NCBI GenBank assembly: GCA_037783545.1 | Contig: JBBELK010000570.1 | Span: 434,001 to 498,000, forward strand | DNA from: Henricia sp. BOLD:AAB3569 | Lineage: Eukaryota; Echinodermata; Asteroidea; Spinulosida; Echinasteridae | Reading direction: 5' to 3' | Length of the DNA: 64,000 nt | Shown: positions 1 through 64,000 of the stretch, in pieces | Position numbering within the stretch: the stretch's first letter is position 1 | How the letters are laid out: every line of letters starts with the position of its first letter | The notes under the pieces: generated by a model | The model's database searches: none | The model's input: only the letters and a program-made list of their open reading frames with translations | Told to the model about the DNA's origin: nothing | Program-made: the position numbers and the translations under genes

Positions 1-56
1 GGGATGCTATGGTACCGGTCAGGGAAGGGCTACATCACCATGGAGATGAACAGGAG
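1..56 (+). CDS. RPAP1: RPAP1 exon 1, upstream copy (1a, partial at window edge)
   Basis: Eighteen codons ending DEQE, then a GAG|GTAGGG donor (phase 0). The stretch is 163 bp upstream of a near-identical copy (exon 1b). It reads DAMVPVREGLHHHG where 1b has DAEVPVREG. At the other duplicated exons of this gene the first copy is the one with a genuine acceptor, so this copy could be the spliced one. Its upstream part is outside the window. Reading through its donor meets a TAA before 1b. Confidence 0.6.
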
Positions 57-3000
57 GTAGGGAACTGGTGGTTAGAACTCATTCTAAGATCTCCCTAAAC
101 CCTCGGCCAAGTCCAAGGCAGGGTGCCAGGCTCGGTTTGACTTCAATGGCCAGCTGATAGCCAGGGATGCTGAGGTACCGGTCAGGGAAGGGCTACATCA
201 TCATGGAGATGAACAGGAGGTAGGGAACCGGTGGTTAGAACTCATTCTAAGAGCTGCCAACCGAGATTCCTTGGACTCTCGTGACTCCCAATGTATATAA
301 AAAAGCCTCCTACAGGTTGCCATTTGAAAGTGGCTGGGGTGGGATGCAATATAACCATCTTAAGTCCGAGACACATCATGGCTGCGTTCGGGCGTGCAGT
401 TCTCGCTACTCTGGAGTAATGCGTGCGCATTGCACTCGGGTCACATTACGCGAACGGCAAGTCCGCAGCCGCATGCGCGAATGGCCATCAGTCAAGATGG
501 CCGTCTCTTGCCATGACTGCACAAAAAGCGCTGTTTCACTGCTAACAAGAAACTGAAGAAAATACAGACCGTAAGTCGTAAGAACCAAATCCTACCCATA
601 TTCCGCCATCTTCGTACAAATCACATGACACTCGTCAGGAGTAAGAGCACACTCCCCATTTTTTGGGGAGTAGCGAGAGCATACTCTCGTTGACCCGAGT
701 CTCGTTATTCTTGCCTTTCGCACGCGCGGAGTATACTCGTGTTAACAGGAGTACACTCCCAAACGCAGCCCATATGTCCTAATTGAATTTAGGTGTCCTA
801 AGTTTTATGTGTCTGAAGATACAAGTTATGACACATAAATTTATATTGCAAGACAACATTTATCTATGATATCTCAGTTAAGACGTCTTAGGAGTTAAGA
901 CATCTTAACTTTCTTTATTACAATCCACCCCTGATTCTGAAATTGAGGTTTTTTAAAAAATCTAACCCTCTCAGACATCGCTAATGCAATTTGCTCAATA
1001 AAATTTGTCAGGCCTTGTTAACATGATCTGAAATTTGTTTAAATTCGTTGGCAAATTACAAAGTTGTTTAGGATCAAAATGAAGTAGGACATGTTTACAC
1101 ATAGTAGGCTACGATGATATCTGGCACATGGCATACGCTTTGCTATATCGAATTGGAGGTGGGTCTGTCAACACTAATGGATATATTTGATCAGTGTAGA
1201 TATGAAAAACAGACAAGTAAATATAACATGAAGTATTTGAAGCATGTTGTCCCATTTTGCTCCTTTACATTCTGTATCACCTATTTTCTTCATTGACCAA
1301 AAATATGCCATTTATTCTGAAATTTCAAGAAATTACGGGGGTTTCTTAAAGACATTATGTTCATAACATGGACGGACACTTGTATCTGGAAAGTGATAAC
1401 AGAATTCGTTATATTTAAAAATAATAACCACTTTAAATCTAGCAATGCTAAATGATTTCCCCATCGCGACATCGGCCAATTTCTTGTACGTAACATGGAC
1501 AGACATTTTGTGACAGTTTTCCGTCTATGTTACAAACATAATACATGCAAATCAGTATCCCAGTTAAGAAGACTACTTTTTATTCATGATATTGTCACAA
1601 TTTCCAAAGTTGTAGAGTAAAGTCAGCAGAGTCCACATAACCCTTTAAAGGCTTGGGATGTACTCCGAATAAAAAAAACAAATCAAAATTAATTAACTTT
1701 TTTTCCAAAAATGTCACACCAAATGTGCCCATTAGTGTGGACAGACCCAGGTATGTTTGATTCATGTTTAACCAAACAAGTGTTTTGTCCTTTTTCTTTT
1801 TTTGAAACAAGCAAAGACTTACACTGTATGGCCCATGCATTCTTTAGCATCTACTTCCCTAACTCGGAGGTCAGAAGTAACCATTCCAATGACATCTGTA
1901 CTAATCCCAAAAGTGGACATTGTTTTTGTTTATCAACTTGTCTATAGGTTCCGGGTTATTCATTGGAGGAGCTATTTACCCTGTCTCGCAGTGCAGTCAC
2001 ACCACAACGGGTCCTTGCATTGCAGACACTAGCAAGGGTTATCTATAATGTAAGTTTGTCCAATCAGTATAGACCTGTATCACGGTGCCGCCATCTTCCC
2101 CTTTCTCCTATTAAAATGAACGTAACCAAAGCGAGGCTTGCAGAAAAAAATAGTTTGGTCCCGTTATGAAATTGTTCATTGTGTGCATCACAATGACACA
2201 GGCTTTGCGCGATCAAGAGAGCGTGCTGCGTGGACAGTGATTCCCAATGGGAGATGCACGCACTATCGCGCAGACGCACTGATCGTACCCAACACGTACT
2301 ATGGGGAACAAGACAAAGATGGACGCACCGTGATAAAGGTCTATTGCCTTAAATGCAGTGAACGATGCCGATTGGTTTCCAATAGGATAAAAACATGACT
2401 TGGGACAAATTGCACGAAGCTGTTTAGCAGAAAAATTTGCTTTGCAAAATGGGTTACCAGCCAAAATCATATGTGGTGTGCATTACGATTAACTGGTAAT
2501 CTGCTACTGTTGCGAACTAGACATAAGTTTTGACTGGTAACCTATTTTAGGAAACCAAATAAATGTTGTGCTTAGCAAAAAAAAAAAAAAGCATTGCTTG
2601 CTTTTATAATTTTCTGATGCAATTGCTCGTACAGACAGTCCTGTTAAATTGGAGTACGACATGTATGAGCCCTAAATTTGTGAAAAAGGAGAAATTGCTT
2701 GTTTACTGAAGCATAATTTCAAAATCTTTTGCATTTCCAAAAATGAAATAAACAGTTCTAGTCACTTCTGCTTTGGCCCATAGTGTCGACTAAACCAGCT
2801 GGGCAGTGAGCTGATGGAGCCTTTGATACCTCAGCTACTACAGGCCGGTGTGCTGTTCCTGCTGAGATGGTCCCTGGATGATAGTAACGAAGGGGTGATG
2901 GTGGCAGCCATGGAGGGGCTAGCTGCCCTGTTGGTACAACCAGGAGATGAGGTAGGGATGTGGGGTGCTGGGTTAAGGAGTTAGATACTGTGGAAGCACG

Positions 3001-6000
3001 GCGTGGTCTTCCATGGTCTCTAGAAGATAGCAATGAGGGGGTCATGGGTGCAGCCACAGGGCGCTAGCTGCCCTGTTGGTACAACCAGGAGATGAGGGTA
3101 GGGATGTGGGGTGCTGGGTTAAGGAGTTGGATACTGTGGAAGCACGGCGTGGTCTTCCATGGTCTCTAGATGAAAGCAATGAGGGGGTGATAGGTGCAGC
3201 CACAGGGCGCTAGCTGCCCTGCTGGTACAACCCGGAGATGAGGTAGGGATGTGGGGTGCTGGGTTAAGGAGTTGGATACTGTGGAAGCACGGCGTGGTCT
3301 TCCATGGTCTTTAGATGAAAGCAATGAGGGGGTGATGGGTGCAGCCACAGGGCGCTAGCTGCCCTGCTGGTACAACCCGGAGATGAGGTAGGGATGTGGG
3401 GTGCTGGGTTAAGGAGTTGGATACTGTGGAAGCACGGCGTGGTCTTCCATGGTCTTTAGATGAAAGCAATGAGGGGGTGATGGGTGCAGCCACAGGGCGC
3501 TAGCTGCCCTGCTGGTACAACCCGGAGATGAGGTAGGGATGTGGGGTGCAGGGTTAAGGAGTTGGATACTGTGGAAGCACGGCGTGGTCTTCCATGGTCT
3601 TTAGATGATAGCAATGAGGGGTTGATGGGTGCAGCCACAGGGCGCTAGCTGCCCTGCTGGTATAACCAGGAGATGAGGTAGGGATGTGGGGTGCAGGGTT
3701 AAGGAGTTGGATACTGTGGAAGCACGGCGTGGTCTTCCATGGTCTTTAGATGATAGCAATGAGGGGATGATGGGTGCAGCCACAGGGCACTAGCTGCCCT
3801 GCTGGTACAACCAGGAGATGAGGTAGGGTATGGGGTGCTGGGTTAAGGAGTTGGATACTGTGGAAGCACGGCGTGGTCTTCCATGGTCTCTAGATGATAG
3901 CAATGAGGGGGTGATGGGTGCAGCCACAGGGCGCTAGCTGCCCTGCTGGTACAACCAGGAGATGAGGGTAGGGGTGCAGGGTTAAGGAGTTAGATAGATA
4001 CTGTGGAAGCACGGCGTGGTCTTCCATGGTCTCTAGATGATAGCAATGAGGGGGTGATGGGTGCAGCCACAGGGCGCTAGCTGCCCTGCTGGTATAACCA
4101 GGAGATGAGGTAGGGATGTGGGGTGCAGGGTTAAGGAGTTAGATACTGTGGAAGCACGGCGTGGTCTTTCATGGTCTCTAGATGATAGCAAAGAGATGGT
4201 GATGGGTGTTGCCACAGGGCGCTAGCTGCCCTGCTGGTACAACCAGGGGATGAGGTAGGTATGTGGGGTGCAGGGTTAAGGAGTTGGATACTGTGGAAGC
4301 ACGGCGTGGTCTTCCATGGTCTTTAGATGATAGCAATGAGGGGTGATGGGTGCAGCCACAGGGCGCTAGCTGCCCTGCTGGTACAACCAGGAGATGAGGG
4401 TAGGGATGTGGGGTGCTGGGTTAAGGAGTTAGATACTGTGGAAGCACGGCGTGGTCTTCCATGGTCCCTAGATGATAGCAATGAGGGGTGATGGGTGCAG
4501 CCACAGGGCGCTAGCTGCCCTGCTGGTACAACCAGGAGATGAGGGTAGGGATGTGGGGTGCTGGGTTAAGGAGTTAGATACTGTGGAAGCACGGCGTGGT
4601 CTTCCATGGTCCCTAGATGATAGCAATGAGGGGTGATGGGTGCAGCCACAGGGCGCTAGCTGCCCTGCTGGTACAACCAGGAGATGAGGGTAGGGATGTG
4701 GGGTGCTGCGTTAAGGAGTTAGATACTGTGGAAGCACGGCGTGGTCTTCCATGGTCCCTAGATGATAGCAATGAGGGGTGATGGGTGCAGCCACAGGGCG
4801 CTAGCTGCCCTGCTGCTACAACCAGGAGATGAGATTGGGGGTGTGGGGTGCGGGGTTAAGGAGTTAGATACTGTGGAAGCACGGCGTGGTCTTCCATGGT
4901 CCCTAGATGATAGCAATGAGGGGTGATGGGTGCAGCCACAGGGCGCTAGCTGCCCTGCTGCTACAACCAGGAGATGAGGTAGGGATGTGGGGTGCAGGGT
5001 TAAGGAGTTAGATACTGTGGAAGCACGGCGTGGTCTTCCATGGTCCCTAGATGATAGCAATGAGGGGTGATGGGTGCAGCCACAGGGCGCTAGCTGCCCT
5101 GCTGCTACAACCAGGAGATGAGGTAGGGATGTGGGGTGCAGGGTTAAGGAGTTAGATACTGTGGAAGCACGGCGTGGTCTTCCATGGTCCCTAGATGATA
5201 GCAATGAGGGGTGATGGGTGCAGCCACAGGGCGCTAGCTGCCCTGCTGCTACAACCAGGAGATGAGGTAGGGATGTGGGGTGCAGGGTTAAGGAGTTAGA
5301 TACTGTGGAAGCACGGCGTGGTCTTCCATGGTCCCTAGATGATAGCAATGAGGGGTGATGGGTGCAGCCACAGGGCGCTAGCTGCCCTGCTGGTACAACC
5401 AGGAGATGAGGTAGGGATGTGGGGTGCAGGGTTAAGGAGTTAGATACTGTGGAAGCACGGCGTGGTCTTCCATAGTCCCTAGATGATAGCAATGAGGAGG
5501 TGATGGGTGGGGCCATGGGGGGTTGGGGGGAGGGAGGTGGATAGCTGCCCTGAGATAATTTAGCGGAGGATGACGACATACATGTATTCAGTGCAATAAG
5601 TTTTACGGAATGATGACGTTTTTGCACTGAATGTCGTCATCCTCTGATAAGTTATCTCAGGTTCTCAACAAGTCGGATGACATTTCTAGAGTACATGAAG
5701 GAGTTGTCCCTGAAAATGTTATTCTTTGCTCAGTTTCTGGAAAAAATGGCAGCGCCCATAAAACATTCTTTGTTAAGTCCACGGATCAAACTTGTTCAGC
5801 ACAATGTCTTTTGTTTTTTCAGTGCAATTCCCCTTTAAAGGCCCATGGTATCATTTGCAATGACCCAATTTTGTTTTTCATGAGTTGACAAGAAAAACCT
5901 TACTCAAAGTGTTAATAGCAATGGTAACAAACACCACATGAATTTATCTCCGTCCAAAATGGTATTTCATGCTGGAAATTGACAACCGAAGGTGGTTTTC

Positions 6001-9000
6001 AAAAAAAAAGTTCCGTGCATTTTTTACCATTTACTTATACACAAAATCTATATGTAGATTTTCAAGGTTTTCTAAAGCATTGATGCATCTATTTAGCTAA
6101 AATTTCTTAAGGCTAGTTTACCAACATTCTTCCTTAGATGTGTTACACTCTTATTCCACAAATCTGTAAACGGTTTTATTTTGCAAATGATACATATAGC
6201 CTTTAAGTTACGCTTGTTCAGTGCAATGTCTTTGGTTTCTTGGCTATTCTTCCTTTTGAAGAACATTGAAATTACACTGTGAACATTTGTGACTTGTTTT
6301 AGGACACATTGGACAGAGTGTTCATTTGGCATAGAGGCCTGGAGACTACACCCATGCACCCAGGGGCTTCATCAACGGACGCTGAGGAGAATGTAACCGA
6401 TGAAGGAGAGGAGATACAAGACAAGGATAAGACTGATGCTCAGATTGCTAAGCAAGATGTGATCAAGGTAACCGTGGCAACTGTTTCAGTATGAATGTGG
6501 GCAACACTTTAGGGCCAAAAGTTAAGCAAAAATCAAGATCAAATTAAAGTTGTCTGGAGACCAAGACATGTCTCAACAGCTACAACTCAAGGATGCCAGT
6601 TTCCTGGCAATTGTATTTTGTAGCCAAGAAATCTAGCTTTTTTATTCTATGTCAGAATAAAAGGGACAAATATTGAGAACAAAGTCTGTATTTGTTTACA
6701 TCTTCAACATTCTTATATGGGCCTTTCCACGGTAAAGGGGGCATTTGGGCAACACAGACCATGATTTCCAGAAAATACCTTTGTCTGGTCTCAAAATAAA
6801 AGAAATAAGTTTCAGTTGTTCTGAAGAAATAACTTAGGCCCCAAAAGGGTTACAAATAGTGTGACAACATGCCTTTCTAAAAATCCTGTGTACAAATTTC
6901 CAATATACGCTCGTAACCGGGACGGCCTAAAATGTAACACAAGTTATCTCTTAAGAACTACTTCAACTTATTTCTTTTATTTTGAGACCAGACAAAGGTA
7001 TTTCCTCGAAAATATGGTCTGTGTTGCCAAAATGCCCTGTTTACTGTGGAAAGACCCATATCCATAATGGTTATAGGATAAGGTTTAATCAAATATAGGA
7101 ACTGGTAGTGTACATGTACTTTCCATTTTGACTGGTGCCCATGGATGCTGGTATACATATTTACCCATTACATTATATTGCTCACACATTTATCATCAAT
7201 GTACTATCAATGTACTATGCTGGCAAAATGTGAATGTGTTGTTAATGCAAATCAATGGAGAATTGCCACTCCATTGTCTCACCATATTGTATCAGAAATG
7301 TTTTGTATGTTTTTGTATGTGGGTATTTCCATAAGAAAAGGAGCCAAAGTGTGACATTTTTATGCATTTGTAAAAATGGCCTTTGCAAGTTAACAAAAAT
7401 GTTTAAAGAAATTTCTGTGCAATTTCTGAATAATGTAGATTATTTAGAATAATTTACAAACAGTTAGACATGTCTTGGTATCATAGTCTTCAAAATATTC
7501 AAGAATGTTGTTTCACGACGTAAGGGAGGACTCCAAGGCATTTTTCAACTCTTGCGACTTCATTTCAAGTGTTCTGGAAAAGGTAGTTGCTGATTTTACC
7601 CAGCTGTAGAACCTGGACTTTATTGATTCAAATTACAGTATGAGCAAAATTTGTTACATTTTGAGCGAAAGATTCAAAATGTCACACTTGCATTATTTTA
7701 CAAGATCGCACTAGTTTATTGAATCGTTTTCGTTATGTTTTGGGTAGTATCAACAGATAAAGGTGGTGTTCGATTCATGAGGTCATATATTCTTTATATG
7801 CCGAGGGTAATCATTCTCTGAAGTCCGGTAATTATAAAAAATCAACTCTAGAAGTGTCACGACGTAAGGGGGACACTGTGTCCCATTTTCATGGAATGAC
7901 CCATGTGTGACTTTCCCTACTGATGATGTGGCGAAAAGAGAAACTTTAGCTGTGCTAGGATATGAGATGTTCTGGTCTTTCTGCACAGGACTGATGGTGG
8001 CTGTGAATTTATTCCCCTGTCTCTGAAGAAAAAAGTAAAATCCAGCATTGCTGCTTCTACTTTATAAATAAATGTGGTCGAAGATAGTATACATGATTGG
8101 TAAACTGTTACAAATAGTTTTATCCCTCTGTGTGATTGAAGATATGTATGATTAAAACCAACCTGAGCAAAAACTAGCTCCGTACTTCGTCTAACTTTTG
8201 AGAAAACAGTCAAAAAAGGGTTTGCAGTCATTTCGCAGTCATTTCGCCCCAAAACCACTTTGCCCTGAACCATTTCGCCCTGAACCACGGCCTGTGCACG
8301 AAGTGGTTCTGGGGCGAAGTGGCATTTGGGGGATGTGGTGTTTGGACGAAGTAATTTGGGGCGAAATGCCACTCGGGCGAAGTGGTTTGGGGCGAAATGG
8401 CACTTGGGCGAAATGGTTTTGGGGCGAATTGAATTTTCGTCTCATGAGACGAAAACTTATTGTTTTACTCATTTCACAAAGACTATAGCACTTCAGACAA
8501 AACCATTTCAGGTGAAGTTTTCTACGGTCATCATGTTTATATTGTGTAAGTTAGGCGTAAATCTGTGAACATTTCTGATTTTCGAGATTACCAATGATGT
8601 ATACTGCCTTTAAAACATCTGCTTAGTATGCAGGAGATTGTGGGTTCGAGTCCGACCCGAGCACACTATGAAGTTTTCCTCATAGTGTCTCGGGGAAGCA
8701 CCGAGTATGCAGTGCTAGTCAAGTTAAGTCGGGTAGGGCAAAACAAACTCTAAAGAATATACAAAATGTATCACTGATCCGTAATGCCCCTTCCATTTCT
8801 GTTTCCACAGGGTCTCCTACGCATGAAAGTCCTCCGTCGGTTACGGTACATCCTGGAGGTTGTCCGACCCCCGGCCCCCATCATCCTAAATGCTTTAGCC
8901 ATCCTGATAAGAATCAGTCGTCATTCCCTGGAAGCTGCTCACGATGTCATGAAGTGCCCTCGTCTCATGCAGACTATTCTGACTGAGTTTCTGCCGATAG

Positions 9001-12000
9001 CTGGATGGGAACTACAAGGTAAGGGGCTTGAAATTTGGCTGTTGCGCACATCCATCGATTATAGCATACTTGGCTGGCATAGTTGGGGGGAAAATAAATT
9101 ATGCACATTTCATTGAAAAGTAAAATTGACCTGGAACACAAATAATATGTTGTGACACTTCTAGTTGATTTGGTTTTAAAAATAGCAGGCTTTATATAAA
9201 CGATATGTCCTTGTTATTCGAACACCACCTTTACCTGTTGAAATTGCCTATAACATGACAACAATAATTCAGTATATTAGTGTAATCTTCAAAATGCATG
9301 TGTGACATTTTGAAAATATTCTGGATCACGTTCAAATGAAGTCACTTCCTACAAATTGCCACGTGCATCATGATTTTGAGCGTATTTTTTTGTGAAGCGC
9401 ATCGGTTGCGCCGTATTTCGATCAAATTTCGAGCAACACGCGCGCGTGTAGGTCCAGACCTTTGCAAACAAATATCAAGGGTGTCCTTTCACACGATGGC
9501 ACTTTTGTAAGATTTTTTCAAGCATGAGAAAATATCTCAAGCCTTGTGAGTTTTTTGGGCTGGTGTGAAAAGGGCTTTTGGCTCCCATATAGTCTTAGTA
9601 GTGCAGTACACTTTTGAATGATTTAATCAACCAGAAAATGTGTAATTGTACGTATCTGAATAAAACAATTTATTTACTTGCAGAAGACATTGTGACCAAC
9701 CTGTATGGCTACCCTGTGGTGTCTGCAATAAAGCTGATCAAAGTACTGTGCTTGGCTGGACGAAACATGGCTGCATCACTGGTAAATAACCACTGACGTG
9801 CCTTTCATTTATTATCACCTAATACACCTAATAATCATTCCTGTTGGTCAAGAACAAGTCAATGGCTGTTAAACAGATGATGAAGATGATGATGATGGAG
9901 TTGTAAAAACTGTTTAGTCTGGTTTCAGTCAGTGATCATAAGCACCCCTCCAATATGGTGGAAATTGAAACATTCCCGCATGTACTCAATGTATCTATCG
10001 CATAAGTGGCATCTCTAGGAGGCATGAATTTGGCATGTGTCCCCACTCCCCTGTGACACAGCCCCTTTAAACTGCCGAGAATCAGTGTGCTCCCTCATAA
10101 AATGATGTGCAAATTCTTTGTGCCGCTCCCATCCCTTTTGAAGTCTTGCAGTGCATACCTGCCAACTAGTCCGATTTTATCGTATTTGTTCTGATTTTTA
10201 AGTGTTAAAAGTGTTGAAAATCAGAACAATCGGAACGGTCGACTTGACCTGACTCCCCGCGCGCGCCGCATGTGTTGTGTACATGAAAACGGGTGCAGTA
10301 CTAGGTCAACCTGACCGTTGTACCAACTTGACCGTTACAAGTTTTACTACAGTCCGATTTGTTTACTCGGCAATGTTGGCAGGTATGCCTTTGAGAGTGT
10401 TTCTTCTGCAGGCATGGACAATAAACACTCGTTGGCGATGCGTAACCATTATCCTAGCAATTTCTACTGCAGACAAATAGACCCTTTGCATCGTCGGCCA
10501 TGTTAGGTATAGGTTTTCTTATTTAAATAATGACAATAGATCCACATGGAGGTTACTCACGCATGATGTGCAGTGACATTGTGATTGACCCCTAATAATA
10601 AGATGGCCACCATGAAACGAGTCAATACCGGTATATGGTGCGCTATACGTGGAAGTTGAAATGATGGGCCCGCTAAAAAACATTATCAGTTGTTTCTACT
10701 GCCAAATGCCATTGCGTGTATTAGCGAAAACCTCCGAGCGTGTTTTCATTTGCCATTGCACATATCAGAAAGCCGTTCCTACTGGATGAATAATGGTACT
10801 GAAAGATTCCAATACTGTGATCATGCTCATTAGAAACGCGCTCTAAATCTATCCTTTGGAAATAAAAACGTCAATGCCAATGACTATCGGCCTTAATAAA
10901 TTGTTGTTGATATTTCTACCTACTACAGTTATCCGGTGGCAAGTTGATGCCAATCATCGTGCGTTACATCACCCAGGAACCACCAGACATGCAGCTAAAC
11001 ATTGCTGAAGCATTCCAACTCAGTACAACCAGCTTACATGTATGGACAGTTTGTGTCAACTATGGACTGGCATGCGACTATTACAGGTCGGTTTATAACT
11101 GCATAAGGTGCATGATTCAAACTATGATGCAATTTTCCATATTTGTTTTTCATCTTCCTTTCTTGGAACTAAGGGCGTGTTTGTTTCACGACAGATCTGA
11201 ATCCAGATCCCGAGTTTAATAACGCGCAGAAACAAACGTTAACTGCTGGGTCATTCTATAAATTTGGGGTCCAACGTGTGACATTTTTCTGTCCCCATTA
11301 CACCTGACATACTGCTATTTGCCATACAAGTATCATTAAAAATGCCTTCAAAACATGTTTTTATGAATTGTACTTTAAGTAATCACTCTTTGAAATGGAG
11401 AGCATTTAAAGAATATGTCCTGAATTTACAAACTACAACATTTTACAAGATGTCAGATGTAACGGGGACAGAAAAATTGGACCCCAAATTTATAGAATGA
11501 CCCTGCTCTCAACTAGGAATTTAAGTCCCATGAATTGGATCTGCGCAGATCTGAATCTGGATCCGTCCGAAACAAACTCGCCCTAAGGCAGGGTCACATG
11601 GGAAATTTCTAATAATTACTCAATTGTGGTACGATTGTAAGAAACTGGGCTCAAAAAGAAACTTATAATTTTTCACATGGTCATATCTTAAAATCCTGTC
11701 CATCAAAATGAACCAAAATGACACACCGGATTACTTCAATACTCTACTCTAAACACATGTCAGTAACCAAGCAGTTGCCCAACTGACAGAACTGAAAAAT
11801 GCACTGGCATGGAACCGCTTGCTGTATCACATGTCACAGCCTGCAACATAGAGTTTAAGGCACGTGAAGAAGTCAAAACAAATTGAAATAAAGGTAATGT
11901 CAGTAACCCAAACACAGACATCAATAGTGTGTGTGTCCACCATGTGCTTGGAAGCATTCATCAGTGCATCTGCTACGCATGCTGTCCACCAGGTTTCTGT

Positions 12001-15000
12001 TGCAGGCTTGGGGGAGATTGTTCCACTCTCCCTGTAGAGCTGCTCTGAGTGTTTGTGCATTAACAGGCGGATTGTCCCTTGCTGAAACACGTCGCCCGAT
12101 GCGGGCTCATCCCACAGTTGTTCAATCGGAAGAGCAGAACATTGAACTCTTACCATGGTGCTCTTGTTCCCCGGATCTCAATCCGATTGACAACTGTGGG
12201 ATGAGCTCGGGCGACGTGTTTCGGCAAGGGACAATCCGCCTGTTAATGCACAAATTTATTGTAATCCGATAGAATTCTCATAATAAAATTCTCATAATTA
12301 GAATTCTCATCATTGACCGATTATGATGACAATTTGAAATTCCTCAATTCAGTGAATATTAACTTGTCATTTTTTCAAAGGGAACTTTACCCATTACTGA
12401 TGCAGCAAGTAACGCTGTTCCAACGACTGTCCATCCACCCCCCGATGTGCAATGAAGAGCCAGATGTGGCTGTACACAGACTACAGCTGAACAGGGCATC
12501 AGCATTTATCAGTCTACTGGAGGGGGTAGTGAATGTTGCTGGCATGGCGGCTGAACTGGAGGCCAAATTAACCATGAGGTAAATTAAAGTTGTCATCCTG
12601 GGGCAATTTCATAAAGCTTTTAGCCAAAGAAATTTAGTTAATGCAAAATTTGTTTGCTTTATAACAGGGTTGTCGGACTCGAGACTCGGGTCCCGATTTT
12701 CACTGACTTGACTTGACTTGAGACTCGAACCTCAATTGTATTGACTTGAGACTCGAATCTCAAATGACTTGACTTGACTTGAGACTCGAATCTCAAATGA
12801 CTTGACTTGACTTGACTTGAGATTCGAACCTTTAATGACTTTACTTGACGCAGACTTTTTTGACTTGGGTCTGCATGCCAAAAGTGAAATTGAACTTTTA
12901 TGCATTTTTTTTGTCATTTCGAGGACCGAATTGTTTTTCAGAACTAAAGCTTTCTTTTAACATGGAACATTGTCGGCCAGAACAACAAAAATACCGTACA
13001 TGAATGCAAGATTCAGGGTTTGGACTCATTTTGAATTAGCTTGAACAAATACTACTTGACTTGAACTGACTTGACCAACATGTTTGACTTGACTTGATTT
13101 GGGACTCGCAGTTTGACTTGACTTGATTTTATGCATTGTACTTTATGTAATCACTCTTTGAAATAGACGGCATTTAAAGAATATGTCCTGAATTTACAAA
13201 CTACAACATTTTACAAGATGTCAGACGTAACAGGGGACAGAAAAACTGGACCCCAAATTTATAGAATGACCCATATTTGTAATATAATGTGAATTTGAGT
13301 TGAAAAAAATTTGAATTTAGGGGCTGTCCAAAGTTGCCAACATTTTCACAGTTCTACAGAGAGTAGTATTTTTGAAGACCCCTCCCTCCCCAAAAACAGT
13401 TTTTGTTACTGCCATGAAATGTCTACATTTTAAAGTGCATGTAAAGTCCTACACTGTTTCATGTTGCCAAAACCACCCACTCATTGACCAATCAGAGACA
13501 GGATACAATCCTGACACCTTTCTCAGCCAATAAAAAACAGCCTTTCATGCCAGACTAAGCCTAAAACGCCATCTTGAATTTGTTAAACTTTTGGCCAGTT
13601 ATTCCTATTTTTATCCCACGATTTCCCTGAAAAATAAAAACCCTGCCCTTTTCCCACAAAATTAACCTTGTCATTCTGAAGAAAAAGGTCAAGAGTATAG
13701 GTTTGTGGCCATGTTTGATCAAAATAACAGTTTTAATCCCTTATATGGAACGGTTTCCTAAAAGTTGAATGTTCTTCCCCCACAGTAATGACCACACAGC
13801 ACTGCAGCAGGCACCACCTAGCATTAACTGGAGCCACGTGGCTGATCTGCAGCGACCGTTAGCGTTCTGCTGCTCTAGATGGCTTAGTGAAATGACTGCT
13901 ACATTGCACACCCTAGATGCTAAGGCTTTGGATATGGTGTCCTGTTTATTAAACTTCCTTGCATCCTTCTATGAGAAATACACACAACAGGTTAGTAATC
14001 AGACAGTTTATCAATTTATTTAAAAATTCAAAAGAGTGGGATTTAAATAAACATGCATGCACACAAAATCATGAAATTATGTATTGGCAAACAGGGCAGA
14101 TGGATACCATTGTGCCTCATAGCTCAGCTGGTAGAGCATCTGCCTGGTGTCTCAGAAGTTTTGGAGAAAACCTAGAGTATCTGTTTAGTGTGTCAGAGTT
14201 CTTGGGGAGAAACCTGAGGGAGTTTACCACTCTGCCTCATAGCTCAGCTGGTAGAGCATCTGCCCTGTGTGTCAGAGGTCTTGGGGAAAACCTGAGGGAG
14301 TATACCACTCTGCCTCATAGTTCAGCTGGTAGAGCATCTGCCCTGTGTGTCAGAGGTCTTGGGGAAAACCTGAGGGAGTATACCACTGTGCCTCATAGCC
14401 CAGCTGGTAGAGCATCTGCCCTGTTTGTCAGAGGTCTTGGGGAAAACCTGAGGGAGTATACCACTCTGCCTCATAGCTCAGCTGGTAGAGCATCTGCCCT
14501 GTGTGTCAGAGGTCTTGGGGAAAACCTGAGGGAGTATACCACTGTGCCTCATAGCCCATCTGGTAGAGCATCTGCCCTGTGTGTCAGAGGTCTTGGGGAA
14601 AACCTGAGGGAGTATACCACTCTGCCTCATAGCTCAACTGGTAGAGCATCTGCCCGGTGTGTCAGAGGTCTTGGGGGAAAACCTGAGGGATATACCACTC
14701 TGCCTCATAGCTCAGCTGGTAGAGTATCTGCCCGGTCTGTAAGAGGTCTTGGGGAAAACCTGAGGGAGTATACCACTGTGCCTCATAGTCCAGCTGGGAG
14801 AGCATCTACCCAGTTCAAATCCCGACAGGGTCCATATGTTTTTTTCTCTCATGGGTAATTCCCCAAATTAGGGGTCCAAAATTTTTGGTGTCCCAGTTAC
14901 ATACGACACTCTCTGCTTTAAAAAGCACAACTCATGATCACAAATTCTCAGTAATGGACTGTGGCCTGTTATTATAGGAAGCAGCATCATTTTCTTGAAT

Positions 15001-18000
15001 ATTTTTTTCTCGGATTCCTGAAAAATATTCAAAACAAGACCATAAAGGCTTATAATTTGTTCCATGGTATTGAATAGGAGTTTGGTGTCCCGGGTAACGT
15101 ACGCCAATGAAAATTGGCTGTAGAATGAGTTTGCATTAACCTTGGTGCCATATCTACATACAAACATTAAATTTAAGTGGCATTTGTTAAAATAAAAATA
15201 ATTATTTGTTACTGGGAAACCACGTTCAATCACTAAAAATACTTGGAAATCTTAAAAGCATGTCACACTTTTGGACCCCTAATTTTGGGAATTACCCTTA
15301 TCCTGAGTTTGGTTTTTACAGTAAAATCTCGATAAGTCGAAACCAGATACCTCAAAACTCCGTTTACCTCGAAGTAATGTCACATTCCCAACATAAGAAT
15401 AGGCTTTTGTGCACACTAATACCTCCGTAACTCGTAATTCCTGTATGAGTGCCTCCGTTTACCTCGAAGTTTTTTCGGCTAATCTAAAAAGAAACTGCAA
15501 CTGAAACCATCTTTTCATGAGTCTTATCTGTCAATTTAATCTGTCTTTTCATCGCGAGATGCAGCATGATGCACTCCCTCGCTGTTACAATAGGGCCTAA
15601 TCAATCCATAAACCGCAACAAATCAGGCTTCCTGGAATGCGTGAATGCCCTAAATACAGAGTCCACATCATACACACAGGGCTAGCAAGTTACGGTGGAC
15701 GCTTTTCGTGACCTCTGCTTATCTCAAACTCTGAATACCTCAAAATTGTTGTCCATTCCCTTGAGTTTCGACATCATTGGTAATCTCGAAAATCAGAAAA
15801 GTTCACAGATTTACACCTATCTTACACAATATAAACATGATGACCGTAGAAAACTTCCCCTGAAATGGTTTTGTCTGAGGTGCTATAGTCTTTGAGAAAT
15901 TAGTAAAACAATTAGTTTTCGTCTCATGAGATGAAAATTCAATTCGCCCCAAAACCATTTCGCCCAAGTGCCACTTCGCCCCGAGTGCCATTTCGCCCCA
16001 AATTACTTCGTCCAAACACTACATCGACCAAATGCCACTTCGCCCCAAAACCACTTCGTGCACAGACCGTGGTTCAGGGCGTCATGGTTCAGGGCGAAGT
16101 GGTTATGGGGCGAAATGATTGCAAACCCTTTTTTGACTGTTTTCTCAAAAGTTAGACGAAGTACGGAGCTGGTTTTTGCTCAGGTTGGTTTTGATCATGC
16201 ATATCTTCAATCACACAGGGGGATAAAACTATTTGTAACAGTTTACCAATCATGTATACTATCTTTAAGTAGGCCTACTATACCAAATACTGCATGGTTT
16301 TTGTATATGACAAATTTTGCAACCACTGAATTTAGAAAGCGCATTTTTTGCTTCTAAAACAGGCTTGCTTCAGACCAGTGGAGTGCTTACAAAATATAGA
16401 GCAGTTAGTAGACGTTTCCCTGGTGCCCTTCATGACGTCAGCTACCTTCTACAATGTCATGATCAACCTAAAGTAATCAGTAATTGATTTAGCTTGCGTC
16501 GGGGAGACTGAATGTTAATTAGGGTTTGCCCTTAAGACGTCTGCCTGGCTTGCCTGGCTTGCCTGAGAAAGAGAAGTCAACACGATTGTTAGCTCCATAC
16601 ATTTACACGCAAAAAACTTGGAAACCCGTCTCTGTAATAGATGGTGTTTTTTGAAGAATTTTGTTGGGCCAAAAAGCCAGATATATGCCCAGATATATGC
16701 AGGAGGTCGTGGGTTCAAATCCCACCCGAGCACGCTATGAATTTTTCTCAGAGTGTCTCGGGAAAGCACTGAGTATACAGTGCTAATATACGTCGGGTAA
16801 GGGCAAACCCTAATTAACCTAAAGTAAGTTTGTTACAGATTGTATCTTCCAACTAATTGTCCTGAGATGTAATCCCACTTTTGTTGCTCAAAACAATTTC
16901 CACCACACGTCCCTAATTTCGTTGAGCCTATTTTCCCTCAAAAGTGCTCTTTGCACTGTACATGTAGCTCATAAGTCTGAACAAATCGGGAAAGGAAAAA
17001 AACAGAGTATTGCATTAGGAAAACCTTAGAATCAAGTAGGGACTTAAAAACCAGTCCCCATTGTGTCCTGGATGGTATTCGAACCTGGGCCCCATGAGAT
17101 GGAAGGCAAGTAGGGTATGCCAAGCTGATTATCCTTTGTTGCTGAGCACCTTATTGTTATCAGTTTCTCTACATAATTTTGTTCAACCTAAACTCCTCAA
17201 AAAAAGTTCGGAAAGTCAAGTTTGACTGACGATTTCTCTCTTGTTACTAAGTCATTTCCCTTGAATTTGGTATCATTGAAAAGCCCTGTTATTCCTCTTT
17301 ACAGTGATGTCATTTGTTATGATTAATCAATTGGGGGATGTGCAGTATAGCGGAATACAGGGGTGGGTGGATGGAAAGTGAAATGTCACAAAATTCACTG
17401 CTATTGTCATGCAGTGCATTCCCCTTGCGGCTTGGAGGATGGGAATGTGTCAATGCACCTTTCGACAATAGCAATGCATTTTGTGACATTTCACTTTACA
17501 CCCGCCCCCGTATTCAGCTGTGCTGCACATCCCCCAATTGCTTAATCATAACAAATGACACATCATCATAAAGAGGAATAACGGGGCTTTTCAATGATAT
17601 CAAATTCAAGGAAAATTATTTTGCAAGAAGAGAGAAATCGTCAGTCAAACTTGACTTTCCGAACTTTTTTGAGGAGTTTATATGGGTCTTTCCATTAAAA
17701 AAACAGGTGTGTGACGTTTTCATGCACTTATTAAAAAAAAATATAGCTTTTCCAAGATTCTTTAAAGAAAGTCCTATGCAATCTCTAAATAGTGCATAAT
17801 ATTTAAAATAATTTACAAACAGTCGGACACGTCTTGGTATCATAGTTTTGATGATGAAAATAATAAATAAGGAATTATTGTGTTGGTCTGAATGATGTCA
17901 AGTGGAAGTAATTGTTTCCCGAGGACGCGCTAAAACTCATAGTGTGCTCAGGCGGGACTCAAACCCACGACCTTCTACATACTAGGCAGATGTCTTAACC

Positions 18001-21000
18001 ACTCGACCACCAAGCATGGCGATGGCGAATGGTGGTTCGATGGTAATTTACATTAAGTAAGGAATTATTGCGTCGGTCCAAATGATGTTAAGGGGAAGTG
18101 ATTTTTTCCCATCACGACGCGGTACATGTATGTACTATATATTAAGTGCATTTTCCAAGGAAACCTTGATCAAGGCGCCTACATTATTATTAGGCCAAAC
18201 AAAATAAATGGTGTGTTTACGGTGACCCGACCTACCTGGAATTTGAGGCCAAATTGCCGACCTCAAACTTTTTATTGCCAATTTTCAAGTTGATAATTTT
18301 AAATAAGCACTATTTGCAATAATTTCCAACGAACATAACATTTTCTACACTTGTACATGAACATGGTTAATAGTGTTAATAGTGAGTTTCAAACATTGCG
18401 AAACAACACGCAAATGCATGAACTGAAATGTAAAAAAAAATGACAAAAAAAATAAAATTCCTACCTACCTACTTTTTTTTTTTATGCCTTTACCGTAAAC
18501 GCACCATTTATTTTGTTTGGCATATCGATGTCTATATTGTTGCTTTCAGATTCCAGTCATCACTGCGATATGAAGACGGCGTGAAATCAGCACCCCCAGC
18601 ATCATTACCTGACTTTGGCTGTCATCCTAATGATCCTGATAGTAACTACCCCTCAGTGAGGAGAGACTCAACTTGTGGGTTAGCCATTGGGCTGCTCAGG
18701 CTGGTCTATACGCTCCTGAAAATACACAAAGGTGTAGCTGCTAAGGTAGGCATGCTTTGGGCTTGTTTGTGGGGTACCGTGGCCGAGTGGTTTGGGTGAC
18801 TGACTCGCAACACTCGGGTGAAAACTTGGGGTTGTGGGTTCGATACCTGGCCCGTGGTAATTGTGCCCTTGAGCAAGGCACTTAACCACAAATGCTTCAT
18901 TCTTCAGAAAGGATGTAAAGCTGTTGGTCCAGTGTGTTGTGTAATGCACTTAAAAGATCCCAGAGCACTCTTTCGTAAGGGGATTACCCGGTGTCTCTGG
19001 CCGTCGGCTGCCAATGGCACCACCCAGCTATGTATCTCGATGTTTAGGTGGAGTATTATTAGCTTCATAAAACCCATTATAATGTGCAGAACCCTTTGCC
19101 ATTACCTGTTTGGTAGTCGTAACTTTGCGACGGGTTCATCGGTTGTTACGACGCGTCGCAAATTATTTCTTTGTGAAATCGACCCCTGGTTACACATACG
19201 CATCGAGCGACAACAATTGTTTTTTGACACGCTGCTCATTGAAAACTATGCACCATTTACATTTTGGTTTAGTGCGTTAATATTATTATTATTTCTGGTT
19301 TATTATCAAAAACAAATATTGCGTATCAACAGCATAAATGCTGATATGAACAATATTTACAGTAAAAAGTTACATGTAATATAAAAATATTCAAAAATGC
19401 AATAAAATATAAACGACAAAAACACAAACCCAGACGTTAAAATCACAACATACAGCGAACACCCAGTCAATAAACAAATAATAGATTTTACACAAACAAA
19501 ATAGCTACATGTAGAAGCAGCCCCCCATCCACATCCACTCTCTCATTGAAATACAATGATATGCACTGAAATTTAGTTGTATTTTTAAAAACATGTACAT
19601 GAAATGTACAGTCACTAGTTGATACAATTTAAACTAGCAACCAATGATGGAATGGTGGATTTTCTGTATCGCACAGATCGACATTTAGGGACCTGAAGGC
19701 CAGAGATAGTTGATGGTCTCAGTTCTCTGCTACACACACTTTCCCTAAGTGGTGGTAACATACCTCTAAATCGGTTTGACTTGAGGAGTTTGTGTCCAAA
19801 CTTAAACATTAATTCCTCCCTTCTAGACTTAAGGGTAGGCAGACCAAGCAGGCCGAGTACTATTGTGTAAGAGTCATACCCACGGCCAAGTATAATACGC
19901 ACTGCACGTTTTTGCACACGTTCAATATTATCACTTTGGCATACACTAATAGAACTGTGCCAAACCTGGCTACCATACTCCAAAATGGGTCTAATGTAAG
20001 AAGTATACACAGCAACCATGTGAGCAGTGGGTATATTGGCCTTCTTAAGGATACACAAAGTGTACAACCTACGCGATGCCTCAGAGACAATGTCAATGGT
20101 ATGAGTGTCCCATTTTAAGTCATTTTGTATAGTAACTCCAAGTAATTTCATAGACGTCACTTGAATCAATGCTGCGTCATCAAGTTGAAATAATTGCCTC
20201 GGAGTGTCTCGTTTCAAAAAACTTACAGTCATAGTTTGACATTTAGATGGTTTTGGGAGCACATTGTTATCATGACACCAACTTGACAAGTCATCAAGAT
20301 AGTTTTGCATGTGAGATGGTTCGCCATGCTTCACCACCTCGCCTATAGTCAAGTCATCGACATATTTCCAGTGTCTGCAGTTTCCAGCTGTTGCGTCATT
20401 GACCAAAATCAAAAACAAAATTGGGCCCAATTTGGTGCCCTGGGGAACTCCACAGGCAATATCCCGAGTTGATGACAAATAGCCACAGAGCTTAGTGTTT
20501 TGGGTACGCTCAGTCAGGAAACTGCAGACAGTGGGAATAACAGAGCGTCTAACATTAAGTTCAATGAGCTTTCGAATGACAATGTTATGGTTCACCCGAT
20601 CAAATGCCTTTGTAAAGTCTATGGCACATAGGTTGGCATAATGACCCGGTTGATCAAGTCCCTCCTGCACAAAGTTAAGCATGTCCACAAGATAGTGCGC
20701 TGTAGAACTACCTTTGACATTGCCATACTGATTTGCATCAAGCTTTGAAGAAATGTCTTCGAGAATCCACTTTGCAAGAAAAGTTTCGAACACTCTTGCA
20801 AAAATTGGTGTAAGGGAGATAGGCCGAAGTTGGTCAAGACTCGATATGTTCCTCTCCTTAGGAATAGGTACAATGGTCGCAGTCTTCCAAAAACTTGGAA
20901 ACTTTCCTTCGCGTAGACAGTTGTTATACAAGTACGTAAGAGGGTCAGCCAATTCATGAGCGAACTCCCTGATCAGTCGTACTGGCAAATCCGAAGGGTG

Positions 21001-24000
21001 GCCAGCTTTAGTTCTGAATTTAACCGTTTCTTTCTTGACAGTTCTGCCCCATTGTTGAAAACACCTACGTCACATCCTACTTGAAGCGGATCTGCAAGCA
21101 TGGACACGGTCTGTCATCCCATCTTAGGTGTAGCTTTGCCCGATTTGAACACCAGGCACTGTACTACCTCCTGAGAATCTACCATAGTGTGGTAAGGCAT
21201 TGGCATGAGTTACTTTTAGGACACGGTCTGTCATCCCATCTTGGGTGTAGCTTTGCCCGATTTGAACACCAGGCACTGTACTACCTCCTGAGAATCTACC
21301 ATAGTGTGGTAAGGCATTGGCAAGAGTTACTTTTAGGACACGGTCTGTCATCCCATCTTAGGTGTAGCTTTGCCCGATTTGAACACCAGGCACTGTACTA
21401 CCTGCTGAGAATCTACCATAGTGTGGTAAGGCATTGGCAAGAGTTACTTTTAGGACACGGTCTGTCATCACATCTTGGGTGTAGCTTTGCCCGATTTGAA
21501 CACCAGGCACTGTACTACCTCCTGAGAATCTACCATAGTGTGGTAAGGCATTGGCAAGAGTTACTTTTAGGACACGGTCTGTCATCACATCTTGGGTGTA
21601 GCTTTGCCCGATTTGAACACCAGGCACTGTACTACCTGCTGAGAATCTACCATAGTGTGGTAAGGCATTGGCAAGAGTTACTTTTAGGACACGGTCTGTC
21701 ATCCCATCTTAGGTGTAGCTTGCCCGATTTGAACACCGGGCGGTGTACTACCTCCTGAGAATCTACCATAGTGTGGTAAGGCATTGGCAAGAGTTACTTT
21801 TAGGACACGGTCTGTCATCCCATCTTAGGTGTAGCTTTGCCCGATTTGAACACCAGGCACTGTACTACCTGTTGAGAACCTACCATAGTGTGGTAAGGCA
21901 TTGGCAAGAGTTACTTTTAGGACACGGTCTGTCATCCCATCTTGGGTGTAGCTTGCCCGATTTGAACACCGGGCGGTGTACTACCTCCTGAGAATCTACC
22001 ATAGTGTGGTAAGGCATTGGCAAGAGTTACTTTTAGGACACGGTCTGTCATCCCATCTTAGGTGTAGCTTTGCCCGATTTGAACACCAGGCACTGTACTA
22101 CCTGCTGAGAATCTACCATAGTGTGGTAAGGCATTGGCAAGAGTTACTTTTAGGACACGGTCTGTCATCACATCTTGGGTGTAGCTTTGCCCGATTTGAA
22201 CACCGGGCGCTGTACTACCTGCTGAGAATCTACCATAGTGTGGTAAGGCATTGGCAAGAGTTACTTTTAGGACACGGTCTGTCATCCCATCTTGGGTGTA
22301 GCTTGCCCGATTTGAACACCGGACGCTGTACTACCTGCTGAGAATCTACCACAGCGTGGTAAGGCAATGACATGAGTTACTTTTAGGACACGGTCTGTCA
22401 TCCCATCTTGGGTGTAGCTTGCCCGATTTGAACACCAGGCGCTGTACTACCTGCTGAGAATCTACCACAGCGTGGTAAGGCAATGACATGAGTTACTTTA
22501 AGAACACGGTCTGTCATCCCATCTTGGGTGTAGCTTTGCCCGATTTGAACACCAGGCGCTGTACTATCTGCTGAGAATCTACCATAGTGTGGTAAGGCAT
22601 TGGCTTGAGTTACTTTTAGGACACAGTCTGTCATCCCATCTTGGGTGTAGCTTTGCCCGATTTGAACACCAGGCGCTGTACTACCTGCTGAGAATCTACC
22701 ATAGTGTGGTAAGGCATTGGCAAGAGTTACTTTTAGGACACGGTCTGTCATCCCATCTTGGGTGTAGCTTTGCCCGATTTGAACACCGGGCGCTGTACTA
22801 CCTGCTGAGAATCTACCATAGTGTGGTAAGGCATTGGCATGAGTTACTTTTAGGACACGGTCTGTCATCCCATCTTGGGTGTAGCTTGCCCGATTTGAAC
22901 ACCGGGCGGTGTACTACCTCCTGAGAATCTACCATAGTGTGGTAAGGCATTGGCAAGAGTTACTTTTAGGACACGGTCTGTCATCCCATCTTAGGTGTAG
23001 CTTTGCCCGATTTGAACACCAGGCACTGTACTACCTGCTGAGAATCTACCATAGTGTGGTAAGGCATTGGCAAGAGTTACTTTTAGGACACGGTCTGTCA
23101 TCACATCTTGGGTGTAGCTTTGCCCGATTTGAACACCGGGCGCTGTACTACCTGCTGAGAATCTACCATAGTGTGGTAAGGCATTGGCAAGAGTTACTTT
23201 TAGGACACGGTCTGTCATCCCATCTTGGGTGTAGCTTGCCCGATTTGAACACCGGACGCTGTACTACCTGCTGAGAATCTACCACAGCGTGGTAAGGCAA
23301 TGACATGAGTTACTTTTAGGACACGGTCTGTCATCCCATCTTGGGTGTAGCTTGCCCGATTTGAACACCAGGCGCTGTACTACCTGCTGAGAATCTACCA
23401 CAGCGTGGTAAGGCAATGACATGAGTTACTTTAAGAACACGGTCTGTCATCCCATCTTGGGTGTAGCTTTGCCCGATTTGAACACCAGGCGCTGTACTAT
23501 CTGCTGAGAATCTACCATAGTGTGGTAAGGCATTGGCAAGAGTTACTTTTAGGACACGGTCTGTCATCCCATCTTGGGTGTAGCTTTGCCCGATTTGAAC
23601 ACCGGGCGCTGTACTACCTGCTGAGAATCTACCATAGTGTGGTAAGGCATTGGCATGAGTTACTTTTAGGACACGGTCTGTCATCCCATCTTGGGTGTAG
23701 CTTTGCCCGATTTGAACACCAGGCGCTGTACTACCTGCTCAGAATCTACCATAGCGTGGTAAGGCATTGGCAAGAGTTACTTTTAGGACACGGTCTGTCA
23801 TCCCATCTTGGGTGTAGCTTTGCCCGATTTGAACACCGGGCGCTGCACTACTAATCTACCATAGTGTGGTAAGGCATTGGCAAGAGTTACTTTTAGGACA
23901 CGGTCTGTCATCCCATCTTGGGTGTAGCTTTGCCCGATTTGAACACCGGGCGGTGTACTACCTGCTGAGAATCTACCATAATGTGGTAAGGCATTGGCTT

Positions 24001-27000
24001 GAGTTACTTTAAGAACACAGTCTGTCATCACATCTTGGGTGTAGCTTTGCCCGATTTGAACACCAGGCACTGTACTACCTGCTGAGAATCTACCATAGTG
24101 TGGTAAGGCATTGGCAAGAGTTACTTTTAGGACACGGTCTGTCATCCCATCTTGGGTGTAGCTTGCCCGATTTGAACACCGGACGCTGTACTACCTGCTG
24201 AGAATCTACCACAGTGTGGTAAGGCAATGACATGAGTTACTTTAAGAACACGGTCTGTCATCACATCTTGGGTGTAGCTTTGCCCGATTTGAACACCAGG
24301 CACTGTACTACCTGCTGAGAATCTACCATAGTGTGGTAAGGCATTGGCAAGAGTTACTTTTAGGACACGGTCTGTCATCCCATCTTGGGTGTAGCTTGCC
24401 CGATTTGAACACCGGACGCTGCACTACTAATCCACTATAGTGTGGTAATGCTACGTTTACACCATGTCCCCGGCAGTCCCGGCGCCCCGGTAGAGCTGCA
24501 CCGGGGAGGCACCGGGATGGACGTCGGGGAGCGTAGGGGACCGGGGTGGCGAAACGTGAATGACCGTAGCTCACCCTTGCCACCGGCCGGTGAGCAGCTC
24601 TGTCAAAAATTTTGCCCCGGCAGTCCCGGCACTAATGAGAATCGTCCTGGGCCGCAGTGGGACGGGGCTTCCGTCACAGGGCGTGACGGACCGCAGTGTG
24701 CCTTGACTCACCGGGGTGTGGCACCTTGGGGTGCCGGGGAACTCTGATCGCGGCCGGTGCCTCGCGCTCCGCCACGTTTGGAAGCCCGGCACCCCACGGT
24801 CTGCCAGGGCCCGACACGGTAGCGGCCACAGCATGGTGTGAATGCGGCCTGGTAACGTAAACTGCGGTGCGCCAAGGTGTGTGACGGTTGTTGCTCAGGG
24901 CCAGTTACGCCTCACTGCGTCGCGCTCCAGGACGAAGTGAAAATGAAGGTGTGGAGCGCACTATTTATACCAACCGGGGCTCACCGGGAGACCACCGGGG
25001 CGTGAAACGTGACAGCTGCCACGTTCAGTCGCAGGGCGCCGCAGCAGACCCTCGCACACCGTCGGGAACGTATTGGGCCGGGACAACAAACGTGACACGA
25101 ACGGGACGGACGTGAGGCACCGCATTAGAACTTAGCAGGCCGGCCTGGGACGTGGACCCATCCGTAGTGGAACGGCGCTTAAAACGTAGCGCGCCGTCCG
25201 CCTCGCGGCCCGGAACCGGCACCGGCGCGCCACGCTTTACGTACCGGGACGTAACGCACCGTGGTAGAACGCAACACACCGGCCCAACTAGGGCCGAGTC
25301 GAGCCAAAGTAATAAAAAGACGACAAAAGTTCCACGGCACGCTACGTTTTGGCCAAACCGGGGCGCCGGGACTGCCGGGGACATGGTGTAAACGTAGCAT
25401 AAGGCATTGGCAAGAGTTACTTTTAGGACACAGTCTGTCATCCCATCTTGGGTGTAGCTTTGCCCTATTTGAACACCAGGCACTCTACCTGCTTGGAATT
25501 TACGAACATATTTTTGCCCATATCTCAAAACAAGGATTGTCGAGTTCCGACTGATTTTGCTTAATCGCATCACACTTACTAAGACAGAAAAATGAAAGCA
25601 AATTAAACTGTGTTTTATGGTGAAACATTATTGAATAAACACCAAATAAAACTGGCTGTTTTTGTTTGTTTGTTTGGTTTTTTTTCCCCTCCCCAAGGCT
25701 CAACAAGCCGAGAGTTGCCACCAGTACAGCAACCTGTACCACAGCGCTGCCTTAGTGCTGTTTGCTCGCTTACAACCAGGGGATGAGTATTACATACATG
25801 ATCTCATGTCAAGCGTCTTGTTCAATACAGACTTCATAGTGTGAGTAGAAGTTTCACTTGATTTAATCTTTAAAAACAAATTGGAAAAGAGGGCCTTATT
25901 GGGATTTGAACCCTAGACCTCTGACTCATCGGGCAGACGCTCTTCCAGCTAAGCTATAAGGCACAGTTGGTATACTCCTCAGATTTTACCTATGGACCCA
26001 ATTCTTCTCTCGGTGTTGCATGGTAGCGCAACTGGGCAAAGTAACGAACGCAACATATGGTACGGTGCCTAATCACCATTGAAATGAAACCACCAAACTT
26101 GGGATGAGAGAAAAATAGTAAAGGCCTTTGTGGGTTACCGTGGCCTAGTGGTTTGGGTCATTGACTCTCAATCATAGGTGAAACTATTTCCTTTCATTGA
26201 AATACTGTAAAAACCCATGAGTAAGGGGCACCCCCAACTTCTGAATTTGTGACGCAGAAAAAAAAGTGCACCTTTTAGATGTGTTTTTATGGTAAATAAT
26301 TTAAAAAAATTGTTGGAAAGTGTTTAAGACCAGACTCTGTCGCCCAATTGTTGGAAAGTGTTTAAGACCAGTCTCTGTCGCCCAATTGTTGGAAAGTGTT
26401 TAAGACCAGTCTCTGTCGCCCAATTGTTGGAAAGTATTTAAGACCAGACTCTGTCGCCCAATTGTTGGAAAGTGTTTAAGACCAGACTCTGTCGCCCAAT
26501 TGTTGGAAAGTGTTTAAGACCAGACTCTGTCGCCCAATTGTTGGAAAGTATTTAAGACCAGTCTCTGTCACCCCTTCATAAATACCTTAGACAGTTTACG
26601 GATCCCTATTGGCTGAGAGCATTTCACGTAGCCAGTTTTTAATGGACAATAAAGACTGGCCGGCCAGTCTTAAACACATTCTTGCCTGCCCCGCGGCCGT
26701 GTCCTAGTCAGCATGACTGGAACACGCACACGCACACAGAAACTGCACGTATCTGAAAGCAAAATGGGCACTGTGACAAAAATAAGTACCCCATTGTGTG
26801 CGTATGCGTAACGCATGCGAACAAACAAAAACAACTTAACGCACAGCTACATATAGCATGTAGGAAAATACTATGCAAAACATGGCAAAACGGCAAGTTA
26901 ATTTTTGTGAGTTTTACTGATTTACACAAAAAGGTATTTATGAATGGCATTGCGGCTTGGGCCATTATCAGCGTCCAGGATCCTAGCCGGTTTTAAACGT

Positions 27001-30000
27001 ATGTTTAAGACTGGCCAATCCCACTTTTATTCCATAATTTAAAACACTCATGTGACGTCTTCTCAACCAATAGGAATGCGTGAACTGTATTATGAATGGT
27101 AGTTTAATCTGAAAGACAATCCTCTCCCTTACACTTTGCACAGTGAAGGCAGGATTGGCGACCCCATTGCAGTAGACCTAGCAGATCGTCTGACTGTAAG
27201 CACCTCATCAGAGCAACCAAGTCCTAGTCTAATCCAAACCGGCCCAACTCGCGGTGAGCTGCTACAGGGTGCCTATGATCACCTCCCAGGCATACGCAAT
27301 CTGTATATGGTGTTCTTTGGGACGGCAAAGGAGGCACTAGCAAAGTCCAGGTAAATTCAGAATATCAGTTTACAGGGCAACTGATATACTAGCGTGCTGT
27401 TATGGGCCCTTTTCCAAATCTCGACTCCGTCTTCAGGCTCCAGGCTCCGGCTTCATGCGGCTCCGGCTCCAACCGCCTCCGGCTTTACTTTAGCGAAGCC
27501 AAACCAAAAATCGTTTGAAACACTAGTCGGGCCTAAAAGGCCTACCACTCTTTTTCAAAGCGCTAGCAGACGAGTTTTGTCGGCGGCAAAGTTTAGCAAA
27601 CCTGCAAAAGTTCACACAGTTTTTGTTGCTGTCACGTGATTTTCCAGTTCAGGCACTTCGTTAGTTGACTTCGTTTTGGAGCCTCATTTGGGCCAAAACG
27701 GAGCCTCAAAATGAAGCCTGAAGCTGAGCCGAAGTTTGGTATGGGGCTTCAAGATGGCGGAATGGAGACGGAGCCAGAGACGGAGACGAAGCCGAGATTT
27801 GGAAAAAAGTTATGTTTTTCCTAAAGTTTAAATGAGGAAACACATGATGAAGGTTGCTTAATTCCCCGAGATATCGCCAACAAGCTTAGCAAAGTTTGTC
27901 ATAAAAGTAGCACATGGAAGCTTATTTTTCAACCCTCGTCCCTTCTGATTTGCGCCTATAGGCTTCATGTAAGCTCCCATGTTTTTGCAGTCCGGCGCTC
28001 GGACTTGAGAGGGCGTGATTCAGATAACTACAGATTTTTATATACTTCATGGAGTGTAGGAGACAGTTGCATGGTCGACATCCTCTCTTTAATCACATAT
28101 TAAAGTTTAACATCTAAATTAAATAACAGGGGACATGCTGACCCATGATAATTTCTTAATGAGGTTCCTCTACTAAGTTTATTATCCATTTTAACATATA
28201 CCGTGGCCGAGTGGTTTGCGTCATTGACTCGCAATCATAGATGAAAACTTGGGATTGCGGGTTCGAACCTCCCCAAGCTGGGGTACCTGTGCTCTTGAGC
28301 AAGGCACTTAACCACACTTGCTCCATCCTTCAGAAAGGATGTAAAGCCGTTTGTCCAGTGTGTTAGTTACTGGTATTACCATTAACTAACACACTTTAAA
28401 CGCACTTTAAAGATCCCAGAGCATTCTTTCGTGAAGAGCAAGGGGATTCCCCGGTGTCTTTGGCCATTTCTAATTGCGAGTGACAGTGCAATGGCACTTT
28501 AGAGGAACCCTTGGTATGAATACCAGAAAGAAATAATAATAATAATAATACATTTCTTAAGACTTTTCTGTTGATTTTTGTACTTATTTCTGAGGAATAT
28601 ACTGAGGAAGCATTTATGCCTGCCTTGCATATTGCACTGGCCAAATATGCCTTGCATATTGCACTGGAAATAACATAATGGTGATGCATGTGGTTTTGAG
28701 TGATCACTGATTGTCTGCAATTTATTCGAATAAATAAACAATATTGCAATGTAAATTCACTTTGTTTTCTTTCCTGGTTTTCAGGTCCAGATCCTTGCAT
28801 CGATCATGTGACATAGATTCATTCATTCTCCCCGAGTTCAATGGCCCCCTGCTTCCTGTTGATTGGATGTTCCTACCACTCCTGCATTTGTACACAGAAG
28901 CCCAAAAAGCGTGAGTATATCCCCAGCAGATAATGGCTTCGCTAGAGAATTGTAAAAACTAATAGGAGTAGTGATCATTGGGTTGAAGGAGCCAAGCTTC
29001 TACATTTGAGAGACCCAGCATTTCAGACCGTTTTACAGAACACCTATGGAGCATTCAACTCAATTCTCCCTGCCTTAACTGTGGCCCAACATTTCAATGT
29101 AGCTTTGCACTCGTCATGAAAAATACTTTCCGTCCAAGTTGATAAAAATAGCTTTCAGTGTTTGTTTCACTACAAATTCCCTCCACACTGCTTTTACTCA
29201 AAGCGACGTGTGTTGAATTTGCGCGCATCTTAAACTTGAGATTTGGCATCTTAAGCAGCTATGTCAGATACGTAGCGCCGCTTCTTGGTGTGTCATTTTT
29301 GAATTGGGCACATTCTACCCTGACAGAAACAATATTGACTTTAACCAATTCGCGACGGCTAGGCATTTTCAAATTTATTCCCCTGGAGCGGGAGACTGCA
29401 CTAGCAGTTTTGGTTATGCAGTATACATGTATGTCTCTGGGGCTGGAGACTTGATTACTAGTTTTCATTTCAAGTCGTAAATAAATCTTATTTCCCAAGT
29501 CCAGTCACAAGTCATTTTCTCCCGAGTCAAGTCACAGGTCAAAACCTAAAACTGACTTGACCCCAAACCAACAAGATAAGAGACCAGCTCTGGTCTAATT
29601 CATGGGCTAATTCTGTATAACTGCCCCCAAAACACTCGCACTTAGAACTGCATATGCAGTTCCCCGTTGCGAAGTGGTTAACGCTTTTACTCCAAATGCG
29701 CAATGCTAGAAGCCATGAAACCCTTACAGAAGGTGCATCGCACCAAAAGCTTGGGTCCTCCAACCTAGGAGCACTGATTATATTTGTCTGCCAATTTTGA
29801 TATTTCACAGTGCTATTGTATATCTTATTTGCTACTTAACGCTATCGGCAACTAGCGTGACCAGAATATGCAATAGTGTAATTATTGTAACATGTTAAGG
29901 GTTAATGGTTTCACATGGGTCCCTGAATTTGTGATTGGAGTGATTTCTTGCATTGAGTTAACAGGATTTTGATTTCAGGAGATTGACTGATCAATATTTT

Positions 30001-33000
30001 ACTGTCCATGTACGTGAGTCTTTCCACGGTAAAGGGGGCATTTTGGCAACACAACTGAAACTTATTTCTTATTTTGAGACCAGACAAAGGTATTTCCTCG
30101 AAAGTATGGTCTTTGTTGCCAAAATTCCCCCTTTACTGTGGAAAGACCCACTTTTCTTCACCTCAGGGAGATGCAAGGGAAGTCAGTCAAGGCTTTACCA
30201 CCGCACATCTTAAGTGCCTTGGTAAACACCTTACGCTGGGTCTACCTGATCGAAACCTGGCGACCTCAGAGTCTTAAGATGGTCCCACAAGCTGCCAAGA
30301 TTGCTCGCGTCTTGAGTGTCTTCTTGACAGGTTAGTGGAAGAGACCTCTAGATCTTAGGATCCTGAGTGCCTTGGTAGACACCTTACGCTGGGTCTACCT
30401 GATCGAAACCTGGCGACCTCAGAGTCTTAAGATGGTCCCACAAGCTGCCAAGATTGCTCGCGTCTTGAGTGTCTTCTTGACAGGTTAGTGGAAGAGACCT
30501 CTAGATCTTAGGATCCTGAGTGCCTTGGTAAACACCTTACGCTGGGTCTACCTGATCGAAACCTGGCGACCTCAGAGTCTTAAGATGGTCCCACAAGCTG
30601 CCAAGATTGCTCGCGTCTTGAGTGTCTTCTTGACAGGTTAGTGGAAGAGACCTCTAGATCTTAGGATCCTGAGTGCCTTGGTAGACACCTTACGCTGGGT
30701 CTACCTGATCGAAACCTGGCGACCTCAGAGTCTTAAGATGGTCCCACAAGCTGCCAAGATTGCTCGCGTCTTGAGTGTCTTCTTGACAGGTTAGTGGAAG
30801 AGACCTCTAGATCTTAGGATCCTGAGTGCCTTGGTAGACACCTTACGCTGGGTCTACCTGATCGAAACCTGGCGACCTCAGAGTCTTAAGATGGTCCCAC
30901 AAGCTGCCAAGATTGCTCGCGTCTTGAGTGTCTTCTTGACAGGTTAGTGGAAGAGACCTCTAGATCTTAGGATCCTGAGTGCCTTGGTAGACACCTTACG
31001 CTGGGTCTACCTGATCGAAACCTGGCGACCTCAGAGTCTTAAGATGGTCCCACAAGCTGCCAAGATTGCTCGCGTCTTGAGTGTCTTCTTGACAGGTTAG
31101 TGGAAGAGACCTCTAGATCTTAGGATCCTGAGTGCCTTGGTAGACACCTTACGCTGGGTCTACCTGATCGAAACCTGGCGACCTCAGAGTCTTAAGATGG
31201 TCCCACAAGCTGCCAAGATTGCTCGCGTCTTGAGTGTCTTCTTGACAGGTTAGTGGAAGAGACCTCTAGATCTTAGGATCCTGAGTGCCTTGGTAGACAC
31301 CTTACGCTGGGTCTACCTGATCGAAACCTGGCGACCTCAGAGTCTTAAGATGGTCCCACAAGCTGCCAAGATTGCTCGCGTCTTGAGTGTCTTCCTGACA
31401 GGTTAGTGGGAGAGACCTCTAGATCTTAGGATCTGGACACCTTACGCTGGGTCTACCTGATCGAAACCTGGCGACCTCAGAGTCTTAAGATGGTCCCACA
31501 AGCTGCCAAGATTGCTCGCGTCTTGAGTGTCTTCTTGACAGGTTAGTGGAAGAGACCTCTAGATCTTAAGATACTAAGTGCCTTGGTAGACACCTTATGA
31601 TGGGTGTACCTGGGGGAGACCTGATGACCTTAGAGTCTTAAGATGGTCCCACAAGCTGCCAAGATTGCTCGCGTCTTGAGTGTCTTCCTGACGGGTTAGT
31701 AGGAGGGACCTCTAGATCTTAGGATTATGAGTGTCGTGGTAGACACCTTACGCTGGGTTGTACCTGGGGAAGACCTGGCGACCTCAGTCTTAAGATGGTC
31801 CCACAAGCTGCCAAAATTACTCGCATTTTGAGTGTCTTCCTGACAGGTCAGTAGCAGAGACCTCTATATTTTAGGTTTCTAGTCCCTACCTGTACACATC
31901 CCAATTGCCATGGTGTACACTCTACAATGTATGCCTGCTAGAGACTGGTGTTTTTTTTATAAGTGAGTTGTTGGAAGTCTCTGACAAGAACTAGCTTGTT
32001 TTTTTATTAGTATTATTTTATTTCTCTCCACAAAAACAAAATCCATATACCCGGTAAAAAAGGAAAATACAATTAAAACAGCAACCAAAATAAATGTGGA
32101 GAAGGCCAGACCGAGGAGGAAAGTAATTTGTTCCTGTCACCAACAGGTTCGGTCTGCCTAAGTACTATAGCACATCAGTTATAGGTACAGGCCCTATCCA
32201 CAAACAATATCCACAAATATCCACAAATAATAATAAAAAAGACATTTATAAATATAAATAGTCAGGATAAAAAAATTACATGGCTGTGATTGATACTTAG
32301 TTTAAGTAGTATATGTTAACTGTCTCATTACCATTCCTAGCTGAAACCAAAAGCTTCAAATATTGTTTGTTTTGTTTTGTTTTTTGTTTTGTTTTGTTAT
32401 TTTTTGTTTGGCCGTTCATCAAAATTACCAGAGATGTGTATTACATGTATAAGGATATAACTGTAGTGAGATTTGCAGATAGTGCTTTTTTTATTTAATT
32501 GTTTTTTGATTAAACGGTTAAACGCCATATCCTTACTCCATGGTATAAAGCAATGCCTAAGAAGACTCCATTAAACATTTAGGCAAAACCAGGCTTTCCT
32601 GATCGTTCTTAGTCAATAATGAGTAGCATACACAATTTCTAAAAAATTATCCAAAGACACCAAATTTCCTGCCTCTTTTTCCTGACTTTACAGGCAGTGA
32701 CTTGTTTCTTGAAGACTCCATCCGTCACTACCTTACCCCTCTACTCAGACTCTACACCCAGCCTGACCACCTCAAGTTGCTGGACTTCGATGCTCCTATA
32801 CCAGGAGTCACCTCCTTCTATGACCTGTGAGTTGTCTTTACTTTGGGTAGACAGAAATTCTGTGATCTGTGGTACCGTGGCCGAGCGGTTTAGGTCATTG
32901 ACTCGCAATCATAGGTGAAAACTTGGGGTTGCAGGTTCGAACCTCCCCACGGCTACGGTACCTGTGCCCTTGGGCAAGGCACTCAACCACACTTGCTCCA

Positions 33001-36000
33001 TCCTTCGGAAGGGATGTAAAGCCGTTGGTCCAGTGTGTTAGGTAATGGAAACGCACTCTAAAGATCACAGAGTGCATTCTTTCATGAAGAGCAAGGGGGA
33101 TCATCCCCGGTGTCTCTGGCCATTTCTAATTCTAATTCTTCATGGGTTTCCTCACGCTTGCGAGTGACAGTGCAATGAGCACTATTGAGGAATCCTTGGT
33201 ATGAATACCAGAAAGAAATAATAATAATAATAATAAATAATAATAAAACACTGTGAAGTTCGCTAGCACCCACCATTTATTACATACAGTTGAAGTCAGA
33301 AGTATAAATACAACTGTATGCAACTAAGGGTTAAAACTGGTGTGCTTACACCATTTTTGTAACAGTCTTTACTAAAATCTTGATTTTGTGGAATTCCTCA
33401 CGTGCATACAGTACTTAAAAACATAGCTTGTACACCTTGCAATGGTTCAGGTAGTCCTGTTTACCATTTTGGGTGATGGTAGTGGTGTACATGTATTTAT
33501 ACTTCTGACTTCAACTGTACATGTACATGACAAAGTTTGAGAAGTTTCAAAACTGTAGGAAACCATATTTCATAATGCATAGTTCCGACCTATCAATCAA
33601 GCCGAACCCATGTCACCATCTATGACCAATCATATTAGCATATCGTTCACAACAGACACACGTGCTTTTAAAGCACATTTTCGCAGAGCTCATCACATTT
33701 TCTTATTCACCTTTTCACATTCAGAGGTCGAAATTAACTTGAATTTTATGTTATCCCACAGGACTAGTCACATCAACATTTCACTAGTCCGCCATCATTT
33801 ATTAGTACATGTAGTCCTACAGAAACGTACACAAACGATTTCTACATTTTGGACATTCGTTAATTGTGTAGTATTGATCAAATACAAAAAGTAAAATAAA
33901 AAAAAATCCTTCAGCTGATTTCACGTACGCATTGCAATAACTACATGCAAGCTATGGTTCTTATGCCATTTTTAAATGTTTTCGCAAGCTACGCACTTCT
34001 TTGTGAAATCGGCTGCAGATCGAGAACCTGAACTTTTTAGTGCCACATCGTTTTGACTCATTGTTTTTCCCAATGTTGAAACGTTAACAGGAAACATTTT
34101 TCTTTATATTGCATAAAAACATGTATAATGTAGTGCAGCATATAGGCCCACTAGCTGGTCGGACTACCAACATATGGCAACTACTAGTCCTCTGGCTAAA
34201 ACCACTAGCCTCGGACTACGGGACTACTGTTAATTTCGACCCCTGACATTGTGTGGGAAAACATTGTAGAGATCTCTTACACCCGTTTCATACAGGCGCT
34301 CCAGAGTCGCGCCGAACTAAATTGTATTTGAAGCGACTTTAGGTCGACACAAATAAAAATTGGTTTCGTACAGGCGAACTTCGCTGCGCGTGATGCCTTT
34401 TAGTCGTTCTGAACGACTGGAACAGTCGATCTTTCGACTTCTGGTGAACCAAGTCGCTCCTAATTGTTTGATACGTCGATCTTTTGGCGAACTTAATTCA
34501 AATTCTAGCAATAATTTAGTTCGGCGCGACTCTGGAGCGCCTGTATGAAACGGGTGTTACATTGCGAGTGAACTGTAACCTTCAGTTTTTGCTTTTGATT
34601 TTCTTAAATCATTGATTAATTCCTAGTTACATGGACGTGTTGACCCAGTATGAAGCAGTGTCGTTTGGAGATCCCCTCTTTGCTCATTTCATTCTACTAC
34701 CGATGCAGCAACGATTCAGCGTTGGGATACGTAAAGCTCTGTGGTGTGAGCATGCTACTGCACTCCGAGCCCTCAATGTCCCACTCTCGCAGGTGACTAC
34801 TATAACTAATAATCGGGGTGTTTCAAAATGTACTCTCTGTCGACCAGAGGGTCAAATTTTCAAGTAATTTGAAAAAACACATCTCTGAACCAGTGTACAT
34901 ACCTTTTGATAAGTGGCAGTGATATAAAATACTTTTTAGCGGGTACATATAAGGGGCTGTCCGAAGTTTGTCAACATTTTCACGGGCCGACAGAGTGTAG
35001 AAAGGGGGAGGGGTGTCGAGGGCTGACAACAAAATAGCTTAGTATTTCGGGGAGGGAGGTGGGGGTCTTGAATAATACTATGCTCTGTTGAAGTCCAGAG
35101 CCGATAAAATCACAAGTCCGTGACAAGTCCCGCACAAGTCTAGTAACAAGAAGCAAGGGATGAACACGCAGAAAAGAATGCCTTTGTTGGAGTTCATTTG
35201 AATAGTTTGTAACTTGAATTAAGACCCAGGGACTTGTGGTGGACTTTTTTGTGATTGACTCGTGATTGACTCGTGATTGACTCGTGATTGACTCGCGATT
35301 GACTCGCGATTGACTCGCGATTGACTCGCGATTGACTCGCGATTGACTCGCGATTGACTTGCGATTGACTCGCGATTGACTCGCGATTGACTCGCGATTG
35401 ACTCGCGATTGACTCGCGATTGACTCGCGATTGACTCGCGATTGACTCGCGATTGACTCGATTAAGAACTAAGGTCAAGTGAGTAAGGCACCCAAGATAT
35501 CACTTCAAGCAACATGGAATCAAGAGTGTTGTCCTTCAGGAAAACTGTGATGTCGGGGTTACGAAGTGGCGGAAAATAAGGTCTTAACATTTTGAAGCTG
35601 AGCTGCAGTCGGATTGTGTTATGGAAACCACTATTTCAAATGTGGAAAGAGCATAAAGCCACACATTGCATGTGATTGGATAACGACTTGAGCTGGCTAA
35701 GGATCATACAAAAGAAGACTACCAATATTTTACATTTTTAATAAATAATTCTTGCAGCTCATCTTGCCGTTGGAGAACTTCCTGCATCCCCAAGAAACCA
35801 ACCTAGGGCTGCTCTCAATCTACCTGGTTTCGTTGGCAAATGGCACCGTGCAGCAGACATGGTGTCCACTCATGTACCTAGTAGCACTACATCACATCAG
35901 TGGGTTTCTATTTGGTCAAACTGGTATGGACCGGCTGGATGCAGTACAGGCTAGACTCGGGCTGCTACGGCAGGTTGCTGCCATTATAAATGAGGTAGGT

Positions 36001-37197
36001 TGAGTTTGGATTGGTCCAACTGGCACCGTGTATCAGGGTGTCTACTCATCACTACATCACATCAGTGGGTTTCTATTTGGTCAAACTGGTGTGGACCGGC
36101 TGGATGCAGTACAGGCTAGACTCAGGCTGCTACGGCAGGTTGCTGCCATTATGAATGAGGTAGGTTGAGTTTGGATTGGTCCAACTAGCAGCGTGCAGAA
36201 GGCATGGCACAAACCAATGATAATGGTATAGACTTGTTGCCAACATACTTATCTGTGGAAACACTGATCAAGGTGCCTCATTATTATTACCCTCGATTAT
36301 GAGGCTCCATTAATATACCATCTCAGCTCCCTGGGCAGTTCAATTGCTTACCAAACCCATAGCATTCACTGCCCTCTCAGATAACCATTTTACTCCTAGA
36401 TGGAGAGAAGTAATGTGTGTCTTGATCAAGGGGACATGCACCATGGATGGACCGGATAGGGATTCGAACCCACAACCTTTAGAACTAACCATGGTTTTGA
36501 ATACGATCCATTAGACCGCTCTGTCATGGCACTCCATAAACTAGGGCCAGAGACACATGGCAAATTGACTTTATCCAAACTGGCACAAACTTGTTCAATC
36601 CAGCCAAAACCTTCTTAAAGCACAGTACATCATTTGCAGTTACCCAAAGTTTTACTTCATGAGTTGACAAGACAAATCCGACTAAAAGTGTTGATAGCAA
36701 TGGTAACAAACACCACATGATTTTTAAAAAGTTGTCTGCAGACAATTTTTTGTATCATTCATTCAACACAAAAACCATACGTGGAATTTTCAGGTTTTCT
36801 AAAGCATTTTTTTTTTTTTTTAAAGCACCTTCAGTAGGCAATTTCTCCCACAAAGGTACAAATTTTCGTGGGAAAAAAATGTGGTGTTTGTAACCATTGC
36901 TATCAACATTTTTAGTTGGGTTTTTCTTGCCAACTTGTGAAGTAAAATTGTTGATAACTGCAAATAATGTATCGGGGCTTTGATAAAGGCCTATACCTTT
37001 GAGAGATATATAATCCATTCATTATTTTCATTCATTTAATCTCTCCATAATTTCCTTCTATTCCTCCGCACCAGGTTGTGCTTCAACATATAACCTGCTA
37101 TCAAGGCCCTGATGCCTCGTCTCCAAACGGATTTAGCATGTATCCCACAATTCCTTCAGAACGATCCGCCATCTTGCAAGCCGCTCAGAAGAGGTAG
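1..37197 (+). CDS. RPAP1: RNA polymerase II-associated protein 1 (RPAP1), C-terminal part, 20 exons
   Basis: RPAP1 binds RNA polymerase II and is known from other animals to act in polymerase assembly or nuclear import and in the polymerase-Mediator link. The conceptual exons follow the order and spacing of vertebrate RPAP1 as I know it. The conserved block ARFDFNGQLI...GLHHHGDEQE is followed by GYSLEELFTLSRS, RLRYILEV, HSLEAAHDVMKCPRL, AGRNMAASL, RELYPLLM, LPGIRNLYMVF, WVYLIETWRPQSL, EAVSFGDPLF, LPMQQRFSV and TWCPLMYLVALHHISGF. Exons 1b-20 sum to 3,186 coding nt (1,062 codons) plus TAG, close to the matching part of the human protein. Every junction is GT-AG and keeps phase. The start codon and N-terminal region are upstream of the window. 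Introns range from about 0.7 to 4.5 kb and are repeat-rich; five carry tandem copies of the preceding exon's 3' end. The helical repeat character is inferred, not computed. Confidence 0.95.
88..219 (+). CDS. RPAP1: RPAP1 exon 1, downstream copy (1b)
   Basis: Up to 44 codons, open from about 88 to the GAG|GTAGGG donor (phase 0). It contains the RPAP1_C-type block CQARFDFNGQLIARD and GLHHHGDEQE. The only AG near its 5' edge (87-88) lacks a pyrimidine tract, because the sequence before it is duplicated intron from copy 1a. It keeps the acidic residue (DAE) that 1a has changed to Met. I cannot decide which copy is spliced; exon 2 joins either in phase. Confidence 0.65.
376..768. mobile_element. 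MITE with GGCTGCGTT termini (intron 1)
   Basis: The left end reads GGCTGCGTTCGGGCGTGCAG; the complement of the right end reads GGCTGCGTTTGGGAGTGTAC. The interior has several GAGTA/TACTC motifs. No coding sequence is seen, and the superfamily is not clear. Confidence 0.5.
1158..1751. mobile_element. MITE with GGGTCTGTCxACACTAATGG termini (intron 1)
   Basis: The left end (GGGTCTGTCAACACTAATGG) and the complement of the right end (GGGTCTGTCCACACTAATGG) match. Between them is AT-rich non-coding DNA. The rest of intron 1 (769-1157, 1752-1947) shows nothing else I recognise. Confidence 0.5.
1948..2049 (+). CDS. RPAP1: RPAP1 exon 2
   Basis: Thirty-four codons, phase 0 to phase 0, acceptor TCTATAG and donor AAT|GTAAGT. 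Encodes VPGYSLEELFTLSRS and QRVLALQTLARVIYN, the second half of the RPAP1_C-type conserved block. Length and register match the vertebrate protein across the join with exon 1. Confidence 0.95.
2050..2783. other. Intron 2, no gene
   Basis: Holds a likely fold-back around 2405-2500 (TGTTTAGCA / GGGTTACCAG...CTGGTAA) and a poly-A run near 2577. No other structure recognised. Confidence 0.5.
2784..2951 (+). CDS. RPAP1: RPAP1 exon 3 (founder of the 145-bp array)
   Basis: Fifty-six codons, phase 0 both sides, acceptor GGCCCATAG, donor GAG|GTAGGG. Contains LIPQLLQAGVLFLLRWSLDD and LAALLVQPGDE. The gap between VIYN and QAG is 22 residues, as in the vertebrate protein, which fixes the start. Its last 85 nt and the first 60 nt of the next intron are the founder unit of the tandem array that follows. 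Confidence 0.95.
2867..5551. repeat. 145-bp minisatellite made from the exon 3 donor region, about 19 copies
   Basis: Each unit is about 85 nt of exon 3 (ATGGTCCCTGGATGATAG onward to GGAGATGAG) plus about 60 nt of intron 3 (GTAGGGATGTGGGG to GGTCTTCC). About 18 derived copies follow the founder. Nearly all keep GAG|GTAGG at the copied donor. All derived copies share a one-nt loss (GCAGCCACAGGGCGCTAG) that brings TAG into the exon frame, so they cannot encode the exon. The last copy (about 5472-5551) is degenerate. Long minus-strand open frames here are by-products of the repeat. Confidence 0.96.
5833..6206. mobile_element. MITE, ATCATTTGCA family (intron 3)
   Basis: Ends read TTTAAAGGCCCATGGTATCA and the complement of TGATACATATAGCCTTTAA. 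The interior has the family signature CATGAGTTGACAAG...GGTAACAAACACCACAT. Related copies lie near 36612-37000, 50540-50760 and 63820-64000. Confidence 0.65.
6303..6467 (+). CDS. RPAP1: RPAP1 exon 4
   Basis: Fifty-five codons, phase 0 both sides, acceptor CTTGTTTTAG, donor AAG|GTAACC. Begins DTLDRVFIWHRGLE, then an acidic low-complexity stretch (EENVTDEGEEIQDKDK) and ends AKQDVIK. The acidic linker followed by DVIK is typical of RPAP1 at this point. It joins exon 3 directly, so the 145-bp array between them is intronic. Confidence 0.95.
6719..7065. mobile_element. MITE, GGGTCTTTCCAC family, TA target site (intron 4)
   Basis: Left TA|TGGGCCTTTCCACGGTAAAG, right complement TGGGTCTTTCCACAGTAAAC, with TA on both sides. 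A Tc1/mariner-type MITE. Other members: 30011-30151 and about 58755-59175. Confidence 0.7.
7320..7905. mobile_element. MITE-like repeat with GGGTATTTCCAT / ATGGAATGACCC ends (intron 4)
   Basis: Termini are inverted and the interior contains AATAATTTACAAACAGTTAG and CACGACGTAAGG. About 160 nt of it recurs at 17685-17845. Non-coding. Confidence 0.5.
8080..8614 (-). mobile_element. TTCGCCC-motif MITE, copy 1 (intron 4)
   Basis: Ends match TTAAAGGCAGTATACATTGG and its partner AAGATAGTATACATGATTGG. The interior carries many copies of a degenerate 12-14 nt motif around TTCGCCCYRAACCA in both orientations. Orientation is opposite to the other four copies. Confidence 0.75.
8612..8750 (+). mobile_element. 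SINE family A, 5'-truncated
   Basis: Has the tRNA-like B-box GTGGGTTCGAGTCCGACCC and the family tail CGAGCACACTATGAAG...CTCGGGGAAGCACCGAGTATG. Lies about 60 nt before exon 5. Confidence 0.7.
8811..9018 (+). CDS. RPAP1: RPAP1 exon 5
   Basis: Sixty-nine codons plus one nt, entering in phase 0 and leaving in phase 1. Acceptor TTTCCACAG, donor CAAG|GTAAGG. Encodes RRLRYILEVVRPPAPIIL, ILIRISRHSLEAAHDVMK and CPRLMQTILTEFLP, among the best conserved segments of the family. Confidence 0.97.
9684..9781 (+). CDS. RPAP1: RPAP1 exon 6
   Basis: 98 nt, acceptor TTACTTGCAG, donor CTG|GTAAAT. The phase-1 G from exon 5 completes a Glu codon. Encodes IVTNLYGYPVVSAIKLIKVL and CLAGRNMAASL, matching the vertebrate LLRVLASAGRNIAARLL region. 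Confidence 0.96.
9782..10928. other. Intron 6, includes a 235-bp MITE-like pair
   Basis: Inverted ends GCATACCTGCCAAC (about 10154) and GTTGGCAGGTATGC (about 10388) bound a short non-coding insert. This resembles a hAT-type MITE, but I see no clear target duplication. The rest holds nothing I recognise. Confidence 0.45.
10929..11086 (+). CDS. RPAP1: RPAP1 exon 7
   Basis: 158 nt, acceptor TACTACAG, donor TACAG|GTCGGT, leaving in phase 2. Encodes GGKLMPIIVRYITQEPPD, LNIAEAFQLSTTSLHVW and VNYGLACDYY. The Trp-then-YG pattern matches the vertebrate LRLWAVAASYGQ segment. The donor is slightly weak at +3. Confidence 0.94.
11248..11508. mobile_element. MITE, GGGTCATTCTATAAATTTGGGG family (intron 7)
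   Basis: Ends are TGGGTCATTCTATAAATTTG and its complement; TGC flanks both sides. Related copies at about 13125-13275 and 39548-39800 share the CTGTCCCC..TTACA interior. Confidence 0.7.
11921..12160 (-). pseudogene. Tc1/mariner-type transposase, C-terminal fragment
   Basis: On the minus strand one frame gives PIEQLWDE. After a frame change come RRVSARDNPPVNAQ, EWNNLPQACNRNLVDSMR and AHGGHTHY followed by TGA. WDELGRRV...EW..IPQ...LV.SM and a terminal GGHT.Y are typical of Tc1-like transposases. The upstream DDE core is missing and the frame is broken, so this is a dead remnant in intron 7. Confidence 0.85.
12148..12262 (+). pseudogene. Second Tc1-type transposase fragment, inverted to the first
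   Basis: Encodes ELLPWCSCSPDLNPIDN, the hallmark SPDLNPI(D/E) motif near the last acidic catalytic residue of Tc1-like DDE transposases. One nt is missing after that, then DELGRRVSARDNPPVNAQ follows in the next frame. It overlaps in content with the minus-strand fragment, making a roughly 200-bp inverted repeat. Confidence 0.8.
12381..12578 (+). CDS. RPAP1: RPAP1 exon 8
   Basis: 198 nt, acceptor TTTTTCAAAG, donor ATGAG|GTAAAT. The split AG/G codon restores Arg to give RELYPLLMQQ, followed by LSIHPPMCNEE and RASAFISLLEGVVNVAGM. This matches vertebrate RELYPVLM...STHPP. Confidence 0.96.
12670..13130. repeat. GACTTGACTTGAGACTCGAA low-complexity repeats (intron 8)
   Basis: Imperfect arrays of GACTTGA and GAGACTCGAATCTCAAAT at about 12675-12830 and 13040-13130. 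Non-coding. Confidence 0.8.
13125..13275. mobile_element. MITE fragment, GGGTCATTCTATAAATTTGGGG family
   Basis: Right half of the element seen at 11248-11508, ending GGACCCCAAATTTATAGAAT. From 13276 to exon 9 I recognise nothing. Confidence 0.6.
13786..13990 (+). CDS. RPAP1: RPAP1 exon 9
   Basis: 205 nt, acceptor CCCCCACAG, donor CAACAG|GTTAGT, leaving in phase 0. Encodes SNDHTALQQAPPSINWSHV, ADLQRPLAFCCSRWLSEM and LLNFLASFYEKYTQQ. Register with the vertebrate protein is kept, though identity is lower here. Confidence 0.93.
14109..14830 (+). repeat. SINE family C with nine tandem tRNA-like heads (78-bp period)
   Basis: Nine copies of GCCTCATAGCTCAGCTGGTA-GAGCATCTGCC, each with a good tRNA A-box. 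Eight are spaced 78 bp apart and joined by AGAGGTCTTGGGGAAAACCTGAGGGAGTATACCACT. Only the last unit reaches a B-box-like GTTCAAATCCCGAC. The 78-bp period leaves a 299-codon open frame, which I regard as an artefact. Lies about 118 nt after the exon 9 donor. Confidence 0.85.
14865..15297. mobile_element. MITE, GGGTAATTCCCCAAATTAGGGGTCC family (intron 9)
   Basis: Left GGGTAATTCCCCAAATTAGG; right CCTAATTTTGGGAATTACCC. A related copy is at about 48700-49115 (GGGTAATTCTTAAAATTAGC). Non-coding. Confidence 0.7.
15770..16270 (+). mobile_element. TTCGCCC-motif MITE, copy 2 (intron 9)
   Basis: Runs from CATTGGTAATCTCGAAAATC to CCAATCATGTATACTATCTT. It has the CTCATGAGATGAAAATTCAA pivot and inverted arrays of TTCGCCC motifs. 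It ends about 90 nt before exon 10. Confidence 0.75.
16363..16472 (+). CDS. RPAP1: RPAP1 exon 10 (donor duplicated by a SINE)
   Basis: 110 nt, acceptor TTCTAAAACAG, donor CTAAA|GTAATC, leaving in phase 2. Encodes ECLQNIEQLVDVSLVPF and TFYNVMINL. The donor lies inside the 12-bp target-site duplication AACCTAAAGTAA of a SINE. An identical motif with a stronger context (GTAAGT) occurs at 16816-16827. Using the downstream donor would put a TAA straight after CTA AAG. Confidence 0.9.
16477..16815 (+). mobile_element. SINE family A inserted at the exon 10 donor
   Basis: Flanked by the perfect 12-bp duplication AACCTAAAGTAA (16465-16476 and 16816-16827). Contains a tRNA-like part (TTAAGACGTCTGCC...GGAGGTCGTGGGTTCAAATC) and the family tail CTCGGGAAAGCACTGAGTAT. 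Both ends carry the complementary motif TTAGGGTTTGCCC / GGGCAAACCCTAA. Confidence 0.88.
17191..17678. mobile_element. Fold-back mariner-type MITE, 488 bp, TA target site (intron 10)
   Basis: TA-flanked, with long inverted arms starting AACTCCTCAAAAAAAGTTCG and continuing far inward (GAAAGTCAAGTTTGACTGAC, TTTGTGACATTTCACTTT). The two halves pair over most of their length. The AGTTCGGAAA terminus is typical of mariner-like elements. No transposase is present. Confidence 0.85.
17880..18035 (-). mobile_element. SINE family A (intron 10)
   Basis: The minus strand reads TGGTGGTCGAGTGGTTAAGA, CATCTGCC, AGAAGGTCGTGGGTTTGAGT and CCCGCCTGAGCACACTATGA: complete A- and B-box tRNA-like region. The remaining intron 10 sequence to 18549 shows only AT-rich DNA. 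Confidence 0.8.
18550..18745 (+). CDS. RPAP1: RPAP1 exon 11
   Basis: 196 nt, acceptor TTGCTTTCAG, donor AAG|GTAGGC, phase 0 out. The split codon AA/A gives Lys, then FQSSLRYEDGVKSAPPASLP, a variable linker, and AIGLLRLVYTLLKIHKGVAA. That matches vertebrate LLSLLNTLAQIHKGLCG. A family-B SINE begins about 27 nt after the donor. Confidence 0.95.
18772..19015 (+). mobile_element. SINE family B (intron 11)
   Basis: Begins ACCGTGGCCGAGTGGTTTGG (tRNA-like A-box), B-box GTGGGTTCGATACC, body GAGCAAGGCACTTAACCACA, CTTCAGAAAGGATGTAAAGC, AAAGATCCCAGAGCACTCTT and GGTGTCTCTGGCC. It lacks the (AAT)n tail of other copies. Confidence 0.85.
19283..21040 (-). mobile_element. Non-LTR retrotransposon, 5'-truncated, with reverse transcriptase
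   Basis: An open frame of 457 codons (20988 down to 19615) encodes a reverse transcriptase. It shows FPSFWKTATIVPIPK, LRPISLTPIFARVFE, the palm motif CAIDFTKAFDRVNHN, CGVPQGTKLGPILFLILVND, the catalytic WKYVDDLTIGE and ILEYGSQVWH near the C-terminus. The order fits jockey/CR1-group LINEs. Upstream of 20988 the same frame still looks homologous (KAGHPSDLP) to about 21010-21040. The endonuclease and the rest of the 5' part are missing. The 3' untranslated part runs to about 19283 and ends in an AATAATAATAAT tail after ACCAGAAA. The intact RT frame suggests a fairly recent insertion. It lies antisense to RPAP1, directly before exon 12. Confidence 0.92.
21042..21191 (+). CDS. RPAP1: RPAP1 exon 12 (founder of the 117-bp array)
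   Basis: Fifty codons, phase 0 both sides, acceptor TTTCTTGACAG, donor AGTGTG|GTAAGG. Encodes FCPIVENTYVTSYLKRICKH then RFEHQALYYLLRIYHSV, matching the vertebrate LQNYFLQC...LRHEYHLQYLALALA segment. The last 90 nt plus the first 27 nt of intron are the founder unit of the array that follows. Reading on past the donor stays open for several units. A retrotransposon in antisense orientation ends at or within a few nt of the acceptor. Confidence 0.94.
21102..24448. repeat. 117-bp minisatellite from the exon 12 donor region, about 29 copies
   Basis: Each unit is 90 nt of exon 12 (GGACACGGTCTGTCATCCCA to ATAGTGTG) plus 27 nt of intron (GTAAGGCATTGG to GTTACTTTTA). I count 29 copies before a transposon at 24449 and one more after it (25400-25498). 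Most keep GTG|GTAAGG. The first five copies are all 117 bp and stay open in the exon frame. Copy 6 (near 21720) loses one T (TAGCTTGCCCG) and ends the frame at 21758. Later copies differ by small substitutions (CACAGCG, GGACGCTG) and one-nt losses. Confidence 0.97.
24449..25399. mobile_element. 951-bp Harbinger-like non-autonomous element in the exon 12 array
   Basis: Perfect 42-bp terminal inverted repeats beginning TGCTACGTTTACACCATGTC, flanked by the 3-bp direct repeat TAA (24446-24448 and 25400-25402). It interrupts GTGGTAAGGC of a 117-bp unit. The interior is GC-rich, in contrast to its surroundings, with further CCCCGGCAGTCCCGG motifs. The 3-bp TWA target fits PIF/Harbinger. No transposase seen. 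Confidence 0.88.
25400..25498. repeat. Last 117-bp unit, separated by the transposon
   Basis: Continues from AAGGCATTGG through TCTGTCATCCCATCTTGGGT to CACTCTACCTGCTTGGAAT. It is the 30th copy, with a damaged end and no intact donor. Confidence 0.85.
25698..25840 (+). CDS. RPAP1: RPAP1 exon 13
   Basis: 143 nt, acceptor CTCCCCAAG after a pyrimidine-rich run, donor ATAGT|GTGAGT, leaving in phase 2. Encodes AQQAESCHQYSNLYHSAALV and FARLQPGDEYYIHDLMSSV, matching vertebrate ATHAALYHGMALALLSRLLPG. It follows exon 12 in phase 0, so the 4.5-kb array region between them can be removed as an intron. Confidence 0.95.
25880..26125 (-). mobile_element. SINE family C, single head (intron 13)
   Basis: The minus strand reads TGCCTTATAGCTTAGCTGGA (A-box) and GGTCTAGGGTTCAAATCCCA (B-box). 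The plus-strand body is CTCTCGGTGTTGCATGGTAG and AACGAACGCAACATATGG. Starts about 40 nt after the exon 13 donor. Confidence 0.8.
26135..26185 (+). mobile_element. SINE family B fragment
   Basis: Short 5' piece: TTACCGTGGCCTAGTGGTTT, GGGTCATTGACTCTCAATCA, then unrelated sequence. Confidence 0.6.
26310..26577. repeat. 38-bp minisatellite, 7 copies (intron 13)
   Basis: Unit TTGTTGGAAAGTGTTTAAGA-CCAGACTCTGTCGCCCAA. The same TTAAGACTGG motif recurs at about 26660 and 27005, suggesting expansion inside a larger transposon-like repeat (26310-27100). Confidence 0.9.
27144..27350 (+). CDS. RPAP1: RPAP1 exon 14
   Basis: 207 nt, acceptor CTTTGCACAG, donor TCCAG|GTAAAT. The split codon GT/T gives Val. 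Encodes GDPIAVDLADRLTVST, TRGELLQGAYDHLPGIRNLY and FFGTAKEALAKS. Matches vertebrate DFSDQLSL and CQDLPSIRNCYL. Confidence 0.95.
27403..27809. mobile_element. MITE with CCTTTTCCAAATCTCG ends, TTA target (intron 14)
   Basis: Left CCCTTTTCCAAATCTCGACT, right complement CTTTTTTCCAAATCTCGGCT; TTA on both sides. The interior is rich in GGCTCC/GGAGCC hexamers. The 3-bp TTA suggests Harbinger-type. No other structure in 27810-28198. Confidence 0.55.
28199..28556 (+). mobile_element. SINE family B, full length (intron 14)
   Basis: ACCGTGGCCGAGTGGTTTGC and B-box TGCGGGTTCGAACC, with body motifs as in other copies. The 3' end is GGTATGAATACCAGAAAGAA followed by (TAA)n. Confidence 0.88.
28785..28910 (+). 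CDS. RPAP1: RPAP1 exon 15
   Basis: 126 nt, acceptor GGTTTTCAG, donor AAAGC|GTGAGT. Encodes DSFILPEFNGPLLPVDWMFL then PLLHLYTEAQK, matching vertebrate LLLPMPTEPLLPTDWPFLPLIRLY. Leaves in phase 2. Confidence 0.95.
28911..30010. other. Intron 15, no gene recognised
   Basis: Unassigned, mostly AT-rich sequence. Around 29340-29480 there are short inverted motifs (GGAGACTGCACTAGCAGTTTT / GGCTGGAGACTTGATTACTA). I see no exon-like sequence in frame with RPAP1. Confidence 0.5.
30011..30151. mobile_element. MITE, GGGTCTTTCCAC family, ending just before exon 16
   Basis: GAGTCTTTCCACGGTAAAGG and the complement GGGTCTTTCCACAGTAAAGG bound about 140 bp. Its right end is 15 nt from the exon 16 acceptor AG, so the branch-point region lies inside it. 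Confidence 0.75.
30167..30330 (+). CDS. RPAP1: RPAP1 exon 16 (founder of the 153-bp array)
   Basis: 164 nt, acceptor CTTCACCTCAG, donor TTGACAG|GTTAGT, leaving in phase 1. Encodes ALVNTLRWVYLIETWRPQSL and MVPQAAKIARVLSVFLT, matching vertebrate VLQWVLVLESWRPQAL...AARLARLMCVFL. The last 118 nt with 35 nt of intron form the repeated unit. Read-through meets TAG immediately after the donor G. A MITE ends about 15 nt before the acceptor. Confidence 0.96.
30213..31870. repeat. 153-bp minisatellite from the exon 16 donor region, about 11 copies
   Basis: Unit is 118 nt of exon 16 (AGTGCCTTGGTAAACACC to TTCTTGACAG) plus 35 nt of intron (GTTAGTGGAAGAGACCTC to AGGATCCTG). Eight copies repeat exactly every 153 bp (30213 to 31284) and are almost identical. 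A ninth lacks about 16 nt, and the last two are diverged. Each keeps GACAG|GTTAGT or a variant. ATCTTA occurs just before the repeat start in the exon and near the unit's intron end. Confidence 0.96.
31871..32693. other. Rest of intron 16, no gene
   Basis: Possibly a 3' piece of an inverted retroelement at about 31995-32300 (ATTTCTCTCCACAAAAAC ... CCAACAGGTTCGGTCTGCC). Otherwise AT-rich sequence with a TGTTTTG run near 32370. Confidence 0.35.
32694..32826 (+). CDS. RPAP1: RPAP1 exon 17
   Basis: 133 nt, acceptor GACTTTACAG, donor GACCT|GTGAGT. Encodes SDLFLEDSIRHYLTPLLRLY then FDAPIPGVTSFYD, matching vertebrate DSELFRESPVQHLVAALL and LPGLTSFPDLY. Leaves in phase 2. A family-B SINE starts about 44 nt into the next intron. 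Confidence 0.95.
32871..33245 (+). mobile_element. SINE family B, full length (intron 17)
   Basis: TACCGTGGCCGAGCGGTTTA, B-box GCAGGTTCGAACC, body TTGGGCAAGGCACTCAACCA and GGTGTCTCTGGCCATTTCTA. The 3' end GGTATGAATACCAGAAAGAA is followed by a long (TAA)n run. Confidence 0.9.
34280..34556. mobile_element. 277-bp Harbinger-like MITE, perfect 44-bp TIRs, TTA target (intron 17)
   Basis: Both termini read CACCCGTTTCATACAGGCGC and on through CGCGCCGAACTAAATT. They are flanked by TTA at 34277-34279 and 34557-34559. Interior rich in GTCG/CGAC. No coding sequence. Confidence 0.9.
34627..34792 (+). CDS. RPAP1: RPAP1 exon 18
   Basis: 166 nt, acceptor TCCTAG, donor TCGCAG|GTGACT, phase 0 out. Encodes MDVLTQYEAVSFGDPLFAHF, ILLPMQQRFSVGIRKALW and CEHATALRALNVPLSQ, near the best conserved part of the C-terminal region (vertebrate [25 protein letters not shown]). 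Confidence 0.97.
34793..35757. other. Intron 18, with an 11-bp minisatellite
   Basis: At 35252-35461, about 19 tandem copies of GATTGACTCGC, the first few with GTG for GCG. The 11-nt period keeps all three minus-strand frames similar, which explains a serine-rich open frame there. Rest unremarkable. Confidence 0.85.
35758..35994 (+). CDS. RPAP1: RPAP1 exon 19 (partly duplicated downstream)
   Basis: Seventy-nine codons, phase 0 both sides, acceptor TTCTTGCAG, donor AATGAG|GTAGGT. Encodes LILPLENFLHPQETNLGLLS, NGTVQQTWCPLMYLVALHHI and LDAVQARLGLLRQVAAI, matching vertebrate RPRWCPVLYAVAVAHVNSF. Its last 154 nt and 26 nt of intron are repeated just downstream. Read-through meets TGA seven nt past the donor. 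Confidence 0.96.
35841..36210. repeat. Tandem duplication (165-180 bp) spanning the exon 19 donor
   Basis: Unit is 154 nt of exon 19 (TGGCACCGTGCAGCAGACAT to ATAAATGAG) plus 26 nt of intron (GTAGGTTGAGTTTGGATTGG). A second copy (36021 to about 36185) has an internal 15-nt loss and its own GAG|GTAGGT. A third begins at about 36186 (AGCAGCGTGCAGAAGGCATG). Confidence 0.93.
36445..36530 (-). mobile_element. tRNA-like sequence (Leu-type), probably a SINE head
   Basis: The minus strand reads GACAGAGCGGTCTAATGGAT (A-box) with TTGTGGGTTCGAATCCCTAT (B-box) and an anticodon-like TTCAAAA. Acceptor-stem pairing is poor, so I do not call a functional tRNA gene. Confidence 0.5.
36612..37000. mobile_element. 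MITE, ATCATTTGCA family (intron 19)
   Basis: Inverted arms: GTACATCATTTGCAGTTACC...GGTAACAAACACCACATG pairs with CATTTTTTTCCC..GTGGTGTTTGTAACCATTGC...GCAAATAATGTA. Ends about 70 nt before exon 20. Confidence 0.65.
37075..37197 (+). CDS. RPAP1: RPAP1 exon 20 (terminal, with stop)
   Basis: Forty codons plus TAG, acceptor TCCGCACCAG, phase 0. Encodes VVLQHITCYQGPDASSPNGF and MYPTIPSERSAILQAAQKR. This matches the vertebrate C-terminus (HLLHYKLPNS...FELYSQLPPLRQHYLQ) in length to within about ten residues, so the protein ends normally. Confidence 0.94.
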   Translation, partial: VVLQHITCYQGPDASSPNGFSMYPTIPSERSAILQAAQKR

Positions 37198-37712
37198 CAC
37201 GCAGCAACTCCTCAGCAAAATGGTGAGTTTGGGCTGCTTTTTGTTGTTTTTGGAATTTGCAGACATTGTTTTTTACAAATATTCTCTTTCAGTTGTTACA
37301 GTATTTTTATCTTCAAGCAAACTTGAATCCGTGTTTCTGATTGGTCGATCCATGGCAACAACAGTGTGACATTGTACTATGTACCCCTTCTGATTTATTT
37401 GTCACATTCTGCGTAATGCATCCAAGTATTCCACGTGCATTCAGTATGCGTGATTCTATGCATGCGCTTCATAGCCTGCGTCAAGTGTGCGTCAAGTTTG
37501 CTTGAAGATAAATTTGTTATCCCACTCGCGCTTGTGGAATACAACATAATGTAGTGCATCTGCGTCCCATATATCACTCAGGGTTCAACCTCGTAGTATA
37601 TGAGATGCAGACGCACTACATTTGAATCGCGCTCGTGGGATAACTAATATTGTTTTATAGGAAGGTGCCTACTTCATAAAGGTGACCGCAATGTCAGGCT
37701 TGACTGTACTTG
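37198..37712 (+). other. RPAP1 3' UTR and flank; palindromic segment
   Basis: No canonical AATAAA in the first 500 nt, so the transcript end is unplaced. An inverted repeat (AATTTGTTATCCCACTCGCG ... CGCGCTCGTGGGATAACTAA) spans about 37510-37650. Confidence 0.5.
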
Positions 37713-38230
37713 TTAAAGGCAGTATACATGATTGGTATCTCGAAAATCAGAAATGTTCACCGATTTACGCCTAACTTACACAATATAAACATGATGACCT
37801 TAGAAAACTTCCCCTGAAATGGTTTTGTCTGAAGTGATATAGTCTTTGATAAACAATTATTTTTCGTCTCATGAGACGAAAATTCAATTCGCCCTAAAAC
37901 CATTTCGCCCAAGTGCCATTTCGCCCACAAACCACTTCGCCTGAGTGACATTTCGCCCCAAATCACTTCGTCCAAACACTACATCACCGAAATGCCACTT
38001 CGCCCCAAAACCACTTCGTGCACAGGCCGTGGTTCAGGGCGAAATGGTTCAGGGCGAAGTGATTTTGGGGCGAAATGACTGCAAACCCTTTTTTGACTGT
38101 TTTCTCAAAAGTTAGACGAAGTACGGAGCTGGTTTTTGCTCAGGTTGGTTTTAATCATGCATATCCTCAATCACACAGGGGGGTAAAACTATTGGTAACA
38201 ATTTACCAATCATGTATACTATCTTTAAGT
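37713..38230 (+). mobile_element. TTCGCCC-motif MITE, copy 3
   Basis: TTAAAGGCAGTATACATGAT at the left and CCAATCATGTATACTATCTT at the right. Central pivot CGTCTCATGAGACGAAAATT, then direct and inverted TTCGCCC motifs. The most complete copy in the window. Confidence 0.8.
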
Positions 38231-38389
38231 ATGAATAAGTGATTTTATTTTTTGGGGGATAATGACCCAGAGACCTCCGGGTTGAATTTTTTTCGATACA
38301 AATGTGGAAAAATATCCGTGAGTTTAGGAAATATGGATGCAGTGAAAAAAAGTTGGCTTCACTGGAATGCTTGAAAGACATGCAAATCT

Positions 38390-38725
38390 TAATTAGGGTT
38401 TGTTTTGTGTTACCGACGTATATTAGCACTGTATACTCCCCGACGCAAGCTAAATAAATTACTGATTTATTGCGATCCTCGTTACGAAATGATTTGAACC
38501 GGCCATTCAACACTGGCTAGCTCGGTGGTCGAGTGGTTAAGACGTCTGCCTTGTTTGCAGGAGGTCGTGGGTTCGAATCCCACCCGAGCACGCTATGAAG
38601 TTTTTCATAGTGCCTCGGGAAAGCACTGAGTATGCAGTATGCAGTGCTAATATACGTCAGGTAAGGGCAAAAAACCCTAATAAATATTCATTCTCCCTGA
38701 CGCAAGCTAAATCAATTACTGACAT
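38390..38725 (+). mobile_element. SINE family A, full length
   Basis: CTCGGTGGTCGAGTGGTTAA, CAGGAGGTCGTGGGTTCGAA, TCCCACCCGAGCACGCTATG and the tail CTCGGGAAAGCACTGAGTAT. The motif ACGCAAGCTAAATnAATTAC appears on both sides of the tRNA part. Confidence 0.85.
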
Positions 38726-40340
38726 ATAAATCATGCAGAGCCATACCCAACCAAAGCTCACACAACTTGTAAAAACTATGTTAAGACCACAAATTTATTC
38801 AGGCATGCATGCATTTTTTTTGTTAATTTTGGTATTCCTTTTAAATATTAAATGCTGAAATTACCTTTAAAGATATAAAATAAATTGCTCATCTGTAATA
38901 CAGTACACCTAATCTGAATTTCTGAATCGCTTCCATAAAACATGCACTGCCTTCACCGTATGATCTGAATAATTCAGGTGCATGGGTGTGAGCAGAACGT
39001 CTGCATCATGCAGACAGTATTGGCTTATAACTCCATCCATGACGTCAGACTAGCCATACTAATCTAGTACCTGTCTGCAGGAGGCATATGCTGGAGCTTA
39101 ATCAGTGTGGCCTTGATGGAAGAAATTGTCTGCATGAATTCCTGATCTTGCTGTACTTGTAGTTCAAATCTTATTTAAAGGAGTGTGTCCCGACTACATG
39201 CATATCGGTACCATGTTTTTTTTTAAGCCCACAAATTGTTCCCATGGGTGTTGGGATTTTGATGTCATATCGTGTCATATTTTCTCATTGCCATTTTGAA
39301 ATTTCGCACTTTTATTCCGTACATTTTTGAGGATATTGTCAAAACCCACTGATGTTTTGTACACTATCCGGTTACATAAAGCAGTGCAGTGATTACACCA
39401 ACCTTTTGTGTCTGCATCCAATTTGGAGATTGCAAATTTCCTGTTTTCTTCCCATTGATAGTATTTTGCGGAGGTATTTTATATGATTGTTAGGTGAGAA
39501 CGATATCCATTTCCTGGAAAAATCGGGACAAGCCCCTTCACTGGTAAATGGGTAATTCTATAAATTTGGGGTCCAATTTTTCTGTCCCCCGTTACATATG
39601 ATATCTTGTAAAATGTTGTAGTTTGTAAATTCTGGACATATTCTTTAAATTCCTTCTATCTCAAAGAGTGATTACATAAAGTACAATTCACAAAAATATG
39701 TTTTGAAGGCATTTTTAATGATACTTGTATGGCACATGTCAGGTGTAACGCGGGACAGACAAATTTCATACTTTGGACCTAAATTTATGCACTGTAGACT
39801 GTGCAGGAGGTCGCAGGTTCAAGTCCCTCCTGTGTGGACGTTAATTCAGTTTAAACCTTACATTAAGTTTAGGCACATCATTAAATGAAGGCTAGGTTTT
39901 TTTAAAAAAGTTTTAACTGTAATTAGTTAAATTCTGCAGTACTAATGTAAAGCGCTGTAAGAGTACCTTTTTGGTAGATATGCGCACAATAGAAGATCCA
40001 ATTGTTAATATTGTGTTGCCAGTGAGCCGCTGGCAGCAGTTTTCCGACCAGAAGTAGACATTTCTAAAGTTTTTTTGTGGCGCAAGGCAAAATTCAAAAG
40101 TTGTGTAAGCTAAACTATGCACTTTCTTGTGAACTTATTATTTTGTTTTCATTAGTTATTGAAGAGTGCAACAGTACATGTAGGAGGGTTTTAAGCATTC
40201 TGATGTGCAATTAAAAACCAAAATATAAAGAGAAATGTTGTAAACTTGGGAATTTAAACTCCATACTTTGTCTAGATCTTGCTTTACACTTACAGCTTTT
40301 TATACTGACTAAAAATAAAAACAATCCTTGCATGAAATAG
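38726..40340. other. Intergenic; one MITE
   Basis: A copy of the GGGTCATTCTATAAATTTGGGG MITE (here GGGTAATTCTATAAATTTGG) lies at about 39548-39800. Elsewhere I see only AT-rich DNA. Confidence 0.6.
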
Positions 40341-40374
40341 GCCTATATTTGCAAGCTGCAAAACATTTTAATAC

Positions 40375-40960
40375 AATATTGTCCCCTCTCTCCCCTCAAA
40401 GCTTGGCTCAATCTCAACCACTTCACCTTTAGAAACTGGATCATATGCATCAATATTTTCCAGGCCAGTCTGCGGAACAGGCCTGAGGGCTGTAGTCCAG
40501 GCATATGTTTGTCTGTCTGTCTGTTAGTTGAAGAGGTGTCTCCCTCAAGCACACTATGAGTCATGTTTTCACCCATGCCACAGTGCAGTGCTTCATCGAT
40601 GCAATTTGTCAAGCCTTGTGGGCAATCAGATGGTGATGTTGGTACTGAGGGAAACTCATTAAAAGCTAGGAGAGTTGTTTGTCTTAGAGCAGAAATGCTG
40701 AAAAGGTCTTGTCCTTCACAATCAAGATACCTTGTGGTCAGTTTAGAGTGCATGATTCATCATTAAAAACCCACACAGTCTTGAACCCACCTCCCACCGT
40801 GGATGTCCCATTGTTCCTCTTTTGTTTGGACTTAGTTTTTTTGGCGACTGCTCTAATTTGTTTTGCACACGATTCCAAATCGCGGACCCCCTGGCAATCG
40901 CGGATCCTATTGTGTAATAATAATGTCTTTTGTTTTCTTGGGTATAGGGCCTACATGTAC
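40375..40960 (-). pseudogene. Coding-like minus-strand stretch in three frames, unidentified
   Basis: Three successive minus-strand segments look protein-coding but use different frames. The first, 40960 to about 40745, has KKTKSKQKRNNGTSTVGGGF then KTVWVFNDESCTLN and TGA. The second, about 40753 to 40510, has FSISALRQTTLLAFNEFPSV, PTSPSDCPQGLTNCIDEAL and ENMTHSVLEGDTSST. The third, about 40510 to 40370, has ALRPVPQTGLENIDAYDPVS, KGEVVEIEPSFEGREGTILY and TAA. The shift between the last two falls in a CAGA repeat. It could be a processed pseudogene, a terminal exon with sequence errors, or alternative splicing. I do not recognise the family; it has a basic N-terminal and an acidic C-terminal part. 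Confidence 0.35.
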
Positions 40961-40969
40961 TTCTCCTTA

Positions 40970-41429
40970 AAGGTTGAATACATGATTGGTATCTCAAGGA
41001 ATCAAATGTTCACAGATTTACACATAACTTACACAATATAAACACAATGACGTCAGAAAACTTCCCCTGAAATGGTTGTCTGAAGTGCTATAGTCTTTGA
41101 GAAATGAGCAAAACAATTATTTTTCATCTCGCGAGACGTAAATTCATTTTGCTCCAAAACCACCTCGCCCTGGACCACTTCGCCCTGGACCACTTCGCCC
41201 TGAAGCACTTCGCCCAAATGCCACTTCACCCCAAAACAACTTGTTTGTGCACATGCCCTGGTTTTGGAGCGAAGTGAGTGTAAACCATTTTTTGACTTTT
41301 CTCAAAAGTTAAACGAAGTACGGAGCTGACTTTTTTTCAGGTTGGTTTTAAAATGCATACATGTACATGTATCTTCAATCACACAGGGGATGAAACTAAC
41401 GGTTTACCAATCATGTATACTGCCTTTAA
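40970..41429 (+). mobile_element. TTCGCCC-motif MITE, copy 4
   Basis: Runs from TTAAAGGTTGAATACATGAT to ACCAATCATGTATACTGCCT. Internal CCACTTCGCCCTGGACCACT repeated three times. Confidence 0.75.
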
Positions 41430-42904
41430 TACTAGGAGAATCAAAGCAGTGTATTTTCATCAATTACAAATGTGTCCAGTAGTCGTAACACTTCAGAGTC
41501 CAAAATGTTTTGTATTGCGTTAAACATGGTGTCATGGAGAGGATTATCATGGCCAAGCATGGGACCTTAGTTATTTCTAAATTTTAATCCAGGCCTTCTC
41601 ACATCCATGGTGCAATTATGCCCTTGGGCAAGACACTTTGCCATAAATTGCTTCTCTCCACCCATTAGGTCAGGAGTAAATGGCACTTGCACCGCGTTTA
41701 CACTCGAACGGGCGAAGGTGGATACAGATTCGGCATTTTTATTGCAACCGCAGAGCAAACTGCAAACTCGGCAATCTGCGTTATTACTGCGCTGCTGCAT
41801 GCAAAACTGTTCCTGTTGACGAAAATTCTGGAGTGAATTTCAACAGTTCAATATCATAGCGAATTCCTTTGTTTTTGTAGCCATGATGTTGCCACTTTTG
41901 GCTATTTTACGGCATAGATTTATGCAGAGAAGAAGTGCTTGTCAGTAGGATGAATTTCCAGTAGGTAGGACTAGGGTAGTTTTTGCCCAACAAAACGTGC
42001 CGTGCCTACCCGGCTTCAACTCCCCTTTTTGGAAATTGCGGAGTTCGATTCGGCAAAGTCGAATCGAGTATAAATGGGCTGTAGGTCGGGAGTAAATTGG
42101 CACCTAGGGGCAGTAAAGGTGTTGTCAGGGCTGTATACTCCCTGGGGAGGTAGCTTGGAGGTTATATTAAGGAATGCTATTAAGATCCCAATGACTAGGG
42201 GTAATAATGTGATATTATATCCACATTATTAAACATGAAATGGAAAAGGCAGGACAGTCCTACTGATGCTTTTTTATTTAAATTAACAACAGTGTTTTGC
42301 ATAATTTTACCAAAATGACTCTGGGAAAATTTTGGAAATTACAATTTTAAAAAAGAAAGAAATAAATAAAATGGAACATTTGAAAGCCCTTCAGCCTTAA
42401 TTTCCCCCATTACATGTATTTTCTCATCAGAAATTGACCTCACGAAAATAAAATCAATATTGGTCTCTTTTGCCAACTTTACTGTACCCATGGAGCTATA
42501 AAAAGGATAGCTCCATGCTGTACCCAATATCTGAATTTCTGCAGTGAAATCCAAAAAAAGGTTCAAACTTAATCAAATCAATTTCTGTTAAATAAATTTG
42601 TGGACTTCTTAACGAGGTTTAATCAAGCACACATACCGGTACTTGACTAAATGACCAGAGAAGTGCCTCTCTGAAATTCTCATCATTAATGTTTGGCTCA
42701 GTGCAGTATAGCAACGTCAGTGGAGCAGAGCTGATATGATGGAGACGCCAGGTTGCATCTTAAATGTGTAATCAGAGAGAGAGCGCCTTGGGGTTGTACA
42801 TGATGTGAATACTGATGGCAGTAGGCATGTTAATCTTGCTTGAGGGATCTCGAAAACATCAGCTACAGCCTCGCTATGTACTCTGTGGGACTTGCATGTA
42901 TAGC
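41430..42904. other. Intergenic; likely one MITE at about 41690-42090
   Basis: CGTTTACACTCGAACGGGCG on the left and GTCGAATCGAGTATAAATGG on the right face each other; similar ends occur at about 51000 (CGTTTACACTCAATTCGACT). Nothing gene-like. Confidence 0.4.
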
Positions 42905-43440
42905 GAACATAATACTTAGTGTGGTGCCTAGTCAGGATTGTTGAAATGAAACAACCAAACTTGGGATGAGAGAAAAATCATATGGGCCTTATCATATGGT
43001 TCAAACCTGAGACCTCTGACTCGCCAGGCAGATGGTCTACCGGCTGAGCTATGAGGCACAGTGGTATACTCCCTCAGGTTTTTCCAAGACCTCTGACACA
43101 CCAGGCAGATGCTCTACCAGCTGAGCTATGAGGCACAGTGGTATACTCCCTCAGGTTTTCCCCAAGACCTCTGACACATCGGGCAGATGCTCTACCAGCT
43201 GAGCTATGAGGCACAGTGGTATACTGCCCCAGGTTTCCCCAAGACCTCTGACACGCCGGGCAGATGTTCTACCAGCTGAGCTGTGAGGCACAGTTGTATA
43301 CTCCCTCAGGTTTTCCCCCAAGACCTCTGACACACCAGGCAGATGCTCTACCAGCTGAGCTATGAGGCGCAGTGGTATACCTGAGGTTTTCCTACGGATC
43401 CAACTTTTCTCTCAGTGTGGGACTAGTCGGGAGATGATAT
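42905..43440 (-). repeat. SINE family C with five tandem tRNA-like heads
   Basis: Minus-strand heads GCCTCATAGCTCAGCTGGTA occur five times, about 78-84 bp apart. A single B-box-like GGTTCAAACC sits at the 3' side (about 43000) and the body GAAACAACCAAACTTGGGAT follows. Same architecture as 14109-14830, in the opposite orientation. Confidence 0.85.
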
Positions 43441-45294
43441 CTGCAAGATGAGAATATTGTCAAACTCCCAGAATTAGACTTAATTCTTTTTCTTTGCTAA
43501 ATTTAGCATTTATTTTTCCAATTATAGAGTTCAGAATAAGTACCTTTGCAAGGAATCATACAAAAAGTGTACTAAAACACAGGTCTGCTTGAAATCTTTG
43601 ACCCCGTTCTCACTAGAGAAATCGCTTCGTTCGACGATGATTCGATGAAGAGATTTCCTGATGTGAATGCATGCCTAGGCGCCTCTTAGAGGTCTAGGGT
43701 TAAAATCCTCATAAGGAGCTTTTTTTTTTTCTTGGTGTCGAGTATAGTCCAGCTTTGCGAGGAAAAAAAGAAAACAAATTGCAGCATGGATTTAGCCTTT
43801 GGGAAAAACTGAACTTTAGATGTTGTGAGTGTCCGCCTACACAGTGAAATAAATTTGGTTCCTTTGCAAAACAATACCTCCCCTAGCAGGTGCATCAGAG
43901 TACATGAGATAATTGAATCTTCCCATCGCTCCAGGGTATTGTCTGGGCTGAGGTGGAGTCGTCTTGGAGAAACAGGAGAGATGTGAAATAAGACACGTTG
44001 GGCACCTCTTGAGATCCATGCAGTGTATGGGGAAACGACCATATGGAATATTGCTTATGGCTTTAAAGGGAGAGGAAATGCTTCTTTGAAATTATTGACG
44101 AATTTAATGATACAAAATGCTTCCTACATAATAATTAGGGAATAAAAGTGGGTTTAAACCACTGTTTCATCTAGCCACCAGTCCAGTGTGTGATTTTAGA
44201 CAGGCACTTTGCGAAATGGACAATAAAACATGACGGGTAGAATTTTGTCAAATGGACATGAATTTTGTCAAAATGACAGGTGGATTTTTGGTTTAAAATA
44301 TATACATACTTGAGCGATTAAATTGCATTTTTGTTTAGAATGAAAACACACAAGTACCTCGTAATCTACATGACCACATCACATTTATCACGATTTCCAA
44401 CTTGCCTAGTGTAGGTAACCACTTTATGCATTTGTGTGCCTTTCAATTTTTGCCAGTCATAGGACGGGTACTTTTTAACTGCACCTAAACAGGACAGGCA
44501 GTTTTGGAAATCCTAGATGAAACCCTGGTTTGAACAGTCTTAAACATGCCTTTAAAACTGGCTAGGGGCCTAGACGCCGATAATGGCCCAAGCTGCAAGG
44601 CTCCTACATGTACATGCATCGCGTTCGTTGAAACTGCTGTGCGTCAATTTGTTTTTGTTCGATCGCGCGCATTGCGGGTGTGTTGTACTCGCACGTACAT
44701 GCACACGATAGTACCTTTTTTTGTTTTGCTTTTAGGCGCGTGCAATTTTTCTGGTCTTTATCGTCCAATCGGGCCGGTCTTTATCGTCCAATGTGCTCTT
44801 ATCCAACAGAGATGCATAATCCGTCTGAATCCTTTTATAATGAGAATCTGGGGCACTTGTTTTCGAAGTCGGCGGCATATTTAAAAAAAACTTTCTGTGG
44901 GAAAAACAAAATTGATTTTATTCCTAATGGAATCACAAATTTTGTTTGAAATCGGAGTCGAAACTGAAAATGTTATTCGCCCCCGCCTAGTTGACATAAT
45001 TCAGCCCACACCCATATTAGCAAAGTACAAATTAAGTTGAACTTCAATTTGTCAGTGTCAAAATTGATTGATGGGAATTGAGAAACCCTCGGAGGCTGCA
45101 TTTTGTGGTGTTGATGTCAAATAAGTCTTGCACATTTCTACCATGGCATATCATGTGGACTATCTCTTGTAACTGTATCTTGCAGTTCGACACAAATGTA
45201 ATTTTTGCACTTAAAAGTAGAGATTTTCCTTGTGGCAAACTGCTGCATGAGTCCTTGCACAATGTCTTTCAGACATAAATTTACATTTCAGAGA
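43441..45294. other. Intergenic, nothing gene-like recognised
   Basis: Long AT-rich stretch. A local GGCCGGTCTTTATCGTCCAA duplication is near 44770. Open frames are short and lack family resemblance. Confidence 0.5.
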
Positions 45295-45799
45295 CTTAAA
45301 GGCAGTACACATGATTGGTATCTCGAAGAATCAGAAATGTTCACAGATTTTCACATAACTTACATGATATAAACATGATGGCGGAAGAAAACTTCCCCTG
45401 AAATGGTTTTGTCTGAAGTGCTATAGTCTTTGAGAAATGAGCAAAACCATTTCGCCCTGGACCACTTCGTCCTGAACCACTTCGTCCTGAACCACTTCAC
45501 CCAAGTGTCATTTCGCCCCTAAACCACCTCATCCAAACACTACATGTATACTTAGCCCAAAAGCCACTTCACCCCAAAACAACCTCGTGCACAGGTCGTG
45601 GTTCGGAGCGAAGTGGTTCGGAGCGAAGTGGTTTTGGGGCGAAATGACTGTAAATCCGTTTTTGACTGTTTTCTCAAAAGTTAGACGAAGTACGGAGCTG
45701 GTTTTTGCTCAGGTTGGTTTTAATCATGCATATCTTCAATCACACAGGGGGATAAAACTATTTGTAACAGTTTACCAATCATGTATACTATCTTTAAAT
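45295..45799 (+). mobile_element. TTCGCCC-motif MITE, copy 5
   Basis: TTAAAGGCAGTACACATGAT to CCAATCATGTATACTATCTT. The central ATTTTCGTCTCATGAGACG pivot is deleted, and the motif arrays are shorter than in copy 3. Confidence 0.78.
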
Positions 45800-45849
45800 T
45801 AATGAGGACTTGTAATGCTTCATGTATTTAAATTGTTAAGAGTATAACA

Positions 45850-46062
45850 AACCATAATTGTTGTCCATTCCCCCTGACGCAAGCCAAAGCAAATTCTCTC
45901 GTCAGTTGCAGTACCTAATGCTGAATGATTTGAACCGGCTACTCAACACCGGTCAGCTTGGTGGTCGAGTGGTTAAGACGTATACAGGAGGTCGTGGGTT
46001 CGAGTCCCACCCAAGCATGCTATGAAATAATGTCTTGGGGAAGCACTGAGTTTACATAAGCT
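45850..46062 (+). mobile_element. SINE family A
   Basis: CTTGGTGGTCGAGTGGTTAA, GGTCGTGGGTTCGAGTCCCA, preceded by the family leader CCTGACGCAAGCC. Tail shortened after GGGGAAGCACTGAGT. Confidence 0.8.
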
Positions 46063-46285
46063 GTTTAGCAGAAATGTTTGCTTTATCAATAATTTGTTTG
46101 CTTTATAAAAATGGGTCAATAGTCAAAATTGCATGTTAATTTGTTTTTTTCACAAGAGTACCTATTCTTGCTTAGAACACAAGTTGACATAAAATGTTGA
46201 CTATTAACCCATTTTTATAAAGCAAACAAATGTTTGATTATGCAAATTTTTGTGCTAAACAGCTTTATGAAATTGGCCCCAGAAT
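46063..46285. mobile_element. Fold-back MITE, AGCTGTTTAGCA ends
   Basis: AAGCTGTTTAGCAGAAATGT pairs with TTTTTGTGCTAAACAGCTTT. Internal inverted TTGCTTTATAAAAATGGGTC / AACCCATTTTTATAAAGCAA. Weakly related pieces near 2420 and 12605. Confidence 0.7.
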
Positions 46286-47640
46286 TGATGTTTAATTTTA
46301 AGCACGTTATTCAAGCATTCTTGATGGAAGTGTAATGTCTTTTTTAAACAAAATTATAAGGTTTGTGTAATGTCAGTTTAAAACCCTCGGTTATTGGCTG
46401 GTTTTGGACATGTACTTATTTGTTTTAAACCAAGGTTCTGTGTACCACAGGTTATATATTGAGAATGGCATTACAATAGGCTTTTTTTCAAGGATGCTCG
46501 AAGATTTTATTTTTAAAATCAAACAACTTGAATACATGGTATGATTACAATACATAAGCATTACAAGCCCTCAAAGTCTCGAAAAAGTAAATCTGAATTT
46601 TTGAAATTGCTCCGTGTTCGTTGCCTGTTTTTCCAACTTGTCAAACCTTACCCGATTATAAAAGACATGCCAGGCCCCATCAGTCAAACTGCAGGATTTA
46701 ATTTTACCATGATTCCCCCTCCGGGCATGAGGGGGCTGAACAACCTTGTAACCCGATGCATTCTGCTAAACCCTCTGCGCTTTTGCGTCACATTCAGTCT
46801 TGAGGCAAACATGCCAAAGTTAGGCGAAAACAGAGTCTAGCGTTTCACCCAAGAGGCGCATTGGTACACGTTTCAATTTAAGATTCTGTGTTTGATGTGG
46901 ACGATCTGTATTTGGTTTTCAGAGATTCGACATGATTAGTTTGGGACCTATATTCTATGATTGGTTTTTGTGCCTTACAGGGATGGCAACATGTCACATC
47001 GATGTTGCAGAAATGTGGCGCAGGTGGAAATGTTTAGCTGGTACAGCTAGAGTGGCTGGAACGAGATAATGGAGTATAGCCTTAGTACACTGAGTCACTT
47101 ACAGGAATTCACCGATTAGGAAAAGAGCGTTTCTTTCATCTGTCCGTTGAATCTATGGTTGAATCCTGCAGGAGGATTCCCTAAAAGATGTTCACAGACA
47201 TTTATGCATTCAAAGAGAAGGAAGTGAGGAAATAGTATACTTTGTTTACTTGCTTGCAAAGAAAGTGTTGAGGATAGAAATTTAGTCCACAACAAAAGCC
47301 CTTTTTGGACATTTTTGAAGGACTTGCACCCCATGGATTGATGATGAACCATTGTACTTAGCTCTGACCAAGGATCATGGACACCCAACCCAACAGACCC
47401 TGGGAATTGTAAGGGCAGTTTATGAATGCATGTGCTGGTGGAGATGGATATTGATTCCAATTCATAGCATTTTTAATCATTTTTGGAGAAAAACAGGCCT
47501 TGAAATTGTTAATTATTATTGTACATATAAATGAGTTGGAGTAATATAAAACCATTAAAAGCAAATAGGAACTGTGTGGTCAGTTTTGCAATTCATTGCA
47601 TGACGCTGTGGTTGGCTTTCTATTGAATGTATACAAACTA
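46286..47640. other. Intergenic; one weak exon-like spot at 46981-47069
   Basis: GTGCCTTACAG at 46970-46980 is a fair acceptor, followed by a short frame MATCHIDVAEMWRRW...TR and TAA. No partner exon found. Nothing else seen. Confidence 0.3.
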
Positions 47641-48300
47641 GGGGGCATTTAAAGGCTTTTTAACACTATGAAAAATCTCCGGGTTGTACACGGGTTGACT
47701 TTTCACACTACAACATTTCAACACGGCACTGACCCGTGTAGAGCGCTCGACCCGTGTTGAAACTAACCCACCTCGGGAGGTGGGTTGAAAGCTCTCGACC
47801 CGTGTAGACCTTTTCGACACATAAGCAAAAACGCCTCTGGGTTAAGTTTGGACCCGTGTAGATTTTGGAGCACAGCATCATCGCAACTATAGTACATGTA
47901 GGCCTACATGCTGTTTTGCAACGAACAAACAAGCTTGGGTTTCGCGTTTTTGCGCGTTATTCAGTGCAGTTCGGGTATATTTTTTTACCATGCTAAATGT
48001 ACTACAACTTTGTTCTCTAATATGTCCGATAAATCGGGCCCGAAATCAGACAAAAGGCTGACATGGAGTGAAGGGGAGGTAGCTGCTATATGTTGGCCAT
48101 TTGGGCTGACAATTCTATCCAAAACCAGCTCGATGGAACAACAAGAAATAGCAAGTATTTGGAGAATAAAATGACTCGCCGCAATGCAATGTGGGGGATT
48201 TTCCGATTTGAACCGTGTTGACACTGACAGCCGGCCATGTGTGTAGTGTGAAATGATCATACGATACACGGGTCGAAACCTTACAGGTGTACTGCAGTTT
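47640..48300 (+). mobile_element. DNA-transposon remnant with ACCCGTGT subterminal motifs
   Basis: Repeated (A)CCCGTGT(A/T)GA motifs occur on both sides of a broken Myb/SANT-like ORF (48022-48221). The left edge has AAGGCTTTTTAACACTATGA and the right side TAGTGTGAAATGATC. The short motif arrays resemble the CCCGGGTT elements at 61.2 and 61.95 kb. Probably PIF/Harbinger-related. Confidence 0.55.
48022..48221 (+). pseudogene. Myb/SANT-like transposon protein, frameshifted
   Basis: The first frame gives MSDKSGPKSDKRLTWSEGEV. After a frame change near 48088-48094 the second gives AIWADNSIQNQLDGTTRNSK and YLENKM, ending at TGA. W(S/T)..EV..LL.IW.(E/D).SIQ.QL.G..RN is typical of the Myb/SANT-like DNA-binding proteins encoded beside Harbinger transposases. 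Too broken to be functional. Confidence 0.7.
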
Positions 48301-48699
48301 TTAAGCTCAGCTGATTACTTGCTATTTTTTATCATAAGACAAAGCAAAAACATGAATTTAGTTTAATAAAAGGTTGCTTACAGATAGAAGCTAGGATTTT
48401 CACACTAAAAATAAATCCTGGGGCTGATCATGATTTTGTAGTGTTATTTCACGTCATGCCAATCCCTATCACATCAACCCCGAGATTGGATTTGCCCCAA
48501 GTTGAATTCAAGGCTGCTCCATGATACTGTGGGTGTGGTGCTTAATTTTGGTCACGTGAGGGCGCCCTTGAAAAAAATGTATGTGCACATACATTTATAA
48601 ATTCATCTTCAAAAGAGCGCTAGTAGTGAAATTAAAACGTCACCCTTTGTGCTTTAACTACATGTATGGACGTTTCCAATTACCAGCGAATATTTAGAG

Positions 48700-49115
48700 G
48701 GTAATTCTTAAAATTAGCTAGGGTCCAAAAGTGTGACATGTTTTTAGTGATTGAAAGTGGTTTTCCAGTTCAAAATATTTATTTTTAGTTCCATAATTTG
48801 TCACTTAAATTTAATATTCGTGTGTGGATAAGGCACCAAGGTTAATTACTTATTCTACACTATACAGCTAATTTTAATTGGCGTAGGTAACCCGAGACAC
48901 CAAATTCCTATTCAATATAATGGAACAAATTATGAGCCTTTATGGTCTTTTGTTTTAAATATTTGTGAGTAATCACAGAACAAAAAATTCAAGAAATTGG
49001 TGCTGTCCCCTGTAATCACAGGCCACAGTCTATTACTGAGAATTTGTGATCATGAGTGGTGATTTTTGATACACAGGGTGTCGTACATGACACCAAACGT
49101 TTTGGACCACTTCAG
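48700..49115. mobile_element. MITE, GGGTAATTC family, diverged copy
   Basis: Shares GGTCCAAAAGTGTGACATG, GGCGTAGGTAACCCGAGACACC and CTGAGAATTTGTGATCATGA with the element at 14865-15297 (inverse orientation). Confidence 0.6.
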
Positions 49116-49199
49116 TAGTCTATTGTCATTTTCTTATAAAAATATCTTCTCGGGCAGAATCATGATATTGTACAGTTGGAACCACTTATCTTTCAATTT

Positions 49200-49850
49200 G
49201 AGTATTTTTTTTTTTTTCTTCAGTAAAATGGTTCATTAAAACTCTGCAAATTCTGTATACAGGCTTTAAATTCCAAGACATGCTAAACAACTTTATGCCT
49301 AAGCTTTTCTTCATATGACGGATTACTTGTTCAGCAAGACATACTATTGTTCGTTTGGATGTAAAATCAATAAAAGGTAGCCCATTTCAACTTTGAAGAT
49401 TTCATTGCAATAAATCACAGACAGAGGGCGCTGTTTGGAGTGCATCACGTAAGGAAGACAGGGAAAAGTTAAGAAAAAACATAAGACCTCAAGTTGGACT
49501 TGTGACAAATTGCTGCAGTTTCTACCCCCAATTTTGTCATGGCTTACAGCAGTCAACATGGAAAACAAACTCAAACAGCCATGGATTACAAAAGTTTCAG
49601 GAAAATTTAGGTAAAAGGTGGAATCTTTTGTGCACAGTTGAATTTGATTTTCCTGTGTTTGCCTCTTGTGACATCATGACCTTGGTCATGAATATGCATA
49701 TTTTCATTAGCATAACAACTAAAAACCTTTGTTTTAACCCCAAAAGCAAGCTCCAAATAGGATTTTTATGACTGTAACCAAGTAGAGTGGTTTTAAAGCA
49801 TAGATTTCATTGATAAAAATCCTAAATAAGGGGCCCTTTAACCTCTATTT
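49200..49850 (-). mobile_element. MITE, AAAGGGCCC family, copy 1
   Basis: Resembles 56190-56750 in reverse: GGGGCCCTTTAACC at the right, with internal GTGCACAGTTGAATTTGATT and AAAACCTTTGTTTTAACCCC. Left end not resolved. Confidence 0.55.
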
Positions 49851-52020
49851 CACAGTGGTGTGGAATCCTTCATGCATCAAGTCATGACTGTCACAGGTGA
49901 ACTGTCATCAAATATAATTCCTGTTTTCGTCCTGTGCCCTCTCCCTTCTTTGTTTTTAAATAAACTCCCTCAAATTCTAGGTAAACAGGATTTCACACTG
50001 CATGTAGTAAATGGTAAGCACCAAAATGTTGTTGAACCACCAAAATGACATGGCACTTGATATGCATGATCAATTCCCCGACTTCATGTGAATTTGCATA
50101 ACCAACTGGCGGTACAGTTTTTCCGTTTTTTCACAATGTCTGTACGTGTTGTGAATGATTGTGTACATAATCCCAACAATCTCCGTGCGATGCGCATACA
50201 ACAATTATTTTGGATTTTGTACGAGTTTTCTTATTATCACGAAATTATGACATAATATATATTTTTGCTATCCTAACCGCATGAAAGGGTGAACACTGCG
50301 TCGCTATTATGCACCTCATGGCAGTGGGTGCGTGCGCATACCGAACCCTAAATATTCACTATTGAACGTATGTTATGATGATGTCATTTTGGTGGTTCGA
50401 TGTCAGTGCCTACCGTAGTAAACTGACGGTGGTGTTGTATCCTTCATGCATCAGTAAATTTACGTGTAAGGTTGGTATTTATACATCATGATTTCACATT
50501 ATTACCCCTGGTCATTGTGCTCTTAGTAGCAATCCTTAAATTAAAGCCCCATTACATCATTTGCAGTGACCTAATATTTTATTTCATGAGTTGACAAGAA
50601 AAACCCCAACTAAAAGTGTTGATAGCAGTGGTAACAAACACCACATTATTTTTTCCTGTGTGAAATGTACCTTTGTGGGAGAAATTGCCAACTTGTTTAC
50701 TAATTTTTTTTTTTCCATCAACACAAAAACCATGCATGAATTTTCATGCATGGTTTTCTGATTACTGCATCTATGACTGCTTTTGTTAATAAAATAGTGG
50801 AGAAGATTTGTGCGTTTCTCTTGTTAGTGCTTGGTATACTTCCCTCGGGTCCACACTGTGAAATTGTAAATTGTTTGTCCTCATTGCCGGGTTAGGCTGG
50901 CCCGGTCAAAATAAACTTGGTTTGGCTAAAATTCCCATAGCCTTTTCTTTTTGGTCACTCAATGATTTAGAAAGGTCAGCTGTTGTGCAACAAAAGGCAC
51001 GTTTACACTCAATTCGACTTTGCCGAATCGAACTCCACAATTTCTAAAAAAGCGAGTTGAAGCCAGGTAGGCGTTAAGTGTTAACGCAAAAGGTGAATTT
51101 AAAAAGGTGAATTGTCAATGTGTCTTATTGGGAAAACACTACCTGAATACAGATTTGGCCATTTGAGCGTCTGCATGGTGCCAGTTATACAACACCTAAC
51201 ATCCCGCGCATGCGCTGTGGTCACACTCGCAATTAGCGATGACTTTTGTGGTTTGTGAAGGCAAGTTGAAAACAGTGCAAATGCGAAAATTTTCAGTTTT
51301 GTGGTCGCAATAAAAAATGCCAGGTCTCTATTGTGTCTGTGTCCACCTTTTGCCATCAAAAATTGTGAACTTTACGTAAACTGGATTTTAAGCTGTAGTG
51401 GTGTCCTTCATTGCATCATGCATCAGCGTTTTTACTTTTGTTTATCAAATATTGACCGTCACAGATGACCTCTGACAGAGAATGAAATTTGCGCTTTGTT
51501 TCCCCTTCCATTGTGGACAGAATTTAGTTGATTGCACAAAACCACCAAAATGCACTGGACTATGTTTCCTATGAATTGGAGCTAAACAAAAATTGGCAAA
51601 CTCAGCCACAGCAAAACTTTGTTGCGTCACTAAAACTTATTTGCAGCTTTTTTATGAGTCATGAACTGTAAAATACCTTCGACGGTTTAACAGTACCATT
51701 CCTTCAAAGCAATTGGGTGGGTCGCGCTTTTTATGTCGGCGTTTTGCGGTTTGGTTGTGATTTTGTAAGTTTATAATAAAGTGACTTGTGACTGGGGTTC
51801 TTACAAGGGGTTAGTACCCTTTTGATTGCTGGACCAACCAACAGCAAAGAATGCTCTAGTCTCTCTCAAAACACCTTTTTATTAGCTTTGAATGGTTCCA
51901 TCTGTATATATGGGTCATTCCATAAAAATGGAATCCAAAGTTTGATATTTTGATGCATTTGTAGAATTCTGGTTTTTTTTAGTTCAGTTTTTTCTTTTGA
52001 AATTTTTAGGGCCAGTAATG
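49851..52020. other. Intergenic; MITE fragments only
   Basis: ATCATTTGCA-family MITE at about 50540-50760. A diverged repeat (TCCTTCATGCATCA...ACCACCAAAATG) appears near 49870, 50440 and 51410. No gene recognised. Confidence 0.45.
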
Positions 52021-52021
52021 C

Positions 52022-52435
52022 TTAAGGCCTGTCCGCATTGGACATCTTTTGGGGGAAAACTTACCAAGACGATGGGTACTTTCCCAGTTCTAATCCAGTA
52101 CGGACAGCCTGGGAAGTTTTCCTCTCAGTAACTTTCCCTGAGTCCAGCGGTTACATTTCCTGGCCAACTGCTGCCCAGGAAAATTGACAAGGTAACTTTT
52201 CCCGAGACGATAAGTCCAATGCGGACACAGCGAGTCGCTCTGGAAGCATACGTCCAGACCGTGAAGGTCAAAATGTGAAGGGACACTGCGCATGCTCTCC
52301 CACGGTCTCAGTCAATCTTCCCGTGTCGAAAAAGTCCAAATGCAGACGGCAGTAAAATTTAGTAATTTTTCATTTTACCATCATCTAGGTAAAACCTGCC
52401 GAAAAACAAGTCCAATGCGGACACGGCTATATGAG
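52022..52435. mobile_element. DNA transposon (non-autonomous), GTCCGCATTGGAC ends, copy 1
   Basis: Left GGCCTGTCCGCATTGGACAT, right complement AGCCGTGTCCGCATTGGACT. Internal GGAAAACTTACCAAGACGAT and TTTCCTGGCCAACTGCTGCC. Confidence 0.8.
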
Positions 52436-53344
52436 TAGTTAGGCCAATGTAAAAAAAAAGTCTTTTGACCTGCATGTACATTGATATGTTGGTGGTCAAA
52501 ATTGTTTAGGCATATTATAGTGACAACTTGATTGGTCAATTGGCTCCACCATTCTTTCCTTGTTGTGTCACATGACACCTTCACACATTAACTTCCCTTT
52601 TGGCACCATAACAGTCGCCTATTAGCTGCCAAAAGGCAAAATACTAGAGTAGAGAGTTACCACAAGGTTCCTAGTCATTGGTCAAAAATTAGGAAATCAG
52701 CCATAAATTAGCCAGCCTGTAAACTGGCACCAAGATTCTGTTTCTCTTTAACATTGACTGGAGTTTGGGTAAACACTGTTTGTTTTTCCCCGGTTCCCTT
52801 CAGTCACCCGGTACCCAGGCACTCAGTGCGGCTTGCTTTTATCTCCTGGGGCTACTGTTGTTAGAGAGTTCTGCATCACTGGGTTAACAAACCGTCGCCG
52901 ACCCACACTTTCGCCCGTGTGCAACAGGGTGGCGTCAATCGCGTAGTGTGCCAGGCTTTTTGTTGGGCCCGTGTCAGCTCAGCATGATGTAGCCTCAGTG
53001 TCTGCCTAAATTATGAACAGTTCAGCTGAATTACTTTGTAAAATGTACATTTTTCTTTGAGACCAAGGCCAGCTACAGACTTTTTAACAAATTTAGTCAT
53101 GTTCCAAATTGAAAGCTGGTCAGCCAAGTTGATTGTACATGTTTCAAAGCAATTTGTAGTGGCTTTAATTCAGACATTTGAAAAGTTAACGTTGAACTTT
53201 AACTATAAAATTTTAGTGGCTTTGAAAGATTTGAAAAATAAAATACCCAGAAATACCAGCTGTGGAAGCACAGAATAAATTTGTCATTGTTGGCTACCCT
53301 ATAGCTGAGTCTTGGTCTCAGACTTTAACTGTTGATCTTAACGA
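52436..53344. other. Intergenic, nothing recognised
   Basis: AT-rich sequence without recognisable repeats or coding similarity. Confidence 0.4.
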
Positions 53345-53690
53345 ACACAACATCTGGTATGGTGCCTGATCACCATTGAAATGAAACAACCAAATTTGGG
53401 AAGAGAGAAAAAAAAAGGGCCTTATCGGGATTCGAACCCGGGACCTCTGACTTGAGGCAGATGCTCTTCCAGTTGAGCTATAAGGCACAGTTGGTATACT
53501 CCCTCAGGTTTTCCCCATGGACCCAATTCTTCTCTCGGTGTTGCATGGTAGCGCAACTGGGCAAAGTAACGAACGCAACATCTGGTATATATGGTGCCTG
53601 ATCACCATTGAAATGAAACGAAGAGAGAAAAATCGTAAGGGCCTTATCGGGATTCGAACCCGAGACCTCTATACCAACTGTGCGTATACC
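53345..53690 (-). mobile_element. SINE family C, one full and one truncated copy
   Basis: Minus-strand TGCCTTATAGCTCAACTGGA with B-box GGGTTCGAATCCCGATAAGG. The body CTCTCGGTGTTGCATGGTAG follows. A second GGGATTCGAACCCGAGACCT at about 53650 leads straight into the minisatellite. Confidence 0.8.
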
Positions 53691-53691
53691 A

Positions 53692-53985
53692 ACTGTGTCG
53701 GTCTCGGTTTCGGACTGTCGGTCTCGGTTTTGGACTGTTGGTCCGGGTCTCGGACTGTCGGTCTTGGTCTCGGACTGTCGGTCTCGGACTGTCGGTCTCG
53801 GTCTATCGGTTTTGGACTGTTGGTTTTGGACTGTTGGTCTGGGTCTCGGACTGTCGGTCTCGGACTGTCGGTCTCGGACTGTCGGTCTCGGACTGTCGGT
53901 CTCGGACTGTCGGTCTCGGACTGTCGGTCTCGGACTGTCGGTCTCGGTCTCGGTCTGTCGGTCTCGGACTGTCGGTCTCGGACTG

Positions 53986-54016
<31 letters not shown>

Positions 54017-54045
54017 GTCGGTCTCAGTCTCGGACTGTAATTTTG
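53692..54045. repeat. 14-bp minisatellite, ACTGTCGGTCTCGG
   Basis: Roughly 25 units of ACTGTCGGTCTCGG with 6-nt GGTCTC insertions and TTTTGG variants. All six frames stay open, which explains several long Arg/Ser-rich frames that I do not accept as genes. Confidence 0.95.
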
Positions 54046-54984
54046 GACTTGGTCTACAATGTACAATGCTAGCCAGAATTCTGCCGTTCATATTGAATCT
54101 ACTTGATATCTAGTGAATTTCTGCTAAATGTAAGGACCTGGCTTTTCACCTTTGAGGTGTGCTTTAGTGTGTACCTTCCCTATATTTACCATGGTCTAAG
54201 CAGTTTGTGTTTGTTTTCTCAAATTGTAATCCCACAAGACGTTAAAATTAATCACACAAAGTTGCCGACCTATTCACACTGTGGCAACACCAACAAACCT
54301 CAGGCCTGACGCCAGGCACAATGTTTGTATACTTACATCAATTGTGGTTCCATTATCTGGCTTTGTGAGCGGATTACAAAACCAGATTTATCCTAACAAA
54401 TCACAGCTCACTATAGTATAGCTGTTTGACTTAACTCTTGACCCATACCACACATTGTTCGTTTGTTTGTCAAGTTTCTACTTTTTTTTCTAACCAGGGA
54501 AGTTTTTGATGACTAAATAATGTTTTCCCTCCAACATATGGGTACCCGAGCAATTAGTCACTGGGGACATTTTCCAGACTTTGTCTCCCAAATGGATGTG
54601 GTTGAGGGGCCATTGTGAACCTAGTCAACAACAAAAAACTAAAGTTAAGCAGTTTTTTTTTATGTTTTCCCCGTATATTGAAATTTGGCCTATTTCATTG
54701 TGGAAGTACCTAAAGATAGACACTTGCATTGGGCGTCTCAATTTTCACTACATTGTAAACACAGTGCATGTAACGCGCTCAGCGATTGGCTGCTATTTGT
54801 AGCCAACAGGGGCATGCTGTTCCATTACATTTAAATTCTGCATCCCTCTTTAATAATTAATTTGAAAAACTGCAGCTCAGTAAATAAAAACATTGCTGGA
54901 AATTTCAGTAAAAATTCATAAAAAAACAAAAAACTCAATTCAATTTCAGGAAAGTATACAAATTGTTTCTTTTCAGCATAATGC
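54046..54984. other. Intergenic, nothing recognised
   Basis: No repeat family or coding similarity identified. Confidence 0.4.
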
Positions 54985-55372
54985 CATATGTCCGCATTAA
55001 TTGGACTTTTACCAAGACGATGGTAAAAAAAAAAAATGGCTAAATTTTACTGCTGTCTGCATTTATACTTTTTTGACACGGAAAAAAAACATGTGTCCAT
55101 TTGCAGTATGACCATCATGGCCCGGACGTACGCTTCTAGAGCGCTTTTACCGACTCGCTGTGTCCGCATTGGACTTTTCGTCTCAGGGAAAAGTTCCCTG
55201 GTAAATTTTCCTGGGCAGCAGTTGGCCAGGAAAAATAACTGCTGGGCTCGGGAAAAAGTTACTGAGGAAAATTTCCTGCGATGGGCAGTCCGCACTGGAT
55301 GAAAAATGGGAAAAGTATCCATCGTAGCAGTAAGTTTTCCCCAAAAAAAGTCCAAAGCGGATAGGCCTTTAC
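54985..55372. mobile_element. DNA transposon (non-autonomous), GTCCGCATTGGAC family, copy 2
   Basis: Inverse orientation to 52022-52435: TTTTACCAAGACGATGGTAA near the left, TTGGCCAGGAAAAATAACTG inside, AAAGTCCAAAGCGGATAGGC at the right. Confidence 0.78.
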
Positions 55373-55427
55373 ATTGTAGATGAGCAATTTGATTACCTAA
55401 ACGTAACAGCCGCTCAACTTCAAAGCT

Positions 55428-55730
55428 TTGCTGGTATTTCCTCAGGGGATTGTAACATGCTTAGCAGAGTGGAAATACCCTGAGATCTCAGGATGGATAC
55501 ACACATGCTATCTAGATTTCAAGTGCTGGTGGAAAGTGGAAATAGGCAATGCAGCATGTATAAAACATGCCCACAAGTACCTGCAGGCAAATGCCTCTGC
55601 AGCTGGAGCAGAACAGTACTGTCTTAAAACTAAATTACTGGCAGAAAACAGCTGCTATGACAGAAGCAAGCTACATTGTATTTTTAGCAATGATGCGAAA
55701 TATGATGAAGAAACCTTACATGTGTAGTCC
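55428..55730 (+). other. Open frame of 99 codons, unidentified
   Basis: MLVFPQGIVTCLAEWKYPEI at the start, ETLHV then TAG at the end. Cys-rich (nine Cys) but with no family match, signal peptide or splice context I can defend. May be chance. Confidence 0.2.
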
Positions 55731-55911
55731 TGATTGGTAAATAGGAGGCTGCTAATTTGATGATGCATTTTTCATGACCTCACTGGTGTACTTTAGGTGC
55801 AGTTCTGTTCTTGATTCTAATGATCAGGCTGATCACTACTTCATGCTAATTTCACAATAATTGTCTGTTTGATCTTTTATAATGATACAGCTTCACCGGT
55901 AACCCATTTCT

Positions 55912-56085
55912 CAAAGCGCCCAAAACCATCCTGCAGCTTTCTCCTCAAAGCACCCAAAACCACTACGCAGCTTTATCCTCAAAGTGCCCCAAACCGCCCT
56001 GCGTCCTTCTCCTCAAAGCACCCAAAACCGCCATGCAGTTTTCTCCTCAAAGCGCCCCAAACCACTCTGCAGTTTTCTCCTCAAA
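55912..56085. repeat. 34-bp minisatellite, 5 copies
   Basis: Unit CAAAGCGCCCAAAACCATCC-TGCAGCTTTCTCCT, starting at 55912, 55946, 55980, 56014 and 56048, with a partial copy after. Confidence 0.9.
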
Positions 56086-56189
56086 GCTTTACCCAAATCT
56101 GCCTTGTATTTTCTCCATGGTTAACTGAGTGAAATTCAAGTTTCTGCAGACACCTTCATTAGGCATGCAGGAACAGCCCTGGCGTCCAA

Positions 56190-56750
56190 AGACCTTAAAG
56201 GGCCCCCTGAAATGGTGTTTTTATCAATGAAATATGTGCTATTGAACTAGTCCATTAATTTACAATCATAAAAACCCTACTTGAAAGTTGTTTGGGGGGT
56301 TAAAATCAAGGTTTTTGATTTTTATGCTAATGAAAATTTACATATGCATGAGCAAAGTGGTGATGTCACTTTAGGAAAACACAGGAAATTTTCATTCAAC
56401 TGTGCACAAAAGTTTCCACAATTTTCTCCAACTTGCTGGAACTTTTGTAAGCCATGATGGTTTATGTTTGTTTAACATGTTACCTGTTGCAAACCATGAA
56501 AAAACTAAGGCTGGAAACTGCAGCATTTTTCCACAATTCCGGTTTGAAGTCTTATGTTTTTTTTTTGCTTTTCTGCTGTGTGTTCCTAAAGTGACATGCC
56601 CCAAACAGCGCACTCTTTCTGTGAGTTTATGTGAAGAAATTTTCAAAGTTGAAAATTAACAGTAGTATTGTCTTTCTACACAAGTAATCCTTTATATACA
56701 GCAAACACTGTGCATAAAGTTATTGAGCATTTCAGGGCCCTTTAAGATGC
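56190..56750. mobile_element. MITE, AAAGGGCCC family, copy 2
   Basis: Left CTTAAAGGGCCCCCTGAAAT; right ATTTCAGGGCCCTTTAAGAT. Interior non-coding. Partner of 49200-49850. Confidence 0.78.
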
Positions 56751-57336
56751 AGAGCGTGATCCACAACTGGTAAACACTGTATGAAAATTTAAGAATTTCA
56801 TAAAGTAATCAAAATAATACCTCGAACAGTAAAGAAATTTCCATATTTTACAATCGTATTACAAAAATTAACAGAATAAATTTGACTGGGCACACTGTGA
56901 CATCACATTTCCAAGAAATAGTTGAAAATGCATGTAAAAAATTATTTATTGATTGTCCGTCCCTCACGCATAAAAACAACCGCTGCATAAAACTATAAAG
57001 TCAATTTCAACATGTGATAAACTGGGTGTGTGTATTAACATTAGTAGCGGGTAAACATACAGGTTCAGTTTAGTTTTCATTTGTTGTATTGTATTGACTA
57101 TCTCTGGAATTGGATCAGGCTCAATCATCCTCTTTTAAATCCAGTGTTCAGTAAAGGTGGCTACTATTGATTGATTGATTGACTAAACAAGCTCCCAGGG
57201 GTCTTGTGGTTTGGTTCCCATGTGTCTCCATCAATACACAACTGGATATCTCTGTTGGATGACATGTGACAGACTGTGTGCCAGTGTCCAGACTGCAACA
57301 AGTTCAAGGATTGCGTGGTTACCTCTAGCCCTAAAC
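56751..57336. other. Intergenic, nothing recognised
   Basis: AT-rich sequence; no feature supported. Confidence 0.4.
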
Positions 57337-57338
57337 TA

Positions 57339-57926
57339 CAGGGTGTATCAAAAAAAGTATACACTCGGCAAAATGTCAAAAAAAATAAAAAGTTTATAAG
57401 TTTTAGAATTTCTCTGGATACATATTGGTAGGCAGGCATTAAACCCAGCTTTCCATAAATTCTGCAATCTATCCTATCAGTTGCAGCACCCATTATTTAG
57501 GCCCTATACGGCCTGCAACGGGTTAGTCTGTTGTCAAGACGTCCATGGGGAGATTTATTTATCATGCAGTGTTCCTTATATGCTGCAAGGTTTTAGACTG
57601 AATGACTCCACCTGCCACAACCTCAACACACTCTTCCCTTTTACAATTTTTGGTCAGAATTTACAGTTTTTTGTCAGAAAAAAAGTATGTGCTACTTTTG
57701 TCTGTGATAACTTTTGACGTGGTAAAAACCCTGCAAGTTTGTGCACAAGCCAAGTTTGCTAACATTAATTTTAAAATGCGTAAAGTTTTCCAAATGGTCA
57801 TTGTGTCATTTAAAGCTTGAAATGTCTGCCTACCAATAGCAATCTGTATAGAGAGGAATTCTAAAACTCATAAAGTTTTTAATTTTGACATTTTTCTAAG
57901 TGTATACTTTTTGTTTATACACCCTG
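57339..57926. mobile_element. Mariner-type MITE, 588 bp, TA target site
   Basis: TA-flanked ends CAGGGTGTATCAAAAAAAGT and complement CAGGGTGTATAAACAAAAAG. Subterminal arms also pair (AGTTTTAGAATTTCTCTGGA / GAGGAATTCTAAAACTCATA; TAGGCAGGCATTAAA / TCTGCCTACCAATA). No transposase. Confidence 0.87.
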
Positions 57927-58079
57927 TATAGCAAATGCGATTTTCATGAAAGCGGAACTCTAACTCCTGAAGATGTTTGAAAAAGAGGGAGTAATTTGCT
58001 TTCTTATGGTTGTATACCATTTATCTCATGTAGGGCCTACTCATAATCCCACATTACATTCATGGGCATCAACTGACAA

Positions 58080-58440
58080 CCACGTCACACTAAAATTGAA
58101 TTGAAAAAGAATTCCCGGGAACTTGTGGATGCCCTCTGAAAATCTTTTAAATCCTCCAAGGTTATTCCAAATTGCACAAATATGGGAGAGAAATGATTTG
58201 CGTCACTGCCATATTTGAGCTGAAATGGGAGCCACATTGGGGCCTCTCGTCAAGTGCATGCTGAAATGGAATTGAATAAGTAATCCCACCAGGAGAGTGG
58301 GTTCCATGTGAAAATCTTGTAGGCATGTCCTCAAGGTTATTCCAAATTGGACAAATATGGGAGGGAAAAAGATTTGTGTCATTGCCTTATTTGAGCTGAT
58401 ATGGGAGCCACTTGGACCACTCTCCCAGGGGCTAAAAACA
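58080..58440. repeat. Two diverged direct repeats of about 170 bp
   Basis: AGGTTATTCCAAATTGCACA-AATATGGGAG and GCTGAAATGGGAGCCACATT recur as AGGTTATTCCAAATTGGACA and GCTGATATGGGAGCCACTTG, about 172 bp later. Confidence 0.85.
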
Positions 58441-58754
58441 AGAATTAAGCATTTAACCTATTAACCCCACTCCCTATCACATGGCGTCATTGCACAGCAA
58501 GTGGTCGATACTTAATTCTGGTGGAATTAGGTAAAAGTATTCGTTGCCAGGACAACATGACATAGATATTTTGTTCCTGCCTGTTTTTGAAGGTTGAGGA
58601 GGTAGTGCTTTAAAGTGCATTTAACTTTTGTTTTTGGTGGAATAACAAAATATTGTGTGCTTTGGTCAGTTAGCCCCATTGCCATGGAAATACTGCTCGT
58701 ATAAATTCAACTGTAATCTGAATCGTAAAACTTGGTGTATAATAATAACTGTAC

Positions 58755-59175
58755 ATCCATTTTGGCAACACAGACCATATTTTCTAGGAAATACCTTTGT
58801 CTGGTTTCAAAATTAAATAAATAAGTTTCAGTTGTTCTGAAGAGATATACTTAGGCCTAAAAAGGGTTACAAATAGTGTGACAACATGCCTTAAATTTCT
58901 AGAAACCCTGTGTACAAATCTCACATATACCGGTACGCTCGTAACCGGGACGGACACTTTTTAGGTCGTCCCGGTTACGAGCGTATATTGGAAATTTGTA
59001 TACAGGGTTTTTAGAAAGGCATGTTGTCACACTATTTGTAACCCTTTTTGGGCCTAAGTTATCTCTTCAGAACAACTTAAACTTATTTCTATTATTTTGA
59101 GACTAGACAAAGGTATTTTCTGGAAAATATGGTCTTATTGCCAAAATGCCCCCTTTACTGTGGAAAGACTCGGTT
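58755..59175. mobile_element. MITE, GGGTCTTTCCAC family, fold-back copy
   Basis: Two facing halves (TTTTGGCAACACAGACCATA ... GGGTTACAAATAGTGTGACA and the reverse) meet at the pivot GTAACCGGGACGGACACTTT / GTCGTCCCGGTTACGAGCGT. Related to 6719-7065. Confidence 0.8.
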
Positions 59176-59208
59176 ACATGTATGTCAGGTAGGGAAAAAC
59201 ACATCCTA

Positions 59209-59341
59209 TAGACCGTATCGAATAGCCGCCATTTCGTGGGGCAGTTTCTTTGTTCCTTGAGGACAAGCATGGTTGCACATATTGTGCTTCCATTATTTAA
59301 CAAATGTGCCCCACGATATGGCGGCTATTTGATACGGTCTA
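59209..59341. mobile_element. 133-bp MITE, TA target site
   Basis: Ends TAGACCGTATCGAATAGCCG and complement TAGACCGTATCAAATAGCCG, flanked by TA. Confidence 0.85.
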
Positions 59342-59995
59342 TACGTAAAATTATGAAAATCATTTCATTTCACCACCCTCTCTCCAAAAGACAGAAAGGA
59401 CTTGGCAGTGATTCAAGAAGCTGAACTACTCAGTACAGCAGGTGTTACAACAATAGGATAATGTTCCAGTAGTAAACATTACAGGTGTTCATAGTGGAAT
59501 TAGGTTGTATTGACAGGTGTGAAAGTCCAAAGGCTAGTTCCTGTTTGTCTGTTGTTTCAGAAAACATTGGTGGGCTGGTACGACATCATTTTAGATTCTA
59601 AAAATTGGACTGGCACCAAACCATTTCAGATTCTGAAAATGTTCACACATACAATTGAGGCATAGAGTAAAATGGAGAAGAAATGTAGTGACTGATAATG
59701 TTGCACAACATGGCATTACACCAAATATTGTGGTAATATTGTGTTAATTTGCTCAGTTGTGCATGCAACATGAAGAGAACAAGTGCATGTACATGTAGGT
59801 TCTTACAATATTCGGTCCATATTTAACAGATAATGGATTATTCAAATTTGCATAATACAAATTGATGTTCAGTCATGTGACTCGCAGCACAAAACTAGTC
59901 GGAAGTCGCACGACCATATTTTATAGTATATAAGTGATTATTTTTATGGATTATGACCCAGGGACCGCGGGGTGAATAAATTCGATACAGATTAT
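59342..59995. other. Intergenic, nothing recognised
   Basis: No repeat or coding feature that I can support. Confidence 0.4.
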
Positions 59996-60320
59996 TATTA
60001 TTATTACTATATACTATTTTTTTTCTGGTACTGAAAACTAGGATTCCTCAAAAGCGCCCATTGCACTGTCGCTCGCAAGCGTTAAGAAACCCATGATGAA
60101 TTAGAAACGGCCAGAGACACCGGGGAATCCCCTTGCTCTTCACAAAAGAATGCTCTGGGATCTTTAAAGTGCATTACCGATACCTAACACACTGGACCAA
60201 CGGCTTTACATCCCTTCCAAAAGGGTACGTACCCCAGCCGGGGCAATTTTCGAACCCGCAACCCCAAGTTTTCACTTGTGATTGCGAGTCAGTGACCCAA
60301 ACCACTTGGCCACGTTACAT
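59996..60320 (-). mobile_element. SINE family B, reverse orientation
   Basis: The plus strand starts with (ATT)n, then TTTCTGGTACTGAAAACTAG, CACCGGGGAATCCCCTTGCT, ACACTGGACCAACGGCTTTA and ends TTGGCCACGTTAC. A complete family-B element read backwards. Confidence 0.88.
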
Positions 60321-60827
60321 GTACCTCACATGTGGACATATGTTCATGAGTTTTAGTTTTATGTATAGCCTTTATTTCAAAAGGGTCAAAAATACTCGAA
60401 ATCAAGAAAGATTCGGATGTTAGCATTTTATAAGAAGAAAGAAAAATGTAAATATTTCACTCTGAATGCAATGTTTTAACCATAAATGCCTAAAAACTTG
60501 CTTTTAATTAGAGGACTCGGTGTATTCCATGACATTCTCTTGGAAACATGTGTAAAATAAAAATGCATCAAAACAATCGGTCACTATCACAAGATAAACG
60601 GGGCGATTCCCCAATCATGTCTGGTATCAAAATTTTGCTCGGGATTCCTTTTGGGGAGGCCAAAATCTGAGACATTTTTCAAAAATTGACCCAAGTGACC
60701 GGTTTTGTGCTGTACTGTAGGGTCACAGATTGTACTGCCCAAAATGGTTCTACAATCCTTGGCAAAACTTGCGTTGTTGTTTCTCATTTTGTGGTCTGTG
60801 CTCCAACTGGAGATAACAAATTTAGAT

Positions 60828-60890
60828 TGGGGAGGAGGGGGGTGGGGGGGGGGGGGAGGGGAGGGGGGGGAGGGGGTGGGGGGAGGTGTC
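60828..60890 (+). other. G-rich tract, possible G-quadruplex
   Basis: About 60 nt of almost pure G with single A/T breaks, including twelve consecutive G. Many G-runs of four or more within 60 nt could support quadruplex formation. Confidence 0.85.
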
Positions 60891-61185
60891 CCATCCATTT
60901 TGGCCCGGATTGTAGACCAAAACATCAAAGCATGTTTTAGATTTTGTGGAATTTGTGAAAGTTTGAACCTGAAAAGGCACCCACCACAAAAAACTGGATG
61001 GGCTGGTGTATATGTAAGAGGGATAAAACTTCAAAGGCAGTTTTCTCATCAAATCGTGTGGATAGAGAGGTAGGGTTTATCAATGTGTTCTCTCCTGCTG
61101 GGTCTTGTGTGGGTGTTTCCTTCCTCCATGTATAGTCATAGCTCCATGCTATAGTATACCTGTAGCTGACCACATAAGGCCTTTT

Positions 61186-61742
61186 CCCACTACCCACCTC
61201 CGACCCGGGTAACTTTTCTACCCGGGTAGCGCTAAATAACCCGGGTTACATTTAACCCGGAGTTTCTTTTCACACGACAAGCGTTAACCCGGAGAAGCAC
61301 TTACCCGGGTCGTCTCTTACACGGGTACAACAGCGACCCTTTTCCCACGGCATTTCTGCATGCGCACATACCCGGGTACACGATAGGATCGGGAACCAAA
61401 CTAGGGCGCACTTGCAACCTTTTACCCAATCATTATTGCGGCAAGAATCTAACTCGCTAAAAAGCCTACCCGGGTAGGCTATTGTCGTCGTTTCCCACGA
61501 CAAACGTTAACCCGGAGAATCATCTCAAGGTCGCCGTTAACCCCGAGATTGGTGGGTTAACCCACCTCCCGAGCAGGGCTAGAAATTACCCGGGTTAAGT
61601 GGCATTTTTGGCCAGATAACCCGGGTAATTCGTAACCCCGAGATTTGCTGTGGGAAATGAACCCTTAACCCGGGTAATCTCGGGGTTACAATTTTTCTGT
61701 TACCCGGGTTATCTCGGGGTTAAAGTGCCGTGGGAAAAGGCC
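61186..61742. mobile_element. MITE with GGCCTTTTCCCAC ends and ACCCGGGT motifs
   Basis: Left AAGGCCTTTTCCCACTACCC, right complement AGGCCTTTTCCCACGGCACT. Inside are more than ten copies of (T)AACCCGGGT(TA) and its half-sites. Flanks TAA/TAT leave the target site uncertain. Confidence 0.82.
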
Positions 61743-61949
61743 TATGGTCTATGTTTTAGGGTGGGGTTAATGCACTGAAATACCAGGGGCTCGGAGAATC
61801 TAATCTACCCAGAGGGGGAACTAAAGTACTGAGTAAGTAAATTGCATGTAAAACATCTAAGTATGGGCAGTCCCTATTACACTGATCCCCATAGCGTGTC
61901 ATTTTTCTGGGTTACATACATGTATATACCGGTAGTCTTATCTGGGAGA

Positions 61950-62382
61950 CTATGCCTTTTCCCACTAGAGCTTTCAACCCGGGTTGAACTCAACCCGGGG
62001 CGAGCCCCGCGACCGCCCCGGGTTGAAATGCAAATTTTCAACCCCGCGTTCAACCCCGCATCGTTTCACACTTGTTTCGCTCAACCCACTTTTATCTCGC
62101 CCCGGGCCGAGTTCAACCCCGAGATGAACAGTGAAGATTCATACTTGTGCAAGTGTGAACAGGCTTACTACCGTTTTCAACCCGGGGCGAGCATTTCAAC
62201 CCGAAATTTTGGTCCCGAGCAGGGTTAAGTTCAACCCGGGTTGAAAGCAATCTCGGGGTTGACGCGGGATTGGCGCGGGGTTGAAATGTCTCAAGTGTGA
62301 ATCGTCGCTTTTTTCAACCCTGCGCCAATCCCGCGTCAACCCCGTGTCAACCCCAAGATTTTGCAAGTGTGAAAAGGCCTTA
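61950..62382. mobile_element. MITE with GCCTTTTC ends and AACCCGGGTTGA motifs
   Basis: Left TGCCTTTTCCCACTAGAGCT, right complement AAGGCCTTTTCACACTTGCA. Interior repeats TTCAACCCGGGTTGAA and CAACCCCGCG. Same class as the element before it but a separate family. Confidence 0.8.
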
Positions 62383-64000
62383 ACTGGCTGTCAAACCAGT
62401 AGCTCAAAGAGGTTCATTGGTCAATCTTTGAGCAATCACTCTTACATTTTATCAGATTCTATTGCTCGCTGGGTGTGAATTATGGACATCATTCTCTAGG
62501 CAGTTTGGTATAAAAGGTGGTATGGGTTTATTTGGGTTTTCTGGAGGAGGTTGGTTGGGATGGGTTGGTGTGTGTGGGGAGAGGCAAAGTGAAACTTTGG
62601 ATTCAGAGCAGGATATACCATGGCCAGTACATGAAGGGTAAATTTTATATTATAATACACCTGAATAAATCTCCATCATCTGATTGGTGCGTTGCCGGTC
62701 ACATGTCGTTGAATTATTCTGTATAACGCTCTGCGCACCGTTGTATATCCACAACGTGCGTGAAATATCCACAGACGCGCAGTGGTATATCTGTAGTATA
62801 AAACCCTGAGGTTCCCCAAGATATTTTGTATTTAAAGCTGATTTTTCAAACCTTTTAATCGTAATTAGCCTTTATGGCGGACACAATAGGAGGGCGCACT
62901 TTGCAGTGGGTATAAAATCGACTAAAATGCAAAATAACTCAGTTTTTCACTTTACACTTATTAATTTTATTTATAATTCTGTCTATGTATTATAATTACA
63001 ACATGTAAATCAAGTTTTTGGAAAGAAATACAATACAAGAAATAAAATTCATACCCAAATGAAATTGCGCCCTCTCCTTTTGTTCCGCCATACTTCTAAA
63101 AGGCTAATTGTGTTCTTTGCCAAAATTACTGGTGGTTGGACTTTGTTTAGAAAACCCCGTAGTAGCAGCAAGCTCAAGTGTTTCACACACAAAAATGTCA
63201 TGCAATGATCACATGATCAAAGGAAAATTATATTTAGACAGATGAACAATAAATCACAAATAATGGGCAATAAAGTGGAAATAAAAACCAGCGCTGTTTT
63301 AGCCTCCCCTCCTATTTTTATCACAGTTTCAACAGTTATTTTAAAATATGGATGTCTCTCGTGCCCTCTCGTGCCTGACTTTGTCCCTTGTTACTGCACG
63401 CAACCAGACCCCCAGCTTGGTTCAACAGTGATAGATAACGGCCAATTCAACGTTGAAGTGGCCTCCCCGAATGCGCAAGTCATTGTCCTTCGTGTTTAGG
63501 AATTCAGCAATAAACACCACCTTGGTGTCCTTGTAGTGCTGTCGATAAGACTTCAGTTGAGCCGCAAAGATTGTTAGGAAATTATTAAGCAATATTTCAT
63601 ATTTTTGTGTGCACAACCGATATGCCTATTTAAAAAAAATCTCTCAGCTCACAAAAGTGTTAGCTCACAACTTTATCTGTGTGAGTATTCTGTGGTAAAA
63701 TAGGTTATGCGTTACAAAGGCAACAGTTCATCTCGTTGTATAGGAATTGCTCAATCGTTTTCAAATTAAATTCTTAATGTACATGTATCTGCACATATTG
63801 TTTTGTTTTCTCATTTCATTATACAGCAGTTAAAATGCAGAAAAATAAAAACAAATTTGTACCATTTAATCAACACAAAAGCCATGCATGGATTTTTGAT
63901 GTTTTCTGCATCTGTGTGGCTGAAATTTTCTACAAGATTGTTTTTCAATAATATTCTTTAGTTATGCACAGCTGTTGTTCCTGTTTTTAAAAGTTTTCAA
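62383..64000. other. Intergenic end of window, two MITE pieces
   Basis: A MITE with AATTAGCCTTT..TATGGCGGA ends lies at about 62864-63116 (right complement AATTAGCCTTTTAGAAGTAT). An ATCATTTGCA-family remnant starts near 63820. No gene recognised. Confidence 0.5.

Follow-up and report, generated by a model that had tools for sequence, protein, structure and literature searches.

In the sea star Henricia sp., tandem arrays whose repeat unit straddles a splice site lie at the edges of coding exons, five of them in the gene RPAP1 and the others at nine further loci. We interpret them as near-neutral boundary minisatellites of the mirage kind, tolerated because splicing would use the site contiguous with the remainder of the exon, and put the probability of this reading at about 0.86. 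The anatomy of the arrays, their occurrence at both boundary types, the unequal copy numbers on sister contigs, the decay of many extra copies and the homogenisation within arrays were seen directly in the assembly.

Results

Five donor-spanning arrays in RPAP1

The window analysed is a stretch of 64,000 nucleotides (C570:434001-498000); negative positions denote sequence upstream of its start on the same contig. RPAP1 occupies the first 37 kb: translated exons match the Pfam profiles RPAP1_C (1.3e-24) and TPR_RPAP1 (1.5e-23), and the joined 3′ exons match TPR_RPAP1 at 7.7e-63. The gene model, with 20 coding exons between -3576 and 37197, was picked from listed segments that are open from splice site to splice site and has profile support for part of its exons. 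When exons were scored singly, the combined splice and codon score exceeded 20 in 18 of the 20, for some with other ends. Exon numbering differs from that of the initial annotation, whereas RPAP1 coordinates are the same in both.

Across the span of the gene, TRF delineates five arrays with a period above 100 bp, all on the plus strand. Each starts within a coding exon and crosses its donor; with the limits set by TRF, the first-copy unit extends past the donor by 29, 60, 27, 35 and 55 nt of intron, in this order. This bears out the initial annotation of five donor-crossing arrays, which gave their reach as 26-60 nt. The first array (-240..252; 163 bp x3.0) belongs to an exon upstream of the window, identified as exon and ORF at -315..-107 (C570:433685-433893), and has 252 nt inside the window. 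Those nucleotides (1..252) are the intronic copies 2 (from -77) and 3, so that the two in-window copies previously read as an exon end are both intronic, the authentic exon being at -315..-107. The other four arrays begin likewise with the 3′ end of their exon as first copy. The second (2867..5509; 145 bp x18.3) follows the exon 2784..2951, whose translation falls within the RPAP1_C query and whose acceptor lies at 2784 or further in. The third (21102..24427; 117 bp x28.6) follows the exon 21042..21191, taken from the splice-to-splice ORF list; its tail carries an inserted element with terminal inverted repeats, recognised by reading the sequence (24450..25398), beyond which blastn recovers a remnant copy (25400..25503). 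The fourth (30213..31875; 153 bp x11.0) follows the exon 30167..30330, placed by Pfam profile in the TPR_RPAP1 domain, and the fifth (35885..36195; 165 bp x1.9) follows the exon 35758..35994, whose start was set by eye. Four of the five copy numbers given earlier (2, ~19, ~30, ~11 and 2-3) fit these values; the first array has 3 copies, not 2.

When the exon models were compared with the gene by blastn (E<=1e-3), extra exon copies appeared at five of the 20 exons only, all downstream; the other 15 had no extra copies, and the reverse strand gave 0 matches. Random placement within the gene would put all five units on donors with p ~1.5e-6, or on any splice site with p 4.3e-5, both values being post hoc because the gene was chosen for carrying the arrays. 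Among 12 units, five of them from RPAP1, no two have any sequence in common (blastn, E<=1e-3). The absence of shared sequence noted earlier is thereby confirmed, and the proposal that the events were independent agrees with everything observed, as does the proposal that the extra copies are tolerated as intron.

Other elements lie close to these arrays. A MITE-like short inverted-repeat element stands where the 145-bp array ends, at ~5550-5665, and on the minus strand at ~20000-21020, just upstream of the 21042 exon, the sequence gives the impression of a LINE reverse transcriptase-like fragment. Tandem rows of tRNA-like sequence (TAGCTCAGCTGGTAGAGC) with a 75-78 bp period occur at 14132-14811 and 43010-43380 of the window, and also at L041:3609-3908 and L042:3453-3915; possibly they are a SINE head multiplied in place.

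Boundary arrays elsewhere in the genome

The genome (740.7 Mb, 2104 contigs) was surveyed by exon-by-exon profile searches, in which arrays appear as regular rows of matches that were then read as DNA. As a positive control, the RPAP1 exon at 30167 and its copies gave 10 matches. Sensitivity is partial, a 4.2-copy donor array on C22 having appeared as a single match. Two dynein domains yielded 107 and 123 matches in 96 and 87 exon groups, with repeated matches in 10 groups. One of these (C596:314000-315200) looked repeat-like in the match list and contains no array in the DNA. With the sister contigs C571 and C22 counted as one, the other nine amount to eight loci, of which five are donor-type and three acceptor-type. 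Donor-type arrays were found on C217 (DYNC1H1; TRF 132 bp x7.3) and C571 (a dynein; 109 bp x9.7), together with three 2-copy cases on C298, probably in one dynein gene, two of which are too diverged for TRF and were read by eye. Acceptor-type arrays were found on C596 (DNAH3; 157 bp x5.6), on C571/C22 (a dynein; 139 bp x4.8 and x2.8) and on C406 (DNAH1; 152 bp x22.3). The Adaptin_N family, with 60 matches, added one acceptor-type locus on C480 (145 bp x7.6), in a gene that we take to be COPG-like. A further candidate in an adaptin-family gene, C105:628600-629800, proved to be a pair of diverged 108-bp exons about 670 bp apart, possibly mutually exclusive exons.

Nine loci thus lie outside RPAP1, five donor-type and four acceptor-type, with 2 to 22 copies per locus. 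They correspond to a rate of ~4% (9 loci per 183 exon groups plus 60 Adaptin_N matches), or ~2% after adding 83 myosin and 132 kinase matches, where sister contigs enter the exon totals twice and the myosin search was stricter (E<=0.001). No regular clusters were seen by eye among those 83 myosin (E<=0.001) and 132 kinase matches, and two myosin stretches totalling 16.2 kb contained no boundary array; the rate therefore differs between genes.

That no expansion spans an acceptor, as stated in the initial annotation, holds within RPAP1 (0 of 5) and fails for the genome, where four of nine loci outside the gene are acceptor-type. A donor-linked mechanism, or tolerance at donors only, would have expansions arise or survive solely across donors. 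The 5:0 ratio within RPAP1 (p 0.0625, beside the placement value of 1.5e-6 above) and the three further donor cases on C298 favour such an explanation; however, as an absolute rule it is contradicted by the four acceptor-type loci, which carry 4.8 to 22.3 TRF copies, and the ratio of 5:4 outside RPAP1 (p 1.0) leaves no donor-only rule in the families surveyed. Over all 14 loci the ratio is 10:4 (p 0.18), and RPAP1 compared with the rest gives a Fisher p of 0.22. In amphioxus, too, the repeat of BflGb6 is acceptor-type (PMC3087553). We consider a donor-only explanation improbable.

Arrays away from RPAP1 were also collected from the other ~223 kb of a 264-kb stretch, which holds few exons. TRF reports eight of period >100 bp there, at least three of them tRNA-like, and three of the eight were read for exon overlap: one follows a stop codon, a second starts 4-6 nt into an intron at a donor, and the third has no clear exon. 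A 120 bp x11.8 array (C570:407754-409152; -26246..-24848) lies just behind the stop codon of the minus-strand gene DRC5/TCTE1, and so in or near its 3′ UTR, and a perfect 165-bp x2.0 duplication on the minus strand (C570:383302-383637; -50698..-50363) starts ~4-6 nt into the intron at a donor and is a near-boundary case. Our rough impression is that boundary arrays are commoner than arrays elsewhere, so tolerance may not be the only thing that favours exon edges.

Decay, homogenisation and copy number

Many of the extra copies have decayed. Those of the 145-bp RPAP1 array carry stops and frameshifts, and unit lengths reveal 1-nt deletions in some copies of the 117-bp array. Open frames persist in a number of copies of the 163-, 117- and 153-bp arrays, and therefore not all copies look dead. 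Homogenisation takes several forms. Identity in the 145-bp array is 93-97% among the extra copies and 87-94% between them and the exon copy. The exon copy of the 153-bp array is matched by copies 2-7 at 99.3% or better, and by copies 8-11 at 82-91% with gaps counted or 87-98% without gaps. Concerted evolution from which the array ends are excluded would fit the 145-bp array, whereas in the 153-bp array the exon copy is not set apart. The 117-bp array contains a higher-order repeat of eight units, with five successive unit pairs at least 99.5% identical.

The intronic part of the unit was compared with its own exon in nine cases by mononucleotide shuffles, a tenth case offering only 4 nt. In the 35885 array and on C571 this part consists mostly of decayed exon sequence (0 of 500 shuffles), and therefore the duplication there ended at or near the donor. 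The signal is weaker in two of the nine cases (p 0.006 and 0.004) and was not seen in the remaining five, so the idea that every unit's intronic part is decayed exon, clear in only two of nine, was set aside. TRF defines a unit at 12 of the 14 loci; these units are 109 to 185 bp long, with a mean of 147 bp (sd 21). The mean is close to the length of a nucleosome, although exon size alone may explain this closeness.

Copy number was unequal at all three sister-contig loci read. The donor array has 9.7 copies on C571 against 4.2 on C22, and the acceptor array 4.8 against 2.8; on C480 the acceptor array has 7.6 copies, while on C70 the real exon is accompanied by a single decayed copy (about 2). 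C571 and C22 are 90-98% identical over four main aligned pieces, and C480 and C70 85% identical over 413 columns with 52 gaps. Sister contigs are probably haplotypes, but they could be recent duplicates instead. The 145-bp RPAP1 unit was found on one contig only.

Splice sites within the copies and their use

Donor motifs are widely retained in the copies. The first RPAP1 array has GAG|GTAGGG in 3/3 copies, the 117-bp array has identical 9-mers at 28 of 29 donors, and a donor score of at least 8.4 is kept in 12/13 (145 bp), 10/11 (153 bp), 7/7 (C217), 3/3 and 2/2 copies. These counts refer to copies found by probe, which for the 145-bp array are 13 of ~18, the missed ones having a 1-nt insertion at the site. 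Retention of this kind, together with a splice-site window left unchanged in four of eight arrays, is what one would expect if the extra sites were selected as decoys or splicing regulators, for instance as additional U1 sites in the intron. However, in those same four arrays 15-84% of all unit windows are also unchanged, and across the eight arrays 14.5-83.5% of windows are no more variable than the splice site. In no array is the splice-site window exceptional, and this window-by-window comparison gave no clear sign of selection on the extra sites. The stops and frameshifts of the 145-bp copies and the variable copy number between sister contigs also speak against such a role, which we rate as slightly less probable even than the donor-only explanation.

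Which site is used was approached through reading frame and protein continuity. In DNAH1 (C406), joining the exons at the last acceptor gives a gapless alignment to a solved protein; in DNAH3 (C596), the same kind of join gives matched segments of equal length, 97 residues on each side (coordinates only); and in DYNC1H1 (C217), exons joined at the first donor align without a gap. These gapless or equal-length joins suggest that, at both exon ends, the authentic site is probably the one contiguous with the remainder of the exon. Use of the first donor and the last acceptor would be what exon definition predicts, which would remove the proposed asymmetry between donors and acceptors. The earlier argument, that extra donors may be tolerated and extra acceptors not, was lopsided, in that exon definition would tolerate downstream donors and upstream acceptors alike.

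That the arrays are an assembly artefact is the least likely account, for although the same assembly contains a mitochondrial genome concatemer, differences between copies are ordered (a higher-order repeat, distal decay), one array is interrupted by an inserted element, and at two loci an array with the same unit is present on both sister contigs.

Mitochondrial sequence

Contig C955 holds the mitochondrial concatemer, with a period of 16,221 bp and three COX1 copies, and is probably an assembly artefact; another COX1 lies on C2104. The mitochondrial COX1 reads AAA at an Asn, ATA at an Ile and AGA at a Ser, as in the echinoderm code, those residues being the ones that we presume at these positions. 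The gene order, read by eye, is cox1-trnR-nad4L-cox2-trnK-atp8, with the tRNA cluster beside cox1 mostly on the minus strand; we take both to fit sea stars. Amphioxus, an earlier candidate for the host, drew no support from a weak test: amphioxus possesses GFP genes, and the GFP profile PF01353 had no match in this genome.

Discussion

The initial annotation knew of no described class for such repeats. In fact one exists: repeats at exon-intron boundaries of the amphioxus genes Adh3, BflGb6 and BflGb9 have been named mirages (PMC3087553), and lancelet PGBD5 repeats, in one gene and with 2 to 7 copies, have been described together with a citation of troponin C (PMC3902484). Mirages occur at both boundaries, differ between haplotypes (6 and 3 units), evolve in concert and, by RT-PCR, seem to leave splicing normal, and intron gain from them is proposed (PMC3087553). 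Somatic instability has been reported for Adh3 of amphioxus.

The Henricia arrays resemble mirages in several respects. Their unit spans an exon-intron boundary in all five RPAP1 arrays and at nine further loci (two 2-copy cases by eye). Either the 5′ or the 3′ boundary is affected, RPAP1 alone being exclusively donor-type, and the repeats carry splice signals, donors as well as acceptors. The unequal copy numbers at the three sister-contig loci would parallel the haplotype differences if those contigs are haplotypes rather than recent duplicates, and protein continuity in three dyneins would agree with normal splicing in amphioxus. Unlike amphioxus mirages, these arrays are from an echinoderm, reach 22-29 copies and number five at the donors of one gene. 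Literature searches that covered a minority of the subscription journals listed no mirages in echinoderms, which does not prove their absence from print; passages of an amphioxus huntingtin paper mention tandem repeats, none of them at boundaries (PMC2206037).

Two further systems are related. Variable tandem repeats at human exon-intron boundaries were described for recent gene duplicates in segmental duplications, with the weight on new introns made (PMC2812944). In the intron gain by tandem duplication around AG/GT proposed by Rogers (as told in PMC3087553), the duplicated sequence likewise holds splice signals; here an existing intron is lengthened, and a new intron is not shown.

The course of events can be outlined as follows. 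The arrays show a tandem duplication that takes one exon edge with a short piece of intron, or breaks at the splice site itself. The copy contiguous with the remainder of the exon would stay the real exon end, and the others would turn into intron. Later amplification and homogenisation within the array are likewise shown, as is the decay of extra copies as intron. The engine would be unequal exchange, with arrays growing and shrinking under little selection, and exon definition would be the filter, the spliceosome taking the first donor or the last acceptor. The donor-only pattern of RPAP1 (5/5) is not predicted by reading the arrays as boundary minisatellites.

A wider proposal is tentative, and we would sooner doubt it than adopt it: that boundary minisatellites are common and fast-changing in this genome, prefer exon edges through boundary-linked mutation, are nucleosome-sized, and represent an old or recurrent deuterostome trait shared with cephalochordates. 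If it were true, arrays with as many as 29 donors or 22 acceptors would serve as natural experiments on spliceosome site choice and as a source from which new introns and exons could come.

The present data correct a donor-only rule that a single gene had suggested, and bring mirages, a curiosity described in some genes of amphioxus, into a further phylum. Within one genome, many additional copies of a splice site are tolerated at either end of an exon, so that natural alleles offer a test of how a splice site is chosen (first donor, last acceptor) and of how introns grow or are gained.
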